This document shows, in pieces, positions 1 to 64,000 of a stretch of DNA of 64,000 nt. The notes under the pieces were generated by a model, which made no database searches, was not told the origin of the DNA, and worked only from the letters and a program-made list of their open reading frames with translations. The stretch is from Clostridia bacterium (GTDB taxonomy: Bacteria; Bacillota; Clostridia; Christensenellales; Aristaeellaceae): the NCBI GenBank assembly GCA_017552535.1, contig JAFZPV010000062.1:53034-117033 (forward strand). The letters are read 5' to 3'. The position numbers and the translations under genes are program-made. Positions within the stretch are counted from its first letter, which is position 1. Each line of letters starts with the position of its first letter.

Positions 1-1
1 C

Positions 2-892
2 GTGCTGGGCTCCAACGGGCGGGAATTCATGTTCCGCTTCGTGGACTGCCTGGAAAAGGGCGACGCGTCCGGCGCCCTCACGATGATCAACGAGGCCATG
101 CTGGACGGGCGGGACCCCGAGGTGTTCGCCCAGGAGACGGCGGAGCACATGCGCACGCTCCTGATCGCCCAGATGACCGGCATGCAGGTGGAGAACATCG
201 CGGAGCTCACAGGCGACGCGGCCAAGCGCTTCGTGGAGCAGGGAAACCGGTTCGAAAGCACCCGGCTCATGCGCGCCATGGACCTGTTCGTCAGGGCCAG
301 GGGAGATATGCGCTCGAGCTTCATGCCCCGCAGCGTGCTGGACATGTGCGCGGTAAAGGCCTCCCGGGTCTCCCGCGAAAAGACGGTGGAGGGCCTGAGC
401 GAGCGCGTGGAGGCGCTGGAAAAGCAGCTCCGGGAGGGGAACATCGTTCCCCGTGCGCCGGAACCCGCGCCCGAGGCGCCGGTCCGCAAGGAAAGCGCGC
501 CTGCTTTAAAGCCCGCCATGCAGGTGCCTCAGCCCGATGCGGACGGCGGAAAACCGATGGACGAAGATCAGAAGCGCTGTCTTGCAGCTATACAGGAATA
601 CAGCGCCAAAACGCCCCAGATCCGCCTGTTCCTTACGGCTGCACGGTATGTAAAGACCGAGGACGACGCCGTGTACATCAACCTTCCGCAGGACAGCAGG
701 GTGCACAAAACGCTGATCGAGAACAAGGCAGCAGAGATCGAGGAGTATCTGGCAAAGCATTTCGGCAGGAAGATGCGCCTGGTGGTGGGCCTGGACGAAG
801 GCAGGCGGCCCTCGCCCTCAGGGCTCAGCGGACGGGCGCTGGCGCAGACCTTCGACGTGTTCGGACGGGACAAGGTGGAGCTGGTGGATTAA
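2..892 (+). CDS. dnaX: DNA polymerase III subunit gamma/tau, C-terminal part (5' truncated by window)
   Basis: This is the C-terminal part of the clamp-loader ATPase subunit; the N-terminal AAA+ module lies before the window. The visible 296 residues begin in the helical collar region (LGSNGREFMFRFVDCLEKGD, then a helical stretch through the ETAEHMRTLLIAQ segment), which is typical of DnaX domain III. A Pro/Ala/Lys-rich linker follows around residues 145-185, then a compact C-terminal domain (QIRLFLTAARYV...HFGRKMRLVVGL) of the kind that contacts polymerase. The first in-frame GTG at position 2 is internal and is not a start. The gene ends 18 bp before mnmA, so the two are probably cotranscribed. 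Family assignment is confident; domain borders are estimates. Confidence 0.9.
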   Translation: MLGSNGREFMFRFVDCLEKGDASGALTMINEAMLDGRDPEVFAQETAEHMRTLLIAQMTGMQVENIAELTGDAAKRFVEQGNRFESTRLMRAMDLFVRARGDMRSSFMPRSVLDMCAVKASRVSREKTVEGLSERVEALEKQLREGNIVPRAPEPAPEAPVRKESAPALKPAMQVPQPDADGGKPMDEDQKRCLAAIQEYSAKTPQIRLFLTAARYVKTEDDAVYINLPQDSRVHKTLIENKAAEIEEYLAKHFGRKMRLVVGLDEGRRPSPSGLSGRALAQTFDVFGRDKVELVD

Positions 893-910
893 TTACTTGG
901 AGGCGTTGGT

Positions 911-1972
911 TTGCGCATCGTAGTGGGAATGTCCGGAGGCGTGGATTCCTCCGTGGCCGCGTATCTGCTCAAGCAGCAGGGGCATGAGGTGATCGGCGTA
1001 TTCATGAACAACTGGGAGGAGGACGGCGAGTGCACCTCCGAGCAGGACTATGCCGACGTGCGCGCGGTATGCGACGTGATCGGCATACCGTACTATTCCG
1101 TGTCCTTTGCCCGGCAGTACCGGGAGCGGGTGTTCAGCCATTTCCTGGAGGAATATCGCAGGGGTCGCACGCCCAATCCCGACGTGATGTGCAACCGTGA
1201 GATCAAGTTTGCGTCCTTGCTGGAACTGGCTCTGTCCCTCGGGGCGGAGAAGCTGGCCACCGGCCACTTCGCGGGCGTGGAAAAGCGCGCCGACGAAAGA
1301 TACCATCTTTTGACCGCCGCGGACGATAATAAGGACCAGACCTACTTTCTGTGCACTGTCACCCAGCAGCAGCTCTCCAAAGCGATGTTTCCCCTGACGG
1401 AGCTGGATAAGCCGCGCATCCGCGAGATCGCCCGCGAGGCGGGCATCCCCGTATATCAGAAAAAGGATTCCACCGGCATCTGCTTTATCGGCGAGCGCAA
1501 CTTCAAGCGCTTCCTGTCGGGCTATCTGCCCGCGCAGCCCGGGGACATCTACAGCGTGGAGGGCGAAAAACTGGGCCGCCACGACGGGCTCATGTACTAT
1601 ACCCTGGGGCAGAGAAGGGGCCTCGGCATCGGCGGAAGGGGCACCTGCGAAAGGTGGTTCGTGGTGGGAAAGGATCTTGCCCTGAACCGGCTCATCGTTT
1701 CCCAGGGCGCGGACAGCCCGCTTCTGTATACCCAAAGCGGCCTGGCGGAGGACGCCAGCTGGATCGCAGGCTTCCCGCCCGCGGCGGACGGGGAGCGCTT
1801 TGACTGCCTTGCCCGCTTCAGGCACCGCCAGCCGCTGCAGCAGGTGAGCGTGCGCGTGCAGGGAACAAACGTTTATATGGATTACGCCGTCCGCCAGCGC
1901 GCCGTCACGCCCGGCCAGCAGGTGGCCTTTTACAAAGACGACGAGTGCCTGGGCGGCGCGGTGATCGCGTAG
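911..1972 (+). CDS. mnmA: tRNA 2-thiouridine(34) synthase MnmA
   Basis: MnmA activates U34 of tRNA-Lys, -Glu and -Gln with ATP and inserts sulfur relayed from a cysteine desulfurase. The 353-residue protein has the normal family length. It shows the PP-loop ATP pyrophosphatase motif SGGVDS (residues 8-13), the catalytic cysteine in NPDVMCNREIKF (C94) and the second catalytic cysteine in TGICFIGERNF (C191). A C-terminal beta-barrel follows. The start is taken as TTG at 911 because GGAGG lies about 7 nt upstream and the protein then begins directly with the PP-loop strand (MRIVVGMSGG). It sits 18 bp behind dnaX and is probably in the same transcription unit. A tRNA-Lys substrate gene with anticodon CTT lies at 18.06 kb. 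Confidence 0.97.
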   Translation: MRIVVGMSGGVDSSVAAYLLKQQGHEVIGVFMNNWEEDGECTSEQDYADVRAVCDVIGIPYYSVSFARQYRERVFSHFLEEYRRGRTPNPDVMCNREIKFASLLELALSLGAEKLATGHFAGVEKRADERYHLLTAADDNKDQTYFLCTVTQQQLSKAMFPLTELDKPRIREIAREAGIPVYQKKDSTGICFIGERNFKRFLSGYLPAQPGDIYSVEGEKLGRHDGLMYYTLGQRRGLGIGGRGTCERWFVVGKDLALNRLIVSQGADSPLLYTQSGLAEDASWIAGFPPAADGERFDCLARFRHRQPLQQVSVRVQGTNVYMDYAVRQRAVTPGQQVAFYKDDECLGGAVIA

Positions 1973-1997
1973 CGTACGCCCGCGAACGGAAAGGAAC

Positions 1998-2954
1998 ATG
2001 GCTATGAAACGACTGGAAGACTTCCCGCGGCTGCCGCTTGGCGCGTTTCCCACGCCCATCCAGCGTCTGAACAATATAAGCGACCTGCTGGGCACGAACG
2101 TGTATCTGAAGCGCGACGACCTTACGGGCCTTGGCCTTGGCGGCAACAAGACGCGCAAGCTGGAGTTCCTGCTGGCGGACGCCAGGCAGAAGGGCGCAAC
2201 GCTGGTGTTCACCACGGGCGGGGCACAGTCCAACCACGCCATGCTCACCGCCGCGGCGGCGGGCAGGGCGGGCATGCGGGCCGTGCTGGTGCTCAAGAAA
2301 CGCGGCGTCACCGCGTGTGTGGGCAACCAGCTGCTGGAAAAGCTGATGGGCACCCAGGTCTGCTTTGTAGACACCGACGACTATCAGGACATCTACCGGA
2401 AGATGGACGAACTGGGCAAAGCGTCCGGTGAGGTATACTACAAGATCCCCTGCGGGGGCTCCAACGCCCTTGGCACATTGGGATACGTGGACTGCGCGCG
2501 GGAGATCGCACACCAGGCGCCCCGGTTCCATCACATCGTATGCGCGGAGGGCAGCGGCGGCACCATGGCCGGCCTGGCGCTGGGGGCAAAGCTGTTTCTG
2601 CCCGGCACCCGCGTGCACGGCATGATGGTGGACACGGACCCCTTCGACGTGATCACCCTCGCGCTCATGAGGCAGGCGGCTGACCTGCTGGAGGCGCATG
2701 TCACGGTGGGACCGGAGGATTTCGACCTTACGGACATGTGCGGCCCCGGCTACGCTATCCCGTCTGAGGAGGGCAACGCCGCCGTGCGCCTCATGGCGGA
2801 GAAGGAAGGCATCTTCCTGGACCCCGTGTATACCGGAAAGGCATTCGCCGGCCTTGTGCGCATGGCGCGGCAGGGTGCGTTCGCGCCGGACGAGAACGTG
2901 CTGTTCCTGCATTCCGGAGGAGCGGGAGGACTTTTTGCGCTGGAAATGAAATGA
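1998..2954 (+). CDS. D-cysteine desulfhydrase / ACC deaminase-family PLP enzyme
   Basis: This is a PLP-dependent enzyme of the tryptophan-synthase-beta fold, in the group that splits D-cysteine to pyruvate, sulfide and ammonia or acts on 1-aminocyclopropane-1-carboxylate. The PLP lysine is in GLGGNKTRKLEFLL (K51), followed by the family segment GGAQSNHAMLTAAAAG. A glycine-rich phosphate-binding loop (EGSGGTMAGLALG) and a C-terminal HSGGAGGLFAL follow. Length is 318 residues, as in the family. The ATG at 1998 has GGAAAGG upstream, and a second in-frame ATG lies three codons in. The last codons (EMK-stop) are supplied by the first hairpin of repeat copy A, so the native C-terminus may have been altered by the repeat. 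The exact substrate cannot be told from sequence. Confidence 0.85.
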   Translation: MAMKRLEDFPRLPLGAFPTPIQRLNNISDLLGTNVYLKRDDLTGLGLGGNKTRKLEFLLADARQKGATLVFTTGGAQSNHAMLTAAAAGRAGMRAVLVLKKRGVTACVGNQLLEKLMGTQVCFVDTDDYQDIYRKMDELGKASGEVYYKIPCGGSNALGTLGYVDCAREIAHQAPRFHHIVCAEGSGGTMAGLALGAKLFLPGTRVHGMMVDTDPFDVITLALMRQAADLLEAHVTVGPEDFDLTDMCGPGYAIPSEEGNAAVRLMAEKEGIFLDPVYTGKAFAGLVRMARQGAFAPDENVLFLHSGGAGGLFALEMK

Positions 2955-3323
2955 GATTTCATTTCCAGCGGTTAGGCTTTTGAAGTCGTTTGTTCTTTTT
3001 TTCCGAAACGTCATGTTTTTCCGGTTCCAGTGACAAGCTTTCAGTTTTTTCTGAAATGCCTGCGGGCATTTTCGGGCGAAAGGCGGGCTGGTTCAAATCT
3101 TTGATTTGAACCAGTGCGTCCCGCACTTTGTGCGGGATTGACTTGCCCTAAGGTAAGTCAACCTCAAACTGCAAGGACAGAAAAATCACTCCCGGGCGGC
3201 AAGCTGCCCTTTGCGATTTTACTTCCTCGGGCCGGCAAAGCTGGCCCTGCGGATTGAATTGGAGGGGTGCGCCCCTCCAAGCCGCCTGGCGGAATGAAAA
3301 TGGAGGGGCTATGCCCCTCCAAA
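2938..3323 (+). repeat. Hairpin-chain repeat, copy A (long form)
   Basis: This is one of five related intergenic repeats. The elements in order are: H1, arms CGCTGGAAATGAAAT (2938-2952) and ATTTCATTTCCAGCG (2956-2970) around GAG; H2, AAATGCC (3054-3060), loop TGCG, GGCATTT (3065-3071), nested inside CAGTTT/AAACTG (3042-3047 with 3166-3171). Between H2 and its outer closing stem sits a three-hairpin cassette at 3088-3114 (12-bp stem), 3119-3137 (8-bp stem) and 3138-3161. Then follow H3 (AAAAATC... with inner GGGCGGC/GCTGCCC), H4 (GGGCCGGC-AAA-GCTGGCCC) and H5 (TTGGAGGGG/CCCCTCCAA). H1 contains the stop codon of the upstream gene. No ORF inside is supported. The rest of the gap up to rho (3324-3370) shows nothing clear. 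Confidence 0.85.
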
Positions 3324-3370
3324 ATCAATTGTGGATTGAACCGTTTTCTGTAATTACCCTTATGTTATCA

Positions 3371-5176
3371 TCATTTTCCCAACTGTTTCAGCCAAAGGCT
3401 CATGCGCGCGATCAGCTCCCGGTTGGTGCTGGTCTTTTCCATGAGGGACAAAAGCTCCGCGGCGTCCTGGCCGCCGGACTGGGCCATGACGCGGCGGATC
3501 TGCAGCGCGCCGGCGGCTTCCTCCGGGGTGTAGAGCAGTTCGTCCCGGCGGGTGCCGGAGCGGTTGAGCTCGATGGCTGGGAAGATGCGCCTTTCGCTCA
3601 GCTTGCGGTCCAGGTGCAGTTCCATATTGCCGGTGCCCTTGAATTCCTCGTATATGATGTCGTCCATGCGGCTGCCCGTATCCACCAGGGCCGTGGCGAT
3701 GATGGTGAGGCTTCCGCCAAACTCGATGTTGCGGGCGGCGCCGAAGAACTTTTTGGGCCTGAGCAGCGCGCCCGGGTCCAGGCCGCCGGACAGCGAGCGT
3801 CCGGTGGGCGGGATCACCAGGTTGTAGGCGCGGGCCAGGCGCGTGATGGAATCCAGCAAAATCACCACGTCTTTGCCCATCTCCACTTGGCGCTGGGCCT
3901 TGTCCAGCACCATTTCGCTTAAGCGCGCGTGGTTTTCCGGCGCCTCGTCGAAGGTGGAAAACAGCACTTCGCCGCTGGTGGAGCGCTGCATGTCGGTCAC
4001 TTCCTCGGGGCGCTCGTCGATCAGGAGCACCATGAGCTGGACCTCGGGATAGTTATCGGTGATGGCGTTGGCGATCTTTTTGAGAAGCACGGTCTTGCCG
4101 GCCTTGGGCGGCGAAACGATCAGGCCCCTCTGCCCTTTGCCGATGGGGGCCAGCAGGTCTATGGTGCGAAGCGCGAGGTCCGTGCCGCCCAGGGGGTCTT
4201 CCAGGCGCAGGCGCTGGTTGGGAAAGATGGGGGTGAGGTCCTCAAAGCGGGGCCTGCGGCGGGCCGCGTCCGCGGAGGCGCCGTTCACGGTGCTCACGTA
4301 GATCATGCCCTCGTAGCGGTCGCCTTCCCGCTGGGGACGGGTCTTGCCAGTGATGTAGTCGCCGTTTCTCAGGTTGAAGCGGCGTATCTGCGTCTGGGAA
4401 AGATACACGTCCCGTGGGCCGGGCAGGCAGTTGTCCGCGCGAAGAAAGCCGTAACCGTCCGGCAGGATCTCCAGCACGCCCCGGCCTTCGCCCCAGTCGC
4501 CCTGCGGCGGCTCGGCGGTCCTGGGTTCGCTTTCGCCAAACGGCAGCTCGGCCTTCTCATCTGAAGCGGGCGGCTCGGCAACGGGCTCCAAAGCAGCTGC
4601 GGGCTGCGAAACGGCTGCAGGTTCGGCGGACGTAGATTCGTCTGGCGCGGGGGCAGGTTCCAAAGCGGTTTTCCGGCGCGGTTTTTTCTCCGTGCGGGCA
4701 GGCGCGTCCGGCGCCTTATCTTCGGCGGGCGCGGGCTGTACCGGGGCTTTCTCTTCCGGAGCGGCCTGCGCTTCCTTCTCGGGCGCAGCGGCTTCCGCGG
4801 CCTGGCCGGAGGTCTTCCGTCCGCGCTTTTTCGTTTCGGCCTGCGGTGTATCCGCAGGTTCCTTCGCCTTGCGCGGCTTTGTGCTTCTTTTGGCCTGCGC
4901 GGTTTTTTCCTCGGCTGCGGGGGCTTCCTTTGCCGCGGGCTTTTCCTCTTCGGTTTTCGCCTTTGCGCGGGCCGAGGGCTTTTTTTCCGCCTTTTCCGGG
5001 GCGGAGGAAGCGGGCTTCGGTTCGGCTTTGGCCTTTTCCTCAGCTTCGCGCTGCGCGTTGACCAGAAGCTCGATGATCTTCGCCTTGGTCGCGCCGGAAG
5101 GCAGCTTGATGCCGGCCTGCCTGGCAAGCAGCTTCAGCTGCGCGCCGGTTTTGACGTACAAATAATCTGTATCCAT
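3371..5176 (-). CDS. rho: Transcription termination factor Rho with long low-complexity insert
   Basis: Rho is the hexameric RNA helicase that ends transcription of untranslated RNA. Residues 1-45 form the N-terminal helical Rho_N domain. Residues about 45-230 are an Ala/Pro/Glu/Lys-rich stretch. The cold-shock-like RNA-binding domain follows ([14 protein letters not shown], about 233-300), then the RecA-type ATPase with Walker A PPKAGKT (356-362), Walker B in [14 protein letters not shown] and the terminal ATPase segments. At 601 residues it is longer than the roughly 420-residue E. coli protein because of the insert, as in some Actinobacteria and Clostridia. ATG 5176 is preceded by AGGAGG. 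It is the last gene of a minus-strand unit rpsU - methylase - rho, with only 15 bp to the methylase gene. Confidence 0.97.
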
Positions 5177-5191
5177 GTGTCCTCCTGAATG

Positions 5192-6175
5192 TCAGGGTTT
5201 TCTGCATACGGCCACGTCCCGGGTGATGGCCTGTTCCACCCAATGGCGCATTTCGTCCCACGCGCCGCCCTCCATCACTTCAAAGCCGCTTTCGCGCATA
5301 AGCAGGCGCACGGTGTCCCGGGGCAGGGTGAAGGTGTTGAACGCTACTGCCGCGGCGCCGCCGGGCAGAAGGCATTTTTTCCACGCGGGCAGGACGCTTT
5401 TGAGCATGGCTTCAAAGCCGTTTTTGCCGCTGGGCGCGTGCTGAACGCCGTAGGGGAGATCCGCGGCGATCGCGTGGACTCTTTCTTTGGGATAAACGTT
5501 TTTGCACAGTGCGGCGTCTGCCTGGGCCAAATGCAAAAACGCTTCACCCTGCCCGGCGCTGAACCGGAAAGAATCGATAAAAACAGGCTTTTGGCCCTGT
5601 ATCGTCTGGGATGAACGCGCGTAAACGTGCTTCACGCGCTGGGTCTCGAGGTACTTTTTAAAGTATTTGGCGCACTCGTCCGTTTCGCGCCTGTCCGCGT
5701 CCAGGCCCAGGGCGCAGTATCCGCGGTTGACCGCCTCGAACAGCGTGGTGCCCTTGCCGCACATGGGGTCCATCAGTGTGAGCCTGTCCGACAGGGAAAA
5801 GCGGGAGGCCAGAACGGCCAGATTGACCAGAAGGGACGTAAAGTATTCGTTGGTCTTGCCCTTGTATTTCAGAATGAACTTAAGATCGCTGCCGATCCGG
5901 GCGGGAAACGCGCCCGCGATAGGAATAAACTCAGTATCGCGGCGCTGGCAGAGCCACAGCGCGTGGCTGTGGAGCGACAGGGCATTGATGCATTCCGGAG
6001 AAAGTGTGGCGGATTCAAACCCCAGGGAGCGGATGCCGAAAACGTCCTCATACGTGATGTCCGGCGCAAGACCGAACGCGTTTAAGATCAGCTTCAGCTC
6101 AGCCGTCAGGGGCGCGCGCATCGCCGCTTCCAGGCGTCCGTTGTTCAGCGGGCGCAGCAAAAGCGAATAATACAT
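5192..6175 (-). CDS. Class I SAM-dependent RNA/DNA methylase-like protein (UPF0020 type)
   Basis: A Rossmann-fold methyltransferase is indicated by the SAM-binding motif MDPMCGKGTTLFEA and the catalytic-type motif ADLPYG (the NPPY-like DPPY/DLPYG box of the UPF0020/TrmG10 group). The N-terminal part (MYYSLLLRPLNNGRLEAA) resembles no domain I can name. The target is probably RNA, but this is inference. A longer reading frame begins at 6253, but ATG 6175 is preferred because CAGGTGA lies about 5-11 nt before it and the upstream residues look non-native. The mature product has 327 residues. It lies between rpsU (with a hairpin in between) and rho. Confidence 0.75.
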   Translation of the reverse strand: MYYSLLLRPLNNGRLEAAMRAPLTAELKLILNAFGLAPDITYEDVFGIRSLGFESATLSPECINALSLHSHALWLCQRRDTEFIPIAGAFPARIGSDLKFILKYKGKTNEYFTSLLVNLAVLASRFSLSDRLTLMDPMCGKGTTLFEAVNRGYCALGLDADRRETDECAKYFKKYLETQRVKHVYARSSQTIQGQKPVFIDSFRFSAGQGEAFLHLAQADAALCKNVYPKERVHAIAADLPYGVQHAPSGKNGFEAMLKSVLPAWKKCLLPGGAAAVAFNTFTLPRDTVRLLMRESGFEVMEGGAWDEMRHWVEQAITRDVAVCRKP

Positions 6176-6317
6176 ACAGTTCACCTGTATCCATACAGGG
6201 CAATGAGCAGGGTGAGTGATGCGGGACCGAAGAAATGATGCGCCGGCGGTCATGCACCGGCAGCGGACGCGGCCTGGCCTGAAGAGGCCGTAAAGAAACG
6301 GTGCGTCCTAAAGATAC

Positions 6318-6345
6318 GCCCCTTTGCAATATGATGCAAAGGGGC
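6318..6345 (-). terminator. Hairpin between rpsU and methylase gene (possible partial terminator)
   Basis: An 11-bp perfect stem, GCCCCTTTGCA with TGCAAAGGGGC around a 6-nt loop, lies just after the rpsU stop. On the minus strand it is followed by GTATCTTTAGG, which is only moderately T-rich, so it may attenuate rather than end transcription into the methylase-rho genes. Confidence 0.55.
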
Positions 6346-6359
6346 ACATACGCAAAGAA

Positions 6360-6533
6360 TCAATACTTACGCTTGCGGGCAGCTTCCGCTTTCTTCTTGC
6401 GCTTTACGCTGGGCTTTTCGTAATGCTCACGTTTACGGGCTTCGGCAAGGATACCGCTGCGGGCCGTGAGGCGCTTGAATCTGCGCAGCGCGCTTTCGAG
6501 AGACTCGTTATCGTGTACTCGGATTTCTGACAT
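6360..6533 (-). CDS. rpsU: 30S ribosomal protein S21
   Basis: A 57-residue basic protein reading [19 protein letters not shown] and ending in a Lys/Arg-rich tail ([15 protein letters not shown]) matches S21, a small-subunit protein that helps translation initiation. The frame is open upstream to 6611, but the start is ATG 6533, which has a strong GGGGAGGG site about 6 nt before it and gives the standard S21 N-terminus. It has its own promoter about 65 bp upstream and heads the minus-strand unit continuing to rho. Confidence 0.97.
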
Positions 6534-6599
6534 TGTTTTCCCTCCCCTCGCGATTGCTGGCACCGGTTGCCTCGTAGCATGGGGTGCGCTACTTGGGGT

Positions 6600-6628
6600 A
6601 TTATACCGCACGCAGGCGCTTCCGTCAA
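6600..6628 (-). promoter_or_regulatory. Sigma-A promoter of rpsU
   Basis: On the minus strand TTGACG (6628-6623) and TATAAT (6605-6600) are separated by 17 bp. The predicted leader to rpsU is about 60 nt. Confidence 0.85.
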
Positions 6629-6701
6629 GGTAATTTTATCTTAAGCTTTGGAAAACATAATCGAAGAACGCAACTGTCCATATCGCCGGCTGGATATAGC
6701 G

Positions 6702-6729
6702 GCGCCCCCGGGCGGACTGCCGGGGGCGC
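6702..6729 (-). terminator. GC-rich hairpin after hsp20
   Basis: A 10-bp stem GCGCCCCCGG/CCGGGGGCGC with an 8-nt loop lies 25 bp after the hsp20 stop. There is no clear T-run on the minus side, so this is a terminator-like hairpin rather than a certain terminator. Confidence 0.5.
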
Positions 6730-6754
6730 GGGGATTCAGCGCTCGCAGGGAGCG

Positions 6755-7183
6755 TCAGCCTTCGATGGAGATGAACTTGTTCTCTTCCTTGGGCGCGATC
6801 AGCTCGGGCTTGGGGAAGGAGATCTTCAGGATGCCGTCCTCGAAACGGGCCTTGATGTCTTCCTGCTTTACGTCCTTGCCCACGTAGAAGCTGCGGGAGC
6901 AGCTGCCCCAGTAGCGTTCGCGGCGCAGGTACCTGCCCTTTTCACCCTTGTCATCCTCGGTCTTCGCGCTGGCGGATACGGTCAGGTAGCCGTCCTTGAG
7001 CTCGGCCTGCACGTCTTCCTTTTTGTAGCCGGGCAGCTCGATGTCCAGCTCATAGCCGGTCTCGGTCTCGCGGATGTCCGTGCCCATCAGCTGGCGGGTA
7101 TACCGGGTCTGGTTTGCGGGGCGCGCGAAATCCTCAAAAAATCCGTCAAACAGGTCATCGTTAAAGAAGCTTCTCATCAACAT
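6755..7183 (-). CDS. Hsp20 / alpha-crystallin small heat shock protein
   Basis: This is an ATP-independent holdase that binds unfolding proteins in the cytoplasm. The 142-residue protein has a short N-terminal arm (MLMRSFFNDDLFDGFFEDF), a central alpha-crystallin domain (about 40-130: GYELDIELPGYKKEDVQAEL, then YLTVSASAKTE, ERYWGSCSRSFYV) and the ending DGILKISFPK. ATG 7183 has GGAGGT upstream. Transcription is very likely controlled by HrcA, because a perfect CIRCE operator covers the -35 and spacer of its promoter. Monocistronic: rpsU lies downstream beyond a hairpin and its own promoter. Confidence 0.97.
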   Translation of the reverse strand: MLMRSFFNDDLFDGFFEDFARPANQTRYTRQLMGTDIRETETGYELDIELPGYKKEDVQAELKDGYLTVSASAKTEDDKGEKGRYLRRERYWGSCSRSFYVGKDVKQEDIKARFEDGILKISFPKPELIAPKEENKFISIEG

Positions 7184-7274
7184 GGTGTTTTACCTCCGTT
7201 CATTTTATATACATTTGTTCCGGTGCGGGGGAGGGCCTTCTTCTGTGCGGCTCTTCTTCCCTGAGCACGTTTGC

Positions 7275-7303
7275 ATTATAACACACTTGTTAGCACTCGT
7301 CAA
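7275..7303 (-). promoter_or_regulatory. Sigma-A promoter of hsp20
   Basis: Minus-strand TTGACG (7303-7298) and TATAAT (7280-7275) are separated by 17 bp. The -35 hexamer lies partly inside the 9-nt spacer of the CIRCE element, so HrcA binding would block polymerase. Confidence 0.85.
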
Positions 7304-7316
7304 TAGTGAGTGCTAA
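7290..7316. promoter_or_regulatory. CIRCE operator (HrcA) for hsp20
   Basis: TTAGCACTC - 9 nt - GAGTGCTAA is an exact match to the CIRCE consensus bound by the HrcA repressor. It overlaps the hsp20 promoter. Confidence 0.97.
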
Positions 7317-7370
7317 CAATCCAGGTTAACAGTGAGTAAATTCCAACCTGGCGCGAGCAGCCCCTGTTTC

Positions 7371-7766
7371 CGCTGCATAAGTCGGAAGAATCCGCCGGGT
7401 GGTTTGGAGGGGCCACGTCCTCCAATTTCAATCCGAAGGGCCGGCTTTGCCGGCCCGAGGAGGAAAAATCACGAAGGGCAGCTTGCCGCCCGGGAATGAT
7501 TTTTCTTTCATTGCAGTTTGAGGTTGACTTGCCCAGGGCAAGTCAATCCCGCACAAAGTGTGGGACGCACTGGTTCAAATCAAAGATTTGAAGCAGCGCG
7601 CCTTTCGCCCGGAGATTTCCGCAGAAATCTCAGAAAAACTGAAAACCTGTTGCTGAGATCGGTGAAAGTTCGCGTCCCGGAAGAAAAACGTATCACATGT
7701 ATCCAAACTAAACCGCTGGAAATGAAATCCCATTTCATTTTCCTGCGAAGGGCTGCTTGGCAGCCC
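7371..7766 (-). repeat. Hairpin-chain repeat, copy B (long form, minus orientation)
   Basis: Element direction is leftward. In that direction: a leading hairpin GGGCTGC/GCAGCCC (7766-7750), H1 with one bulge (GGAAAATGAAAT ggg ATTTCATTTCC), and H2 with AGATTTC-TGCG-GAAATCT (7630-7613). Then comes the same three-hairpin cassette as in copy A (about 7510-7595), including TGACTTGCC-ctg-GGCAAGTCA. H3 follows, then H4 GGGCCGGC-AAA-GCCGGCCC (fully paired where other copies have a G.U pair), H5 and a 3' tail ending GACTTATGCAGC shared with copy C. This is the only copy that does not follow a co-oriented gene: its 5' end abuts the divergent promoter at 7771. Confidence 0.85.
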
Positions 7767-7770
7767 TGTG

Positions 7771-7799
7771 TTGACACGGCGGGCCGGAACATGTACAAT
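7771..7799 (+). promoter_or_regulatory. Sigma-A promoter of the sialidase/MATE operon
   Basis: TTGACA (7771-7776), 17 bp, TACAAT (7794-7799). It lies 21 bp before the GTG start of the first gene, directly beside the 5' end of repeat copy B. Confidence 0.88.
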
Positions 7800-7820
7800 A
7801 AACGAAAGGGGTGAACGCCT

Positions 7821-8174
7821 GTGAACATCCAGCTGTATTACGCAAAAAACAATTTTGACGTGCAGAAGGTCAAGCGCTTTTTCAAGGAGCGGCGCGTGCC
7901 GTTCCAGGAAGTGGACCTCAAAAAGCATACCCCCGGCGCCCGGGAGCTGAAGCTCTTCGCGTCGGCTGCCGGAAGCATGAAGGCGCTGGTGGACCCGGAG
8001 GCCAAGGGTGCCCGGGCCGCGTATGTGAAGCAGCTGTCCGTCGAGAGCATTATAGAAGAAGAGCTTCTGAACGATCCGGGCCTCATGCGCGGACCCATCG
8101 TGCGCAGCGGCAGCAAGATCTGCCTGGGTTTTGACGAGAGCACGCTGAACGCCTGGATACAGGAGGGAAAATGA
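7821..8174 (+). CDS. ArsC/Spx-family protein lacking the active-site cysteine
   Basis: A 117-residue protein with the ArsC/Spx thioredoxin-like layout: an N-terminal strand and helix (MNIQLYYAKNNFDVQKVKRFF), then FQEVDLKKHTPG, a helical middle and the end RGPIVRSGSKICLGFDESTL, matching the family's RPIV...GF segment. Family members carry CxxC or Cys-x5-Arg after the first strand; here that place reads AKNNFDVQK with no cysteine, so arsenate reduction or Spx-type disulfide sensing is unlikely. GTG 7821 is chosen because AAAGGGGTG precedes it at normal spacing. It leads the operon, ending 1 bp before the next ATG. Role unknown. Confidence 0.7.
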   Translation: MNIQLYYAKNNFDVQKVKRFFKERRVPFQEVDLKKHTPGARELKLFASAAGSMKALVDPEAKGARAAYVKQLSVESIIEEELLNDPGLMRGPIVRSGSKICLGFDESTLNAWIQEGK

Positions 8175-8175
8175 C

Positions 8176-9060
8176 ATGAACAAACTCTTTCAGGGCATCA
8201 TGCCCGCGCTGATCACGCCCTTCGACGCCCAGGGCCGCTTCAAGGCCGCCTCCGCCGAGGCGATCATGAAAAGGGAACTGAATCAGGGCGTGCAGGGCTT
8301 TTATGTCAACGGGGCCACGGGCGAAGGGCTGTTTTTGAGCGAGCAGACCCGCCGGGAATCGGCGGAGTGCGCCGTCGAAACCTGCAAGGGCCGGGGCAAG
8401 GTCATCGTCCACGTGGGCGCGGTGGACGCACAGCAGGCTCTGAGGCTGGCGCGGCACGCGGGGGAGACCGGCTGCGACGCGGTGTCCTCCCTGGTGCCCA
8501 ACTACATAAACCAGTATACCGTGGACCAGATCCTGGACTACTACCGCCGCCTCCACGAGGAAAGCGGCCTGCCTGTGCTGGTGTACTGCACGGGCCTTGT
8601 GGGCAGCGCGCCTTACGAGTTCATGAAAAAGGCGATACAGGTGCCGGGCCTCATCGGCTGCAAGTATACGATGTTCGACTACTATTCCATGCACCGCATC
8701 ACCGAATTGAACGGCGGCGACATCAACGTGATCAACGGCCCGGACGAGATGCTCATCTGCGGCCTTACGATGGGCGCGGACGGCGGCATCGGCTCCACCT
8801 ACAACTTAATGCCGGAGCGTTTCCTGGCGCTGTTCAAGGCGTTCAGGGAGGGCAGGTACGACGACGCCCGACTCATCCAGTTCGGCATCAACAAGGTCAT
8901 CGCCGTGCTTCTGGCCCGCGGCTGCATCGCGGCCATCAAGGAAGTGTTCAACGTGATGGGTTATGACGCCGGCTGCGTCGCCTACCCCGGAAAGGTCTTT
9001 GACGCCGAAGAGAGCAAAGCGCTCATCGCCGAACTCAGGGAAGCGGGGCTTGAAATATGA
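8176..9060 (+). CDS. DapA/NanA-family aldolase, N-acetylneuraminate-lyase-like
   Basis: A class I aldolase TIM barrel (294 residues) of the dihydrodipicolinate synthase/N-acetylneuraminate lyase family. GATGEG (46-51) is the carboxylate-binding loop, the Schiff-base lysine is in GCKYTMFDYY (K163) and the catalytic tyrosine is in VLVYCTG (Y137). The following gene encodes a sialidase-like protein and overlaps by 4 bp, so a lyase acting on sialic acid or a related nonulosonate is the best guess; 4-hydroxy-tetrahydrodipicolinate synthase is less likely from context. No NanE, NanK or transporter gene is adjacent. Confidence 0.8.
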   Translation: MNKLFQGIMPALITPFDAQGRFKAASAEAIMKRELNQGVQGFYVNGATGEGLFLSEQTRRESAECAVETCKGRGKVIVHVGAVDAQQALRLARHAGETGCDAVSSLVPNYINQYTVDQILDYYRRLHEESGLPVLVYCTGLVGSAPYEFMKKAIQVPGLIGCKYTMFDYYSMHRITELNGGDINVINGPDEMLICGLTMGADGGIGSTYNLMPERFLALFKAFREGRYDDARLIQFGINKVIAVLLARGCIAAIKEVFNVMGYDAGCVAYPGKVFDAEESKALIAELREAGLEI

Positions 9061-10148
9061 AGATACTGTCCAATACCGTCGCCTGCTCGAACGACGACGG
9101 CGTGTTTTGCTATTTCGGCTGGCCGTCGGTGGCGTACCTGCCGGACGGACGGCTGGCGCTGGCGGCGTCGGGCTTCCGGATGCGGCACGTCTGCCCCTTC
9201 GGAAAAGGCGTGATCTGCTATTCCTCTGACGAAGGCAAAAGCTGGACGAGGCCCGCTCCCGTGATCGACACGCCCCTGGACGACCGGGACAGCGGCGTGG
9301 TGAGCTTCGGCAAGGGACGAGTGATCTTTACCTCCTTCAACAACAGCATCGCCGCGCAGCGTGCATGGATGGAACGCCTCGGCGAGGACACGCCTGAACA
9401 GGCCGCCTCCAAGGCCTTCACGCGGGCGTATATCGAGCTTCTCGCCGCCCGGTCGGACAGCGAAAAGCTGCTGGGCAGCACCTACCGCATAAGCGACGAC
9501 GGCGGGACCGTTTTCGGCCCCGTGCGCCTGTCCCCGGTCACGTCTCCCCACGGGCCGATGCCCACCAAAGACGGGGGGCTCATGTACATCGGCCGGCGCT
9601 TTACCGCAAACGACAGCCCGGACCAGGGCGACAGGCCCTACCTGGAATGCTGGCGTCTGGGAAAGGACGACGCGTTCGAATACCTGTCGTCCATCCCCAA
9701 CATCCCCAACGGCGAAGGCGGCTGCTACCTAAGCTGCGAGCCCCACGCGCTGGAGCTTCCGGACGGGCGCATCGTGGTGCACATCCGAGTGCAGGGCGGC
9801 TGCTTTACGGTGTATCAGAGCGAATCAAGTGACGGCGGGCGCTCCTTTACCGCGCCGCGCCGGCTGCTGGATCCCAACGGCGGCTCCCCGGCGCACCTGC
9901 TGATGCATTCTTCGGGAACACTCCTGAGCGTATACGGCTACCGCAACGCGCCCTATGGCATACGCTATATGCTGTCTCGGGATATGGGTAGAACGTGGAA
10001 GACCGACCTCGTGCTGACGGACGAGCACGCGACCGGGGACCTGGGATATCCCGCCAGCGTGGAGATCAGCGGCGGGCGCATCCTCACGGTGTATTATGTA
10101 AATGAAGGCGGCGCCTCCCGCATCCGCCAGATCGTGTGGGAACTGTAA
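9057..10148 (+). CDS. Cytoplasmic sialidase-like BNR/Asp-box protein
   Basis: A six-bladed-propeller type protein of 363 residues with recognisable Asp boxes: SSDEGKSW (56-63), SDDGGTVF, SSDGGRSF and SRDMGRTW. These mark the sialidase/neuraminidase superfamily. There is no signal peptide, so it would act inside the cell, for example on imported sialosides. The usual RIP arginine motif near the N-terminus is not evident; FGWPSVAYLPDGRL occupies that place, so substrate and activity are uncertain. The ATG overlaps the stop of the aldolase gene (ATGA), implying translational coupling. Confidence 0.75.
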   Translation: MKILSNTVACSNDDGVFCYFGWPSVAYLPDGRLALAASGFRMRHVCPFGKGVICYSSDEGKSWTRPAPVIDTPLDDRDSGVVSFGKGRVIFTSFNNSIAAQRAWMERLGEDTPEQAASKAFTRAYIELLAARSDSEKLLGSTYRISDDGGTVFGPVRLSPVTSPHGPMPTKDGGLMYIGRRFTANDSPDQGDRPYLECWRLGKDDAFEYLSSIPNIPNGEGGCYLSCEPHALELPDGRIVVHIRVQGGCFTVYQSESSDGGRSFTAPRRLLDPNGGSPAHLLMHSSGTLLSVYGYRNAPYGIRYMLSRDMGRTWKTDLVLTDEHATGDLGYPASVEISGGRILTVYYVNEGGASRIRQIVWEL

Positions 10149-10159
10149 ACGGAGGAAGC

Positions 10160-11839
10160 ATGTCAAAAAAGCAATTGCGCGTTTTCAAACTGGCGCTGGC
10201 GACCCTGGCGGATATTTTGCTGCTCACGGCCAGCCTGTACTTTGCCAAACTCATGCGCGGCAGCCTCATCAGCCAGTATACGCCCGGCGCCGCGCAGCGC
10301 ACCCGCGTGTACGCGCCGCTGTTTATCCTGTTCCACGTGTTGGCGCTGTACCTGCGGGGCGTATACCGGGTCACCTGGAAATACGCCGACCTCAAGGATA
10401 TGTTCCGGCTGTTTTCCGCGAGCTTCCTGGCCACGCTGGTGGGCCTCGTGGTAAACCGCGTGTTCGACCTGGACTACTCCCGCTCGGTGCTGGTGTTCAT
10501 GGGCGCGCTGTCCTTCGTGCTGCTGGTGGCGTCCCGCTATATGTGGCTTCTGATCCAGAACCTGATGTTTGCGGACAAGACCGAGAAGCACGTGCGCCGC
10601 GCGCTGGTGATCGGCGCCGGCGCGGAAGGCGCGCAGCTGGTGCACGCCCTGCCTGGTCTGGAAGACGGCGCGCGCCACGAGGCTGTGGCCTTTCTGGACG
10701 ACGACGTGGACAAGCTTTACCGGCGCATCAGCGGCCTTCCCGTGGAAGGCACGTATTCGGATATCGATAAGGTCATCAAGGGCAAGCACGTGGACGAGGT
10801 GCTGTTCACCTCGCCCGTCGGGCGCAGCGAGACCATGGTGTACATCTGCCTGCACGCCATGATGAACGGCTGCGCGGTGTCCCGCTATGAGGCGGGGGCG
10901 CTCAAGCCCCTGCGCCTGGAGGACGTGCTGGACGGCGGACAGTGGGATCGGCAGGACCTGGGCCCGGTGTACAGGCACAACATCGCCATCATCGGCGCGG
11001 GGGAGACCGCCCGCGAGATCGCGCGGATTCTGAGCGAGAACGGCGCGGGCAAGGTGTTCGCGCTGGACAGCGATCCGGTGCGCCTGAGCGGCATGGCCCG
11101 TGCCGGTGCCTGGGTTAGGCTGGGCAGCACCACGGGCGAAAAGACGCTGCGGGATTTTCTGCACACGGCAAGGCCGCGCTATGTGTTCTATACGGCCTGT
11201 GCGGGCGAGCAGGACATCGTTGCCGGCAACGAGGCTGCGGTGATCCGCCAGAACGTGCTGGCGCCGATGGCTGCATTGCGCTACGGCGCCCTTTCGGGAG
11301 CCACGTCCTTCGTGTATCTGGGGGATACCCGCGACGAAAACGGCTCCGGGCGCCTGTTCGCCTGCGGCGAGGAAGCCCTGCTCCGCCTGTCGGGCGAGGA
11401 GATCAGCGTTTCCGCGGTGCGCGTGGAGGGGCTGATGGACGAGGGCGGACTGCTGGACAGGTTGCGCCAGAGAGCGCAGGCCGGCCAGCGCCTGAGCGCC
11501 AGGCAGGGCGAAAAGAAAGCGTTCCTTTCCTGCCGCAGCGCGGCGGGCGCCCTCATCAGCATCGCCCAGACCCGCTGCGAAGGCCGGCTCACCCTGGTGG
11601 GAGACATCAAGGCCGACATGGGCGATCTGGTGCGCGCGGTCACGCGGGCGTCCCTTTCGCGGCTGGAGCCCGTCATCGACGAGGAACCCTCTGGTGCAGC
11701 TGAAGAGGAACTGACCGAAACGGCGCTGCCGAACGTGTTCAGGCGGTCGGAGACCCACATCCCGCTGCCGGAGTGCATAACCGGCCTTCCGCCGTCCTGT
11801 CCCGATCCGGACGAGTGCGCCGCGCTTTTGAGGGGATAG
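10160..11839 (+). CDS. FlaA1/CapD-like membrane nucleotide-sugar protein, catalytic motifs apparently lost
   Basis: The N-terminus holds about four transmembrane helices (residues 10-115, starting FKLALATLADILLLTASLYF). A Rossmann-like domain (ALVIGAGAEGAQLV) and a second NAD-binding-like domain (IAIIGAGETAREIARIL) follow. This is the layout of the CapD/WbpM/FlaA1 dehydratases that make UDP-sugar precursors of surface glycans. However, the hallmark TGAGGSIGSE is replaced by IGAGETAREI, and the usual catalytic block (STDKA...MGATKR) reads YLGDTRDENGSGRLFACGEE. It is probably non-catalytic or altered. ATG 10160 follows GGAGGA; a longer in-frame start at 10136 overlaps the previous gene. Confidence 0.65.
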   Translation: MSKKQLRVFKLALATLADILLLTASLYFAKLMRGSLISQYTPGAAQRTRVYAPLFILFHVLALYLRGVYRVTWKYADLKDMFRLFSASFLATLVGLVVNRVFDLDYSRSVLVFMGALSFVLLVASRYMWLLIQNLMFADKTEKHVRRALVIGAGAEGAQLVHALPGLEDGARHEAVAFLDDDVDKLYRRISGLPVEGTYSDIDKVIKGKHVDEVLFTSPVGRSETMVYICLHAMMNGCAVSRYEAGALKPLRLEDVLDGGQWDRQDLGPVYRHNIAIIGAGETAREIARILSENGAGKVFALDSDPVRLSGMARAGAWVRLGSTTGEKTLRDFLHTARPRYVFYTACAGEQDIVAGNEAAVIRQNVLAPMAALRYGALSGATSFVYLGDTRDENGSGRLFACGEEALLRLSGEEISVSAVRVEGLMDEGGLLDRLRQRAQAGQRLSARQGEKKAFLSCRSAAGALISIAQTRCEGRLTLVGDIKADMGDLVRAVTRASLSRLEPVIDEEPSGAAEEELTETALPNVFRRSETHIPLPECITGLPPSCPDPDECAALLRG

Positions 11840-11840
11840 T

Positions 11841-13625
11841 ATGCTGGGCAGTACGTGCAGGTGGCTCTCCGCCAAAACGGACAGGCTCGCCCCAGGCGAG
11901 GTCAGTCTGCGAGAAGCAGACCCGGAGCGGGAGGAAGCGCATTTATCTCCGGAAACAAAGCGCCTGTTTGCCAGAAGGCAGTTCCGCGCCGGCAAACGCG
12001 TGCGCTCCGCCTTGCTGGAAATCGCCTGCCGGGACATGTACAAGCTGTATGTGAACGGGCATTTCGTCTGCCGGGGCCCGCGCCGGTCAAGCATCAACGG
12101 CTCTTCGGATACGGTGGACCTTGCGCCCCTGATCAGGCCGGGCGTGAACCTGCTGGCGCTGGACATATACAGCATGGATGGAAAGCCCGGCTTTATCGCG
12201 CAATTGTCCCTGGACGGAAAGACCAAGGCTGTCAGCGATAAAAGCTTTGCCCTGACGGTTCCCACGGGCCTTGACAACGCGTGGATGGGCGAAACGCTGG
12301 ATCTGGGGGCTTTCGACCTGAACTGGATGGCCCGCATGCCCCGGCGAGGGGAGACCTGCGCCCAGGCGGAAAGCGGGTTTTCCGTTTCCCCGCTCAGGCC
12401 GGAGGAAGCCCCGAAGGCCGCCTGCCGCTTCGTGGAGGCGCAAAGACTGGACAGCGGCCTGTACGACCTGGGGCGGGCCTGCGCGGGGGAGATCCTGGCA
12501 AAGGTGTCCGGCGACAAGGGCGCGCGGGTGTCCTTTCAGTATGGCCCGGACGCGGCTCCCTTCTTAAAGCGGCATTCGCGCACGGATACGCTGATCCTGG
12601 GCGGCAGCCGGGCAGAAGCGGCCTTCTGCATCCCGGTGTGCGCGCGGTATATCTGCGTTCAGGCCGATCCGGGCGCCCGGGTGGAGGGCATCACCGTGCG
12701 GGCCCAGACGGCCCTGCCCTTGCCGGAGTGCATGCGCCTTGAGACTTCGGACGAAGCGCTGCGCTCAGCTTTCGAAAGGCGCACGGACAGCATCCTGTCC
12801 GTAGACGGCGCGGGCCTTGTGCGCAGGCCGTACTGCGAATGCCCCTATGAGCATGCGAAGGTGCTTTCCTGGGTGTCGGGGGACGGGCGGTATCTGCGGT
12901 TTGAAAAGCATATCCTCGCCGCGGACGGCGCAGACATCCGTCAGCAGGACCGGGACAGCGTCATCGAGGACCTGCTCCTGGCGCTGTCAGACCCCGCCGG
13001 ACAAACGGGCGCCGACCGTGTGCGCGGCCTGCTTGCCTCGGCTAAAGGCCAAAGCGGCCTTATCGAAACGTACCTGCGTCCCGGAAAGCGGCAGGCCTTC
13101 GCCGACGTGAACGCTTTGGCCATAGGCGCCTGCCTCCATCTGGGCCTTCCGGAAGAGCAGACCGGGATACAGGACCTTCGCGCCGCCTTCGAGGCGGCCT
13201 TCCGCACCAAAGAGACGGGCCTGTACTCTGAGACCCCGGACGGGAGTGAACCTTCCCGCGCGGCGGGTATCCTGGCGGTGTACTTCGGCTTTGCGGACGA
13301 ACGGGTATCGGGCGGGATCAGCGAAATGCTGGATAAGCCGCTCGAGGCGCGCCTTGACATCTTCCGCCTGAAATTGCTTGCACGATTGGGCCGCTGGGAG
13401 CAGCTGTACAGCGCGTTCCTGGACCCGGATACTGCGGATGAGCCGGCGCTGGCGGTGTTCGTGGAGGACATCCTCGGCATCGGCGGCGCAGGGGACGGCA
13501 GAAAATGGCAGGACCGCCTGCCGGAAGAGATTGGGGACGTGCGCGTGGAGCTGACCGCGTCCGGCGTGAGAACGATGTATGAGCGCCGGGGCGGCGAAGC
13601 GTCCCTGAGCGCGGTAAAACGATAG
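11841..13625 (+). CDS. Alpha-L-rhamnosidase (GH78)-like protein, divergent
   Basis: The N-terminal part (about 40-130) resembles the jelly-roll domain of GH78 enzymes (ACRDMYKLYVNGHFVCRGP, then NLLALDIYSMDG). A second beta domain follows, and the C-terminal 300 residues are helical like the (alpha/alpha)6 barrel. At 594 residues it is shorter than typical GH78 enzymes (800-1000). The usual acidic catalytic segment is not clear: CECPYEHAKVLSWVSGDGRYL may correspond to the conserved DCPQREKLGWTGD box with changes. No signal peptide. It starts 1 bp after the previous stop. It could be an inactive or retargeted glycosidase; family assignment rests on the N-terminal half. Confidence 0.5.
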   Translation: MLGSTCRWLSAKTDRLAPGEVSLREADPEREEAHLSPETKRLFARRQFRAGKRVRSALLEIACRDMYKLYVNGHFVCRGPRRSSINGSSDTVDLAPLIRPGVNLLALDIYSMDGKPGFIAQLSLDGKTKAVSDKSFALTVPTGLDNAWMGETLDLGAFDLNWMARMPRRGETCAQAESGFSVSPLRPEEAPKAACRFVEAQRLDSGLYDLGRACAGEILAKVSGDKGARVSFQYGPDAAPFLKRHSRTDTLILGGSRAEAAFCIPVCARYICVQADPGARVEGITVRAQTALPLPECMRLETSDEALRSAFERRTDSILSVDGAGLVRRPYCECPYEHAKVLSWVSGDGRYLRFEKHILAADGADIRQQDRDSVIEDLLLALSDPAGQTGADRVRGLLASAKGQSGLIETYLRPGKRQAFADVNALAIGACLHLGLPEEQTGIQDLRAAFEAAFRTKETGLYSETPDGSEPSRAAGILAVYFGFADERVSGGISEMLDKPLEARLDIFRLKLLARLGRWEQLYSAFLDPDTADEPALAVFVEDILGIGGAGDGRKWQDRLPEEIGDVRVELTASGVRTMYERRGGEASLSAVKR

Positions 13626-13644
13626 AAAAGGCGGAAAACGAAAC

Positions 13645-15000
13645 ATGGCTTCCGGAACGATGATACGTGACCTGACGCGCGGGAATGTGGTAAAGCAGCT
13701 GTTCTCCTTCGCGCTGCCCCTGTTCGTCTCCAATGCCCTGCAGGCGGTGTACAATCTGGTGGATATGGTGATCGTGGGCCACTGCATCGGCCCGGCGGGC
13801 ATGTCTGCCGTATCCATCGGTGGAGACCTGCTGCACCTGCTCACCTTCGTGGCCATGGGCTTTTCTTCCGCCGGACAGGTGATCATCGCCCGGGCTGTGG
13901 GCGCGGACAGGCGCGAGGAGATCCCAAGGACCATCGGCACGATGTTCACGTTCCTTTTGAGCGTCGCCCTTGTGATCGCCCTGGCGTGCTTCGCTTTACG
14001 CCGCTCGGTGCTGGCCTGGCTCAACACGCCCGCCGATTCTCTTTCGTTCGCTTTAGACTATCTGGTCACCTGCGTGTGCGGACTGGTGTTCATTTACGGT
14101 TACAACATCGTAAGCGCCATCCTGCGCGGCATGGGCGACAGCCGGCGGCCCTTCATTTTCATCGCCGTGGCTGCCGTGCTCAACACCGTGCTGGACGTCC
14201 TGTTCGTGAAATACCTGGGCATGGCGGTGTTCGGCGCGGCGCTGGCCACGGTGATCGGCCAGGGCGTGAGCTTCGTGGCCTCGGTGGTCTACCTGTACTT
14301 CAGGCGCGAGAGCTTCGGCTTTGATTTTAAGCCCGCCAGCTTCAAGGTAGATCCGTCCGCCTTCAAAAAGCTTCTGGCGCTGGGCGTGCCCATGGCGATC
14401 CAGTCCGCGGCGGTCAGCTTTTCCAAGATCATCCTGATGGCCTGGATCAATCTTTTCGACGTCACCTACTCCGCGCTGGCGGGCGTGTACAACAAGATCA
14501 ACATCATGAGCGGCGTCATCTCCCAGGCCTTCACCACCGCGGGCAGCACCATGGTGGGGCAGAACCTGGGTGCCCGGCAGTACGGGCGCGTGAACCGCAC
14601 GCTCCTCACCGTTCTGTCTGTCGGCCTGCTGATGGCCTTTGCCGCCACCGCGGTGATGCTTTTGTGGCCGCGCAGCGTGTATGAGCTGTTCACGCCCGAC
14701 GCGGGGCTGCTGGCGGTGGCCTCGGTGCTCACGGTGCCCGCGATCGCGAACTTTTTCGGCTCCGCCACCCGCAGCGCCGCCTTTTCGCTCATCAACGGCT
14801 CGGGGCGGCCTAAGCTCAATCTGGCTGTCGCCATCATCGACGGCGTCTGCGCGCGCATCGGCCTGGCATACCTGATGGGATTCGCGCTGAAAATGGACTG
14901 CTTCGGCTTCTGGATGGGCGACGCCCTGGCGGGATTCATGCCCTTCATGATCGGCTTTGCGTTTTACCTGTCGGAGCGCTGGATGGAAAAACGCACATAG
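13645..15000 (+). CDS. MATE family efflux transporter
   Basis: A 451-residue, 12-helix transporter of the MATE/MOP flippase superfamily, exporting cationic drugs or metabolites with H+ or Na+ antiport. The start reads TRGNVVKQLFSFALPLFVSN and the first helix pair includes QAVYNLVDMVIVGHCIGPAG, typical of the NorM/DinF branch. The two halves are pseudo-repeats; the second begins near FKKLLALGVPMAIQSAAVSF. It is the last gene of the operon from 7821 and is followed by a strong terminator. In this setting it may export a glycan precursor or a toxic intermediate, which is inference. Confidence 0.92.
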   Translation: MASGTMIRDLTRGNVVKQLFSFALPLFVSNALQAVYNLVDMVIVGHCIGPAGMSAVSIGGDLLHLLTFVAMGFSSAGQVIIARAVGADRREEIPRTIGTMFTFLLSVALVIALACFALRRSVLAWLNTPADSLSFALDYLVTCVCGLVFIYGYNIVSAILRGMGDSRRPFIFIAVAAVLNTVLDVLFVKYLGMAVFGAALATVIGQGVSFVASVVYLYFRRESFGFDFKPASFKVDPSAFKKLLALGVPMAIQSAAVSFSKIILMAWINLFDVTYSALAGVYNKINIMSGVISQAFTTAGSTMVGQNLGARQYGRVNRTLLTVLSVGLLMAFAATAVMLLWPRSVYELFTPDAGLLAVASVLTVPAIANFFGSATRSAAFSLINGSGRPKLNLAVAIIDGVCARIGLAYLMGFALKMDCFGFWMGDALAGFMPFMIGFAFYLSERWMEKRT

Positions 15001-15019
15001 GAACTTTCTGGGATATGCG

Positions 15020-15058
15020 CATCCCGCCCGCGGCTGTGAGCCGGGCGGGATGTTTTTT
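15020..15058 (+). terminator. Rho-independent terminator after MATE gene
   Basis: CATCCCGCCCG (15020-15030) pairs with CGGGCGGGATG (15042-15052), followed directly by six T. It closes the 7.8-15 kb operon. Confidence 0.9.
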
Positions 15059-15061
15059 CCG

Positions 15062-15090
15062 TTGCATTCAGGTGCGATGTGTGGTAGAAT
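15062..15090 (+). promoter_or_regulatory. Sigma-A promoter of the DUF4272 gene
   Basis: TTGCAT (15062-15067), 17 bp, TAGAAT (15085-15090), 27 bp before ATG 15118. Confidence 0.75.
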
Positions 15091-15117
15091 GAAGCAAACT
15101 GAAAACGGAGCAAGCTT

Positions 15118-16686
15118 ATGAATATATTCAAAAAACTGTTCAGGCGACGGAAGAATACCATCCACATGAGCCCGGAGGAAGCCTACGCCTCCGATGCCCT
15201 GAGGGAAGAGGAGCCCAAGGCGGACGCCCCGTCCGGGGCGCTCCTCGCGGACGGCGCTGACCGGAACGAGCCTTCCCCTGTGGAGGAAGACGCCCAGCGT
15301 CCGGAAACGGCTCAAAACGCGCAGGAAGAAAAGAACGCCCCCGGCGCGGAAGGAGCCGAAGCCGGCTCCTCCGATGATGCCGCTGAGGAAACACCCGAAG
15401 CCCGGACGCCGCTCAAGGAGATCCGCTCCCGGGTGTACTGCTCCCTTCCGGCTCCGGACGCCGCCAGAGAACCCCTCAGGCTCATGCTGCGGGATGCCGC
15501 CAGCGGCTTTTGCGAGGACGAATACGGTTTCCGCGCCGCCCTCGCGGACGGATGCGAGGCGAAGGTCTCCATATCCGCCGCCGGAGAAGACGCTTTTTCC
15601 GATCTAAAGAAGGGCTTGGGCGAAGACCTGCCGGAAACGGTCGCAAGCATCGTTTCTTTCCTGCCATCCCTGAACGTCCGCGTGGATATCGATATCCTTG
15701 CCGCAGACGAAGAACCGGCGCGCGCCTTTACGGAGCGCACGGCCAGGTGCCTGAACGGGTACTATTCCATGGACGGTCAGGCGCTGTACGGCCCGGAGGG
15801 CAAACGGCTCCTGACCCAAAGCGGAGAGACCGACTATGAGACCTTCGGACTGTCTTCCGAGCGGGAAGGGGAGGACGCTGTCCGGGCGGAAGAAACGCCG
15901 GAGGATGCTCCGGACGACGTTCCGAAAGATGCGCCCGAAGATGCTGCAGCTGAAGAACCTGCCGACCCCGCGCCGGAGCAGGACGCGCAGGAAGCCAAGC
16001 AAGAAGACACCGGCGATGCGGACGATCCCGTTGCGCTGCGCCGGCGGAAAAGCGAAAAAGTGATCCGCGAGCACGGCATCGCGCTGGGCTATTCCACGGC
16101 TGCGAACCTGAGCCGGGACGCGCTGATCCTGCCCGCACCGGGGGAGATCATCCAGCGCGCCTGCGCCCTGATGTACGTGTCCAGGGCTGCCCGCCTGAGC
16201 CGCGCCGGCAACGATATCGCCGTGGCCGGACGCAATACCGGGCTGCTGGCCCGTCTGGACGAAAGATACGATGTGCGCAGCGAGTTCACCGCCAAGGAGA
16301 ACGCCTACCTGCGCGGCAATTCCAACGAAAGCCCCACGTCGTTCGCGGCCCGCTGCGAGGGCAGCGCGCTTCTGATGTGGGCCCTGGGCCTGTTCGACAT
16401 CGACTGGCCCAGCGACGTCTGCGACACTGCGGCGCTGGGAAGCTTGTTCCGTGACAACGACCTTGCATCCCTTACGCGCCGCGCGCACCTGCTCAGCGCG
16501 GACGAGCTGCTGGACATGTACGACCTCACCACCCGCCTGCACTCCGTGTGCGTGCACGCCAGCCGGCGCGAGCTCAGGGAGATGCCGATCGACCCGGAGA
16601 TCATCTACGAGCGCCACTACGCCCTCAACTGGCTGCTGGGCGTGGGCGGACGCGTGGCATGGGACAAGGTGATCCCGTCCACCTGA
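15118..16686 (+). CDS. DUF4272 domain protein with acidic low-complexity regions
   Basis: A 522-residue cytoplasmic protein. Residues 1-25 are basic (MNIFKKLFRRRKNTIHMSPE), followed by an acidic Glu/Ala/Pro-rich stretch to about 100. A small alpha/beta domain of unknown type follows (about 100-230), then a second acidic stretch (about 240-305), then a C-terminal domain from RRKSEKVIREHGIALGYS to the end. The last domain fits DUF4272: LPAPGEIIQRACALMYVSRA, FTAKENAYL, CEGSALLMWALGLFD and LSADELLDMYDLTTRLH. The function of DUF4272 is not known. It stands alone with its own promoter. No membrane segment or catalytic motif was seen. Confidence 0.7.
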   Translation: MNIFKKLFRRRKNTIHMSPEEAYASDALREEEPKADAPSGALLADGADRNEPSPVEEDAQRPETAQNAQEEKNAPGAEGAEAGSSDDAAEETPEARTPLKEIRSRVYCSLPAPDAAREPLRLMLRDAASGFCEDEYGFRAALADGCEAKVSISAAGEDAFSDLKKGLGEDLPETVASIVSFLPSLNVRVDIDILAADEEPARAFTERTARCLNGYYSMDGQALYGPEGKRLLTQSGETDYETFGLSSEREGEDAVRAEETPEDAPDDVPKDAPEDAAAEEPADPAPEQDAQEAKQEDTGDADDPVALRRRKSEKVIREHGIALGYSTAANLSRDALILPAPGEIIQRACALMYVSRAARLSRAGNDIAVAGRNTGLLARLDERYDVRSEFTAKENAYLRGNSNESPTSFAARCEGSALLMWALGLFDIDWPSDVCDTAALGSLFRDNDLASLTRRAHLLSADELLDMYDLTTRLHSVCVHASRRELREMPIDPEIIYERHYALNWLLGVGGRVAWDKVIPST

Positions 16687-16709
16687 CACCTCGTTTCGGA
16701 AAAATTCAC

Positions 16710-16738
16710 TTGCATTTTGACCCGGCGTATGCTATACT
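16710..16738 (+). promoter_or_regulatory. Sigma-A promoter of SRP RNA
   Basis: TTGCAT (16710-16715), 17 bp, TATACT (16733-16738), placing transcription start near 16745. Confidence 0.8.
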
Positions 16739-16744
16739 GCCACT

Positions 16745-16862
16745 TGTCCACGGGTGATGACGGTCGGGCCCCGTGCGGCGTCATGCCGTGAACCATGTCA
16801 GGGCCGAAAGGCAGCAGCATTAAGCGGAAGTTGGCGTGCGCCGCGGATCAGCCTGTCCCGAG
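16745..16862 (+). ncRNA. ffs: Signal recognition particle RNA (small bacterial type)
   Basis: The universally conserved helix 8 is present at about 16796-16819: TG-TCAGG-GCC-GAAA-GGC-AGCAG-CA. That is the symmetric UCAGG/AGCAG loop bound by Ffh, capped by a GNRA tetraloop (GAAA where E. coli has GGAA). The 5' CGGG at 16751-16754 can pair with CCCG at 16857-16860 to close the rod. The short length of about 118 nt, without an Alu domain, indicates the 4.5S type. Ends are inferred from the promoter and the closing pairs. Confidence 0.88.
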
Positions 16863-16897
16863 CCCTTGGATATTTCTGTTTTTGGGGAGAATTGCCG

Positions 16898-17908
16898 ATG
16901 CGTATCATGACCTACAACGTCCAGTCCGGACGGGACGCCTGGGGCCAATTGCACCTGGGGGGCACGGCGCGCGCGATCTGCCGCCTGGCACCGGACGTAT
17001 GCGGCTTAAACGAGATCCGCGTGGGCTGCGCCGACAGCGAAGGCATCGATCAGGCAGCGTATCTGGGCGAAAAAACGGGCATGCACGCTCGCTTCGCCAG
17101 GGCTATTCCCCTCGTGGACGGTCAGTACGGCATCGCGCTTCTGTCCAGGTATCCCATCACGCGCTTCGACGTGCATCCCGTGCCGGACGTGCCCCTCGAT
17201 CAGCGCGAGCCCGGCTATTACGAAAACCGCGTGATCTACCGCGCCGAGATCGAAACGCCGGAGGGTATGCTGGCGGTGTACGGCTCCCACTTCGGGCTCA
17301 CCCGCCCCGAGCGCCGCGCCGCGGTAAAGCTGCTTCTGGGCCTGCTGGGAACCGAAAAACTGCCCGCTGTGTTCATGGGCGACCTCAATATGTCCCCGGA
17401 CGACGAACTGATCGGTTCGATCAAAGGCGTGATGCGTTCCCTGCATCCGGCCCGGCCCTGCCTGACCCATCATGTGCTGCGCATGCACGACACCATCGAT
17501 TATATCTTCGTCAGCAAAGGTATCCGGGCGACAGACGCTTTTGCGAGCTACAGCGTGGCCAGCGACCACCTGCCCGTACTGGCGGAGATCCATCTGCCGG
17601 GCAGCAGGGAAGCCGAACATAGCGCGCGGATCGAAAGGATCGTAAGCAACGAACAGAGGTTCGACCGGATCACCGTCGCGGTGAACGGCCTCAAAGACGC
17701 TTTGCAGGCTTTCGGATCTCTCCGACCCGATATCGAACAGCTCACAGCCTACTACGAAAATGAATGGAAACAGGACTTTGAAGCCGATGAACAGGGCCTG
17801 CTGCCGCGGGACCTGAAGCGCGGCGTACTGTCGGAAGACGCGGTGTACGACCTGCTGGAAGAGATCGGTAACCTGGACGCAAAACTCCAAACCCCACCCG
17901 CCGAATAG
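16898..17908 (+). CDS. Endonuclease/exonuclease/phosphatase-family enzyme fused to DUF4298
   Basis: Residues 1-235 form an EEP (DNase I-like) fold: MRIMTYNVQSG, LNEIRV (metal-binding Glu), YGSHFGL, GDLNMSPDDE and SDHLPVLAEI supply the expected metal and catalytic residues. A Mg2+-dependent phosphodiesterase or phosphatase on nucleic acid, lipid or sugar phosphate is expected. Residues about 245-330 match DUF4298 (RIERIVSNEQRFD, then YYENEWKQDFEADE and LPRDLKRGVLSEDAVYDLL), a small domain normally encoded alone. ATG 16898 has GGGGAGA before it; the in-frame extension to 16754 runs through the SRP RNA and is rejected. No signal peptide. Confidence 0.85.
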   Translation: MRIMTYNVQSGRDAWGQLHLGGTARAICRLAPDVCGLNEIRVGCADSEGIDQAAYLGEKTGMHARFARAIPLVDGQYGIALLSRYPITRFDVHPVPDVPLDQREPGYYENRVIYRAEIETPEGMLAVYGSHFGLTRPERRAAVKLLLGLLGTEKLPAVFMGDLNMSPDDELIGSIKGVMRSLHPARPCLTHHVLRMHDTIDYIFVSKGIRATDAFASYSVASDHLPVLAEIHLPGSREAEHSARIERIVSNEQRFDRITVAVNGLKDALQAFGSLRPDIEQLTAYYENEWKQDFEADEQGLLPRDLKRGVLSEDAVYDLLEEIGNLDAKLQTPPAE

Positions 17909-18004
17909 GGGAGAGAGACCTACCCCCCAATCCGTCCCATTTCCTCTTTCCTCTTTTCTCTTTCCTCTTTTTGCCCCGGTTTCCAAAATTAACACATTTC
18001 CGCA

Positions 18005-18033
18005 TTGACATCAGCGTCTATCCACGCTATAAT
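18005..18033 (+). promoter_or_regulatory. Consensus sigma-A promoter of tRNA-Lys
   Basis: TTGACA (18005-18010), exactly 17 bp, TATAAT (18028-18033): perfect consensus, 22 bp before the tRNA. Confidence 0.92.
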
Positions 18034-18055
18034 ATCAACCGTCGCAGAAAAACAG

Positions 18056-18128
18056 GCACCTTTAGCTCAGTTGGTAGAGCACCTGACTCTTAATCAGGGT
18101 GTCCAGGGTTCGAGCCCCTGAAGGTGTA
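18056..18128 (+). tRNA. tRNA-Lys (anticodon CTT)
   Basis: A full cloverleaf can be drawn: acceptor GCACCTT/AAGGTGT (first pair G.U), D-stem GCTC/GAGC, anticodon stem CCTGA/TCAGG with loop CTCTTAA (anticodon CTT at 18089-18091), T-stem CAGGG/CCCTG with TTCGAGC loop, discriminator A. CCA is not encoded. A terminator follows. Confidence 0.96.
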
Positions 18129-18134
18129 CGAAAG

Positions 18135-18164
18135 CCCGGAACCGCAAGGTCCCGGGTTTTTTTT
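18135..18164 (+). terminator. Terminator of tRNA-Lys
   Basis: CCCGGAACC - GCAA - GGTCCCGGG (one A/C mismatch) followed by eight T. Confidence 0.93.
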
Positions 18165-18269
18165 GTGTGCTCTTTTGACGGCAAAGAGCGTTTTGGGCTA
18201 AAACAGACCGAAGTCTGATTTAAGTCATGCGGACGAAGAGCTATACAACAGCGCTGAGGGCAGCCTTGC

Positions 18270-18803
18270 TCAACGCATGCCCATTTCCTTCAGCAGTCTG
18301 ATCGTCCACTCGCGCGGTCCGTCGGATCGGATGTTGCGGCGTACATCGTTTATGTCCACACGGTCCCCGCAGTCGCGCACGCAGGCAAGCAGTGCCTCGC
18401 ATATGTACGCATCCATCACCACCGGCTCGGAGAAGGCAGGTTCGATGCTGCTGTTCATTCTCCGGTCGAGGGCGCTGATCATGGTTGCGTAGATGAAATT
18501 GTCCGGCCCCATCAGATTGCGCAGCCGGTGGATGCATTCCATCGCCTCCCGCATCTGGGCAACGGTCACGAAACGGCCTGAGCCGCCGGGTTCGCCGCCT
18601 GAGAGGATCGGGTCCACAGAGCAGCGCAGGATCGCCGCGATGTCCGGCAGCAGCGCCGCCTCCGGAAGCGACTCGCCCCGTTCCCAGTTGGATACGCTCT
18701 GGGCACTCACCAGCAGCCTTTCGGCCAGCTCGGCCTGGGTAAGCCCGGCTTCTTTGCGCCGCGCCTGCAGAAAACGGCTGATTTGTTCCATATCGAGATG
18801 CAT
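18270..18803 (-). CDS. XRE-family HTH transcriptional regulator
   Basis: Residues about 5-60 form a Cro/CI-type helix-turn-helix (ISRFLQARRKEAGLTQAELA, then VSAQSVSNWERGESLPE). The remaining 110 residues (177 in total) form a helical C-terminal region with no domain I recognise (MREAMECIHRLRNLM, MDAYICEALLACV). ATG 18803 is chosen because GGGGAGGA lies 7 nt before it; the upstream in-frame ATG 18821 coincides with the predicted transcription start. A TTTACA-17-TATAAT promoter precedes it. Palindromic ACAGACT/AGTCTGT sites on both sides of the gene are candidate operators for autoregulation. Confidence 0.88.
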   Translation of the reverse strand: MHLDMEQISRFLQARRKEAGLTQAELAERLLVSAQSVSNWERGESLPEAALLPDIAAILRCSVDPILSGGEPGGSGRFVTVAQMREAMECIHRLRNLMGPDNFIYATMISALDRRMNSSIEPAFSEPVVMDAYICEALLACVRDCGDRVDINDVRRNIRSDGPREWTIRLLKEMGMR

Positions 18804-18826
18804 GCTGTCCTCCCCTTTCACCTATC

Positions 18827-18855
18827 ATTATATACGCTGACACTTGTGCTGTAAA
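18827..18855 (-). promoter_or_regulatory. Promoter of XRE regulator
   Basis: Minus-strand TTTACA (18855-18850), 17 bp, TATAAT (18832-18827); the leader to ATG 18803 is only about 17 nt. Confidence 0.82.
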
Positions 18856-18974
18856 CAGAGCTGTGCTTGACGGAACGGCTCCAAAACTCAAGCGGCGCTT
18901 ATATCACAGCGCACGACGGCCCGCCATCGTGACCAAACAATAAAACAGACTAAAGTTTTTAATTATATGCATAA

Positions 18975-18994
18975 ATACAGACTATAGTCTGTAT
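18975..18994. promoter_or_regulatory. 20-bp perfect palindrome, candidate XRE operator
   Basis: ATACAGACTATAGTCTGTAT is a perfect palindrome. A related half-site ACAGACTAAAG lies at 18945-18955, and a spaced version CAGAC-cgaa-GTCTG lies at 18204-18217 beyond the other end of the XRE gene. The sites sit between the XRE promoter and the rpmH promoter (-35 at 19074). The rest of 18856-19070 shows no gene, and no DnaA boxes were seen. Confidence 0.6.
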
Positions 18995-19073
18995 AGCATG
19001 AGTCGGCTTTCCGTACCGCAGGGGGGGCGACACACGACGATTCGTAAAATTCTAACGTGCCATGCGGTTTAGG

Positions 19074-19102
19074 TTGACAATAAACGGCGTGATGGCTATA
19101 AT
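19074..19102 (+). promoter_or_regulatory. Consensus sigma-A promoter of rpmH operon
   Basis: TTGACA (19074-19079), 17 bp, TATAAT (19097-19102): perfect consensus for a ribosomal protein operon. Confidence 0.93.
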
Positions 19103-19108
19103 GATATA

Positions 19109-19250
19109 GTTGCGCTTCGATATGCGCGTCCGCGGCGATACAGGTTACTGCGGATGATCCATATAGGCCGGCGTCCAAAGCCGGTCAGCGGCGAGAAGAA
19201 TCGACCGCGACGCCCCATGGGGCGAACAAAGCAGAAAGGGAGATAAAACC
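19109..19250 (+). other. Structured 5' leader of rpmH
   Basis: The predicted leader is about 140 nt. It contains possible hairpins, including GCGC...GCGC near 19112, GCCGG/CCGGT-type pairing near 19168-19187, and a 14-bp palindrome CGCCCCATGGGGCG at 19211-19224. The ribosome binding site GGGAGA lies at 19239-19244. No known riboswitch class was recognised. Confidence 0.4.
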
Positions 19251-19385
19251 ATGTTCAGAACCTATCAGCCCAAGAAACGCCAGCGCTCCAAGGTGCACGG
19301 CTTCCGTGCCCGCATGAAGACCAAGGCCGGCCGCAACGTTCTCAACCGCCGCCGTGAGCGCGGACGCAAGCGCCTGACCGTGTGA
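19251..19385 (+). CDS. rpmH: 50S ribosomal protein L34
   Basis: The 44-residue sequence [20 protein letters not shown], continuing with [20 protein letters not shown] and LTV, is a canonical L34. GGGAGA precedes the ATG. The stop overlaps the GTG start of rnpA (GTGA), the classical rpmH-rnpA arrangement. dnaA, often divergent from rpmH, is not on the other side here. Confidence 0.98.
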
Positions 19386-19762
19386 CCCAACCATCGCATC
19401 CCTATCGCCTGAGCAGGCGGCGCTATTCACTGGGAAAGAACCGCCACTATCAATACGTATACCGCAAGGGCAAAAGCTTTCCGTCGCGGCATATGGTTTT
19501 GATCTATCTGCCCGCCAGGGATATGAAGGTGGGCTTTTCGGTGTCCTCCAAGGTGGGAAACGCGGTGACGCGCAACCGCCTGAGGCGCTGCTTTCGCGAG
19601 GACTTTCGTTTGCTCAGGCCGCTCCTGAAGGAAGGGAAGTATATCTTCACCGCGCGCGTTACCGCAAAGGACGCGCCGCGCGGCGTATTGACCGCGCATA
19701 TGCGCGCGCTTTTGTCGCGTGCAGGCCTGCTGCGGGAAGTCGAAGGGCATGAAGCTGACTGA
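19382..19762 (+). CDS. rnpA: Ribonuclease P protein component
   Basis: This is the basic protein cofactor of RNase P, which matures tRNA 5' ends. The 126-residue product contains [34 protein letters not shown] and the RNR signature in [15 protein letters not shown]. It starts with GTG 19382 inside the rpmH stop region, giving translational coupling, and overlaps yidD by 14 bp at its end. C-terminal residues ([11 protein letters not shown]) are variable in the family. Confidence 0.96.
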
Positions 19763-20009
19763 ATTGCCCGCGCGTTCCGCTCTGGCGATGATCCGCTTTT
19801 ACAAAGGCGCGATCAGCCCGTACCTCAGGCCCGCGTGCCGCTATACGCCTACCTGCTCGGAGTATGCCGCCACCGCCATATCGCGCTTCGGCGCGGCGAA
19901 GGGCGGGCTGATGGCGGCAAAACGCATTCTCCGCTGCAATCCCTTCCACGAGGGCGGTTACGATCCCGTGCCGGAAAAGGACGGACAGGACATCTCTCAT
20001 CGTTCCTGA
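19749..20009 (+). CDS. yidD: Membrane protein insertion efficiency factor YidD
   Basis: A small 86-residue membrane-associated protein of the DUF37/YidD family that assists YidC. It has [20 protein letters not shown] followed by PTCSEYA, with the paired cysteines typical of the family, and the downstream [24 protein letters not shown] motif. ATG 19749 lies within the end of rnpA; the upstream in-frame start at 19719 is disfavoured because the product would then carry extra residues not seen in the family. Confidence 0.96.
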
Positions 20010-20058
20010 TCCAAAGCGCAGGGTCTTTCCGCCGTGAACCGACCCCGGAGGACAGTAC

Positions 20059-21150
20059 ATGACTCAGCTTTTCATCAATATCCTCAACTGGGTGCAGAGC
20101 TTTGTGGGCAACTACGGCTGGAGCGTGATCGTGTTTACGCTCCTGATCAAGCTGTGCCTGCTGCCGCTGGATTACAAATCCCGCCGCTCCATGCGCGCCA
20201 TGAGCCTGCTCAACCCCAAGCTGGAGGAACTCAAAAAGCGCTACGCCAACGACCAGGAGAAGCTCAACAAGAAGACCCAGGAGCTCTACAAAAAGAACGG
20301 CGTCAACCCCCTGAGCGGCTGCCTGCCGATGCTGATCCAGCTGCCCATCCTCTACATCATGTTTGCCGCCATGCGCCGCGTGGCTGCGCAGATGCAGATC
20401 GAGATCATCTACAAGTGGGCCGTGGAAAACGGCCTGGCGCTGGTGAATGAGGACGGCGTCTTTACCGGCCTTGCCAGCGTGGAGAGCGTGCAGAACGTGC
20501 TTGACGCCATCCGCAACGGCACCGCCAGCTTCGGCGATACCCAGAGCTGGCTGTGGATCAAGAGCGTATTCCAGCCGGACAACTTCTCCCGTATGCTCCT
20601 GCCCAGCCTGAGCGAGCTGGCCACCACCTACGGCCAGTACGAAGGCAAGCTGGCGCTGGACGAGAACCACATCAACTTTATCACGCAGTACCTCGATTAT
20701 GTTTCCAGAAGCCAATACGGCGCGAACGCAGACCTTGCCAATGCGGTCACGCTGGCCCTGCAGCAGAGCGCGAACTTTAAAAGCGCCAGCATGCTGGGTC
20801 TGTTCTCCATCAGCATCCCCACCACCTGGACGGGCTACATCAACGGTCTGAGCATCCTGCCCGTACTGGCCTGCGTTACCCAGCTGCTGTCCACCAAGCT
20901 GCAGCCGGCCCAGCCCGCCGCCAACAATCAGCAGGGCGGCACCGGCAAGTTCATGAAGTGGTTTTTCCCCATATTCTCCCTGTGGATCTGCTGGTCCAGC
21001 ACGGCGTCTTTCGCCATCTACTGGGTGTTCGTGAACGTGTGGGGCATCGTGAGCACTTTCGCCATCAACTTCTTCATCGAAAAGAAGGATAAAGACACCG
21101 CCGAAGGCGGCAGCGACAATTCGACCAATAAGGAGGCACTTCAGCCTTGA
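20059..21150 (+). CDS. yidC: YidC/Oxa1-family membrane protein insertase
   Basis: YidC inserts and folds inner-membrane proteins alone or with SecYEG. The 363-residue protein has the conserved core: YGWSVIVFTLLIKLCLLPLD (TM1) with the groove arginines in YKSRRSMRAM, a charged cytoplasmic hairpin (LLNPKLEELKKRYANDQEKL), NPLSGCLPMLIQLPILYIMF (TM2), and later TMs ending KWFFPIFSLWICWSSTASFA. An extracellular insertion of about 120 residues between TM2 and TM3 makes it longer than typical Gram-positive YidC. No lipoprotein signal is evident. It is followed by jag with overlapping stop/start. Confidence 0.95.
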   Translation: MTQLFINILNWVQSFVGNYGWSVIVFTLLIKLCLLPLDYKSRRSMRAMSLLNPKLEELKKRYANDQEKLNKKTQELYKKNGVNPLSGCLPMLIQLPILYIMFAAMRRVAAQMQIEIIYKWAVENGLALVNEDGVFTGLASVESVQNVLDAIRNGTASFGDTQSWLWIKSVFQPDNFSRMLLPSLSELATTYGQYEGKLALDENHINFITQYLDYVSRSQYGANADLANAVTLALQQSANFKSASMLGLFSISIPTTWTGYINGLSILPVLACVTQLLSTKLQPAQPAANNQQGGTGKFMKWFFPIFSLWICWSSTASFAIYWVFVNVWGIVSTFAINFFIEKKDKDTAEGGSDNSTNKEALQP

Positions 21151-22133
21151 AAACCATAGAAGCCAGCGGCAAAACCGTTGAAGAAGCGCTGAGCGCGGGC
21201 TTAAAGCAGCTTGGCTGCGATCTGAGCCAGGTCACCCATGAGGTGATCGACCGCGGCAGCCCGGGCCTGTTCGGCATGTTTGGCCGCCTCGCCCGCGTAA
21301 AGATCACTGTAAAAGAAGAACCCAGGGAAGAAGACGAGTTTTCCACCGAAATGCCGGTGATCAGCCTGTCTCCCGACCAGCCCGCCCGCAAGGGCAAGAA
21401 GGACGCGCCGAAAGAAGACAAGCCCGCCAACGCGCCCAAAGCTGAAAAGAAGCCCAAGAAGGAAGCGCCGAAAGCCGAAAGCGAAACGGAGAAGCCCGAG
21501 GCGCAGTCCGAGGAAAAAGCCCCTGCCGCCGAAGCGCCCGCCAAAGCGCCCAAGCAGCGCCGGGAGCGCCCCAAAAAGGAAAAGAAAGAAAAGCAGCCCG
21601 CCCCCGCCGCTTCTGCCGCGGAAGCTGAGACCGCCGTACAATTGACGCCCGTGCGCGAGTTCCCGCCCCTGGACGTGGAAAAGCTGGGCGAGGACGGCAA
21701 AAAGGCCTACGAGTTCATCTCCAACATCACGCGCCTGATGAACGTGGAAGTGGAGATCCGCCTGCTGGAGGAAGAAAACCAGGTCTTCGTGGACATCACC
21801 GGCGACACGCTGGGCGTGCTCATCGGCCGCCGCGGCGATACGCTGGACGCCGTGCAGTATCTCACGAGCCTGTACGTGAACCGCGACAAGAGCGAATACA
21901 CCCGCGTGACCATCGACGTGGAGCACTACCGCGCCAAGCGCGAGGAGACGCTGGTTCGCCTAGCCAACCGCATGGCCAACCGAGCCCGCAAGAGCGGCCG
22001 CCGCGTGGTGCTGGAGCCCATGAACCCCTACGAGAGGCGCGTGCTGCACAGCGCGCTGCAGAACGATCCCTACGTGCAGACCCACTCCGAAGGAGAGGAC
22101 CCCTACCGCAGGGTGATCATCACGCTCAAATAA
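21147..22133 (+). CDS. khpB: Jag/KhpB RNA-binding protein (Jag_N - KH - R3H)
   Basis: KhpB pairs with KhpA to bind RNA and influences cell envelope growth. Domains: Jag_N (1-50, MKTIEASGKTVEEALSAGLK), a long Lys/Glu/Ala/Pro-rich linker (about 55-165), a KH domain with a GRRGDTLDAVQYL GxxG-type loop, and a C-terminal R3H domain (ETLVRLANRMANRARKSGRR ... NPYERRVLHSAL). The TTG at 21147 overlaps the yidC stop and has AAGGAGG 10 nt before it. Repeat copy C begins immediately after its stop codon. Confidence 0.95.
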   Translation: MKTIEASGKTVEEALSAGLKQLGCDLSQVTHEVIDRGSPGLFGMFGRLARVKITVKEEPREEDEFSTEMPVISLSPDQPARKGKKDAPKEDKPANAPKAEKKPKKEAPKAESETEKPEAQSEEKAPAAEAPAKAPKQRRERPKKEKKEKQPAPAASAAEAETAVQLTPVREFPPLDVEKLGEDGKKAYEFISNITRLMNVEVEIRLLEEENQVFVDITGDTLGVLIGRRGDTLDAVQYLTSLYVNRDKSEYTRVTIDVEHYRAKREETLVRLANRMANRARKSGRRVVLEPMNPYERRVLHSALQNDPYVQTHSEGEDPYRRVIITLK

Positions 22134-22447
22134 GGCTGCAGAGCAGCCATTCGCCGGAAATGAAATGGGATTTCATTTCCGGCGGTTTGGTTTTTGGAGC
22201 CTTTTGCCCGATTCATAACCGAAACGTCTGATGATGTCCGGCTCCAGCAGCAGGTTTTCAGTTTTTTCTGAGATTTCTGCGGAAATCTCCGGGCGAAAAA
22301 ACTGCAAGGAAAGAAAAATCACTCCCGGGCGGCAAGCTGCCCTTCGTGATTTTTCCTCCTCAGGCCGGCAAAGCTGGCCCTGCGGATTGAAATTGAAGGG
22401 GTGCTGCCCCTCCAAGCCACCCGGCGGTTTTTCCCAACTTATGCAGC
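22134..22447 (+). repeat. Hairpin-chain repeat, copy C (short form)
   Basis: It starts on the base after the khpB stop. Elements: leading hairpin GGCTGC-AGA-GCAGCC (22134-22148); H1 with 14-bp arms GCCGGAAATGAAAT/ATTTCATTTCCGGC around GGG (22153-22183); H2 AGATTTC-TGCG-GAAATCT (22271-22288) closed by CAGTTTTTTC/GAAAAAACTG (22259-22268 with 22295-22304). H3 AAAAATCAC/GTGATTTTT with inner GGGCGGC/GCTGCCC follows, then H4 GGCCGGC-AAA-GCTGGCC, H5, and a tail ending AACTTATGCAGC shared with copy B. It lacks the three-hairpin cassette of copies A and B. Confidence 0.85.
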
Positions 22448-22500
22448 AACCCCTTTGCATCAGGCAGGAATAACAGCAGATTCCTTTCAGAAGCGACCGT

Positions 22501-22560
22501 CCCCAAAGCCTTCCCCTTCAGGGGAAGGTGGCGCGGCTTGCCGCGACGGATGAGGTGGAG
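22501..22560 (+). repeat. Left inverted repeat of DUF559 cassette
   Basis: CCCCAAAGCCTTCCCCTTCA, then GGGGAAGGTGGC and a GCGGC-rich spacer to GATGAGGTG. Its inverted counterpart lies at 23077-23133. It contains its own small hairpin (CTTCCCCttcaGGGGAAG type). This sequence type recurs in gut Firmicutes genomes as I recall; that point is from memory. Confidence 0.7.
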
Positions 22561-22631
22561 CAAGGGGTCTGCTGCACCAGAAAAGGCGGCAGAAATCTCA
22601 AACTGACATCTTGCAATAGAGGTGAACGCTC

Positions 22632-22997
22632 CTGAACCATACGAACAACCCCAAACTGCGGACGAATGCCCAGAAGCTGCGCCGCGAGATGACGAAAGAA
22701 GAGCGCCGGCTCTGGTACGACTTTCTGAGACTTCTTCCCGTCACAGTCAACCGGCAGAAGGTCATCGGACGGTACATCGTGGATTTTTACTGCGCCAAAA
22801 GAAAACTCGTCATCGAGCTGGACGGCGCGCAGCACTACGAGGAGGACGGTGCCGCTTCCGACCGGGAGAGAGACGAGGCCCTGAAGCGGCTTGGGATCAC
22901 GGTCGTGCGGTATTCCAACGCGGACGTCAACCGGAACTTCGAAGGGGTATGCGCCGATCTGCTGAAGAGGCTTGGGCTGACCAGCGAAGGGGAGTGA
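22632..22997 (+). CDS. DUF559 domain protein (PD-(D/E)XK nuclease-like), probable CTG start
   Basis: A protein of about 121 residues with the DUF559 pattern: NPKLRTNAQKLRREMTKEER, RLWYDFLRLLPV, RQKVIGRYIVDFYCAKRKLV, IELDGAQHYEEDGAASDRER, then a tail with VVRYSNADVNRNF. The fold is related to Vsr-type restriction nucleases; D in YIVDFYC and E in IELDG with the downstream Q/H are candidate catalytic residues. The ATG at 22689 would cut off the conserved first 19 residues. The frame is closed by TGA at 22623, and AGAGGTG (22618-22624) sits 7 nt before CTG 22632, so CTG is the likely start. It lies between inverted repeats. Confidence 0.75.
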   Translation: MNHTNNPKLRTNAQKLRREMTKEERRLWYDFLRLLPVTVNRQKVIGRYIVDFYCAKRKLVIELDGAQHYEEDGAASDRERDEALKRLGITVVRYSNADVNRNFEGVCADLLKRLGLTSEGE

Positions 22998-23076
22998 GAG
23001 GGGGACATCCTGCTTTCTGGAAGTCGGTGAAAAGGTGCTCTGACACCTCGTCAGTCAGCTTGCGGCTGCAGGTTTA

Positions 23077-23133
23077 GTGACACCTCATCACCGCCTCCGG
23101 CGGAGCTTCCCCTCAAAGGGGAAGCCTTTGGGG
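23077..23133 (-). repeat. Right inverted repeat of DUF559 cassette
   Basis: Read on the minus strand it begins CCCCAAAGGCTTCCCCTTTG and ends GATGAGGTGTCAC, matching the left repeat. A second partial unit (TGACACCTCGTCAGTCAGC, 23041-23059) precedes it. Apart from these units, 22998-23190 shows no gene. Confidence 0.7.
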
Positions 23134-23191
23134 ATGCGCTTGTTTGACGGTTTATCGTGAGCAGACGCGTTTCGGGAATATCTAATAGAGA

Positions 23192-23224
23192 ACACAGGCG
23201 TGACCGCTGCGGTCACGCCTGTGT
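23192..23224 (-). terminator. Terminator of ABC exporter operon
   Basis: A 15-bp perfect stem ACACAGGCGTGACCG/CGGTCACGCCTGTGT with a 3-nt loop lies 26 bp after the ABC gene stop. On the minus strand it is followed by TCTCTATTAGATATT. It could also serve the plus strand. Confidence 0.8.
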
Positions 23225-23249
23225 ATGTCTTTGCCGGAACCGGGGAGGA

Positions 23250-25373
23250 TCAGGTGTCGTCTTCCTCCAAAACGCCGCTTTTGTACTGGCTGTTCAGCAG
23301 CCCGGCGTAGAAGCCGCCCTTTTCCACCAGCTCTTCGTGGGTGCCGCGCTCGATGATCTCGCCCTGGTTGAGCACCAGGATCTGATCGGCGTTGCGGATG
23401 GTGGACAGGCGGTGGGCGATCACGAAGCTCGTGCGGCCCTGCATCAGCTTGAGCATGGCCTGCTGTATGCGCATCTCCGTGCGGGTATCCACCGAGGAAG
23501 TGGCCTCGTCCAGGATCAGCACGGCGGGATCGGCCAGTATGGCGCGGGCGATGGACAGAAGCTGTCTTTGGCCCTGGGAAATGTTGGAGCCGGACTCGGT
23601 GAGCTCGGTATCCAGACCCTGGGGCAGGCGATCGATGAATTCCTCGCAGTCCGCCATGCGGATGGCCCGGCGGATCTCCTCTTCCGTGGCGTCCAGCTTG
23701 CCGTAGACGATGTTTTCGCGCACCGTGCCCGCAAACAGGTACACGTCCTGCAGCACCATGCCCATGTGCGTGCGCAGGCTCTGGCGCTGGATGGAGCGGA
23801 TGTCTTTGTCGTCCAGGAGCAGCTCGCCGGAATCGATATCGTAAAAGCGCATCAGCAGGTTGACCACCGTGGTCTTGCCCGCGCCCGTGGGTCCCACCAA
23901 AGCGATGGTCTGGCCGGGCTGCGCGGTAAAGGTGAGATGCTTCAGGATCGGAACGGCGGGATCATAGCCGAAGGATACGTCTTTGAATTCCACCTTTCCG
24001 CGCGGGGCGGAGAAGTCGAAGGCGTTCTCGGCGTCGGCCAGTTCGGGCGCCTGATCCATCACCTCAAACACGCGCTCCGCGCCCGCCAGGGCGGACTGGA
24101 TCGTGGTGATCTGGTTTGCGATCTGGTTGAAGGGGTTGGAGAACTGCCTCTGATACTGCAAAAACGACTGGATGTGGCCGATGGTGCTCACGCGCCCGCT
24201 CACCACCAGGAAGCCGCCGATGCCGCTCATGAGGGCGAAAGCGATGTTGTGCACCACATTCATCAGGGGGCCCATCACGAAGGAGTAGATGTTGGCCTTC
24301 ACGCCGGCCTGGCGCAGGTCCTCGTTGGCCTCGTCAAATTCCGCCTGCACCTGCTGTTCGCGGCAGAATACCTTTACCACCCTGGCACCGCTCACGGTCT
24401 CCTCCACGATGCCGTTCACTTCGCCCAGGCACGCCTGCTGCTGCTTGAAGAACTTGCCCGTGCGGCTGGTGATGGCCCGCATGATGAATACCGACATGGG
24501 AATGGTGATGAAGCTCACCAGCGTCAGCTGCCAGGACAGGCGGATCATCATGTACAGGCACACCGCGAAGGTGATGATGGAGGACAGGATCTGCGTCATG
24601 GTCTGGGACAGCATGTTGCTCACGTTGTCCACGTCGTTGGTGAGGCGGCTCATGAGCTGGCCGTGGGGCGAGGAATCGAAATACTTGAGCGGCAGGCCCT
24701 GCAGCTTTCCGAACAGGTCGGTGCGGATGGTGCGCACGGTGTGCTGGCTCACGCGTACCATCAGCAGAGACTGGGTAAGGGAGCACAGCGTGCTTACCAG
24801 GTACAGCGCGCCCAGGTATGCCAGCTGCGCGGCCAGGCGCGCGGTGTAGGAAGTTTCCGACGCGGCCTGCACGGCCTCGGCCTCGCCGCCTACTGCGGTG
24901 AGCGTCAGATAGGATACGACGGAGAAGATGCCTCCCTGGGTGAACACGCCCAGCAGCCGCCCCTTGAGGCGCTGGCCCCGCGCGCGGTCCATGATGGCGG
25001 CAGTGCCCACGTAGGTGCCGAAGGTGAGCGCCAGGGCGGTGCCCGGGGCGATGCTGCCCTTGCCTTCGTTCAGTATATCGATGATGCGGCCGGAGATGGT
25101 GGGCGTGATCAGCGTGGTCACGGTGGTGAGAATCAGCGCCGACAGGGCGAAGATCATTTCCCACTTGACGCCCGCCAGATATTTGAGCAGGCGCACGATG
25201 GTGCCCTTGGCGTTTTTGATCTTGGGCTTGGGCTGTCCCGTGCCGCGGGGGCCGGGGCCGCGCCCGGGCATGCCGCCCTGAGCGGGGGCGAAGCGCCTCT
25301 TCTTGCCGTCGGGCGAGACAGCTTCATTTTGGGGATCGAACGGTCCGTTTACGGGTCTGTTTTTCTCGCTCAT
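23250..25373 (-). CDS. ABC exporter half-transporter, catalytic-site subunit (TM288-like)
   Basis: A type IV (exporter) ABC half-transporter of 707 residues: an extended N-terminus rich in Gly/Pro/Lys (1-50), six TM helices (about 65-370) and a C-terminal nucleotide-binding domain. Walker A is GPTGAGKTT, Walker B with catalytic glutamate is VLILDEATSSVD, and the signature is NISQGQ instead of LSGGQ. Together with the upstream partner, which has the reverse pattern, it forms a heterodimer with one consensus and one degenerate ATP site. The ATG overlaps the partner's stop (ATGA). Substrate unknown; multidrug or lipid export is typical. Confidence 0.93.
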   Translation of the reverse strand: MSEKNRPVNGPFDPQNEAVSPDGKKRRFAPAQGGMPGRGPGPRGTGQPKPKIKNAKGTIVRLLKYLAGVKWEMIFALSALILTTVTTLITPTISGRIIDILNEGKGSIAPGTALALTFGTYVGTAAIMDRARGQRLKGRLLGVFTQGGIFSVVSYLTLTAVGGEAEAVQAASETSYTARLAAQLAYLGALYLVSTLCSLTQSLLMVRVSQHTVRTIRTDLFGKLQGLPLKYFDSSPHGQLMSRLTNDVDNVSNMLSQTMTQILSSIITFAVCLYMMIRLSWQLTLVSFITIPMSVFIMRAITSRTGKFFKQQQACLGEVNGIVEETVSGARVVKVFCREQQVQAEFDEANEDLRQAGVKANIYSFVMGPLMNVVHNIAFALMSGIGGFLVVSGRVSTIGHIQSFLQYQRQFSNPFNQIANQITTIQSALAGAERVFEVMDQAPELADAENAFDFSAPRGKVEFKDVSFGYDPAVPILKHLTFTAQPGQTIALVGPTGAGKTTVVNLLMRFYDIDSGELLLDDKDIRSIQRQSLRTHMGMVLQDVYLFAGTVRENIVYGKLDATEEEIRRAIRMADCEEFIDRLPQGLDTELTESGSNISQGQRQLLSIARAILADPAVLILDEATSSVDTRTEMRIQQAMLKLMQGRTSFVIAHRLSTIRNADQILVLNQGEIIERGTHEELVEKGGFYAGLLNSQYKSGVLEEDDT

Positions 25374-27322
25374 GCGCTGGCCGCCTCCTCTCCCAGCTGG
25401 CTTACCACGATCTCGCGGTATACTTCGCAGCGTGTTTTCAGTTCGTTATGCGTGCCGGAGTCGATGGTCTCGCCGTTGTCGATCACCAGTATCCGGTCTG
25501 CGTCCATCACGGAGGAGATGCGCTGGGCGATGATGAACACGGTCATGTCGCCGAACACTTCCCTGAGGCCCGCCTGGATCTTGGCTTCGGTGGAAAGGTC
25601 CACGGCGGAGGTGGAATCGTCCAGAATCAGGATGCGGGGCTTTTTCACCAGCGCGCGGGCGATGCACAGGCGCTGCTTCTGCCCGCCGGACAGGTTCACG
25701 CCGCGCTGGCCCAGCTTGGTTTCATAGCCATCCTGCAGGCGGGAGATGAACGGTGCCGCCTGGGCGATGTCCGCCGCCTGGGCGATCTGCTCGGGCGAGG
25801 CGCTGTCGTCGCCCCAGTGCAGGTTTTCGTCTATGGTGCCGGTAAACAGCACGCTCTCCTGCAGGGCCACGCCGATGGAGCCGCGCAGCATGGGCAGCTT
25901 GTAATCCTTTACGTTCACGCCGTCCACCAGCAGTTCGCCCTCCGTCACGTCGTACAGGCGGGGGATCAGGTTGACCAGCGAGCTTTTGCCCGAGCCCGTC
26001 GCGCCCAGGATCGCCACGGTCTGGCCGGGCTCGGCGGTGAATGTGATGTGCTTGAGCACGGGTTCGCCGGAGGAGTTGGGGTAGCGGAAGGACACGTCCT
26101 TAAACTCCACCCTGCCGCGGGTCACCCGGGCGGCCTCGTTTTTGCCGTCGCTCACGTCGGGCAGGGTATCCAGCACCTCGCGCACGCGGCGGATGGATAC
26201 GCCCGCGCGGGAGAGGAACATCAGCATGAAGGAGCTCATGGTGAGGGAGGACAGGATCTGTATGACGTAGTTGGAAAACGCCATGATCTGGCCCGGTTCG
26301 AGTTCGCCCCGGAACACCATCTGCCCGCCGAAAACGTACATCAGGATCATCGTGATGTTCATGATGAGGTTGATGAGGGGGAAGCTGAAGGAGATCATGC
26401 GCATGGCCCGCATGGAGGAATTGCAAAGATCGTCATTGGCGGTCTTGAATTTCTGCTTTTCATACTCGCTGCGGCCAAAGGCCTTGATCACGCGTATGCC
26501 CGCCAGGTTTTCCTGCATCACGGTGTTCACGCGGTCCATCTTTTGCTGCATGCTCATAAACAGCGGCCTGCCCTTGGTGAGCAGCACCACGATGAACACG
26601 GCCAGAAGCGGGATGGCCGCCACCACCACCAGCGAGAGCCTGGGGCTGATGGCAAACACCATCACCACGCCGCCCAGGAACAGGAAGGGCGCGCGGATCA
26701 GCATGCGGATGCAGCTGGAAAACGCGTTCTGGATCTGGGTGATGTCGTTGGTGGTGCGGGTCACCAGCGAGCCGGTCTTGAAGTTATCGATATTGGCGAA
26801 GGAGAAGGACTGTATCTTGCGGTACACGTCGCTCCTTAAGTCCTTGGCAAAACCGAAACTGGCCCGGGTGGAGAAGATCATGTTGCCCACGCCGCCCACC
26901 ACGCCGAACAGCGCCACCAGGCACATGATGATGCAGCGCGTTACGATGTAATGTGTGTCGCCGTTTTTCACGCCCACGTCGATGATCTTGCTCATGAACT
27001 GGGGCTGCAAAAGGTCCATGAACACCTCCAGCAGCATGAAGGCAGGCGCGATGAGCGTCCATTTGAGATAGGGACGGATGTGCCGCCATACGGGGGTCTT
27101 CAGCAGATTTTTGAAATAGCGGTACACAAAGAATCCGTCCGCCAGCGCCAGTACGCCGATGTACACCGCGTAGCGGATGATGAGCTGCAGCCACGAGGGC
27201 AGCTGGGACGTAAGCACGCGGGGCTGAACGAATATCTTTTCCAGATACACGATCAGTGCCAGCGCCAGCAGGTTCACCGCGATCACCAGCGCCATGCGGG
27301 CAAGCTTGTTTGTCTTTTTCAC
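25370..27322 (-). CDS. ABC exporter half-transporter, degenerate-site subunit (TM287-like)
   Basis: A 650-residue half-transporter: N-terminal membrane segments (LVIAVNLLALALIVYL, IIRYAVYIGVLALADGFFVY), the six-helix exporter domain and an NBD with Walker A GATGSGKSS, canonical signature LSGGQKQR, and Walker B ILILDDSTSAVD in which Asp replaces the catalytic Glu. This is the classic mark of the degenerate subunit of heterodimeric exporters such as TM287/288 and BmrCD. The predicted leader has GGAAGGGAG before the GTG/ATG region. A MATE gene lies 109 bp upstream on the same strand, so an efflux operon is likely. Confidence 0.93.
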   Translation of the reverse strand: MKKTNKLARMALVIAVNLLALALIVYLEKIFVQPRVLTSQLPSWLQLIIRYAVYIGVLALADGFFVYRYFKNLLKTPVWRHIRPYLKWTLIAPAFMLLEVFMDLLQPQFMSKIIDVGVKNGDTHYIVTRCIIMCLVALFGVVGGVGNMIFSTRASFGFAKDLRSDVYRKIQSFSFANIDNFKTGSLVTRTTNDITQIQNAFSSCIRMLIRAPFLFLGGVVMVFAISPRLSLVVVAAIPLLAVFIVVLLTKGRPLFMSMQQKMDRVNTVMQENLAGIRVIKAFGRSEYEKQKFKTANDDLCNSSMRAMRMISFSFPLINLIMNITMILMYVFGGQMVFRGELEPGQIMAFSNYVIQILSSLTMSSFMLMFLSRAGVSIRRVREVLDTLPDVSDGKNEAARVTRGRVEFKDVSFRYPNSSGEPVLKHITFTAEPGQTVAILGATGSGKSSLVNLIPRLYDVTEGELLVDGVNVKDYKLPMLRGSIGVALQESVLFTGTIDENLHWGDDSASPEQIAQAADIAQAAPFISRLQDGYETKLGQRGVNLSGGQKQRLCIARALVKKPRILILDDSTSAVDLSTEAKIQAGLREVFGDMTVFIIAQRISSVMDADRILVIDNGETIDSGTHNELKTRCEVYREIVVSQLGEEAASA

Positions 27323-27431
27323 CCGGTCGTCTCCCTTCCTGGTACGATATCAAAACGATTCCTCTATTATGCCATATATAATGGTCGTTTCGCGTGAACA
27401 TCGGGTAAAGAAGCACAAAAGATTGGCGGCT

Positions 27432-28868
27432 TTACGTAACGATGTTCTGTATCCACACGCCTTTTTTGAGCAGCACGTAGCCGATGGCGTCCTTGATGAT
27501 CTCCATGGCGTTCACGATGCCGTATATCGCCACGATGCCCATGGGGGTAAAGCGCACCAGAAGGTACGCCAGCGGCACGGGGATCAGCCAGGTATACACG
27601 CTGTCGAACAGAAAGGAGATAAAGGTCTTGCCGCCCGCCCGCAGGGTAAAGTAGGTGCAATGGGCAAAGCCCTGTATGGGCAGCACCAGCCCGCTCACGC
27701 GGATGAGCCGGGTAGCCAGCTGCTTTGCCTCCAGGGAGCTTTTGGTGTACAGCATGGGCAGAAAGCCCGCGGTGATCAGAAGCACCGTGCAGGTACACAG
27801 GCACACGAACTCCTCGAACACGATGATCTTGCGGGCGTTGTCCCGCGCCCCTTCGGCGTCGTTCGCGCCCAGCGCGCGGCCCACCAACACGCCTGACGCC
27901 GTGCCCATGGAGATAAAGAACACGTTGAACAGGTTGGTGAGGGTATTGGTGATGGTGTTGGCGTTCACCACCGTGAGGCCCCGCAGGGAATACTGCCTGG
28001 TGAGGGTGGAGATGCCCACGGACCAGAGCAGCTCGTTCAATAAAAGCGGCAGACTCTTGACAAAGATGTTTCTGAACAGCGCGGACGGGATGGTAAAGTG
28101 CTTAAAGGCGCCCCGCAGAAAGCCGTAGCTGCCCCTTTTCTTCAGCCTCCAATAGCTCACGCTCACGATGATGGCCAGTTCCACGTACCTGGCGATCACC
28201 GTGGCGATGGCCGCGCCCTGAACGCCCAGCGCCGGGAAACCCAGGTGGCCGAAGATCAGTATGTAGTTGAGGCACAGGTTCGTGCCCACCGAAGCAATGG
28301 AGGCTGTCATCGGCAGCCTGGTCTCGCCGCTTACGCGCAGCATGCCGGCAAAAGCGTTGGTCAGGGCGAAGGGGGCAAGGCCCCACAGCATCACGCCTAA
28401 GTACTTCAGCCCGTTTTCAAGCGTCTGCTCCGCCTTGAGGGCTTCCGCCAGGATCTCCTCGGGCGTGCCTTCGGTTACGGGGTTGATCCAGAGGGAAAGG
28501 AGCTCCCGGCGAAAGATGCCGATCACTGAGACGCCAAGGACCGTCACGAACGCGCCTACCAGCAGGGAAAAGCGGAAGGAGAAGCGCATGCCGTCCTCGT
28601 CCTTCGCGCCGAAAAACTGCGCGCCGAAGATCGTGGCGCCGCTCATGCCGCCGAAGATAGCCAGATTGAACACGAACAAAAGCGTATTGCTGATGGCTAC
28701 GCCGTTCATCTGCGCTTCGCCCACGGACCCCACCATCAGGTTGTCCAGCAGGTTCACGAAATTGGATATGGTGTTTTGAATGATCACCGGAACGATCAGC
28801 GCCAGCACCACGCGGTAGAACGCCTTGTCGCCGATATACTTCTTCCGGATCTTTTCCAGTGCGGACAT
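27432..28868 (-). CDS. MATE family efflux transporter
   Basis: A 12-TM MATE/MOP transporter of about 478 residues: FYRVVLALIVPVIIQNTISN, FVNLLDNLMVGSVGEAQMNG in the first helices and a repeat in the second half (SALFRNIFVKSLPLLLNELL). ATG 28868 (MSALEKIRKKYIGDK) is preferred over the longer frame to 28994, because GAGG precedes it and the upstream residues are not membrane-protein-like. TATACT with a poor -35 lies about 30 bp upstream. It is only distantly similar to the other MATE gene at 13.6 kb and probably works with the ABC pair that follows. Confidence 0.9.
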   Translation of the reverse strand: MSALEKIRKKYIGDKAFYRVVLALIVPVIIQNTISNFVNLLDNLMVGSVGEAQMNGVAISNTLLFVFNLAIFGGMSGATIFGAQFFGAKDEDGMRFSFRFSLLVGAFVTVLGVSVIGIFRRELLSLWINPVTEGTPEEILAEALKAEQTLENGLKYLGVMLWGLAPFALTNAFAGMLRVSGETRLPMTASIASVGTNLCLNYILIFGHLGFPALGVQGAAIATVIARYVELAIIVSVSYWRLKKRGSYGFLRGAFKHFTIPSALFRNIFVKSLPLLLNELLWSVGISTLTRQYSLRGLTVVNANTITNTLTNLFNVFFISMGTASGVLVGRALGANDAEGARDNARKIIVFEEFVCLCTCTVLLITAGFLPMLYTKSSLEAKQLATRLIRVSGLVLPIQGFAHCTYFTLRAGGKTFISFLFDSVYTWLIPVPLAYLLVRFTPMGIVAIYGIVNAMEIIKDAIGYVLLKKGVWIQNIVT

Positions 28869-28954
28869 ACAAAACCTCAAATAAAATGATGCTTCCAGTA
28901 TACCACAGCTGCGGCGCTCTGGACAGCCGTATGCGCGGTTAAATTCCGGGAAAA

Positions 28955-28990
28955 CCGCTTTCCCAAAGCGCAAAAGCATTGGGAAAGCGG
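28955..28990. other. 12-bp hairpin in the gap between MATE and his operons
   Basis: CCGCTTTCCCAA (28955-28966) pairs perfectly with TTGGGAAAGCGG (28979-28990). On the minus strand TTTT follows, so it may stop antisense transcription coming from the his region. Otherwise 28869-29062 holds only the divergent promoters. Confidence 0.45.
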
Positions 28991-29062
28991 GCAAATGGAG
29001 ATAAAAAACGGCCCTGCACCCGGTTTTTCCTTAGTTTTTACACGGCGCTGCGCCTGGACACC

Positions 29063-29091
29063 TTGACTTTACCGCGGTAGAGTGATAACAT
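29063..29091 (+). promoter_or_regulatory. his operon promoter with near-palindromic operator in the spacer
   Basis: TTGACT (29063-29068), 17 bp, TAACAT (29086-29091). Between the hexamers lies ACTTTACCGCGGTAGAGT (29066-29083), an 18-bp palindrome with one mismatched pair. It is well placed to bind the TrpR-type regulator encoded by the first gene. Confidence 0.65.
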
Positions 29092-29120
29092 AGTGCACAG
29101 ACAAAGAGGAGGTGAGGCGG

Positions 29121-29426
29121 ATGCAGAGCCACCATTCGCCGTCGGAAAAGCGGCTGTTCCGGGCCATATCCCTGCTGAAGGACGAAAAGGAGTGCGAGGC
29201 CTTTTTCGAGGACATCTGCACCATCAAGGAGATCATGGACATGGCGCAGCGGCTCGACACCGCCTGCCTCCTGGACGAGGGGCTGAACTACCAGACGATC
29301 TCCAGGAAGGCGGGCGTGAGCTCCACCACCATCAGCCGGGTGGCCAGGTGCCTCAATTACGGCAGCGGGGGATACAAAACCGTGCTTTCGCTGCTGAAGG
29401 AGAAAGAAAATGCCGATGAGATTTGA
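29121..29426 (+). CDS. YerC/TrpR-family regulator, probable his operon repressor
   Basis: A 101-residue helical protein of the TrpR/YerC fold: LFRAISLLKDEKECEAFFED, IMDMAQRLDTACLLDEGLNY, QTISRKAGVSSTTISRVARC, LNYGSGGYKTVL. The last segments form the helix-turn-helix. In Clostridia a TrpR-like protein heading the his operon (called HisR in comparative regulon work, from memory) represses it in response to histidine. ATG 29121 is chosen since GGAGG is 8 nt before it. Its end overlaps hisZ by 17 bp. Confidence 0.8.
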   Translation: MQSHHSPSEKRLFRAISLLKDEKECEAFFEDICTIKEIMDMAQRLDTACLLDEGLNYQTISRKAGVSSTTISRVARCLNYGSGGYKTVLSLLKEKENADEI

Positions 29427-30354
29427 CATGAACGTGCTGGACGAGACCGAGCTGATCGCCTACGCGCTGAGGGAACTGTACATGCAGGCGGGCTACCGGC
29501 GCTACCGCATGAGCAAGTTCGAGGAGTACGATCTGTACAGCCGCAACAAAAGCTTTCTGGGCACGGACGAGATTGTCACCTTTACCGACACCAACGGCAA
29601 GCTCATGGCCCTGAAGCCGGACGTCACGCTGTCCATCATACGCAATACCCCGGACGGCGAGGGCGCGGCGCGCCTGTGCTACAACGAGAACGTGTACCGC
29701 GCCGCGAAGGGCGGCCCGTTCAAAGAGATCATGCAGACGGGCGTGGAATGCATCGGCGGCGTGGACGCTTCCTGCGTGAGCGAGGTGGTCGCCCTGGCGG
29801 CAAGGAGCCTCTCCATACTTGGCCCCAGATGGGCGCTGGCCGTATCCGATGTGGACCTGCTGGGCGCCTTCGCGCGCCGGGCGGGCCTGGAAGATGAAAG
29901 CGATCTGGTCTTTGCGCTGGCCGCGCAGAAGAACCTGCACGAGATCCGGGCGCTGTGCCGCCGCAAAGCCGTAGCGGCAGACCGGGAAGAGGCGCTGATC
30001 GGCCTTCTGTCCTTAAGCTGCCCGGTGCTTAAAGCGCCGGAACGGATCGGGTCCCTTTGCGTCATGTGCGGCGTCAAGGAGGATATCCGCGTGCTGAAGG
30101 CGGTGATGGACCGCCTCGAAGCGGAGGACCTTTCCCAAAACGTGCAGCTGGATTTCTCCTGCGCCGGGGACATGCGCTATTACAACGGCATCATTTTCAA
30201 GGGCTACATCGAGGGCGTGTCCCAGAGCGTGCTTTCGGGCGGCCAGTACGATTCTCTCATGCGCCGCATGGGCAAAAAGGGCGGGGCGGCAGGCTTCGCC
30301 GTGTATCTCGACAGGCTCGAGCGCCTGGAAAAGGCAGGTGGGGACAGATGCTGA
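29410..30354 (+). CDS. hisZ: ATP phosphoribosyltransferase regulatory subunit
   Basis: HisZ is a histidyl-tRNA synthetase paralogue lacking the anticodon domain. It assembles with short HisG to give the first histidine pathway enzyme and its feedback control. The 314-residue sequence has the class II motifs (FEEYDLYSRN ... LKPDVTLSIIRN ... RLCYNENVYRA) and the ending QYDSLMRRMGKKGGAAGFAV. It overlaps the regulator gene upstream and hisG (by 7 bp) downstream. An alternative ATG lies two codons in. Confidence 0.95.
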   Translation: MPMRFDMNVLDETELIAYALRELYMQAGYRRYRMSKFEEYDLYSRNKSFLGTDEIVTFTDTNGKLMALKPDVTLSIIRNTPDGEGAARLCYNENVYRAAKGGPFKEIMQTGVECIGGVDASCVSEVVALAARSLSILGPRWALAVSDVDLLGAFARRAGLEDESDLVFALAAQKNLHEIRALCRRKAVAADREEALIGLLSLSCPVLKAPERIGSLCVMCGVKEDIRVLKAVMDRLEAEDLSQNVQLDFSCAGDMRYYNGIIFKGYIEGVSQSVLSGGQYDSLMRRMGKKGGAAGFAVYLDRLERLEKAGGDRC

Positions 30355-30971
30355 ACATCGCTCTTCCCAAGGGGCGGCTGGGCGAAAAGGTGTACGCCAT
30401 GTTCGCCCGTGCCGGCTTCGACTGCCCCGGCATCCTGGAGGACAGCCGCAAGCTCGTTTTTGAGAATCCCGAAAAGCAGGTGCGCTATTTCTGGGTGAAG
30501 CCCTCCGACAGCGCCATCTATGTGGAGCGCGGCGCGGCGGATATCGGCGTGGCGGGAAAGGACATCCTTCTGGAGTACCGGCCCGACGTGTATGAGCTTT
30601 CCGACCTGGAGACCGGCAAATGCCGCATGGCCGTGGCAGCGCCGAAGGGCTGGCGGGACGACGGCATAAGGACGCTGCGCGTAGCCACCAAGTTTGCCTT
30701 TATCGCGCGGGAGTATTACGCTTCCCAGGGCCGCGACATCGACGTCATCCACCTGAACGGCTCCATCGAGATCGCGCCGATCCTGGGGCTGTCGGACGTG
30801 ATCGTGGACATCGTGGAGACGGGTACGACGCTCAGGGAAAACGACCTGGAGGTCATTTCCACCATCACGGAAATCAGCGCCAGGCTTATATGCAACAAGG
30901 CGAGTTTCCGTTTTAAGCAGCAGGAGATCATGCGCGTCGCCGAAGGGCTGAAGCGCACGAAGGAAGGATAA
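30348..30971 (+). CDS. hisG: ATP phosphoribosyltransferase, short form
   Basis: HisG joins ATP and PRPP to start histidine synthesis. At 207 residues it is the short form without the C-terminal regulatory domain, as expected with HisZ present. Motifs: MLNIALPKGRLGEKV, YVERGAADIGVAGKDILLE and the PRPP loop VDIVETGTTLRENDLEVI. ATG 30348 lies inside the hisZ end (7-bp overlap) after AGGTGGGG. It is read in a different frame from hisZ. Confidence 0.97.
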   Translation: MLNIALPKGRLGEKVYAMFARAGFDCPGILEDSRKLVFENPEKQVRYFWVKPSDSAIYVERGAADIGVAGKDILLEYRPDVYELSDLETGKCRMAVAAPKGWRDDGIRTLRVATKFAFIAREYYASQGRDIDVIHLNGSIEIAPILGLSDVIVDIVETGTTLRENDLEVISTITEISARLICNKASFRFKQQEIMRVAEGLKRTKEG

Positions 30972-30975
30972 ACCG

Positions 30976-32253
30976 ATGATACGCATTTTCAGGCTGGACG
31001 AAATGAACCGGGACGAGGTGTTCGCCCGGGAGGAAAACAAAACCGATGTGAGCGGCGCCGTGCGGGATATCATTTCAGACGTGCGCGAAAGGGGCGACGA
31101 AGCGCTCTTCGAATACGCGCGCAAGTTCGACCGCGTTTCGATAGACAGTCTCTGCGTGAGCGAGGAGGAGATCGACCGGGCGGTGGAAGATACCGAGCCG
31201 GAGTTTAAGCGCATCCTCGAAAGGGCCGCGGCCAACATAAAGGCGTTCCACTCCCGGCAGGTCCGCACGGGCTTTGCCGTGAGCATGGAAAACGGGGTGG
31301 TGCTGGGCCAGAAGATCGAGCCCATCGAGCGGGTGGGCCTGTACGTGCCGGGCGGCACGGCGGCGTATCCCTCCTCGGTGCTGATGGACGCGATACCGGC
31401 AAAGCTCGCCGGGGTAAAGGAACTATGCATCGCCACGCCTCCGCAGAAGGACGGCTGCGTGGCCCCGGCCATCCTGGCGGCCGCCCGCGTGGCGGGCGTG
31501 GACACCGTATACAAAATGGGTGGCGCCCAGGCCGTGGCGGCGCTGGCCTACGGCACCCGCACGGTCAGGCGCGTGGACAAGATCGTGGGCCCCGGCAACG
31601 CCTACGTGACCGAAGCGAAGCGGCAGGTGTTCGGGCGCGTGGCCATCGATATGATCGCCGGCCCCAGCGAGATCATGATCGTGGCGGACGAAAACTCGAG
31701 CGCCCGGGAGCTGGCCGCCGACCTGCTCAGCCAGGCGGAGCACGACAGGCTCTCCAGCGCCGTGCTGATCACGCCTTCCGAGCGCCTCGCTTTTGAGGTG
31801 CAAAAGGAACTGGAAGCGCAGATCAAGCGCCTCGAGCGCCGTGACATCGCCCGCGTATCCATAGACGAGCGGGGAAAGATCATCGTCACAAAGAGCATAG
31901 ACGAGGCGGTGGACGCGGCAAACGAACTGGCGCCCGAGCACCTGGAGCTGTGTGTGGACGAGCCCTTCGCCCTGCTGGGCAAGGTCAAAAACGCGGGCTC
32001 CGTGTTCCTGGGGCGTTCCTGCCCGGAGGCGCTGGGAGATTATCTGGCCGGCCCCAACCACACGCTGCCCACCATGGGCACCGCCCGCTTTTCCAGCCCA
32101 CTGTCGGTGGACGATTTCATCAAAAAGACGCAGTTCACCTTTTATACCCGCGAGGCGCTGAAGGACGCGGCGCAGGACGTGGCGTATTTCGCCCGCAAGG
32201 AGGGCCTGACCGGCCACGCCTACAGCGCCCTGGTGCGCACGGAGGAAAACTGA
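30976..32253 (+). CDS. hisD: Histidinol dehydrogenase
   Basis: HisD makes histidine from histidinol in two NAD+-dependent oxidations at a Zn2+ site. The 425-residue protein carries the signature VGPGNAYVTEAKRQVFGRVA, IDMIAGPSE, metal-ligand segments SQAEHD and AGPNHTLPT, and the C-terminal GLTGHA. It lies 4 bp after hisG, and its stop abuts the hisC start. Confidence 0.98.
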   Translation: MIRIFRLDEMNRDEVFAREENKTDVSGAVRDIISDVRERGDEALFEYARKFDRVSIDSLCVSEEEIDRAVEDTEPEFKRILERAAANIKAFHSRQVRTGFAVSMENGVVLGQKIEPIERVGLYVPGGTAAYPSSVLMDAIPAKLAGVKELCIATPPQKDGCVAPAILAAARVAGVDTVYKMGGAQAVAALAYGTRTVRRVDKIVGPGNAYVTEAKRQVFGRVAIDMIAGPSEIMIVADENSSARELAADLLSQAEHDRLSSAVLITPSERLAFEVQKELEAQIKRLERRDIARVSIDERGKIIVTKSIDEAVDAANELAPEHLELCVDEPFALLGKVKNAGSVFLGRSCPEALGDYLAGPNHTLPTMGTARFSSPLSVDDFIKKTQFTFYTREALKDAAQDVAYFARKEGLTGHAYSALVRTEEN

Positions 32254-33318
32254 ATGAGCCGGTATCTCAGCGAAAGATTCGCTTCGCTTGAGCCTTACAC
32301 GCCGGGCGAGCAGCCCCGGGACATGGCGTACGTAAAGCTAAACACCAACGAGTCGCCGTTCCCGCCCCCGCCGGAAGCGACCCGGGCCGCCGCCCGGGCA
32401 GCCGAGCGCCTGAACCTGTATTCCGATCCGCGCCTTACGTGTCTGCGAAAGGAGCTTTCGCGGGTGTACGGCGTACAGGAAGAAAACGTCCTGTGCTTTA
32501 ACGGCTCCGACGAAGCGCTGCTTCTGTGCTTCATGGCTTTCTGCGACGGGCAGCATCCCGCGGCCTTCGCGGACATCACCTACGGCCTGTATCCGGTTCT
32601 GGCAAAGGTCACGGGCGCGCCCTTCGAGGTGATCCCGCTTAAGGACGATCTCACGCTTAACGTAAATGATTATGTCGGCATCGGCAAAACGGTATTTATC
32701 GCCAACCCCAATGCGCCCACGGGCATCGCGCTTGCGCCGGAAGAGATACGCCGTATCGCCCAAAGCAACCCGCAAAATGCGGTGGTGGTGGACGAAGCCT
32801 ACGTGGACTTCGGCGCCGAAAGCTGCCTGGGTCTGCTGGATCAATGTGAGAACCTCGTGATCGTGCGCACGTTCTCCAAGTCCCGTTCGATGGCGGGGGC
32901 GCGCCTGGGCTTCGTGATCGCCGGGGAGGAACTGATCCGGGACCTGGACGCCCTGCGCTATTCTGTAAATCCCTACAACGTCAACAGCATGACCCTGGCG
33001 GCGGGGGAGGCGACGGTGAAAAACGAAGCCTGGATGCATTCCTGCGTGCAGACGATATGCTTGAACCGCGCCTGGACGGAGAAGGAGCTCAAAGCCCTCG
33101 GCTTTGAAATGACCCCGTCCAAAGCCAATTTCCTGTTCGTCCGCCATCCCCGCATCGGCGGAAAGGAGCTGTACCTCAAACTGAAGGCCCGGGGCGTGCT
33201 GGTGCGCCACTTTGACAGGGACCGCATCCGCGATTTCAACCGCGTCACGGTGGGCTCCCTGGACGATATGAAGGCGCTGGTGCGCGAGACCAAAGCCATA
33301 CTGGAGGAGATCAAATGA
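32254..33318 (+). CDS. hisC: Histidinol-phosphate aminotransferase
   Basis: A fold-type I PLP aminotransferase (354 residues) that converts imidazole acetol phosphate to histidinol phosphate with glutamate. It shows KLNTNESPFPPPP, NPNAPTGIA, VVDEAYVDFG and the PLP-lysine segment VRTFSKSRSMAGARLGFVI. It starts at the base after the hisD stop and overlaps hisB by 4 bp. Confidence 0.96.
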   Translation: MSRYLSERFASLEPYTPGEQPRDMAYVKLNTNESPFPPPPEATRAAARAAERLNLYSDPRLTCLRKELSRVYGVQEENVLCFNGSDEALLLCFMAFCDGQHPAAFADITYGLYPVLAKVTGAPFEVIPLKDDLTLNVNDYVGIGKTVFIANPNAPTGIALAPEEIRRIAQSNPQNAVVVDEAYVDFGAESCLGLLDQCENLVIVRTFSKSRSMAGARLGFVIAGEELIRDLDALRYSVNPYNVNSMTLAAGEATVKNEAWMHSCVQTICLNRAWTEKELKALGFEMTPSKANFLFVRHPRIGGKELYLKLKARGVLVRHFDRDRIRDFNRVTVGSLDDMKALVRETKAILEEIK

Positions 33319-33902
33319 GACAGTCTGAAATCACCCGTCTGACCGGCGAGACCGACATCCGCCTGAAGCTTGAACTGGACGGCTCCGGCAAAAGTGAAAT
33401 AAACACGGGCGTGGGTTTTCTCGACCATATGCTGGCGGCTTTCGCCAAGCACGCCCGCTTCGACCTTGCCGTTTGCTGCAAGGGGGATACGCAGGTGGAC
33501 GACCACCACTCGGTGGAAGATGTCGGCATCGCCCTGGGGCAGGCCTTCCTGGAAGCGCTGGGGGACAAAAAGGGCATTTCCCGCTTCGGCTGTTTTCTGC
33601 TGCCCATGGACGAAGCGCTGGTGATGAGCGCGGCGGATATTTCCGGCCGGGCGCATCTGGAATTTGACGTGCCCATGCCCTGTCAAAAGGTGGGCTCCTT
33701 CGATACGGAGCTGGTTAAGGAATTCTTCCTGGGGTTCGTGCGCTCTGCCCGGATCACCCTGCACCTGAAGCTCATGAGCGGCGAAAACACCCACCACATC
33801 ATCGAGGCCGCCTTCAAGTCCGCCGCCCGAAGCCTTAAGCAGGCAGTGAGCCCGGACGCCGCTTTCCCGGACGACGTGCCGTCCACCAAAGGAGTGCTGT
33901 GA
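33315..33902 (+). CDS. hisB: Imidazoleglycerol-phosphate dehydratase
   Basis: The 195-residue monofunctional enzyme uses Mn2+ to dehydrate IGP. Metal-binding motifs GFLDHMLAAFAKHARFDL, DDHHSVEDVGIALGQA and HHIIEAAFKSAAR are intact. It overlaps hisC (ATGA). A separate histidinol phosphatase is not present in this operon and must lie elsewhere. Confidence 0.97.
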   Translation: MRQSEITRLTGETDIRLKLELDGSGKSEINTGVGFLDHMLAAFAKHARFDLAVCCKGDTQVDDHHSVEDVGIALGQAFLEALGDKKGISRFGCFLLPMDEALVMSAADISGRAHLEFDVPMPCQKVGSFDTELVKEFFLGFVRSARITLHLKLMSGENTHHIIEAAFKSAARSLKQAVSPDAAFPDDVPSTKGVL

Positions 33903-34522
33903 TGATCGCGATCGTCGATTACGGCGTGGGCAACCTGTTTTCGCTGGAATGCTCCTTCCAGGCTATCGGCCAGAGGGCAGTGGTCACGAACGACCCGGAG
34001 GTGATCCGCGCCGCGGACAGGCTCGTGCTGCCGGGCGTAGGCGCCTTCGGGGACGCAGCGGAGAAACTGAAAAAAACGGGCCTTGGCGAAACGGTAAAGC
34101 GGGAAGCCGCAGGCGGGAAGCCGCTGCTGGGCATATGCCTGGGCATGCAGCTGCTGTTTGAAAACAGCTTCGAGTTCGGCTTCCACGCGGGCCTGGGCCT
34201 GCTGAAGGGGTCGGTAAAGCCGATCTCCGAGGTGATCCCGGCCTTCCTCAAGATCCCCCAGATCGGCTGGAACGCCCTTTCCATCCTGCGCCCGTCGCCC
34301 CTGTTCCGCTTTATCCGGAATGGGGACTATGTATACTTCGTGCATTCCTATCACGCCGCGGGATGCGAGGATTCGCTCCTGGCCACCTGCGATTACGGCG
34401 CGCCGCTCACCGCGGCGGTCCAGAAGGCGAACGTGTTCGGCTGCCAGTTCCATCCCGAGAAGAGCGGGAGCGTGGGCCTGAGTATCCTCAGGGCCTTCTG
34501 CGGGGAGGAGGAAGCATGCTGA
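33902..34522 (+). CDS. hisH: Imidazole glycerol phosphate synthase, glutaminase subunit
   Basis: A class I glutamine amidotransferase (206 residues) feeding ammonia to HisF. The nucleophile is in PLLGICLGMQLLF (Cys), and His and Glu lie in GCQFHPEKSG. ATG 33902 overlaps the hisB TGA by one base; a GTG at 33899 directly before it is an alternative. AAGGAG lies at 33889-33894. The end overlaps hisA by 7 bp. Confidence 0.96.
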   Translation: MIAIVDYGVGNLFSLECSFQAIGQRAVVTNDPEVIRAADRLVLPGVGAFGDAAEKLKKTGLGETVKREAAGGKPLLGICLGMQLLFENSFEFGFHAGLGLLKGSVKPISEVIPAFLKIPQIGWNALSILRPSPLFRFIRNGDYVYFVHSYHAAGCEDSLLATCDYGAPLTAAVQKANVFGCQFHPEKSGSVGLSILRAFCGEEEAC

Positions 34523-35229
34523 TCTTTCCGGCCATAGACCTGGTGGGCGGTCAGGCGGTGCGCCTGTACAGGGGCGATTACAAACAGATGACTGTGTACG
34601 ACCCTGCCCCCGAAAACACGGCCCGCGCTTTCCGGGATATGGGCATGGACTGCGTGCACATCGTGGACCTGGAAGGCGCGCGGGACGGCGGCACCCCGAA
34701 CTTCGACGCGGTATGCCGTATCAAGCGGGAAAGCGGGCTGTTCTGCGAGATCGGCGGAGGCATACGCACGCTGGACACCGTGGAAAAGTATCTGTCTGCC
34801 GGGCTCGACCGCGTGATCCTGGGCACGGCGGCGTTCACCGACAAAGCATTTTTGCGTGCCTGCCTGAGTAAGTACGCGGACCGCATCGCCGTAGGCCTGG
34901 ACATCCGGGACGGGAAGCCCTCCGTAAGGGGCTGGCTGGAAACGGTGGACGCGGACGCCTTCGACTTTGCCGCGGAGCTCTGCGGCATAGGCGTAAAAAC
35001 GCTGATCTGCACCGATATCTCCCGGGACGGCGCCATGCGCGGGGCAAACCGTGAACTGTACAGGCGCCTGTCAGAATCGCTGAAGGTGAACATCACGGCA
35101 AGCGGCGGCGTGAGCACCCTTGAAGACGTGAAGGCTTTAAGGCGCATGAACCTGTACGGCGCCATCATCGGCAAGGCGTACTATGAAGGCACCGTGGATC
35201 TGAAAGAGGCGAAGGAGGCGGCAAGGTGA
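34516..35229 (+). CDS. hisA: ProFAR isomerase
   Basis: A (beta/alpha)8 isomerase of 237 residues acting on ProFAR. It has MLIFPAIDLVGGQAVRLYRG with the catalytic Asp in AIDL, the phosphate loop IGGGIRTLDTVE, CTDISRDGAMRG with the second Asp, and NITASGGVSTLEDV. ATG 34516 lies inside hisH after GGAGGAGG; the long in-frame extension upstream is a shadow of hisH. Confidence 0.97.
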   Translation: MLIFPAIDLVGGQAVRLYRGDYKQMTVYDPAPENTARAFRDMGMDCVHIVDLEGARDGGTPNFDAVCRIKRESGLFCEIGGGIRTLDTVEKYLSAGLDRVILGTAAFTDKAFLRACLSKYADRIAVGLDIRDGKPSVRGWLETVDADAFDFAAELCGIGVKTLICTDISRDGAMRGANRELYRRLSESLKVNITASGGVSTLEDVKALRRMNLYGAIIGKAYYEGTVDLKEAKEAAR

Positions 35230-35984
35230 TCACCAAACGCATCATACCCTGTCTGGACGTGAAGGACGGGCGCGTGGTGAAGGGAGTGAACTTCCTGAAC
35301 CTCAAAAACGTGGCCTCCCCCGTGGAACTGGCCGAGGCCTATTCCCAGGGCGGCGCGGACGAGCTGGTGTTTTACGACATCACCGCCTCCGCCGAGGGCC
35401 GCGCCCTGTTTACGGACATCCTGGCCGAGACCGCCCGGCGCGTGTTCATCCCCCTCACGGTGGGCGGCGGCATCAATACGGTGAACGATTTCGAACGGGT
35501 GCTGTCCTGCGGCGCGGACAAGGTGAGCGTCAACAGCGGCGCCATCCGCGATCCCGGGCTGATCGAAAGGGCGGCGAAGCTCTACGGCAGCCAGTGCGTG
35601 GTGCTGTCCGCCGACATCAAGCGCGTGGACGGCGCCTACCGGGTGTTCGCCAAGGGCTTTCGGGAGGATACGGGGCTGGAGGCCATATCGTGGCTCAGGC
35701 GCGGCGTGGACATGGGCGCGGGCGAGATCGTGGTGAACTCCATAGACACCGACGGCGTCAAAAAGGGCTTCGACCTGGAACTGCTCAGGGAGGTCACGCA
35801 GGCGGTGAACGTGCCGGTGATCGCCTCGGGCGGCGCGGGCAGCATACAGGACTTCATCGAGCTGTTCAAAACCCTGCCCGGCGTGGACGCGGGCTTAGCG
35901 GCCTCGATCTTCCATTATTCCGAAGTCTCGATCATGGATCTGAAAAAAGAAATGGCGCTGCGGGGCATCCCGGTGCGGCTGTGA
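35226..35984 (+). CDS. hisF: Imidazole glycerol phosphate synthase, cyclase subunit
   Basis: HisF condenses PRFAR with ammonia from HisH to give IGP and AICAR. The 252-residue (beta/alpha)8 protein shows RIIPCLDVKDGRVVKGVNF (catalytic Asp), DITASAEGR, VGGGINTVNDF, NSIDTDGVKKGFDLEL and ASGGAGSIQDF. The GTG start at 35226 overlaps the hisA stop by 4 bp. Confidence 0.98.
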   Translation: MITKRIIPCLDVKDGRVVKGVNFLNLKNVASPVELAEAYSQGGADELVFYDITASAEGRALFTDILAETARRVFIPLTVGGGINTVNDFERVLSCGADKVSVNSGAIRDPGLIERAAKLYGSQCVVLSADIKRVDGAYRVFAKGFREDTGLEAISWLRRGVDMGAGEIVVNSIDTDGVKKGFDLELLREVTQAVNVPVIASGGAGSIQDFIELFKTLPGVDAGLAASIFHYSEVSIMDLKKEMALRGIPVRL

Positions 35985-35993
35985 GGTGACAAT

Positions 35994-36641
35994 ATGATAG
36001 ACGTAAATGAACTCAGGTTCGACGAAAACGGCCTGATCCCCGCCGTGGTGGCGGACTGGATCACGAAAAAAGTGCTTACCCTCGCGTATATGAACCGTGA
36101 AAGCCTGGAGATCACCATGCAGAAGGGCCTGACCTGCTTCTGGTCGCGCTCGAGAAAGCAGCTGTGGCTCAAGGGGGAGACCAGCGGCAACTACCAGCAC
36201 GTGGTGTCCATCACGGCGGACTGCGACAGGGACGCGCTGGTGGTGCTGGTAAAGCCGGACGGCCCCGCCTGCCACCTCGGCACGGAAAGCTGCTTCGAAT
36301 ATCCCGTGTGGGAAAGCGACGAGCTGCACGAGTTTTCCTACGAGGGCCTGATGAAGCTCATCGAGGGCCGGAAGACCGAAAAGAAGGAAGGCTCCTATAC
36401 CACCTATCTTTTCGAGAAAGGCCTGGACAAGATCCTCAAAAAGGTGGGGGAAGAGAGCACGGAAGTGATCATCGCCGCCAAGGCCGAGGACAAAAAGGAG
36501 ACGATCTACGAGATCGCAGACCTGGCCTACCACGTGATGGTGCTCATGACCCAGGCGGGCATCACCCTGGAGGACATCCATCAGGAGCTCGCCTCCCGCC
36601 ACGTGATCGACAAAAAGGTGAAGCAGGAGAAGATGACCTGA
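35994..36641 (+). CDS. hisIE: Bifunctional phosphoribosyl-AMP cyclohydrolase / phosphoribosyl-ATP pyrophosphatase
   Basis: A natural HisI-HisE fusion of 215 residues. The HisI domain (about 1-110) has [32 protein letters not shown] and metal-binding cysteines in [12 protein letters not shown]. The HisE domain (about 120-205) is helical, with [33 protein letters not shown]. It catalyses steps 2 and 3 of the pathway and closes the operon. The next gene has its own promoter 30 bp downstream. Confidence 0.97.
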
Positions 36642-36671
36642 AAGAGCCGCCCCGGAAAGCTGCGAAAGATG

Positions 36672-36700
36672 ATGACAAGCGCTTTGGCCTATGGTATAAT
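36672..36700 (+). promoter_or_regulatory. Promoter of LRR lipoprotein
   Basis: ATGACA (36672-36677), 17 bp, TATAAT (36695-36700), 32 bp before ATG 36733, with GGAGGG before the start. Confidence 0.75.
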
Positions 36701-36732
36701 CAGCTTACAGGATTGTCTGTAAGGAGGGCCGC

Positions 36733-37341
36733 ATGAAAAAGACGCTGTTCATCTGCTTTCTGCTGATACCGGCACTGGCGCTGGGCGGCTGCGGTTTGTT
36801 CGGCAGGGAATACGCTTACCGCAAGCTCTCAGACGGCACGGTGGAGATCACAAAGTATAACGGAAAAGCCGAGGTGCTGGAGATCCCTTCCCAGCTGGAC
36901 GGGAAAACCGTCACGAGCATAGGCACTTACGCGTTTTCGGACTGTAACAGCTTAAGATCGGTCACGATCCCCGGCAGCGTGAAGAATATTGGCGAATTGG
37001 CGTTTTTGTTCTGCGGGAACCTGACCACGGTAACGCTCGGGAAGGGCGTGACGAAAATCGGCGATTCCGCGTTTTCCAATTGTCGGGTGCTGACCTCAGT
37101 CACGATCCCTGACGGCGTGACTGACATAGGCGATTATGCTTTTTATATCTGCGAGATGCTGACATCGATATCGCTTCCGTACAGCGTGAGGCATATAGGC
37201 AAAGATGCTTTCAGCGTGCAGAAGACAGGCAGTGGTTCTTTTACGGCTCCCATCGAAGGGCTTACCGTCAGCCTGCAGGAGGATTCCTACGCGGAACAAT
37301 ATTGCCGTGAAAACGGTATAAAGTACGTATATTCCGACTGA
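36733..37341 (+). CDS. Leucine-rich repeat (BspA-like) surface lipoprotein
   Basis: A 202-residue exported protein. The signal peptide ends in a lipobox-like LALGGC with C20 as the lipid site. After a strand pair (YRKLSDGTVEITKYNG) come about four LRR_5/BspA-type repeats of 23 residues (VTSIGTYAFSDCNSLRSVTI, KNIGELAFLFCGNLTTVTL, TKIGDSAFSNCRVLTSVTI, TDIGDYAFYICEMLTSISL). The end, YAEQYCRENGIKYVYSD, is the usual closing motif of these proteins. BspA-like proteins are common cell-surface adhesion or binding proteins of gut bacteria. Alone, with its own promoter and terminator. Confidence 0.9.
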   Translation: MKKTLFICFLLIPALALGGCGLFGREYAYRKLSDGTVEITKYNGKAEVLEIPSQLDGKTVTSIGTYAFSDCNSLRSVTIPGSVKNIGELAFLFCGNLTTVTLGKGVTKIGDSAFSNCRVLTSVTIPDGVTDIGDYAFYICEMLTSISLPYSVRHIGKDAFSVQKTGSGSFTAPIEGLTVSLQEDSYAEQYCRENGIKYVYSD

Positions 37342-37392
37342 TAGGGTCGGTTCAGAGATTAACGCCTAAAAGCCAAACCGCGCATTCCATGC

Positions 37393-37418
37393 CCGCCGGC
37401 ATCTGCCGGCGGTCTTTT
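37393..37418 (+). terminator. Terminator of LRR lipoprotein
   Basis: CCGCCGGC-ATCT-GCCGGCGG followed by TCTTTT. An overlapping hairpin GGTCTTTT-catc-AAAAGACC (37411-37430) and a further GGGGCT/AGCCCC hairpin (37442-37460) follow before repeat copy D. Confidence 0.78.
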
Positions 37419-37469
37419 CATCAAAAGACCAAAAACAAACCGGGGCTGCTGCAGAGCCCCGTAATTCTT

Positions 37470-37763
37470 AAGGAGGTTTGGAGGGGCAGCGCCCCTTTAT
37501 TTCAATCCGCAGGGCCAGCTTTGCCGGCCCGAGGAGCGATTTTTGCGCCGGGAGCGCAGCAAAGCGGAGACGACCAGAGCAAAGAATCGCTACATTGCAG
37601 TTTTTGCTAAAACTCCGCAGAGTTTTAGCAAAAACTGAAAACCTGTCTCTACATCCGGAAACCATCAGGCGTTTCGGAAAACAAACAATCAAATGTATCC
37701 AAAACCAAACTGCCGGGAATGAAATCCCATTTCATTCCCGGCGAAAATCTGCCCTGCAGCCCG
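37470..37763 (-). repeat. Hairpin-chain repeat, copy D (short form, minus orientation)
   Basis: Element direction is leftward; it begins within 2 bp of the stop of the minus-strand XRE gene. Elements: partial leading hairpin (GGGCTGCAGGGCAG), H1 with GCCGGGAATGAAAT ggg ATTTCATTCCCGGC, and H2 as a perfect 18-bp stem (CAGTTTTTGCTAAAACTC with its complement, 37598-37637) capped by TGCG in element orientation. H3 is of the second type (GCGATT.../...AATCGC), then H4 GGGCCGGC-AAA-GCTGGCCC and H5. With copy E it forms a subtype distinct from A/B/C. Confidence 0.85.
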
Positions 37764-37764
37764 T

Positions 37765-39324
37765 TTAAATCGCGTCGTTCACCGCATTCATCAGCGCCCA
37801 GTCGCCCCGGGCGATGGCGGTCTTGCACACGGCCTTCACGCAGTCGCGGCTGGCGGTGCGGGCGTAGAGCCTCAGGGCGTCCAGGGCTTCTTTCCCGCCG
37901 TCCAGGGCCTTGGATATCACCATATCGGAGATTTCCTCATCCGCGAAGGGGGAAAGGTCGCTCACCCGCGCCCAGAGCCCCTCGTCGCACAGCTTTTCCA
38001 GCAGGCCTTTGTGCGCCTCCGCGTCTAGGTACGGCGCGGCGTTCAGAACGACGTCGGCGGCTTCCGCCTGGCCGAGCTCCCGGGAGGCGGAGAGGGCGAT
38101 GCTTTTGAGCAGCTCCTGATCCCGGATGGAGGAAAGGTTCTGCTTGAGCCACAGCCAGTTGCGGGCTTCCAGCGCGGCGGACGCGATCTGGTCCCGCAGC
38201 GCGTCCTTGTCTTCCGGCTGAACGTCTGAAGGGGCAGGGCCTTCTTCGGGAGTCTGCGCTTCGTCTGCATCCGCCGGGCGCTCTTCCCCGCGGCTTTCTT
38301 CGTTTGCCGGGGCCTCTTCGGGCGCTTCGGGTTCTTCGGACACTGCGTCTTCCGCCTGTTCCGGCTCCGCGTGCTGCGCCTCCATGGTCTGGGCGAAGTT
38401 CACCGCGGCGTCCCGGAGCTTTCCGAACAGGCTCTCCGCGCCGGCCTTCGCCTTGTCGGCAAAGTCGTTCACGGCGGGGGAGGAGGCCGCGCGCCTCACG
38501 CCGTTCACCGCGTCCACCAGCGTGTCCACCATTCCCCTTTTCAGGAAGGGGGCCAGCTTTTTAAGGGACGCCATGTCCAGCGTGTCGGCGTTTTCCATGA
38601 CCAGGCGGAACAGATGCTCCTTTTTGAGGAAGGGCGCGAAGGACGAAAGCTGCTCCGCAGTGAGGGGAGAGACCTGACGCAGCTTTTCGCCCAGCGTTTC
38701 CTGCGTAAGGAAGGGCGCCAGATGCAAAAGCGTCTTCCGGTCGATGGGGCCCTGATACGCTTCCACCATCGCGCTGATCTTTTCGCGGCTCATGAAGGGC
38801 GCCAGGTCCACCAGGGCTTCCAGGCTCATGGGGTTTTCATCTGCGCCGTCTTTTACTTCGGGCGCGAAGGCGCTTTCTTCGGCACCGTCGTCCTCTTCGG
38901 CGTCTTCCTCTTCGTCGTCCTCATCGCCGCCCAGGGCGCTTTTGCAGGCGTCAAATGCGTTTGACAGCGCGCCGCCCACGCGGCTGAAGATGGCGTTTCC
39001 GATCTCGGAGGCGGTCTGCGCCGTGCGTTTCGCCGCTTCCTTCAGCCCTTCCACCACATCGGGATCGAACAGCGGCTCGTCTTTGGCGGGTTCGGCGGCC
39101 TGCTCCGGTTCGGCGGGCTGCTTCAGAAGCTGCTCCATCGTCACTCCGAACAGGCGTGAAATATTCAGAAGGGATTCGATGTCCGGCAGCGCGGCGCCGG
39201 TCTCCCACTTGGACACTGCCTGATGGGAAACGCCCAGCGCGGCGGCCAGCTGCTGCTGCGTCATGCGGAAACTGACGCGCAGACGGGCGATGTTTTCACC
39301 CACATATTTATTGTTGATAGGCAT
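37765..39324 (-). CDS. XRE HTH protein with tandem APFL-motif helical repeats
   Basis: Residues 1-70 are a Cro/CI helix-turn-helix (VGENIARLRVSFRMTQQQLA, VSHQAVSKWETGAALPDIES). After an acidic linker come tandem repeats of about 30 residues with the core LxxLAPFLxxExLxxLV: DLAPFMSREKISAMV, HLAPFLTQETLGEKL, SFAPFLKKEHLFRLV and KLAPFLKRGMVDTLV. A second acidic low-complexity region follows, then a C-terminal helical part with degenerate versions (NAAPYLDAEAHKGLLE, DLSPFADEEISDMVI). No transmembrane segment was seen. ATG 39324 is chosen (AAGGAGG 8 nt upstream). It looks like a DNA-binding protein with an alpha-solenoid sensor. It is divergent from htpG. Function unknown. Confidence 0.8.
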   Translation of the reverse strand: MPINNKYVGENIARLRVSFRMTQQQLAAALGVSHQAVSKWETGAALPDIESLLNISRLFGVTMEQLLKQPAEPEQAAEPAKDEPLFDPDVVEGLKEAAKRTAQTASEIGNAIFSRVGGALSNAFDACKSALGGDEDDEEEDAEEDDGAEESAFAPEVKDGADENPMSLEALVDLAPFMSREKISAMVEAYQGPIDRKTLLHLAPFLTQETLGEKLRQVSPLTAEQLSSFAPFLKKEHLFRLVMENADTLDMASLKKLAPFLKRGMVDTLVDAVNGVRRAASSPAVNDFADKAKAGAESLFGKLRDAAVNFAQTMEAQHAEPEQAEDAVSEEPEAPEEAPANEESRGEERPADADEAQTPEEGPAPSDVQPEDKDALRDQIASAALEARNWLWLKQNLSSIRDQELLKSIALSASRELGQAEAADVVLNAAPYLDAEAHKGLLEKLCDEGLWARVSDLSPFADEEISDMVISKALDGGKEALDALRLYARTASRDCVKAVCKTAIARGDWALMNAVNDAI

Positions 39325-39357
39325 TGCATTGTCCTCCTTTTCCATGTCGCTGTGCGC

Positions 39358-39393
39358 AGTATACCACATTCAACCATCGGTTGCAAGCAACCG
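39358..39393 (-). promoter_or_regulatory. Promoter of APFL-repeat regulator with overlapping palindrome
   Basis: Minus-strand TTGCAA (39386-39381), 17 bp, TATACT (39363-39358). The -35 lies inside the palindrome CGGTTGC-AA-GCAACCG (39378-39393), a likely operator for autoregulation by the XRE protein. Confidence 0.7.
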
Positions 39394-39438
39394 TTAGTAG
39401 AATTTACAAACGTCTAACCTGCGCCGAAGTGTAAAATA

Positions 39439-39465
39439 TTAGCACTCTTATATGTTGAGTGCTAA
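39439..39465. promoter_or_regulatory. CIRCE operator (HrcA) upstream of htpG
   Basis: TTAGCACTC - 9 nt - GAGTGCTAA, exact CIRCE consensus. It ends 7 bp before the -35 hexamer of the htpG promoter at 39473. Confidence 0.96.
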
Positions 39466-39472
39466 AAATCTC

Positions 39473-39501
39473 TTGACGAAACCTGCTGCAAGGTATACAA
39501 T
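39473..39501 (+). promoter_or_regulatory. Sigma-A promoter of htpG
   Basis: TTGACG (39473-39478), 17 bp, TACAAT (39496-39501); leader of about 22 nt to ATG 39530. Confidence 0.8.
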
Positions 39502-39529
39502 TGCACCATCACATCAGGAGGCGATACAT

Positions 39530-41446
39530 ATGTCGGAAAAAGGCAGTATTTCCATACATGCGCAAAATATCATGCCCGTCATCAAAAAGTGGCTGTATTC
39601 GGACAAGGACATCTTCCTTCGGGAACTGGTAAGCAACGGCTGCGACGCCATCAGCAAGTATAAGACCCTCGTCCGCAGCGGCGACGCCCCGGAGCGCGAA
39701 AACTACCGCGTGGACGTGGTGGTGGACAAGCCCGCCGGCACCCTCACCATCTCTGACAACGGCATCGGCATGACCGCGGAGGAGATCAAAAAGTACATCT
39801 GCCAGGTGGCGTTTTCCGGCGCGGAGGAGTTTTTAAAGCAGTACAAGCCCGACCAGGGCGAAAACGGCGGCATCATCGGCCACTTCGGCCTGGGCTTCTA
39901 CAGCGCGTTCATGGTATCCAAAAAGGTAGTCATCGAGACCCTGTCCTGCCAGACAGGGGCCGAGGCCGCGAAGTGGACCAGCGAGGACGGCATGGAGTAC
40001 GAGCTGGAACCCTCAGGCCGCACCGAGCCCGGCACCTCCGTCATCCTGTACATCAACGAGGACGACAGCGAGTTCCTGGATAAGTGGACGGTGCGCTCCA
40101 CGCTGGAAAAGTACTGCGCCTTCATGCCTACGGAGATCTACTTAAGCGAGAACGTGCCCGAGGCGCCCAAGGCCGAAAAGCCCGAAGAAGAAAAGGCCGA
40201 TCAGCCCGAAGCGGAAGACGGCGACAAAAAAGAAGAAGAGGCGCCCCGCAAGGAAGAGCCGGTGCTGGTGAACGATACACAGCCTCTTTGGATGAAGAAG
40301 CCCTCCGACTGTACGGACGAGGAATACAAAAGCTTCTACACCAGGGTGTTCCACGAGTACGACGAGCCGCTGTTCTGGATACACTTAAACGCCGAGTTTC
40401 CATTCAACCTCAAGGGCATCCTGTATTTCCCCAGGCTCAAAAACGAGTTCAGCGCCAACGAGGGCGTGATCAAGCTGTTCAACAACCAGGTCTTCGTGGC
40501 GGACAACATCAAGGAGGTCATCCCGGAGTTCCTGATGCTGCTCAAGGGCGTGATCGACTGCCCCGACCTGCCGCTGAACGTGTCCCGCTCCTTCCTGCAG
40601 AACGACGGCTACGTGCGCAAGATGAGCGATTACATCACCCGCAAGGTGGCTGACCGCCTGGTGAGCGAGTTCAACACCCGCCGCAGCGAATACCAGGGCT
40701 ACTGGAAGGACATCCATCCCTTCGTGAAGTACGGCTGCATCAAGGACGAAAAGTTCTACGAGCGCGTGAAGGACGCCGTGATCTTCCGCACCACGGCGGA
40801 CGAATATCTGACCGCGAAGGAATACAAGACCAAGAACGTGGACGAAGGCAAGGACTTCGTGATGTACTACACCTCCGACGAGAAGCGCCAGGCCCAGATG
40901 ATCGAAATGTTCACCTCCCAGGGCATCGACGTGGCGGTGATGGACACCCTCATCGACAACAACTTCATGAGCTTCATGGAGTATTCCGGCAAGGACGACA
41001 AGATCCAGTTCCGCCGGGTGGACGCGGGCGTGGACGGCCTGACGGACGACGTGAAGGCGGACGAGGAGCAGGAAAAGAAGCTGAAGGAGATCTTCCAGAC
41101 CGCGCTGGACGACAAGGATCTGGACGTGAAGCTGGTGAGCCTGAAGAGCGACGAGCTGCCCGCCATGATCACGGTGGAAGAGCAGTCCAGGCGCTTTACG
41201 GAGATGAGCCGCCAGTGGGGCGGCGGCATGACGCTGCCCGAAAAGCGCACCCTTACGCTGAACCTCAAGCATCCGCTGGTGGCGTACTTAAACGGCGACA
41301 GCGCCGATGAGGAGACCCGCAAGCTCGTGTGCGAGCAGATCGTGGACCTGGCGGAAATGGCGCGCCAGCCGCTGGTGGCGGAGCGCATGGTGGCCTTCCT
41401 CAGGCGCAGCAACCAGATCCTGTGCAAGGCTGTGGAAAACAAGTGA
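39530..41446 (+). CDS. htpG: Molecular chaperone HtpG (Hsp90) with acidic N-M linker
   Basis: A 638-residue Hsp90. The GHKL ATPase domain (1-205) has LRELVSNGCDAISKYKTL (Asn36, Asp39), ISDNGIGMTAEEI and GIIGHFGLGFYSAFMV. Residues about 208-244 form a highly charged Lys/Glu/Pro/Asp stretch (PEAPKAEKPEEEKADQPEAE) between the N and middle domains, where bacterial HtpG normally has only a short link. The middle domain begins near LWMKKPSD, and the C-terminal dimerisation domain ends in NQILCKAVENK. ATG 39530 follows CAGGAGG. HrcA control is expected from CIRCE. Its stop overlaps the GTG of the apbE gene. Confidence 0.97.
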   Translation: MSEKGSISIHAQNIMPVIKKWLYSDKDIFLRELVSNGCDAISKYKTLVRSGDAPERENYRVDVVVDKPAGTLTISDNGIGMTAEEIKKYICQVAFSGAEEFLKQYKPDQGENGGIIGHFGLGFYSAFMVSKKVVIETLSCQTGAEAAKWTSEDGMEYELEPSGRTEPGTSVILYINEDDSEFLDKWTVRSTLEKYCAFMPTEIYLSENVPEAPKAEKPEEEKADQPEAEDGDKKEEEAPRKEEPVLVNDTQPLWMKKPSDCTDEEYKSFYTRVFHEYDEPLFWIHLNAEFPFNLKGILYFPRLKNEFSANEGVIKLFNNQVFVADNIKEVIPEFLMLLKGVIDCPDLPLNVSRSFLQNDGYVRKMSDYITRKVADRLVSEFNTRRSEYQGYWKDIHPFVKYGCIKDEKFYERVKDAVIFRTTADEYLTAKEYKTKNVDEGKDFVMYYTSDEKRQAQMIEMFTSQGIDVAVMDTLIDNNFMSFMEYSGKDDKIQFRRVDAGVDGLTDDVKADEEQEKKLKEIFQTALDDKDLDVKLVSLKSDELPAMITVEEQSRRFTEMSRQWGGGMTLPEKRTLTLNLKHPLVAYLNGDSADEETRKLVCEQIVDLAEMARQPLVAERMVAFLRRSNQILCKAVENK

Positions 41447-42462
41447 AACTGAATAAGATCGCTCTGTGGGGGATGGCGCTTTTGATGGCGCTGTCCCTCA
41501 GCGCATGTACAAAAAACAAAAGCGAAACGCGCGAGCTTTTCGCCATGGATACCTATATGACCCTGACTGCCTGCGGCGACAGCGCAGATAAAGCGCTGGA
41601 CGATGCGGTCAGACTCATAAACGAAAACGACGCCCGGTGGTCGGTCACCCGCCCCGAAAGCGAGTTAAGCCATCTGAACGCGCAAAAAAGCGCTGCTGTA
41701 AGCGAAGAGACGAAGCGGCTGCTCGGGCGCGCGTCGGAGATGAGCGCCTTTACGGACGGCGCGTTCGATCCCACGGTATACCCACTGGTGAAGGCCTGGG
41801 GCTTTACGACGGGCGCGCACTGGGTGCCCGGCGACAGCGAGATCAGAAGCCTTCTGGACCTGGTTGGCATGGAAAAACTGAGCCTTTCAGGCGCGGAGGC
41901 GTCCCTGTCGGGCGGCGCGCAGATCGACCTGGGCGGCATCGCCAAGGGATATACGGGAGACATGGTGCTTTCCCTTCTGCGGAAAGCAGGCGTGAAAAGC
42001 GCGATCGTCAACCTGGGCGGCAACGTGCAGACCCTCGGCTCCAAGCCCGACGGCTCTGCCTGGCGCATCGGCATCCGTTCGCCTTACGGGAGTTCCCTGC
42101 TGGGCACGGTGGAAGTGAGGAACATGTGCGTCATCACCTCCGGCGCCTACGAGAGAAGCTTCACCGCGCCGGACGGAACGGTGTACGGCCACATCATTTC
42201 CCCGTTCACGGGCCGGCCCGTTCAAAACGCCTGCGTCTCCTCCACGGTGGTGGCGGAAGAAGGCGCCACGGCGGACGCGCTCTCCACGGCGCTGTTCGTG
42301 ATGGGGCCGGAAAAGGCGGCGGAATTCTGGAAGGCGCACGGCGGTTTTGAATTCCTGATGCTGGATGATCAGGGAACGCTGTATGTCACTGAAGGCATTT
42401 TGAGCAGCTTTACGCCTGCAAACGGCGGGGACGTAAAAACGGTATGCGAAATAAAACGGTAA
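41443..42462 (+). CDS. apbE: FAD:protein FMN transferase (ApbE), lipoprotein
   Basis: ApbE attaches FMN through a phosphoester to Thr/Ser of extracytosolic flavoproteins. GTG 41443 overlaps the htpG stop. Residues 1-22 are a lipoprotein signal (LMALSLSAC, C22). Family motifs follow: FAMDTYMTLTACG, ENDARWSVTRPESELSHLN, GAFDPTVYPLVKAWGF, QIDLGGIAKGYTGD, AIVNLGGNVQTLG and the Mg2+ site near EEGATADALSTALFVMG. Length 339 residues, normal. With the next two genes it resembles FmnB of extracellular electron transfer loci. The flavinylated partner is not visible in the window. Confidence 0.94.
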   Translation: MKLNKIALWGMALLMALSLSACTKNKSETRELFAMDTYMTLTACGDSADKALDDAVRLINENDARWSVTRPESELSHLNAQKSAAVSEETKRLLGRASEMSAFTDGAFDPTVYPLVKAWGFTTGAHWVPGDSEIRSLLDLVGMEKLSLSGAEASLSGGAQIDLGGIAKGYTGDMVLSLLRKAGVKSAIVNLGGNVQTLGSKPDGSAWRIGIRSPYGSSLLGTVEVRNMCVITSGAYERSFTAPDGTVYGHIISPFTGRPVQNACVSSTVVAEEGATADALSTALFVMGPEKAAEFWKAHGGFEFLMLDDQGTLYVTEGILSSFTPANGGDVKTVCEIKR

Positions 42463-42827
42463 GAGCCTGCATTTTCGCCGTGCTGGCGGTATTCCTGCTT
42501 GCGCTGGCCGGCACGGTGCTGACCTTGCGCCGGGACGGCGGGGAAAGCATAGAGATCGTGTCCGACGGCACGGTGGTGTATTCCGGCCCCGCGAAAGCGG
42601 AGGGCGAGCCTGTGTACGTGCCCGTCCAGACCGAACGGGGCATGAACCTGGTGCGCATCGACGCCGAAGGCGTGTGCGTGGAAAGCGCGGACTGCCCGGG
42701 TCAGGAGTGCGTGAGCTCGGGATACCTCAAAAGCGCGTATCTGCCCGTGGTGTGCCTTCCGCACCGGCTGGTGATACGCTTTGCCAAAACGCCCGGCGAA
42801 GGGGCGCCGGACGCGGTGAGCGAATGA
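42444..42827 (+). CDS. NusG domain II membrane-anchored protein (EetA-like)
   Basis: A 127-residue protein with one N-terminal TM (ACIFAVLAVFLLALAGTVLTL) and an extracytosolic NusG domain II (PF07009-type): IEIVSDGTVVYSG ... GMNLVRIDAEGVCVESADCP, GQECVSSG and VVCLPHRLVIRF. Three cysteines (CVESADCPGQEC) are conserved in the family. Such genes regularly sit beside apbE and a Gx transporter gene; in Listeria-type extracellular electron transfer loci the pair is called EetA/EetB (from memory). It overlaps apbE by 19 bp and the next gene by 4 bp. Confidence 0.85.
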   Translation: MRNKTVRACIFAVLAVFLLALAGTVLTLRRDGGESIEIVSDGTVVYSGPAKAEGEPVYVPVQTERGMNLVRIDAEGVCVESADCPGQECVSSGYLKSAYLPVVCLPHRLVIRFAKTPGEGAPDAVSE

Positions 42828-43315
42828 AGACGAGAAAGCTTACGGCCATGGCGCTCATGACCGGCGCCGCCCTGATGATCCACTATGTGGAAAGCCTCCT
42901 GCCGGCGCTGGTGCCGGTGCCGGGGGTCAAGCCGGGCCTTGCCAATATCGTGACGCTCCTGGCGCTGTACATGTTTGCGCCCCGGGACGCGCTTCTGATC
43001 GTGGCGGCGCGCCTGATCCTGGGAGCGTTTGTCGGCGGTAGCTTTTCCGCGCTTCTGTACGCGGCGGCGGGCAGCGCCGTGAGCCTGGCGGTGATGCTGC
43101 CCCTGTCCCGCGTGCTTCCGCCCAGGTACATGTATCTGGCCAGCATCCTGGGCGCGGCGGGCCACAACCTGGGGCAGATCGCGGTGGCTGTGGCGGTCAC
43201 GCGCACGCCGTCCCTCGTGGTCTACCTGCCCGTTCTGACGCTTTCCGGCTGTATAGCCGGCGCGTTCACGGGCTTTTGCGCCTCGTTTGCATATCTCCGC
43301 CTGATCAAAAAGTAA
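42824..43315 (+). CDS. Gx transporter family protein (EetB-like, 'heptaprenyl diphosphate synthase component I')
   Basis: A 163-residue hydrophobic protein with about five membrane helices. It is recognised by the HepS/Gx pattern: MIHYVESLLPALVPVPGVKP, GLANIVTLLALYMFAPRDAL, VAARLILGAFVGGSFSALLY. Databases often name this family heptaprenyl diphosphate synthase component I, but it is an ECF-S-like membrane protein. The ATG overlaps the previous stop (ATGA). Together with ApbE and NusG_II it likely serves an extracytosolic flavin or quinone process. Confidence 0.85.
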   Translation: MKTRKLTAMALMTGAALMIHYVESLLPALVPVPGVKPGLANIVTLLALYMFAPRDALLIVAARLILGAFVGGSFSALLYAAAGSAVSLAVMLPLSRVLPPRYMYLASILGAAGHNLGQIAVAVAVTRTPSLVVYLPVLTLSGCIAGAFTGFCASFAYLRLIKK

Positions 43316-43437
43316 ACTGCCCGCATCTGAACAGCCACACAATTTAACGGAAAACAACGGCTTTTTCCGTGAACATTTGCGCGCCTTATGCGTATAACAA
43401 TGTGCAGGCAAAAAGCCTGAGGAAGGAAGAAACACAC

Positions 43438-44448
43438 ATGAAAAAGATGATCGCACTGATACTGAGCGTTATGATGGCCCTGCCCGTTTTCGCCGTTGCG
43501 GAACAGGCGGAGATCGGCTTTGACGACCTTGCCGGACTGGAATGGAGCTTTTTGAGCGGCGTAGGCGCCTGGTCCACGGATATGCGGTTCCAGGAAGACG
43601 GCTCGTTCAGCGGGGAGTTCCACGACAGCGAGATGGGGGAATCCGGCAAGGATTATCCCGACGGCACCGTTTACTGCTGCTCCTTTGCGGGCCGCATGAG
43701 CCTTGCGGGACAGGCGGACGAATACGCCTGGAAGGTACACGTCGATCAGCTGAAGGTCAACGAAGAGGTGGGCAGCGAGTATATCGACGACGGCATCCGC
43801 TTCGTGATCGTCGAGCCTTACGGCATCAGCGAGGGCGACGACATGCTTCTGTACAGGCCGGGCACCCCCGTGAATGTGCTGAGCGAAGACATGTATCTGT
43901 GGGCCCACGTGATGGACGACGGGGAGCCTGCTGAAGCGCTTGAAACCTGGTTTCTGATGAGCGAAAAGAACGAATCCGGCTTTGTGGGATATTCCTTTGA
44001 CGAAGCGGGCTTCGCAAATCCCTGGATCGATGTGACGGAGGAGGAGCTGATCCAGACTGTCGGCGTGTACTTCGGCGTGCCGGACGGGGCTGAGAACGTC
44101 GTTTACCGCGCTCTGCCTGACGCAGAACTTGCCGAGATGCAGTTTACCATCGGCGATGACGAGTTCTGCGCCCGCATCCAGTCCGCCGCCCTGGAGTACG
44201 GCCAGCTGATGAACATCGCAGACATGTACTTTGCTTGGGAAAACGAGCAAGCCATCACGGTGCAGCACTGCTACGGCACCATCGCGCAGGCGCAGACCGG
44301 CAGCGAGGACTGGGCGGAACTGTGCCTGTGGTACGACCTGGTGCCGGGCCTGATGTACTCCCTGTCCGTTTCGACCACCGACCCGGACGGCTTGGACCTG
44401 ACGGCGATCGCGGAGCAGGTATACATTCCGATGCAGGGAGACTGCTGA
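43438..44448 (+). CDS. Secreted protein of unknown function
   Basis: A 336-residue protein with a clear signal peptide (MKKMIALILSVMMALPVFAV, cleavage near AVA-EQ), no later TM and a very acidic mature part. It contains two areas with spaced acidic and aromatic residues (WSFLSGVGAWSTDMRFQEDG, YFAWENEQAITVQHCYG). No FMN-attachment motif (S/T-G-A-T) is present, so it is not an obvious ApbE substrate. ATG 43438 has GGAAGG upstream. I do not recognise the family. The stop lies inside the start of repeat copy E. Confidence 0.75.
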   Translation: MKKMIALILSVMMALPVFAVAEQAEIGFDDLAGLEWSFLSGVGAWSTDMRFQEDGSFSGEFHDSEMGESGKDYPDGTVYCCSFAGRMSLAGQADEYAWKVHVDQLKVNEEVGSEYIDDGIRFVIVEPYGISEGDDMLLYRPGTPVNVLSEDMYLWAHVMDDGEPAEALETWFLMSEKNESGFVGYSFDEAGFANPWIDVTEEELIQTVGVYFGVPDGAENVVYRALPDAELAEMQFTIGDDEFCARIQSAALEYGQLMNIADMYFAWENEQAITVQHCYGTIAQAQTGSEDWAELCLWYDLVPGLMYSLSVSTTDPDGLDLTAIAEQVYIPMQGDC

Positions 44449-44757
44449 ACAGCGGTTCGCGCCGGAAATGAAATACGATTTCATTTCCGGCGGTTTGGCT
44501 TTTGGGGCCGTTTGCTTGTTTCCGATCCGACACGTCTGATGGTTTCCGGCATCTGTGACAGGTCTTCAGTTTTTGCTAAAACTCTGCGGAGTTTTCGGGC
44601 GCAAAAACTGTAAGGAAGCGATTCTTTGCTCTGGTCGTCTCCGCTTTGCTTCGCTCTCGGCGCAAAAATCGCTCCTCGGGCCGGCAAAGCTGGCCCTGCG
44701 GATTGAAAATGGAGGGGCACGCCGCCCCTCCAAGCCACCCTCTTGTTTTTCAGGCTT
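44449..44757 (+). repeat. Hairpin-chain repeat, copy E (short form)
   Basis: It begins at the stop of the secreted-protein gene. H1: GCCGGAAATGAAAT (44461-44474), loop ACG, ATTTCATTTCCGGC (44478-44491). H2: AAAACTC (44578-44584), TGCG, GAGTTTT (44589-44595), closed by CAGTTTTTGC/GCAAAAACTG (44567-44576 with 44601-44610). H3 is of the GCGATT/AATCGC type, then H4 GGGCCGGC-AAA-GCTGGCCC and H5 around GGAGGGG...CCCCTCC. A strong terminator follows 24 bp later, so the repeat is probably transcribed as the 3' end of the upstream message. Confidence 0.85.
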
Positions 44758-44780
44758 CTGCAATAGAATCTTTTAACTGC

Positions 44781-44814
44781 GCAGATCCGCCGCATAGCGG
44801 ATCGCGTTTTTTTT
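44781..44814 (+). terminator. Strong terminator after repeat copy E
   Basis: GATCCGC-cgcata-GCGGATC followed by GCG and eight T (44807-44814). Confidence 0.88.
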
Positions 44815-44823
44815 CGCTGTGCC

Positions 44824-46023
44824 TTATTTTCTGCCTGCAGTATGGGAGAGCATGAACTCCGCCTCCTGCTGCATAGCCTGGGTCCTCGACGACCCCGAAA
44901 AGCCGTGGTTCTGGCCTTTCATCACCATGAGCGAAGAGCTCGGAAACGCGTCGAGCGCCCTTTGCGAATAGCTGATCGGCACCAGCCCGTCCCTGTCCCC
45001 GTGCAGGATCAGCACGTCTCCCGGATACGCCTTCATCACCTCGTAGATGTCGAAGGAGACCGCGTCCTGGCCGTATATCCTGCCGATGGTGACGCCCAGC
45101 GCCTGATACGTTTCGGGAAAGCTGCCGTCGGGCAACTGCACTTTCTTCGCGTCGTCCTGCAGCACGTAGGCGGGGAACTCGATCGCCAGCGCCCTGACGA
45201 GCGCGGGATGTTTGGCTGCCACATAGGTGCTCACAAAGCCGCCTTGGCTCGCGCCCCACAGGAAGATGTCACCAAAGCGCGCGTCATTGGCAAATCGGTC
45301 CAGAATCGCCTCCAGGTCGGCGGCTTCCGTCAGCACGCTCATCTGCGTCATGGTTCCGTCGCTGCGGGAAGAAAACCCGCCGCCGCAGAAATCGAAGTTG
45401 TACGTGGCGAAGCCCCGCTGCTGGAAATAACGGGCGTAATCCTGCTGGCCCAGGCGGTTTCCGCCGAAACCGTGCGACAGGATCACCAGCGGGATCTGGC
45501 CTTTGCCCGCGGGTACGGTCAGTTCCCCGTATATGCTGCCGAGGCTTCCGTCGATATATACTGCTTCCATCACTTTTTCCTTTCGTTCCTCACCGGTCGT
45601 GTATTTTGCGGCGATGTCGTCGAGCGTGCCCCAGAGTTCGTCCGCGCCTTCCAGTTCGTAGTTGACGCCGTCCGCCTCGAGCCATTCCCAGTCAAAAGAG
45701 ATCGTATATTCGCTGCCGCCTGAGAGGGTAAAGCGCAGCGCGGGGTACCAGTCGGTTTTGAATTCGTCCGTGGGCTTGACGACTTTGATGCGTTTCAGGG
45801 CTTTCAGGATCGCGTCTATCTCCTCCGGATCGCGGGTGACGAAATCGTTTTGCACTCCTTCGCCGGCGTTGTCGCTGAAGCGTATGCACGCGACGCTTTC
45901 GCCGGCCTGGACGGCGGCAAACATCCGGTCGAGCCCCGTCAGGCGCAAAAAATCGGTCTGGGTATCCGCCGTGCTCCGGTTCAGGCACAGCAGGGCCAGG
46001 ATCATGCTCAGGATGCGTTTCAT
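44824..46023 (-). CDS. Alpha/beta hydrolase with N-terminal extension
   Basis: A 399-residue protein. A short hydrophobic start (MKRILSMILALLCLNRS) suggests export or lipid anchoring. Residues about 20-150 form a domain of unknown type (IRFSDNAGEGVQNDFVTRDP, YTISFDWEWLEADG). The C-terminal 250 residues are a dienelactone-hydrolase-like esterase: SHGFGGNRLGQQDYARYFQQ (oxyanion), WGASQGGFVS (Ser nucleophile), HGDRDGLVP (Asp) and GQNHGFSG (His). The last gene of a four-gene minus-strand operon. Substrate unknown. Confidence 0.85.
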   Translation of the reverse strand: MKRILSMILALLCLNRSTADTQTDFLRLTGLDRMFAAVQAGESVACIRFSDNAGEGVQNDFVTRDPEEIDAILKALKRIKVVKPTDEFKTDWYPALRFTLSGGSEYTISFDWEWLEADGVNYELEGADELWGTLDDIAAKYTTGEERKEKVMEAVYIDGSLGSIYGELTVPAGKGQIPLVILSHGFGGNRLGQQDYARYFQQRGFATYNFDFCGGGFSSRSDGTMTQMSVLTEAADLEAILDRFANDARFGDIFLWGASQGGFVSTYVAAKHPALVRALAIEFPAYVLQDDAKKVQLPDGSFPETYQALGVTIGRIYGQDAVSFDIYEVMKAYPGDVLILHGDRDGLVPISYSQRALDAFPSSSLMVMKGQNHGFSGSSRTQAMQQEAEFMLSHTAGRK

Positions 46024-46052
46024 GTCTTAGTCCTCCGGGTACGTGATATTCA

Positions 46053-46667
46053 TCAGGCTTCCGCCCTGCGGAAATGCAAAAGCGAAAGCGCGCCTGCGGG
46101 CAGGAAGCAGGCGCACCATATCAGCAGCGCAGTCACTCCGCCGTTGCTGGTCTCGCCGTCCGCCATGCCGGAGAACACGCCCGTCATCGGCATGACGAAG
46201 CAGCCGGCAAAAAAGGCGCCGTGGATCATCAGCAGATACTTCAGCCATTTGTCCGCGCGGTTTTGCGCCCTCATGGACAGGCCGACGAAAAACGTGGAAA
46301 GCGCCATCATGCCGTAGCCGAGCAGGTCGTAGGAGAACAGCAGCCCGCCGCGCCTGAAGTCCAGGATCAAAGCGGCCTGGCCCTCCAGCCTGTCCAGGCG
46401 CACCGTGGTGGTCTGGGCAAAGTATACGATATATATCAGCACCGCGTAGATCGCGGAAAAGACCGTGCCGGCATTCGCGGCTGCCTTCCGGTCCGCGGGG
46501 CACTCGGCGCGGAATCCGGAAACCATCATGATATACCCGATCGGCAGGAACATGCACACGACGTAGGAGCCGAAGGTATAATCGATCGCCAGGCACAGCG
46601 CGAAAAGAAGCACTGCTGCGGTCACGATCGCCGAGCCGACCGCCGGGATCTTCCGGTTCATCTGCAT
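46053..46667 (-). CDS. Multi-pass membrane protein of unknown function
   Basis: A 204-residue integral membrane protein with about six hydrophobic helices (AIVTAAVLLFALCLAIDYTF, VVCMFLPIGYIMMVSGF, VFSAIYAVLIYIVYF, YDLLGYGMMALSTFFVGLSM, YLLMIHGAFFAGCFVMPMTG, VTALLIWCACFLPAGALSLL). I do not recognise the family. GGGGTGA lies only 3 nt before ATG 46667 but 9 nt before the in-frame ATG 46661, so the shorter start is possible. It stands between a GNAT gene and an alpha/beta hydrolase gene, 29 bp from the latter. Confidence 0.75.
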   Translation of the reverse strand: MQMNRKIPAVGSAIVTAAVLLFALCLAIDYTFGSYVVCMFLPIGYIMMVSGFRAECPADRKAAANAGTVFSAIYAVLIYIVYFAQTTTVRLDRLEGQAALILDFRRGGLLFSYDLLGYGMMALSTFFVGLSMRAQNRADKWLKYLLMIHGAFFAGCFVMPMTGVFSGMADGETSNGGVTALLIWCACFLPAGALSLLHFRRAEA

Positions 46668-46708
46668 TCACCCCGCTTATGTTTAATGATGCTGCGGCAA
46701 ACCGGCGC

Positions 46709-47344
46709 CTACACCAGCTGTCCGGGCAGCTTCAGCTTGACTTTCGGCGGGAAGGTCGCGTCGTAGGCTTCAAAGCCCTCCGGGTCGCGCTCCGCGGCAA
46801 AGTAGCCATCCGGCGGGCCGTATTCGCCGGTGACGCCGTTCAAGTACCCCGGGATCAGCTCCCGGCAGAGGAAGAAGGAGTCGTCCGCGCCCTCCGGCAG
46901 GCCGCGGTAGCGCAGGCCGAATTCACGGGCGAATGTAAAGCCGCTCTTTCCGTAAAACCGGATGTTCCCCTCAAAGCACAGCGCGCCGCAGCCGAGGGCC
47001 GCCGCCCGCCGCAGGGATTCGTCCAGGAGCAGCTTTCCGTATCCCCGGCGTTTGAGCTCTGGGGCGATGCAGATCGGCCCCATGGTCATGATGGGGATGT
47101 CTCTGCCGTCGTCCGCTTTGACGGACGCGCGCATGAACATGTTCTGGCCGATCAGCCTGCCATCCTTTTCCATCACGAGATCCAGCTCCTTCACGAACGC
47201 CGGATCGTTCCTCAGGTGGCGCAGCACGTAATGCTCCACGCATCCTGGTCGGTATACGTTCCAGAAAGACTCGCGAACGAGGTTCTCCACTTGCCGGTGA
47301 TCGGCCTCAGTCTCCCTGCGGATGACGATGTCTGCTTCGTTCAT
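46709..47344 (-). CDS. GNAT family N-acetyltransferase
   Basis: A 211-residue acetyl-CoA-dependent transferase, fold recognisable from IVIRRETEADHRQVENLV, then MTMGPICIAPELKRRGYGKL with the CoA-binding Q/R-x-x-G-x-G/A-type loop RRGYGK, and FYGKSGFTFA. The C-terminal 50 residues (LPGYLNGVTGEYGPPDGYFA) belong to a subgroup of small acetyltransferases often called predicted N-acetyltransferase YhbS-like. Its start overlaps the stop of the upstream hydrolase gene (ATGA). Confidence 0.9.
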   Translation of the reverse strand: MNEADIVIRRETEADHRQVENLVRESFWNVYRPGCVEHYVLRHLRNDPAFVKELDLVMEKDGRLIGQNMFMRASVKADDGRDIPIMTMGPICIAPELKRRGYGKLLLDESLRRAAALGCGALCFEGNIRFYGKSGFTFAREFGLRYRGLPEGADDSFFLCRELIPGYLNGVTGEYGPPDGYFAAERDPEGFEAYDATFPPKVKLKLPGQLV

Positions 47345-48039
47345 ATTTCAGCTCCTTTGAGCTTTGCCGTCTTTATGTCGTCCCAGGCCCGGTTTTCACA
47401 CCAGTACACCGTTCTTTCCTGCACATCGAACACCATGGAGACCACCGTGGGGCATACCTCCTGGGAGGCTGCTTTGAGAACAGCGAAGGCGTCCTTTACG
47501 CCAAAGTCGTCCGCGGCGTTTTTCAGCATGTTTTCTGCCGACCGGTACCGGTCCAGCCCCATCCAGGGGTGCTTTTCCGAGTCGTCCTTGAAGGGGGAGA
47601 AGTTGGTGAGCAGCTGGTAGGCGGGCTTTTCCCGATACAGGCAGCCCTGCCCCGGCACGATGTAAAGCACGTTGCCTTCCGCGTCCGAAAGCGCCGCCAT
47701 GAAGGTGACGCCTTTTTCACTGCACACGTTCCCCTTTTCCGCTATGGCGCGCACTTCCGGGAGCGTTTTCTTCTGCGTCAGCAGATCGATGTCCAGTCTG
47801 ATGATGCTTTCGCTGTTCTCCTTCGGATCGCTGCGCGCGTCGAAAGGCCAGCAGGTGGGCATCCCCACGAAGTCGCCCCGGGCGTTGGCGCCGAAGAGCG
47901 GCAGCCAGCCCTCTTTTGCGTCGTTGATCTCTATGTAAACGCCTTCGTCCGTCGGCCTTACCCTGTGCTCCATGCCCAGCAGGTCCAGGTTCCAGCCGAT
48001 GACGGTCTTTCTGCGGTTCACCGCGATGCTCGTGCACAT
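47341..48039 (-). CDS. Ntn-hydrolase (linear amide C-N hydrolase / choloylglycine-hydrolase type)
   Basis: A 232-residue N-terminal-nucleophile hydrolase: after Met removal Cys2 (MCTSIAVN) is the expected nucleophile. The following strands contain GWNLDLLGMEHRVRPT and GANARGDFVG, and VVSMVFDVQERTVYWCENRA matches the end of penicillin V acylase/bile-salt-hydrolase relatives and acyl-CoA:6-APA acyltransferase-like proteins. It is shorter than bile salt hydrolases (about 320), so a linear amide such as an N-acyl amino acid is more likely. First gene of the four-gene operon; no signal peptide. Confidence 0.8.
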   Translation of the reverse strand: MCTSIAVNRRKTVIGWNLDLLGMEHRVRPTDEGVYIEINDAKEGWLPLFGANARGDFVGMPTCWPFDARSDPKENSESIIRLDIDLLTQKKTLPEVRAIAEKGNVCSEKGVTFMAALSDAEGNVLYIVPGQGCLYREKPAYQLLTNFSPFKDDSEKHPWMGLDRYRSAENMLKNAADDFGVKDAFAVLKAASQEVCPTVVSMVFDVQERTVYWCENRAWDDIKTAKLKGAEI

Positions 48040-48134
48040 ACCGCTGCCCTCTTTGAATGGGAGATACTATTCATTATCCTGCCTGCCGCCCGGGAACGAG
48101 CCTCCGGAGAAAAGCAGGCTTTCATCAGAAACAA

Positions 48135-48164
48135 ATTATAGCTTTCCTCTGGCACATATGTCAA
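48135..48164 (-). promoter_or_regulatory. Promoter of the Ntn-hydrolase operon
   Basis: Minus-strand TTGACA (48164-48159), 18 bp, TATAAT (48140-48135); the leader to ATG 48039 is about 90 nt. Confidence 0.75.
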
Positions 48165-48254
48165 GGATTACTGGGCGGAACCCGCACCTGTCGGTTAACA
48201 GGGCGGAAATGAAGAATGTGCTTGATTTCCGCTGCGGTTTTCGGTACAATCATT

Positions 48255-48475
48255 GCGAAGAAGTTTGCAAACTTCTTCGCAGCGATATGAATTCCTGACG
48301 GAATTCGCGATATGCCTGCGGCTCGATATATCCTGCGGATGCGATATGCCCTGCGGGGCGTGGAGGAATTCATATCATACCGAACGCGAACGCAGTGAGC
48401 GTATATCGAATTGCCCGAAGGGCAATATATCGAATCGCGCCTGAGCGCGATATCTCGACGAATTAGGGCGGTTTC
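48255..48475. repeat. Tandem array of mini-hairpins joined by GATAT linkers
   Basis: The array opens with a 26-bp perfect palindrome (half GCGAAGAAGTTTG, 48255-48280). Next come GAATTCC-TGAC-GGAATTC (48289-48306), GCC-TGC-GGC, ATCC-TGC-GGAT, GCCC-TGC-GGGGC, TTGCCC-GAA-GGGCAA (48411-48425) and TCGCGC-CTGA-GCGCGA (48435-48450). Most units are followed by GATAT or CGATAT. There is no coding frame. The remaining sequence of the 48040-48537 gap holds the promoter at 48135 and the region just before the next ribosome binding site. Confidence 0.7.
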
Positions 48476-48537
48476 ATATGGCCGATTCCATGACCGGCTT
48501 ACGGTAAACGACGATCACATTAGGAGGCGTGAGATTC

Positions 48538-49149
48538 ATGAAGATGATAAAGAACAGGCAGCTGCTGATGGCGGCGGATTTTGCCGGCTATCCCCTGAAG
48601 GAAGCGATCAGGGAGTACCTTGAAAAAAAGGGCTGGACGATCACGGACATCGGCGTGAAGGCGGACTCCGACCCGAACGACACGGAGCTCATGTTCCACC
48701 GCATCGGCCTGCGGGTCGGCGCGATGATCGCAGAAAAGGAATTCGAGCGCGCCATGATCTTCTGCGGCACGGGCATGGGCATCCATATCGCCGCGAGCAA
48801 ATGTCCCGGCGTGCACGCGGGCGTGGTGGAATCGGTGCCGGCGGCGTTTCGCGCCATCACGGGCAACGGTGTGAACGTGCTGGCGATGGGCGCGTTTTAC
48901 GTTACGCCGGAACTGGGCAAGCAGTGTGCGGACGCCTATCTGTACAACGATTTCGGCAGCGGCTGGGAATGGTGGCCGGATTTCGACAAGTTCCACCAGA
49001 TCGCCATAGACGAACTGAACGCCTTCAATTACGAGGAATACAAGGCAAATGGCTTTAAGCTCAAACACCTGGGAGACTGCGAGTGCAAGCTGTACGACAG
49101 GCCGGACGGCTTTTCCCCCGTGCCGCTGATGTGCAAGCGCGAAGACTGA
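48538..49149 (+). CDS. RpiB/LacA/LacB-family sugar-phosphate isomerase
   Basis: A 203-residue isomerase of the RpiB fold: MAADFAGYPLKEAIREYLEK, TITDIGVKADSDPNDTELMF, then the active-site loop AMIFCGTGMGIHIAASKCPG with the catalytic-type cysteine, and AGVVESVPAAFRAI. It is longer than typical RpiB (about 150) by a C-terminal extension (WEWWPDFDKFHQIAIDELNA and a Cys-rich end). It probably acts on a pentose or uronate phosphate rather than ribose 5-phosphate alone. AGGAGG lies 10 nt before ATG 48538; a GTG at 48529 is too close to it. Confidence 0.85.
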   Translation: MKMIKNRQLLMAADFAGYPLKEAIREYLEKKGWTITDIGVKADSDPNDTELMFHRIGLRVGAMIAEKEFERAMIFCGTGMGIHIAASKCPGVHAGVVESVPAAFRAITGNGVNVLAMGAFYVTPELGKQCADAYLYNDFGSGWEWWPDFDKFHQIAIDELNAFNYEEYKANGFKLKHLGDCECKLYDRPDGFSPVPLMCKRED

Positions 49150-49186
49150 AGGTTTCGGCGCATGGCGGCGCAGAAAGGACGCAAAG

Positions 49187-49921
49187 ATGAGGATCGCACA
49201 GCGTATAGCGGACAGGAACCGGGACCCGCGCGGAAGCCGCCCCGTGACCATGGCGTTTCTGGGCGACAGCGTGACCCACGGCTGCTTTGAGATCTACCAG
49301 TCCGGCCCCCGGGAGATCGAGGCGGAATACCGACCGTCCCGGGCGTATCACCAGCTGCTGAAGGAAATGATCGAAAGCGTGTTTCCCGCCTGCCCGGTCA
49401 GCGTCATAAACGCGGGCGTCGGCGGGGACAGCGCGAAAGGAGGCCTCAAACGGCTGGAAAGGGACGTGATCTCCTTTCAGCCGGACCTGGCGGTGGTATG
49501 TTTCGGGCTGAACGACGCCTGCGGCGGAAAAGAGAAGATCGGCGAATACACCCAGGCCATGAAGGGCATCTTTGATTTGCTCAGGCGGGCAGACATCGAG
49601 GCAGTATGCCTTACGCCCAACATGATGGGCACACAGCTATTGGAGGAAGACACGAATCCGCTGATCCGTGAGGTCATCTCTTCGATCATCCGGCGCCAGA
49701 ACGACGGCACGATGGACATGTACATGGACGCGCTACGCGAGCTGTGCCGGAAGGAAAACGTTCCCCTGTGCGACTGCTACGCGCGGTGGAAAAAGCTGTC
49801 AGCCCTCGGCGCGGACATCACGCGCCTGCTGGCCAATCACGTGAACCATCCGAACGAAGCGATGCACGGCCTTTTCGCACGGGCTCTGTTCGATATGATA
49901 TTCGGGCTGGAAGAAACGTAA
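49187..49921 (+). CDS. SGNH/GDSL-family hydrolase
   Basis: A 244-residue esterase-type protein: block I AFLGDSVTHG (Ser), block II NAGVGGDSAKGG, block III VVCFGLNDACGG, and block V HVNHPNEAMH with the catalytic His. The usual Asp three residues before this His is not present at that spacing. No signal peptide, so a cytoplasmic carbohydrate esterase is likely. It lies 37 bp after the isomerase gene and 60 bp before a glycoside-hydrolase-like gene, suggesting a glycan-use operon. Confidence 0.88.
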   Translation: MRIAQRIADRNRDPRGSRPVTMAFLGDSVTHGCFEIYQSGPREIEAEYRPSRAYHQLLKEMIESVFPACPVSVINAGVGGDSAKGGLKRLERDVISFQPDLAVVCFGLNDACGGKEKIGEYTQAMKGIFDLLRRADIEAVCLTPNMMGTQLLEEDTNPLIREVISSIIRRQNDGTMDMYMDALRELCRKENVPLCDCYARWKKLSALGADITRLLANHVNHPNEAMHGLFARALFDMIFGLEET

Positions 49922-49981
49922 AGCAAAACGCGTCCCCCAAGGCGCGTGCACTATGCGGCAGAGGAAAACGGAGGAGACATC

Positions 49982-51064
49982 ATGGCGCAGCTGGCAAAAG
50001 GACAATGGACCGAAGAACAGGCCTGGGACTGGTATGACCGTCAGGGGTGGATACGCGGCTGGTGCGGCTATCCGTCCAACTGCACGGGCCGCGTCGCCAT
50101 GTGGCAGGAATACGGCCACGCCGAGGTAGCACAGCAGATCGAACGGGAATTTGCGCTGGCCCAGAGCATCGGCTACAACGCGGTGCGTGCCATCATCCAG
50201 TTTGAGGTATGGAGATTCGAGCACGACTCCTTCATGAAGAACCTGGAGGAATACCTGACCCTGGCGGACCGGTACGGCATCCGCGTGATGCTGTGCCTGG
50301 GCAACGACTGCACCGTGCCCAAAAGCGTATTTACACCTGTGGTGTTCGGTGAGCAGAAGGTGGACTGGGGCTATCACAGCGGCATAAAGCGGGGACCCCA
50401 CGCGGGCGGCTACAACGAACCCGGTTACATGCTTTTGGATGACAGCGCCTACGAAAACGACTATTACGACATGGTGTCGGAGCTGGCGGACGTGTACGGG
50501 CAGGACAGGCGCATCCAGATCTGGGACGTCTGGAACGAGATCGGCGCCTCCAGGCGCGGAAACCTGAGCCTGAAGGCCATGGAGACCTTCTTCGAGATCC
50601 TGAGGAGCAAAAAAGTCTCCCAGCCCCTGACCGCCGACGGCTGGAACCATTTTGAGGAAAACGAGATCGAAAAGCGCGCCATGGACCTGTCGGACGTGAT
50701 CACCTTCCACAGCTACAAGGAGTATTCTGTCATGGTGGAGCTGATCGCGCGGCTCAAAAAGCTGTACAGGCGGCCGCTCATCAACAACGAGTGGCTCAAC
50801 CGCTACGAAAACAACCGCGTGCAGGAGATCTTCCCGCTGTTCTGGCTGGAGAAGGTCGGCTCCTACAACTGGGGGCTCATGCAGGGCTATTCTCAGACCT
50901 ACGAGCCCTGGGGCGGCTACTTTGCCCGCGAGGACTTTTTAAACGGCAAGCTGGATCTCAGGGGCTGGCAGCACGACCTGTTCCGCTTCAACGGCCTGCC
51001 CTACGATCCCAACGAGATCAGCATAATCAGGCATTTCTGCTCCATGGCGGATGAAAGGCAATAA
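49982..51064 (+). CDS. TIM-barrel glycoside hydrolase (clan GH-A-like)
   Basis: A 360-residue cytoplasmic protein resembling GH5/GH2-type (beta/alpha)8 hydrolases. The acid/base Glu is in IQIWDVWNEIGASR and the nucleophile Glu in RRPLINNEWLNRY; aromatic residues line the barrel (GWCGYPSNC, WGLMQGYSQTYEPWGGYFAR). ATG 49982 follows GGAGGAGA; the extension to 49946 is unlikely. The family cannot be fixed by eye. With the SGNH and RpiB-type genes it forms a small operon ending at the bidirectional terminator at 51106. Confidence 0.78.
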   Translation: MAQLAKGQWTEEQAWDWYDRQGWIRGWCGYPSNCTGRVAMWQEYGHAEVAQQIEREFALAQSIGYNAVRAIIQFEVWRFEHDSFMKNLEEYLTLADRYGIRVMLCLGNDCTVPKSVFTPVVFGEQKVDWGYHSGIKRGPHAGGYNEPGYMLLDDSAYENDYYDMVSELADVYGQDRRIQIWDVWNEIGASRRGNLSLKAMETFFEILRSKKVSQPLTADGWNHFEENEIEKRAMDLSDVITFHSYKEYSVMVELIARLKKLYRRPLINNEWLNRYENNRVQEIFPLFWLEKVGSYNWGLMQGYSQTYEPWGGYFAREDFLNGKLDLRGWQHDLFRFNGLPYDPNEISIIRHFCSMADERQ

Positions 51065-51105
51065 GACGCGCCGGAAGAAACGCGGTTGAACCGGATAATC
51101 AGAAA

Positions 51106-51135
51106 GCTCCCTGCCGTTGCGGCAGGGAGCCTTTT
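51106..51135. terminator. Bidirectional terminator between convergent genes
   Basis: GCTCCCTGCCG-TTG-CGGCAGGGAGC with CTTTT on the plus side and CTTTCT on the minus side. Confidence 0.9.
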
Positions 51136-51136
51136 A

Positions 51137-51898
51137 TCACAAAGGCATTTGCTTCAAAAACGTTTTCAGGCTTTCGTCCGGGTCGCGCAGCGGCAGGTAT
51201 TCAAGGCCCACATAGCCCTTGTATCCGGCGGCTTTTACGGCTTTAAGCACTGTCGGATAATCGAGCTCGCTGTTTTCGTAGGGCTCGTGCCGGCCCGGAT
51301 TGCCCGCGATGTGGATGTGCGCCACGTCTGTAATGTTTTGGGTAAGGTTCCGGATGATGCTGCCCTCCGTGACCTGCTGGTGGTATATGTCGAACAAAAG
51401 CTTCACGCAGGGGCTGTCCACCTCCCGCACGATCTCAAAGCCTTCGTCCGAGCGGGCAAGGTAGTAGCCTTTGTGGTTCACCAGGGTATTCAGGGGCTCG
51501 ATGGCCAGAACGAGGCCGCTGTCTTCCAGTATGGGCCTGCAGGCGCGAAGGCCTTCCACGATAGACCTGTGCTGTTCTTCACGGGGCACGCCGGGTATCT
51601 CGCTGCCCACCTGGGAGATCAGGGTAGGGCACTTAAGGCGCTTCGCGACCTGGATGGACGCGGTCAGGCCTTCGATGTAAGCGCCGCGGGCAGACGGGTC
51701 GTTCAGGGCGGTAAAGCGCGTGCACATGGCGGCGGTCTTCAGCCCCGTCTGCCTGCGGGCTTCGTCCAGGGCATCCAGATCCTGATCCCACCAGGACCAG
51801 AACTCGTACGCGCTGAAACCGGCCGCCCGGATGCGCGCAAGGGTCCCGGCCAGGGGAAGACCGGAATACACCGCGCTGGAGCAAACGGAATACTTCAT
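51137..51898 (-). CDS. Sugar phosphate isomerase/epimerase (hydroxypyruvate-isomerase-like, AP-endonuclease-2 fold)
   Basis: A 253-residue TIM barrel of the xylose isomerase-like superfamily. Metal ligands are expected in LVLAIEPLN (Glu), KLLFDIYHQQV (Asp/His), DVAHIHIAGNPGRHEPYENS (His) and YVGLEYLPL (Glu), the pattern of hydroxypyruvate isomerase (Hyi). ATG 51898 (MKYSVCSSAVYSG) is favoured because the longer frame to 51928 adds non-conserved residues, although the ribosome site (GGGGCG) is weak. It is convergent with the GH gene and divergent from the UroD-like gene. Confidence 0.85.
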   Translation of the reverse strand: MKYSVCSSAVYSGLPLAGTLARIRAAGFSAYEFWSWWDQDLDALDEARRQTGLKTAAMCTRFTALNDPSARGAYIEGLTASIQVAKRLKCPTLISQVGSEIPGVPREEQHRSIVEGLRACRPILEDSGLVLAIEPLNTLVNHKGYYLARSDEGFEIVREVDSPCVKLLFDIYHQQVTEGSIIRNLTQNITDVAHIHIAGNPGRHEPYENSELDYPTVLKAVKAAGYKGYVGLEYLPLRDPDESLKTFLKQMPL

Positions 51899-52025
51899 GA
51901 TATAACGCCCCGCTTTCTGTATGTGCATATCTGGGAACCGGTATCATCATACCCGCCGGACGCTGTGCTGTCAAGGGCGGCCGGCTGCCGGCGCATTCCA
52001 AAGAGAATGAATATACCGGAAGAGG

Positions 52026-52054
52026 TTGATTCAAACGGATTTTTCGGGTATAAT
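52026..52054 (+). promoter_or_regulatory. Promoter of UroD-like gene
   Basis: TTGATT (52026-52031), 17 bp, TATAAT (52049-52054), about 50 bp before ATG 52103. Confidence 0.78.
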
Positions 52055-52102
52055 GGACTTGCAAAAGAACGATTCAGCGCCATCGGGCAGGAGGAAAAAA
52101 GC

Positions 52103-53059
52103 ATGACGAAAAGGGAACGCGTCACCGCGGCGTTTCAGGGGAAGCCCGTGGACCATGTGCCGGTATGCATGTGGCAGCACGTACCCAAAGAATACTGGAA
52201 CGACGACAGGGAATTTGCAGCCTTCCAGCTAAGGGCATGGCGGCAGACGGACGTGGACTTTATGAAGCTGTCGGGCGACAAGTATTTCCCGTGGCCTTCC
52301 GATGAACTGGAGAACATCCAAAACGCCGGTGACCTGTACAGGCTCCAGCCTCTTGGTCCCGGCCACCGCTATATCCGCGAACAGGTGGAGCGCGCCAAAG
52401 TGGTGGTCGGTGCCCTGGGTCCCGGCTGCGTTACGCTGCAGCTGGTATTCGCGCCCCTGTCCTACTTAAGGCTCCGGGTGGGCTATCCCGCCATGATGCG
52501 CCTGATCCGCGAGGACCCTGAGGCCATGAAGCACGCCTGCGACGTGATCGCCGAGGACGTCAAAGAGCTGGTAAAGGGATTTATATGCGAAGCGGGCGTG
52601 GACGGGATATTCTACAGCGTGCAGAACGGCGAGACCGACCGCTTCACCGCGGAAGAGTATGCCGATTGGGTGAAGCCCAGCGACAAAAAAGTACTTGATT
52701 ATGCAAACGCCCTGAGCGCGATGAACGCCATTCACTTCTGCGCCTGGGAGGGCGTGCCCAACCGGCTTTCCGTTTGGGAGGATTACAAGGCCCCGGTGAT
52801 CAGCTGGTCCCGCTACATGGACATCATGGATATCGGTGAAGCCAAAAAGCATTTCGGCAGCACGGTATGGGGCGGCTTCGACAACCGTCCGGGCACGCTG
52901 CTCTACACCGGCACCCGGCAGGAGATCGAGCAGGAAGTGCGCTCGCTCATCTCCCAGGGCGGCAAGACAGGCTATATCCTTGGCGCGGACTGCTCTCTCC
53001 ATAACGAACTCGATCCCGAGCGCATACGCTGGGCGGCGGACGAGGCCCACCGGATCTGA
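52103..53059 (+). CDS. Uroporphyrinogen decarboxylase-family (UroD/MtaA-like) protein
   Basis: A 318-residue (beta/alpha)8 protein of the UroD superfamily, which includes heme enzymes and corrinoid methyltransferases (MtaA, CmuA). It starts TKRERVTAAFQGKPVDHVPV, the standard opening, with VDGIFYSVQNGET and TVWGGFDNRPGTL later. No haem genes are nearby, so a role in metabolism of a small substrate is more likely than porphyrin decarboxylation. ATG 52103 follows GGAGGAA; the frame upstream to 51086 is not coding. It lies 38 bp before the aldo/keto reductase gene. Confidence 0.82.
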   Translation: MTKRERVTAAFQGKPVDHVPVCMWQHVPKEYWNDDREFAAFQLRAWRQTDVDFMKLSGDKYFPWPSDELENIQNAGDLYRLQPLGPGHRYIREQVERAKVVVGALGPGCVTLQLVFAPLSYLRLRVGYPAMMRLIREDPEAMKHACDVIAEDVKELVKGFICEAGVDGIFYSVQNGETDRFTAEEYADWVKPSDKKVLDYANALSAMNAIHFCAWEGVPNRLSVWEDYKAPVISWSRYMDIMDIGEAKKHFGSTVWGGFDNRPGTLLYTGTRQEIEQEVRSLISQGGKTGYILGADCSLHNELDPERIRWAADEAHRI

Positions 53060-53097
53060 AAAACGCGTGAAGCGGAAAAACGAAAAGGAGAACAAAG

Positions 53098-54090
53098 ATG
53101 TATATACCAAACGAGCATCGCTATGAGCACGCCGGTTTTTACCGCAGATGCGGTCGCAGCGGTCTGATGCTGCCCGCCATCTCCCTGGGCCTTTGGCACA
53201 ATTTCGGCGACATCACGCCCTTTGGACAGCAGCAGAGCATCCTGCGGGCGGCTTTTGACAGCGGCATCACCCATTTTGACCTGGCTAACAACTATGGTCC
53301 GCCCTACGGCGAGGCGGAGCGCAACTTCGGCATCCACATGGACCGCGACTGGCACACCCACCGGGACGAGCTGATCATCTCCACCAAGGCCGGCTACGAT
53401 ATGTGGCCGGGCCCCTACGGGGATCACGGCAGCCGCAAATACCTGTTGGCCAGCCTCGACCAGTCGCTTAAGCGCATGCACCTGGACTACGTGGATATCT
53501 TCTATCACCACAGGCCCGATCCCGATACGCCCATCGAAGAGACCATGGGCGCGCTGGACCAGATCGTGCGCAGCGGCAAAGCGCTGTACGTGGGCATCTC
53601 CAACTACTACGATCCCGCGCAGGCCGAAAAGGCCATTCAGACGCTCAGGGCCATGGGCACGCCCATGCTGATCCACCAGCCGAACTATTCGCTGTTCAAC
53701 CGCTCGGTGGATAACGGCCTTGGCGAAGTGCTCAAAAGGGAAGGCGTGGGCTGCATCGCCTTCGCACCCCTGGCAAGCGGCCTGCTGGCCGGACGGTACT
53801 TGAACGGCATTCCCGCGGACTCCCGCGCCGGCCACGACGCAAGGTATCTGAAGCCCTCCTCCATCACCGAGGAAAAGGTGAACAAAACCAGGCTTTTGAA
53901 CGAACTGGCTCAGGCGCGCGGACAGACGCTGGCGCAGATGTCCCTCAAGTGGGTGCTGCGCAGCGACACGGTCACCTCCGCGCTGATCGGCGCAAGCCGC
54001 CCGGAGCAGGTCACCGAGAACGTGAAGGCGGTGGACGGCAGCGACTTTACGGAAGAAGAGCTCCGCCGCATAGACGAGATCATGAAGTGA
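53098..54090 (+). CDS. Aldo/keto reductase (YghZ/GPR type)
   Basis: A 330-residue NADPH-dependent reductase. The catalytic tetrad is visible: Asp and Tyr in FDLANNYGPPYGEAE, Lys in IISTKAGYDMW, His in VDIFYHHRPDPDTP. The beginning (YRRCGRSGLMLPAISLGLWH, NFGD) and GSRKYLLASLDQSLKRMHLD are typical of the YghZ/L-glyceraldehyde-3-phosphate reductase group. The cofactor site ALIGASRPEQVTEN is intact. GGAG is present before ATG 53098. It pairs with the UroD-like gene in one operon. Confidence 0.93.
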   Translation: MYIPNEHRYEHAGFYRRCGRSGLMLPAISLGLWHNFGDITPFGQQQSILRAAFDSGITHFDLANNYGPPYGEAERNFGIHMDRDWHTHRDELIISTKAGYDMWPGPYGDHGSRKYLLASLDQSLKRMHLDYVDIFYHHRPDPDTPIEETMGALDQIVRSGKALYVGISNYYDPAQAEKAIQTLRAMGTPMLIHQPNYSLFNRSVDNGLGEVLKREGVGCIAFAPLASGLLAGRYLNGIPADSRAGHDARYLKPSSITEEKVNKTRLLNELAQARGQTLAQMSLKWVLRSDTVTSALIGASRPEQVTENVKAVDGSDFTEEELRRIDEIMK

Positions 54091-54167
54091 CGGGGTTAAA
54101 CAGCAACAGATTTGGTAATATAACGGTTCGGCAAGATTTGTGAACATTTCTGCGGAGGCTCTGAGTT

Positions 54168-57100
54168 ATGAAGCGTATCATTTCCCTCGCCCTAGTGCTG
54201 ATACTTGTCCTGTCAGTTTTTCCAGCTTCAGCAGGAAATGGCTTTTCCTCAGACGCCTCCGCAATAAACGAAGCTGCAAAAAGTGTTCTGCTCCTGGAGA
54301 TCTATAACTCCAAGCGAAAAGCAATAGCCACTGGCAGCGGATTCGTTGGTTTTAATGACAGCACACTGATAACGAATTATCATGTCATCGAAGGCGGTTG
54401 GTATGTGACGGCCTATGATGATGACGGTAAACCATACTCCGTCACTAAGGTTCTCTGTGCGGATAAAGAGAGCGATATTGCGATACTGGGTTTTGAAAAA
54501 GCAACCGGCCTCAAGCCTCTTACACTGAAGGCCTATAGTAATTTAATGCGGGGAGAGACAGTTGTTGCAATTGGGAGTCCCAAAGGCTACTTAAACACGG
54601 TTTCAACTGGTATTATCAGCGCTTTGCCGGAGGACAATTGGATACAGTTTACAGCACCAATTTCGCATGGAAGCAGCGGCGGTGTCCTGCTCAATGATCA
54701 AGGTGAAGTGATAGGGATTACATCTGCAATATCTAAGTATGAAGATGCACAAAATATAAACTATGCCATCAACATAGCTGTAGCAAAGGCGATGTATAAA
54801 GCCTGGAACGGCAGGACTTATACCATAAGCGGCCACAGCACTACAGCCAGGATGGATTTTACTGATATATATGAAACAGCTGCGCATTCTTCATCAAATA
54901 CAGCGACTACGGTTGAATGGGCTTGTCCGAACTGCGGCACACGGAACTCTTCTCAGTTTTGCACAGAATGCGGCAGCGAAAAACCAAGTTGGGTTTGTAA
55001 ATGTGGAACAACCAACAGCGGGAAGTTCTGCGGCAGCTGCGGTTCGGCCATCGCCGACTTGATCGCGTCAGCCAATTTGGCAATTGCATACGAAAAAGCG
55101 GGAAACTACGAAAGCGCCATAGCTGAATACAAGGCTTTATCGGGATTCAACAGCATGTCCTTTGTGACTGACGGCGGCAAAAACTGGGTTGCCAAAGAAC
55201 ACATCTCCGCAGCGTATTACGCTTGGGCGGATGTATGCCTGGAGATAATGGATTTCAAATCAGCAGTAGAATACTTTGAAAGTGCCGGGAATTACCTCGA
55301 CGCTTCCAGCAGAGTAGACGGCGTTTATTATGCGCAGGGTGAGTATCAGTTATCGCAGGGAAGATATGATGACGCCTTAAAGTCGTTCGGATGGGCCGGG
55401 AAATATAAAGACGCCGCCACCCGTATCCTCATGTGCTACTACGCGAAGGGTGAAGCACTGCTGCAGGAAGGCGATTACAACGGCGCGGCAGGCGCTTTCA
55501 AATCAGCTGGAAGCTATGGCGATGCGGCTGACAGGATCAAAGAATGCCGGTATGAGCAAGGAATTGCCTGCATCGCTAAAGGTGAATATGATGCAGGGAT
55601 CACGGCTTTCAAAGCAGCCGGGAAGTACAAAGACGCCGAAACGATGATACTTTCCATCTATTATCTGCAGGCGCAAACAGAAATGGAATCCGGCAACTAC
55701 AAAAAGGCTGAAGAATTCTTCAAAAAAGCCGGTAATTACTCTGATGCATCTGAACAGGCAAAGCTTGCCGAAGAGATGCCAACAAAGATCAAGTATGACG
55801 ATGCAGTCCGGTTGATGGAAAGCGGAGAATACCTGCGTGCGGCTCAGGCATTTGAAAAACTTGGAGCATACAAGGATTCGCAGGATAATAAGAATAAGTG
55901 CAATTACGAATATGGTTGCTATGCGCTTGAGCAAAAGAACTATGACGTCGCTTACACATACTTTATTAAGGCAGGCAAGTACGCCGATGCCCTTGACAGG
56001 GCTTATGAAAGTCGCATCCAAAAAGCCAAAGACCAATTTGAGAGCCAGAGATACACGCGGGTACGTGAATCTCTAAAGGACGTTCTGTTTCTAAGTGAAG
56101 CAGAGGATTTGTATAACAAAGCAACATATGCAATGGCTGAAGACTACGCTGCAAAGAAAAACTATCCAAGCGCAATATCGTACTACAATGAATGTATCGA
56201 CTATGCAGACAGCAAAGATAAATTACTTGAAGCCCGGAGTTTATACTATGTACAGCTCATCAAGGGAACGGCATTCGACAAGGCGTACTCTTTATACACT
56301 TCGGAATTGAAATCGGAGCATCCTTTGGAGGACGCCGTAGTGGTTGAGTCCGGCGACAAAGGCTATGCTGCGCGCCAAATACTGGTAATGGCAAACAAGA
56401 TGGGCTTTATTGAATGGATTTCCGAAACACAGGAGGAGTACAGCAGCAAGTATACAAGCAGTATCAAGCGCATGGAAACCAATTTCGGCATGAATGCTGA
56501 TGGAACCATTACCTTGACAGAGTATCATTTTCTTGCTAATGTGTATTACCCTGGCGTCAAGAGCAGTGACGTTTCCAAACTGCTTGAACGCATAAGTGAT
56601 TTGGGATATATGGACGCTTATGGAAAACTCCCGGACGATCACAGCGTTTATGAGAGTAAGTACAGTTACTGCGTGAAAAACCTGGAAAGAGCACTGGGCT
56701 TAAAGGCTGACGGCTTTTTGACAGAAGAAGAAAGAGCAGTGATCCTCAAACAGAAGGTAGAAAATGTTGGAGAGATAGCTAATTTCAATGTCACCGCGTC
56801 AAGCGGCATCGTGACTCTGTCCTGGTCGCAAGCCAAAGGCGCGAAGTGGTACGAGGTTTACAGAGGTAATAAGTTGATAGCAACGCAAACTGGTACGTAT
56901 TACACCGATAAGGAAGCGGAACAAGGGGCAACAGTACAGTATCAGGTAAAAGCTTGCAAATATTCGAAATCAACACAAAAGACAAAAAGCATCAAAGTTG
57001 AACCAGTCTATACCTGGCGTTCAGTGAAAGACCTTTGCAAAGACAAAAGCAATCTTAACAAATATATCATTGTTGAAAACTTGGTGAAACTTTACCATCA

Positions 57101-57335
57101 AGTGAAAGGTGAGGATATACGGGTCTTTTGTTCTTCTGATATCAATGGTAAACAATATGGAGTGATACTGATTTATGAAAACTACCCGAACTGGACCGGA
57201 CAGCGTGTTGCTGCCCGTAACAAAGGGGCGGTTATCACCTCCTGCAAGGGGCAGGTCATCGACTATGTGTACTCGTCTGAATTGAAGCAATATATTCCAT
57301 ATATTAGAGTTGAGTCGGTGACATGGAAAAACTGA
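54168..57335 (+). CDS. Secreted trypsin-like protease with zinc ribbons, TPR-like repeats, PG-binding-like and Fn3 modules
   Basis: A 1,055-residue exported protein. Signal peptide 1-22. Residues 30-215 form an HtrA-type serine protease with a complete triad: His72 (ITNYHVIEG), Asp103 (ESDIAIL), Ser170 (SHGSSGGVLL). Residues 253-291 are two zinc-ribbon-like knuckles (CPNC/CTEC and CKC/CGSC). About 300-690 are 33-38-residue helical repeats with the core AGxYxDAxxR...YYxxGexxxxxGxYxxA. About 720-870 hold two peptidoglycan-binding-like helical units (FGMNADGTITLTEYHFLANV, LGLKADGFLTEEERAV). About 875-955 is an Fn3-like domain (TLSWSQAKGAKWYEVYRGNK), then a 95-residue end domain. Base composition is visibly AT-richer than all neighbours, suggesting acquisition. 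GGAGG precedes ATG 54168. Confidence 0.85.
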   Translation: MKRIISLALVLILVLSVFPASAGNGFSSDASAINEAAKSVLLLEIYNSKRKAIATGSGFVGFNDSTLITNYHVIEGGWYVTAYDDDGKPYSVTKVLCADKESDIAILGFEKATGLKPLTLKAYSNLMRGETVVAIGSPKGYLNTVSTGIISALPEDNWIQFTAPISHGSSGGVLLNDQGEVIGITSAISKYEDAQNINYAINIAVAKAMYKAWNGRTYTISGHSTTARMDFTDIYETAAHSSSNTATTVEWACPNCGTRNSSQFCTECGSEKPSWVCKCGTTNSGKFCGSCGSAIADLIASANLAIAYEKAGNYESAIAEYKALSGFNSMSFVTDGGKNWVAKEHISAAYYAWADVCLEIMDFKSAVEYFESAGNYLDASSRVDGVYYAQGEYQLSQGRYDDALKSFGWAGKYKDAATRILMCYYAKGEALLQEGDYNGAAGAFKSAGSYGDAADRIKECRYEQGIACIAKGEYDAGITAFKAAGKYKDAETMILSIYYLQAQTEMESGNYKKAEEFFKKAGNYSDASEQAKLAEEMPTKIKYDDAVRLMESGEYLRAAQAFEKLGAYKDSQDNKNKCNYEYGCYALEQKNYDVAYTYFIKAGKYADALDRAYESRIQKAKDQFESQRYTRVRESLKDVLFLSEAEDLYNKATYAMAEDYAAKKNYPSAISYYNECIDYADSKDKLLEARSLYYVQLIKGTAFDKAYSLYTSELKSEHPLEDAVVVESGDKGYAARQILVMANKMGFIEWISETQEEYSSKYTSSIKRMETNFGMNADGTITLTEYHFLANVYYPGVKSSDVSKLLERISDLGYMDAYGKLPDDHSVYESKYSYCVKNLERALGLKADGFLTEEERAVILKQKVENVGEIANFNVTASSGIVTLSWSQAKGAKWYEVYRGNKLIATQTGTYYTDKEAEQGATVQYQVKACKYSKSTQKTKSIKVEPVYTWRSVKDLCKDKSNLNKYIIVENLVKLYHQVKGEDIRVFCSSDINGKQYGVILIYENYPNWTGQRVAARNKGAVITSCKGQVIDYVYSSELKQYIPYIRVESVTWKN

Positions 57336-57501
57336 GTGCTTCTTGAACCTGAATGCTGAACTCGGTTCCGCGGGGCGGCAGTCAGCCGCTCCTGTGACAT
57401 TACGGCGGCGAATAAAACCGCCGGCTCCGGGCGCCTGCAGGGTTTCCCAAAGCGGATTTTCCGGTCTTTCCGGCTCTTTTTGTGAATATTTGGTTTCTTT
57501 C
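57336..57501. other. Gap between protease gene and leuS promoter
   Basis: Inverted GC-rich stretches (CGGCG...CGCCG near 57404-57425 and CCGG-tcttt-CCGG followed by CTCTTTTT near 57459-57480) may end protease transcription. No gene seen. Confidence 0.35.
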
Positions 57502-57529
57502 TTGCATTTTCAGAAAATGGTGGTATAAT
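57502..57529 (+). promoter_or_regulatory. Sigma-A promoter of T-box/leuS
   Basis: TTGCAT (57502-57507), 16 bp, TATAAT (57524-57529), giving a leader of about 240 nt before leuS. Confidence 0.8.
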
Positions 57530-57535
57530 CATCTT

Positions 57536-57765
57536 TACATGATGCGTGGAAGAAAAGCAGTAGCAGTCTTACGGGCTTTCAGAGAGCCGCCGGCAGGTGG
57601 GAGGCGGCAGCGCGGGGCAGTGAACTCGTTTCGGAGCATCCCCTTCGGGGCGGCGGCAGCCGTTAGAGTGCATCAAAGCGGATCCGGCAAGATCAGGAAG
57701 AGTGGTACCGCGCGGGTATGAGCCTGCGCCTCTTCGCTTGACCGGGCGTTTTATTTATTGCGAGG
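57536..57765 (+). promoter_or_regulatory. T-box riboswitch for leuS, specifier CUC (Leu)
   Basis: Stem I features are visible: AGAGAGCC (57580-57587) followed by GGCAGGTGGGAGGCGGC (GGUG-type loop), then the specifier region GTGAACTCG with CTC at 57625-57627. The T-box proper is AAGAGTGGTACCGCG (57698-57712), which pairs with the uncharged tRNA 3' end. The terminator arm uses GCGCGGG...CCTGCGC and CTCTTC and runs into GGGCGTTTTATTT. A Leu codon specifier and a leuS gene downstream agree. Confidence 0.93.
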
Positions 57766-57776
57766 AGTTGATCGAT

Positions 57777-60191
<2,415 letters not shown>

Positions 60192-60322
60192 AGAGAAAAC
60201 AGGAAAGCGGAAAGAGGAAATAAAAGGCTGGGTGAGATCCGCCGGCGTTTCCCTTTCCGGCTTCCGCTCTGAGCTTTGAACATACCCTCCGCTTTCCGTC
60301 AAAATAGAAAGGGGAACCCGCT

Positions 60323-61153
60323 TTGGAAGGACTTACTTACCTCAAATCGATACTGCTCGGCATCCTGCAGGGACTTACGGAGTTCCTGCCCGTGAGTTCC
60401 TCGGGCCATATCATGCTGCTCAGCGAGATCTTCGGCATCGAGATGGAGCAGGGCGTGCTGGGCGCGTTCACGGTGATGCTGCACCTGGGCACGCTGCTGG
60501 CGGTGTGCATATTCTACATAAAGCGCATTTTCAAAATGCTGGCGCATCCCGTAAAAGGCGAGATCAAGTGGCTGATCGTGGCTACGCTGCCCACGGTGAT
60601 CTTCACACTGGCTCTCAAATGGCTGGGCTGGGACGATCTGCTGGAGGCCTGCAAGCGCACGCTCCTGCCCTACGGGTTCCTGTTCACGGCGCTCATCCTC
60701 CTTCTGGCGGACGGCATATCCTCCAGCCGCCGCGCGGCCAGGACCGACCATAAGGACGTGGGCTTCAAAGACGCGCTGTGCATGGGCCTTATGCAGTGTG
60801 TGGGCACCTTCACAGGCGTGAGCCGCTCCGGCTCCACCATCACGGGCGGCGTGGCTTCGGGCCTGAAGCGCCGCAGCGCGGTGGACTTTTCCTTCATGAT
60901 GTCGATCCCCGCCATCCTGGGCGGCGCCCTGCTGGAAGGCATGGACATATACCGTTCGGGCGAACTGGCGCAGGCCTTTGAGGGCAGCGCGCCGATGATC
61001 CTGGCGGGCATCGCCGCCGCGTTCGTGGCGGGCATCGCGGCCATCAAGCTGATGCTGCTCGTGATCAAGAAGTCTGGATTCAAATGGTTCTCGCTGTACC
61101 TGGGCCTGCTTGGCCTGCTGGTGATCGCAAACGACGTATTCGGCATCTGGTAA
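60323..61153 (+). CDS. uppP: Undecaprenyl-diphosphatase (UppP/BacA)
   Basis: A membrane phosphatase that recycles undecaprenyl diphosphate for cell-wall synthesis and gives bacitracin resistance. The 276-residue, about eight-helix protein has the two catalytic blocks GILQGLTEFLPVSSSGH (with E and SSSGH) and GTFTGVSRSGSTITGG (SRSGST). It starts with TTG 60323 after AAAGGGG (60308-60314) and would otherwise lose the conserved first helix. The 131-bp gap after leuS holds no recognised promoter. Confidence 0.96.
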   Translation: MEGLTYLKSILLGILQGLTEFLPVSSSGHIMLLSEIFGIEMEQGVLGAFTVMLHLGTLLAVCIFYIKRIFKMLAHPVKGEIKWLIVATLPTVIFTLALKWLGWDDLLEACKRTLLPYGFLFTALILLLADGISSSRRAARTDHKDVGFKDALCMGLMQCVGTFTGVSRSGSTITGGVASGLKRRSAVDFSFMMSIPAILGGALLEGMDIYRSGELAQAFEGSAPMILAGIAAAFVAGIAAIKLMLLVIKKSGFKWFSLYLGLLGLLVIANDVFGIW

Positions 61154-61165
61154 AGGAGAAAAAGA

Positions 61166-62359
61166 ATGAAACGAGTGCTTATGCTTTTTCTGTGCGTCCT
61201 GCTGGCGACATGCGGAGGATGCGCCCTGGGCGGCAGCGAGGAAGCTGCCGTGCCCGAGATCAATTTAAGCCCGAAGCCCGTGCCGGATACCGAGGGCCTG
61301 GCCTTCACCCGTGCGATGGGCGTGGGCTGGAACCTGGGCAACACCTTCGACGCCACGGGGGGCACCTGGATCAAGGACGAGATGGACATCGAGTCTGCCT
61401 GGTGCGGCGTAAAGACCACGGAAGAAGTGATCCAGGCGGTGGCGGACGCGGGCTTCCACACCATCCGCATACCGGTATCATGGCACGACCACGTGGACGA
61501 ATCCTTCCGCATCAGCGAAAAGTGGCTGAGCCGCGTTCAGCAGGTGGTGGACTGGGCGTATGAACGCGGCCTGTACGTGATCATCAACATCCATCACGAC
61601 TGCGAGCCCGGCTACTACTATCCCTCGCAGGCGGAACTGGAGACCTCCAAAGCTTATGTGACCGCGATATGGACGCAGGTGGCGGAGCGTTTCCGCGATT
61701 ATGATGAGCACCTGATCTTCGAGAACCTCAACGAGCCGCGTCTCAAGGACACGGCCTACGAATGGCAGTGCAACCCCCGGATCCCCGAAGTGGCTGAGTC
61801 CATGGACTGCATCAACATCCTGAACCAGACCATGGTGGACGCGGTGCGCGCCGCGGGGGGCTTGAACGAAACGCGGTATATCATGGTGTCCGGCTACGAC
61901 GCATCCCCGGAGGGCGTGATGAACGACCGCTTCACCCTGCCCGAGGACACGGCCAATGACCGGCTGATCATCTCCACCCACGCATACATTCCCTACAACT
62001 TCGCGCTGCAGGCGCCCGGCGAAGGCGGCAGCACAGCGAAATGGGATATCAAAAACCGTTCGGACATCACTGTGATCGCCACCGCCATGGAGAACCTCTA
62101 CAAGCGGTTCGTTTCCAAGGGCATCCCGGTGGTGATGGGGGAATTCGGCTCCCGCAAAAAGGCCGACAACCTGGCTTCCCGCGTGGACCACGCGGCCTAT
62201 TACGTGGCCAGCGCCGCCATCCGCGGCATTCCCTGCGTGTGGTGGGACAACCACAATTTCGGCAACAGCGGCGAGGCTTTCGGCCTTCTGAAACGCAGGA
62301 GCGCCACCTGGGAATACCCCGTTTTGCTGGAAGCGATCCTCGCTTACTCGATGAAATAA
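61166..62359 (+). CDS. Secreted GH5 family endo-glucanase/cellulase-like lipoprotein
   Basis: A 397-residue extracytoplasmic glycoside hydrolase. The signal peptide is MKRVLMLFLCVLLATCGGCA with one of two cysteines as probable lipid site. The GH5 barrel shows GVGWNLGNTFDAT, FHTIRIPVSWHDH, VIINIHHDCEPG, acid/base Glu in IFENLNEPRL, ISTHAYIPYNFAL and nucleophile Glu in IPVVMGEFGS, then IPCVWWDNHNFG. This pattern is that of bacterial cellulases and xyloglucanases of the GH5_4-like group; the substrate is inferred only. GGAG lies before ATG 61166, 12 bp after uppP. A terminator follows at 62401. Confidence 0.95.
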   Translation: MKRVLMLFLCVLLATCGGCALGGSEEAAVPEINLSPKPVPDTEGLAFTRAMGVGWNLGNTFDATGGTWIKDEMDIESAWCGVKTTEEVIQAVADAGFHTIRIPVSWHDHVDESFRISEKWLSRVQQVVDWAYERGLYVIINIHHDCEPGYYYPSQAELETSKAYVTAIWTQVAERFRDYDEHLIFENLNEPRLKDTAYEWQCNPRIPEVAESMDCINILNQTMVDAVRAAGGLNETRYIMVSGYDASPEGVMNDRFTLPEDTANDRLIISTHAYIPYNFALQAPGEGGSTAKWDIKNRSDITVIATAMENLYKRFVSKGIPVVMGEFGSRKKADNLASRVDHAAYYVASAAIRGIPCVWWDNHNFGNSGEAFGLLKRRSATWEYPVLLEAILAYSMK

Positions 62360-62400
62360 CCGGCGGGATGACAGAAAAACGTGATTATCTGTGACGAACA

Positions 62401-62438
62401 CACAAAACCGGAGGAGCATTGGCTCCTCCGGTTTTGTG
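62401..62438. terminator. Bidirectional terminator between GH5 and aminotransferase genes
   Basis: A 17-bp perfect stem CACAAAACCGGAGGAGC/GCTCCTCCGGTTTTGTG with loop ATTG; A/T-rich arms give TTTT on either strand. Confidence 0.9.
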
Positions 62439-62453
62439 CGTCTATCGTTCGTT

Positions 62454-63662
62454 TTACACCCTGTGGTGGCTCAAAAAGTACTTCAGGTCGTTCATGGCCT
62501 TTCTGAGCACGTCGGGTTCCGGCAGCATCACGATGCGGAAGCGCAGATCCTCGTGCCAGTCGAAGCCGCTGCCCGGGATCACCAGCACATGGGATTCGTG
62601 CAAGAACTTCATGGAAAAATCCTGGGCGTCCGCAAAATCGAACAATTCCTTTTTGATGCCTGGGAAGAGGTAGAACGTTGCGCTGTTTTTGACGTAGGTC
62701 ACGCCTTCGATCCTGTCGAGGCCCTCGCAGGTGGCCTGGCGCTGTTCGTACAGGCGCCCGCCGGGGATCAGCATCTCACGGGTGCTTTCGCTGTCCACCA
62801 GCGCCGCTGGGATCACCAGCTGGGTGAGGGCGTTTCCGCACAGGCGCATGGACGCCAGCTTCATCACGCCGTTCTTCACCGCGTCCAGTTCGCCCTTGGG
62901 GCCGCTGAACACCATCCAGCCGCAGCGGAACCCGCATATGATGTGGCTCTTGGAAAGGCCGTTGAACGTCACACAGGGTACGTCCGGCGCCACGGCGCCC
63001 AGGGATTCGTGCCTGAGGCCGTCCATCACCAGGCGGTCGTAGATCTCGTCCGCCAGCAGCACCAGGCGGTGTTCACGGGCGACGTCCGCGATGGCCACCA
63101 GCGTTTCGTGGTCATACACCGCGCCTGTGGGGTTGTTGGGGTTGATCACCAGCAGGGCTTTGGTGCGGTCGGTGATCTTGGAGCGGATGTCGTCGATGTC
63201 CGGGTTCCAGTTGTTGCCGGGATCGCAGCGGTAAAACACGGGCTTTCCGCCGGAAAGATAGGTATTGTTGCTCCACAGCGAATAGCAGGGGGAGGGCAGG
63301 AGCACCTCGTCGCCCGTGCCGATCAGCGCGTCCATGATCATGGACGCCGCCTCGCTAACGCCGTTGCAGATGAACACGTCGTTGGGCATGATGCCCTGCA
63401 GGCCCCGGCCGATGTGGTAGGTGCAGATCACGTTGCGCGCGTCCTTCATGCCGCGCACGTCGCAGTAGGGCACCGCCTCGTCCAGGTGCAGCGTCAGGGC
63501 CTGCCTGACCGGATTGGGAAGGGGAAAGCCGAACCGGCCCGGATTTCCTGTGTTGAGCTTGAGCACGCTGGTGCCCTCGGCCTCCATGCGCAGCGCCTCC
63601 TGGTACAGCGGGCCGCGGATGTCGGAGTGTACGTACTGGAGTCTGTCGGAACATGCGATCAT
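62454..63662 (-). CDS. Class I/II PLP aminotransferase (AlaA/YbdL-type)
   Basis: A fold-type I aminotransferase of 402 residues. KLNTGNPGRFGFPLPNPVRQ opens the family, followed by NGVSEAASMIMDAL, NPNNPTGAVYDHE, LLADEIYDRLVMDG and the PLP-lysine segment FNGLSKSHIICGFRCGWMVF. It resembles glutamate-pyruvate type enzymes (AlaA). ATG 63662 has GGTGA 7 nt upstream. Convergent with the GH5 gene. Substrate not determined. Confidence 0.9.
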   Translation of the reverse strand: MIACSDRLQYVHSDIRGPLYQEALRMEAEGTSVLKLNTGNPGRFGFPLPNPVRQALTLHLDEAVPYCDVRGMKDARNVICTYHIGRGLQGIMPNDVFICNGVSEAASMIMDALIGTGDEVLLPSPCYSLWSNNTYLSGGKPVFYRCDPGNNWNPDIDDIRSKITDRTKALLVINPNNPTGAVYDHETLVAIADVAREHRLVLLADEIYDRLVMDGLRHESLGAVAPDVPCVTFNGLSKSHIICGFRCGWMVFSGPKGELDAVKNGVMKLASMRLCGNALTQLVIPAALVDSESTREMLIPGGRLYEQRQATCEGLDRIEGVTYVKNSATFYLFPGIKKELFDFADAQDFSMKFLHESHVLVIPGSGFDWHEDLRFRIVMLPEPDVLRKAMNDLKYFLSHHRV

Positions 63663-63920
63663 TTGATTTCACCGTTTCATTCTGATTTCCGGTATAGTCT
63701 ATCCGCCATAACACGTTTTGTCAACGGAGAGAAGGAAAAGAAATGCTTTTTTGGAAAACAACTCCCCGCCAGAACCGCGCGGGTTTTAAACAGTTTGAGC
63801 ATGATTGGCATGAAAATGAGCAAGATATGCATAGCATATGCCGGAATTGCGGATTATAATATTTATATCTGGCTTGAATGAGCGATAAATTATCCTGCTG
63901 TTCATGGGAGGTGGCGAGCC
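63663..63920. other. Intergenic region before window end
   Basis: It contains an AT-rich stretch with TATAAT (63855-63860) but no convincing -35. Translated frames here have no recognisable domain. Confidence 0.4.
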
Positions 63921-64000
63921 TTGACCGCATACGGCGCACAAAGCTCCGGCGCGGGAACCCAACCGGTGACATCCAAACGGGGAACGCGGATGGGCGCAGG
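63921..64000 (+). CDS. Possible 5' end of a gene running out of the window
   Basis: A strong GGGAGGTGG site (63906-63914) lies about 7 nt before TTG 63921. The frame stays open to the window edge (26 codons, beginning LTAYGAQSSGAGTQPVTSKR). Too short to identify. Confidence 0.3.
   Translation, partial: MTAYGAQSSGAGTQPVTSKRGTRMGA

Follow-up and report, generated by a model that had tools for sequence, protein, structure and literature searches.

Hairpin-chain repeats at gene 3' ends of a Clostridia bacterium are probably gene-less mobile elements, with sister branches that look like terminator-targeting IS1182-type miniatures

For the IS1182 family, ISfinder gives target duplications that range from 0 to 60 bp. 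Two of its members, IS1272 and TnSha1, are described in passages of PMC5678879 and PMC4923244 as targeting hairpins by their structure and not by their sequence, several of these hairpins being confirmed terminators. Duplication of a whole stem-loop appears in the passages of PMC5678879 only as a drawn alternative ('pathway b'). Here we analyzed the window, a stretch of 64,000 nucleotides from a Clostridia bacterium, in which a sequence-only reading had described five long repeats, each an ordered chain of hairpins H1-H5, and had offered three options for their nature: a structured RNA, a MITE-like or REP-like mobile element, or a 3'UTR processing or termination module. We propose, with a probability of about 0.7, that the repeats are gene-less, non-autonomous (MITE-like) DNA transposons of ~200-400 bp that are moved in trans and settle at gene 3' ends.

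All five repeats are present with the hairpins that had been described, and they score 242-326 bits in nhmmer searches with a profile of copies from their own genome, these five among them. Outer coordinates below are from nhmmer, and those of the core are covariance model matches converted to the window (contig coordinates minus 53033):

Copy 1, 2935..3292, + strand: begins at H1, without H0 and the 3' terminal repeat; ~85-nt extra module within H2; second H5-like hairpin overlapping the 3' edge. Core match 3124..3254 (+), with P2 split by the extra module.
Copy 2, 7370..7766, - strand: has H0 and the ~85-nt extra module; lies between divergent genes, with no stop codon directly before it. 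Core match 7431..7560 (-).
Copy 3, 22134..22452, + strand: immediately 3' of the stop codon of a gene that we take to be jag-like. Core match R1 (P2-P3-P4) 22259..22387 (+).
Copy 4, 37443..37762, - strand: stop codon 1-2 nt before it; T-rich stretch behind it. Core match 37505..37637 (-).
Copy 5, 44440..44767, + strand: overlaps the end of the upstream ORF. Core match 44567..44703 (+).

The description of the chain needed amending: copies with a complete 5' end begin earlier, with an extra hairpin before H1 (GGGGCTG-TTGCA-CAGCCCC in a young subgroup), and H2 and H3 are alternative modules. In copies 1 and 2, it is the 3' strand of H2 that holds the ~85 extra nucleotides. Copies 2-5 contain most of the length of open frames of 80-104 aa, on strands that differ between copies.

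The high-copy family inferred from these five copies is borne out by at least 58 core matches in the 2.39-Mb draft genome (covariance model, E<=0.001), a floor because 150 of the 1303 first-look candidates were scored. A single blastn query returned at least 54 pieces from the same genome (40 of 100 candidates scored), and such numbers are well beyond chance. Full copies of this branch carry the terminal inverted repeats GGGGCTGTTGCA / TGCAACAGCCCC; the 3' end of 5'-complete copies is TGCAACAGCCCC, and the inverted repeat is imperfect or lost in many. The elements have the short length, the terminal inverted repeats and the lack of a transposase gene of MITEs, together with high copy number and recent amplification in this genome, where the closest pairs of copies are 95-96% identical and the median pair 73%. 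Among the fetched loci, 16 contig ends fall inside a copy or within 2 nt of one, and the family explains at least 16 contig breaks in the draft.

Across 60 genomes searched, element matches were found in the window's genome (G000), in six of six same-genus genomes and in four others. Two further genomes match only a neighboring gene and not the element. The covariance model finds the family in at least 13 of 296 genomes of the order, G000 included (at most 11 candidates scored per genome). Copies are not confined to this contig but exist well beyond it, and no known Rfam family matches them: no score passed the gathering threshold for the window and 11 loci, and a search in E-value mode, on copy 1 only, also gave nothing for the element. 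Window copy 3 has no DNA match in the plasmid and phage collections. We found no description of this family in the open-access literature; an earlier report in print is possible. Of the three options, the MITE-like element is the best supported, by terminal inverted repeats, copy number, a near-identical subgroup and one empty site, and by transposon-type ends and target duplications in sister genomes.

Elements of these sister branches, with ends like CAGNNTGTYGACAAA, sit in intrinsic terminators, with the terminator hairpin on both sides. Whole-hairpin duplication was found for 23 copies in six genomes (G060, G061, G062, G011, G367 and G385), comprising 10 of the 73 named-genome copies with enough flank for the test and 13 distinct copies among 68 end sites. 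The latter come from 17 flagged sites, from which L223 (length at the search floor) was dropped, L189, hit at both ends, was counted once, and L197 and L204 were removed as copies already counted as L160 and L171. Mispaired flanks reached a score of >=15 in 2.2% of cases, a control that includes same-genome pairs and a truncated-locus artefact. Duplicates are near-perfect rather than perfect at L150, L189, L276, L277 and L286, and the hairpin at L139 is weak (5-bp stem). A hairpin of >=6 bp abuts the ends in 46 of 56 element-type sites, versus 20% of 3000 random positions and 13 of 38 unclassified pattern hits, where both classes of site were set by our own patterns and the order-wide end pattern has chance hits (its reversed control matches single sites in many genomes). 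Orientation could be scored for 21 duplicating copies, L150 and L276 being unpaired by the strict search: 4 lie in sense only, 5 in antisense only, 11 between convergent gene ends and 1 in neither arrangement. Since the duplicating genomes have no sense bias, that of the window's branch needs a separate explanation.

The same habit occurs in intact IS1182-type insertion sequences. Eight of ten plasmid loci, hand-picked from 340 records with a match, have CAG-type ends and a duplicated terminator-type hairpin; six of these eight elements are annotated as IS1182 family and two only as 'transposase'. The remaining loci, L316 and L320, have no duplication and no annotated intact transposase. In G189, the remnant of an IS1182 transposase adjoins the same CAG-type end; it has no relative in viral_contigs. 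This remnant is the only PF13751 match in 22 genomes searched, with none in the six duplicating genomes, all drafts, and the searched MITE-carrying genomes yielded no IS1182 element in intact form. The window's genome, a 77%-complete assembly, has no match to PF13610, PF01609, PF13808 or PF13751. With their CAGNNTGTYGACAAA-like ends, the same habit in IS1182-type elements and the G189 remnant, the sister branches resemble terminator-targeting miniatures of IS1182 type. They have the ends and the hairpin duplication of such elements; as no IS1182 transposase was found in the six draft sister genomes, we say that they work like, and have the ends of, IS1182-type elements rather than that they are established members. 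The window's branch has neither feature, with CAG-type ends at 0 sites in G000 and hairpin duplication in 0 of 34 copies.

What the window's branch does have is a preferred place. An ORF of >=60 codons ends on the same strand within 60 nt upstream of 29 of the 36 copies whose 5' end is complete, and within 12 nt for 18 of those 29, compared to 26% and 7% of random positions, respectively; no such ORF end lies near the start of the other 7. According to home-made gene calls, a same-strand gene precedes 35 of 44 copies. Thus, of the suggested 3'UTR or termination module, it is the place that stands: mostly just after stop codons here, and inside terminators in sister genomes. With 36 copies on each side, the upstream flank is 53-75% A at -4..-1 versus 25% at -60..-21, and the downstream flank 44-78% T at +2..+5 versus 26% at +21..+60. 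These A-rich and T-rich stretches, with no hairpin seen between the stop codon and the element, would suit a branch that replaces terminator hairpins, as IS1272 does, instead of joining beside the stop codon. We regard such replacement as possible but doubtful, given the one interpretable empty site, found in a same-genus genome (the copy at L061 compared with locus L033/L173, with synteny on either side; few loci are comparable), where insertion has neither duplicated nor replaced the terminator, which still lies downstream of the element. As to target site duplication in this branch, the left and right flanks of 24 copies from the window's genome share words that average 4.33, scarcely longer than the 3.72 for mispaired flanks (4.42 in the largest of 200 shuffles); at L043 the shared word is 8 bp.

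To return to MITE-like transposition, the mover in the sister genomes would be an IS1182-type DDE transposase. It would join the element ends at the 5' feet of the extruded target hairpin, and repair after this joining would thereby duplicate the hairpin. The hairpin copy on the T-run side would go on terminating, so that the host gene still ends, and an element lying in sense would be read as a 3'UTR extension of the gene running into it. The window's branch, with the shared core and the ends GGGGCTGTTGCA/TGCAACAGCCCC, could, with less assurance, depend on another transposase, related to that of the sisters but distinct from it, which would place the element immediately 3' of the stop codon, in most cases in sense, with no clear target duplication. 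Terminator copying may let the sister elements spread without silencing or over-running neighboring genes.

We further investigated the core. In Christensenellales-type genomes, 96.6% of cells are paired and covariation is seen in 20 of 25 pairs; there are 245 double-changed cells, and the motifs GG of AAGGAA, TCCTC and GCGGA are invariant; this structure and these motifs span genera whose elements differ in their ends. The underlying alignment A1 holds 42 representatives of the 89 sequences kept (107 of 178 sites were parsed), and it favors helix 1 because the script that chose its sequences demanded a P2 stem of >=8 bp. Without the stem filter, a stem of >=9 bp is found at the P2 place in 55 of 80 pattern hits versus 42 of 400 dinucleotide shuffles, and a looser unfiltered test, in which H1 was also able to count, gave 69 of 78 versus 21 of 78 mononucleotide shuffles. 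What is conserved in the core is thus probably a module that folds. The earlier idea of a structured RNA holds up as regards structure, with strong covariation, and this support stops short of a transcribed or functional RNA. A clear core is found in 16 of the 23 duplicating copies, a weak match in 2 and none in 5 (L256, L260, L276, L277 and L281), where the source sequences of some of the 23 went into building the model. Ends and core are therefore separable.

The double-changed cells and invariant motifs across genera with different ends would be expected of a functional, trans-acting family of structured ncRNAs, in which the core is a cargo with a cellular job and the transposon its vehicle. 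This appears unlikely: the five duplicating copies without a core share the ends and target habit, and in the core alignment of 1036 cells the 8 G-U pairs do not outnumber the 18 A-C mismatches, and so give no sign of strand-specific pairing. The parallel count in H1 is spoiled by its outermost pair, and the core count gives no firm verdict between RNA and DNA. Tentatively, and against the odds as we see them, terminator-targeting transposons might have spread the conserved module through this order of gut bacteria, with sense copies forming 3'UTRs in which termination is kept and the module acting as a functional RNA or folded DNA signal that persists when the transposon ends carrying it change. 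Sense copies would then be transcribed without loss of termination because insertion copies the hairpin and leaves the T-run downstream.

The strong covariation, the position just after stop codons with its sense bias, and the A-rich and T-rich flanks would also be compatible with a resident cis-acting 3'UTR or terminator module (REP-like), selected for mRNA 3'-end stability or termination and spread by occasional duplication. We consider this improbable in view of the terminal inverted repeats, the near-identical subgroup, the empty site, the duplicated hairpins and the insertions in antisense that sister genomes show, and the patchy distribution across the order. A Y1 transposase as mover, with the repeats being of REP/RAYT or IS200/IS605 type, a link raised by the sequence-only reading, is highly improbable, since the assembly's one Y1_Tnp gene does lie beside copy sequence but sits inside a copy as an insertion flanked by its own hairpin ends; terminal inverted repeats, as on these elements, and target duplications, as in the sisters, are moreover not known from IS200/IS605 elements.

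Other movers were considered and rejected. GGGGCTGTTGCA resembles the ends of IS6, which are GGNNCTGTTGCA, suggesting an IS6-type MITE; PF13610 (IS6/IS240 transposase) was found in 0 of 40 genomes. An ISAs1 transposase lies beside an element-like end in G060, but the ISAs1 elements of the order (L234-L236) have inverted repeats CACGGC.., and the place is therefore better read as an ISAs1 insertion within or next to a copy. An IS30 in the same genome (L216) is flanked on both sides by left ends of the element, in inverted orientation to each other; the IS30's own ends were read only by eye. Where a long ORF follows an end, it is on the other strand or is a neighboring gene.

Among the hairpins of bacterial genomes, intrinsic terminators are very common, and elements that recognize and duplicate them, and so keep the gene's terminator, would have a plain route to amplification at gene ends that does little harm. 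The conserved fold poses the question of whether a transposon carries a useful RNA or the fold serves transposition.

BOX, RUP, SPRITE, ERIC, REP and other bacterial MITE-like repeats are likewise short, high-copy, structured and intergenic, some modular and nested and some terminator-like, but they are unrelated as far as known, and no terminator duplication is described in the passages of PMC10969869. Long, variable target duplications are also a feature of IS1634/IS1549, which have a transposase of another family and duplications of 8-514 bp, and for which neither a mechanism nor a hairpin target is described in the passages of PMC2266710. IS1272 and TnSha1 share hairpin targeting with the sister elements, but in their mode as published in passages of PMC5678879 and PMC4923244 the hairpin is deleted or replaced and not duplicated. 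Unlike the insertion sequences of the IS1182 family (NCBIfam NF033551), the elements described here are ~200-400 bp, gene-less and mostly equipped with a structured core, and those of the window's branch have other ends and no hairpin duplication. The sister elements, like that family, have ends CAG-R-CTG-YY-GACAAAG or close and duplicate the whole hairpin, and would provide a natural case of the stem-loop duplication that the passages of PMC5678879 draw as a mere possibility.

The repeats make up a family of transposons that carry no gene. All five copies that the sequence-only reading had claimed in the window were borne out by sequence checks and a profile search. The window takes up 64 kb of contig C15. 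Its assembly, a draft of 2.39 Mb in 62 contigs and 77% complete, contains at least 58 core matches (the best 150 of 1303 candidates were scored), and 16 contig ends fall inside or at the edge of a repeat copy. The 33 near-full copies share a median pairwise identity of 73%, and a young subgroup reaches 95–96%. Among the matches listed, contigs with the core pattern come from Christensenella sp. UBA4379, Candidatus Faecaligallichristensenella and many uncultured Clostridia and Clostridiales, organism names that point to Christensenellales. A viral contig (L184, IMGVR_UViG_3300021399_000231) with tail tape-measure and baseplate genes also holds several core-like stretches; viral carriage is a possible route for the element between cells. 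Two ordinary features of the window came from an Rfam search:

57538-57736, T-box leader
16762-16861, bacterial small SRP RNA

Copies with a complete 5' end are built, 5' to 3', from H0, a long H1, a linker, P2, P3, P4, H5 and a terminal TGCAACAGCCCC. H0 reads GGGGCTG-TTGCA-CAGCCCC in the young subgroup; P2, called H2 in the sequence-only reading, has an inner hairpin, and P4 is GGGCCGGCAAAGCYGGCCC. The outermost 12 bases at either end form inverted repeats that match exactly in some copies but are degraded in many. There are alternative modules for P2 and P3, and an extra block of ~85 nt is present in two of the window's copies. Sister branches, found in six other genomes and bearing CAG-type ends, have the same layout in other sequences. 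In common with the window's branch they have the core, a location at gene ends and a 5' end that forms a hairpin. At two loci of one sister genome (L205 and L207, G061), two copies have, joined on at their 3' hairpin region, a sequence ending GGGGCTGTCTCACAAAC or GGGGCTGTCTCGCAAAC; this end looks similar to the terminal repeat found in the window's branch.

The fold of the core (P2-P3-P4) is real, because pairing and covariation hold and an unfiltered check of P2 agrees. Pairing holds in 96.6% of the 1036 cells from 42 diverse cores (72.3% in shuffles), 20 of 25 pairs show double changes (245 cells in total versus 77 in shuffles) and the covariation score is 0.578 versus 0.157; a one-column shift of the partners lowers pairing to 44–57%. 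This set had been chosen with a P2 filter, and the unfiltered check was therefore added: a stem of at least 9 bp stands at the P2 place in 55 of 80 pattern hits versus 42 of 400 dinucleotide shuffles, and one of at least 10 bp in 54/80 versus 17/400. Invariant in the core are the GG of AAGGAA, TCCTC and GCGGA. Pair counts (8 G-U, 18 A-C) do not separate RNA from DNA.

In the window's genome, the elements lie mostly behind genes. For 36 copies both a complete 5' end and sufficient flank were available; an ORF of at least 60 codons ends on the same strand within 60 nt upstream of 29 of them (26% at random positions) and within 12 nt of 18 (7%); by home-made gene calls, 35 of 44 copies are in sense behind a gene. 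The last four bases 5' of the element are 53–75% adenine versus 25% further out, and positions +2 to +5 after it are 44–78% thymine versus 26%. The mostly-sense arrangement would reflect either a polar target (stop codon plus A-run) or the purging of antisense copies. Comparison of paired flanks revealed no clear target duplication at own-genome copies. At one locus compared within the genus, gene, terminator and next gene are collinear and align without the element, as would follow if the element had entered the window's lineage at a point between stop codon and terminator, or had been cleanly lost from the other. Different element subfamilies lie behind apparently the same gene in two genomes (L061:5116 and L179), either a shared insertion or one site used repeatedly. 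Behind copy 3, at window 22510-22560, is a further hairpin repeat (CCTTCCCCTTCAGGGGAAGG...CGGATGAGGTGG), and one like it takes the place of the 3' end in another copy (L047); the probe word for this repeat occurs once within the window, no more than chance.

The sister genomes suggest a mechanism of movement. The same 22–37-bp hairpin stands on both flanks of 10 of 73 copies in named genomes, one pair differing by a base, and 68 end sites, many of them chance pattern hits, gave 13 further distinct duplicating copies. In all 23 the duplicated hairpin measures about 21–40 bp, a few pairs showing small differences, and every duplicated string can form a stem-loop, that of L139 a weak one. The duplication boundary lies at or near the stem foot, and its length follows the hairpin. 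The 8 bases that come next to the right of the right-hand hairpin include at least four T in 16 of 21 copies, and the 8 to the left of the left-hand one at least four A in 14 of 21, both counted without a control. Sister elements end in CAGNNTGTYGACAAA or a near variant of it (three genomes hold 37 exact matches, and none to the reversed pattern). A hairpin adjoins 46 of the 56 element-type ends, versus 20% of random positions. Insertion is not oriented: of 21 copies, 4 are sense, 5 antisense, 11 between convergent genes and 1 neither. By model search, the core is strong in 14 of the 23 duplicating copies (55–83 bits), clear in two (37 bits), doubtful in two (L253 and L283; E about 0.005) and absent from inside five (L256, L260, L276, L277 and L281), the weak match of L260 falling outside the element. 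Elements with and without a core both duplicate the hairpin; the ends and the target habit are therefore common to both.

We searched for the transposase by protein family. PF13610 was found in 0 of 40 genomes and PF13808 in 6 of 395, 4 over the cut-off. The single PF01609 match in four genomes is an ISAs1 gene, whose ends are the wrong ones. PF13751 matched in one of 22 genomes (G189, which also has core elements). The matching stretch is the C-terminal end of a transposase of the IS1182 family (NF033551 positions 420-486 of 488; E 5e-18, 65 bits; as a fragment it would be expected to score under that model's whole-protein cut-off, and does). Behind this remnant stand TTTGTTGACAGGCTG and then a hairpin. 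Other insertion sequences also meet the elements: in the window's genome one copy is interrupted by an IS200-like Y1 transposase unit that has hairpins at its ends (L073, G000:C6:27868-28224), and an IS30-family insertion sequence lies between two inverted left ends in a sister genome (L216, G060:C163; L202 starts alike). IS30 may prefer the palindromes of these left ends.

Intact elements with CAG-type ends and a duplicated 18–30-bp hairpin were found at 8 of 10 plasmid loci chosen from the 340 matching records; six are annotated as IS1182 family and two only as transposase:

L311-L315 and L317-L319, duplicating plasmid insertion sequences of Bacillota and Pseudomonadota, hairpin on both sides; hosts B. 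subtilis, Brevibacillus, Salinivibrio, Rhizobium (two), Sutcliffiella, Staphylococcus simulans and Sphingobium

Hairpin-seeking IS1182 elements are already known in outline; in the open-access literature we found no description of a high-copy, structured miniature branch across an order with hairpin duplication as the rule. The window's branch failed both feasible tests of likeness to IS1182, CAG-type ends and hairpin duplication. The sister branches, in contrast, are like IS1182 in ends and target habit, and would on these grounds be IS1182-type; searches of their draft genomes turned up no IS1182 gene, so the label goes no further. IS1272 of the IS1182 family is reported to target terminator hairpins (PMC4923244, PMC5678879), as the sister elements do, but to delete or replace them where the sister elements duplicate them. 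PMC5678879 also draws another possible result of joining at the 5' feet, duplication of the whole stem-loop, and this drawn alternative is seen in the sister elements and in the eight insertion sequences.
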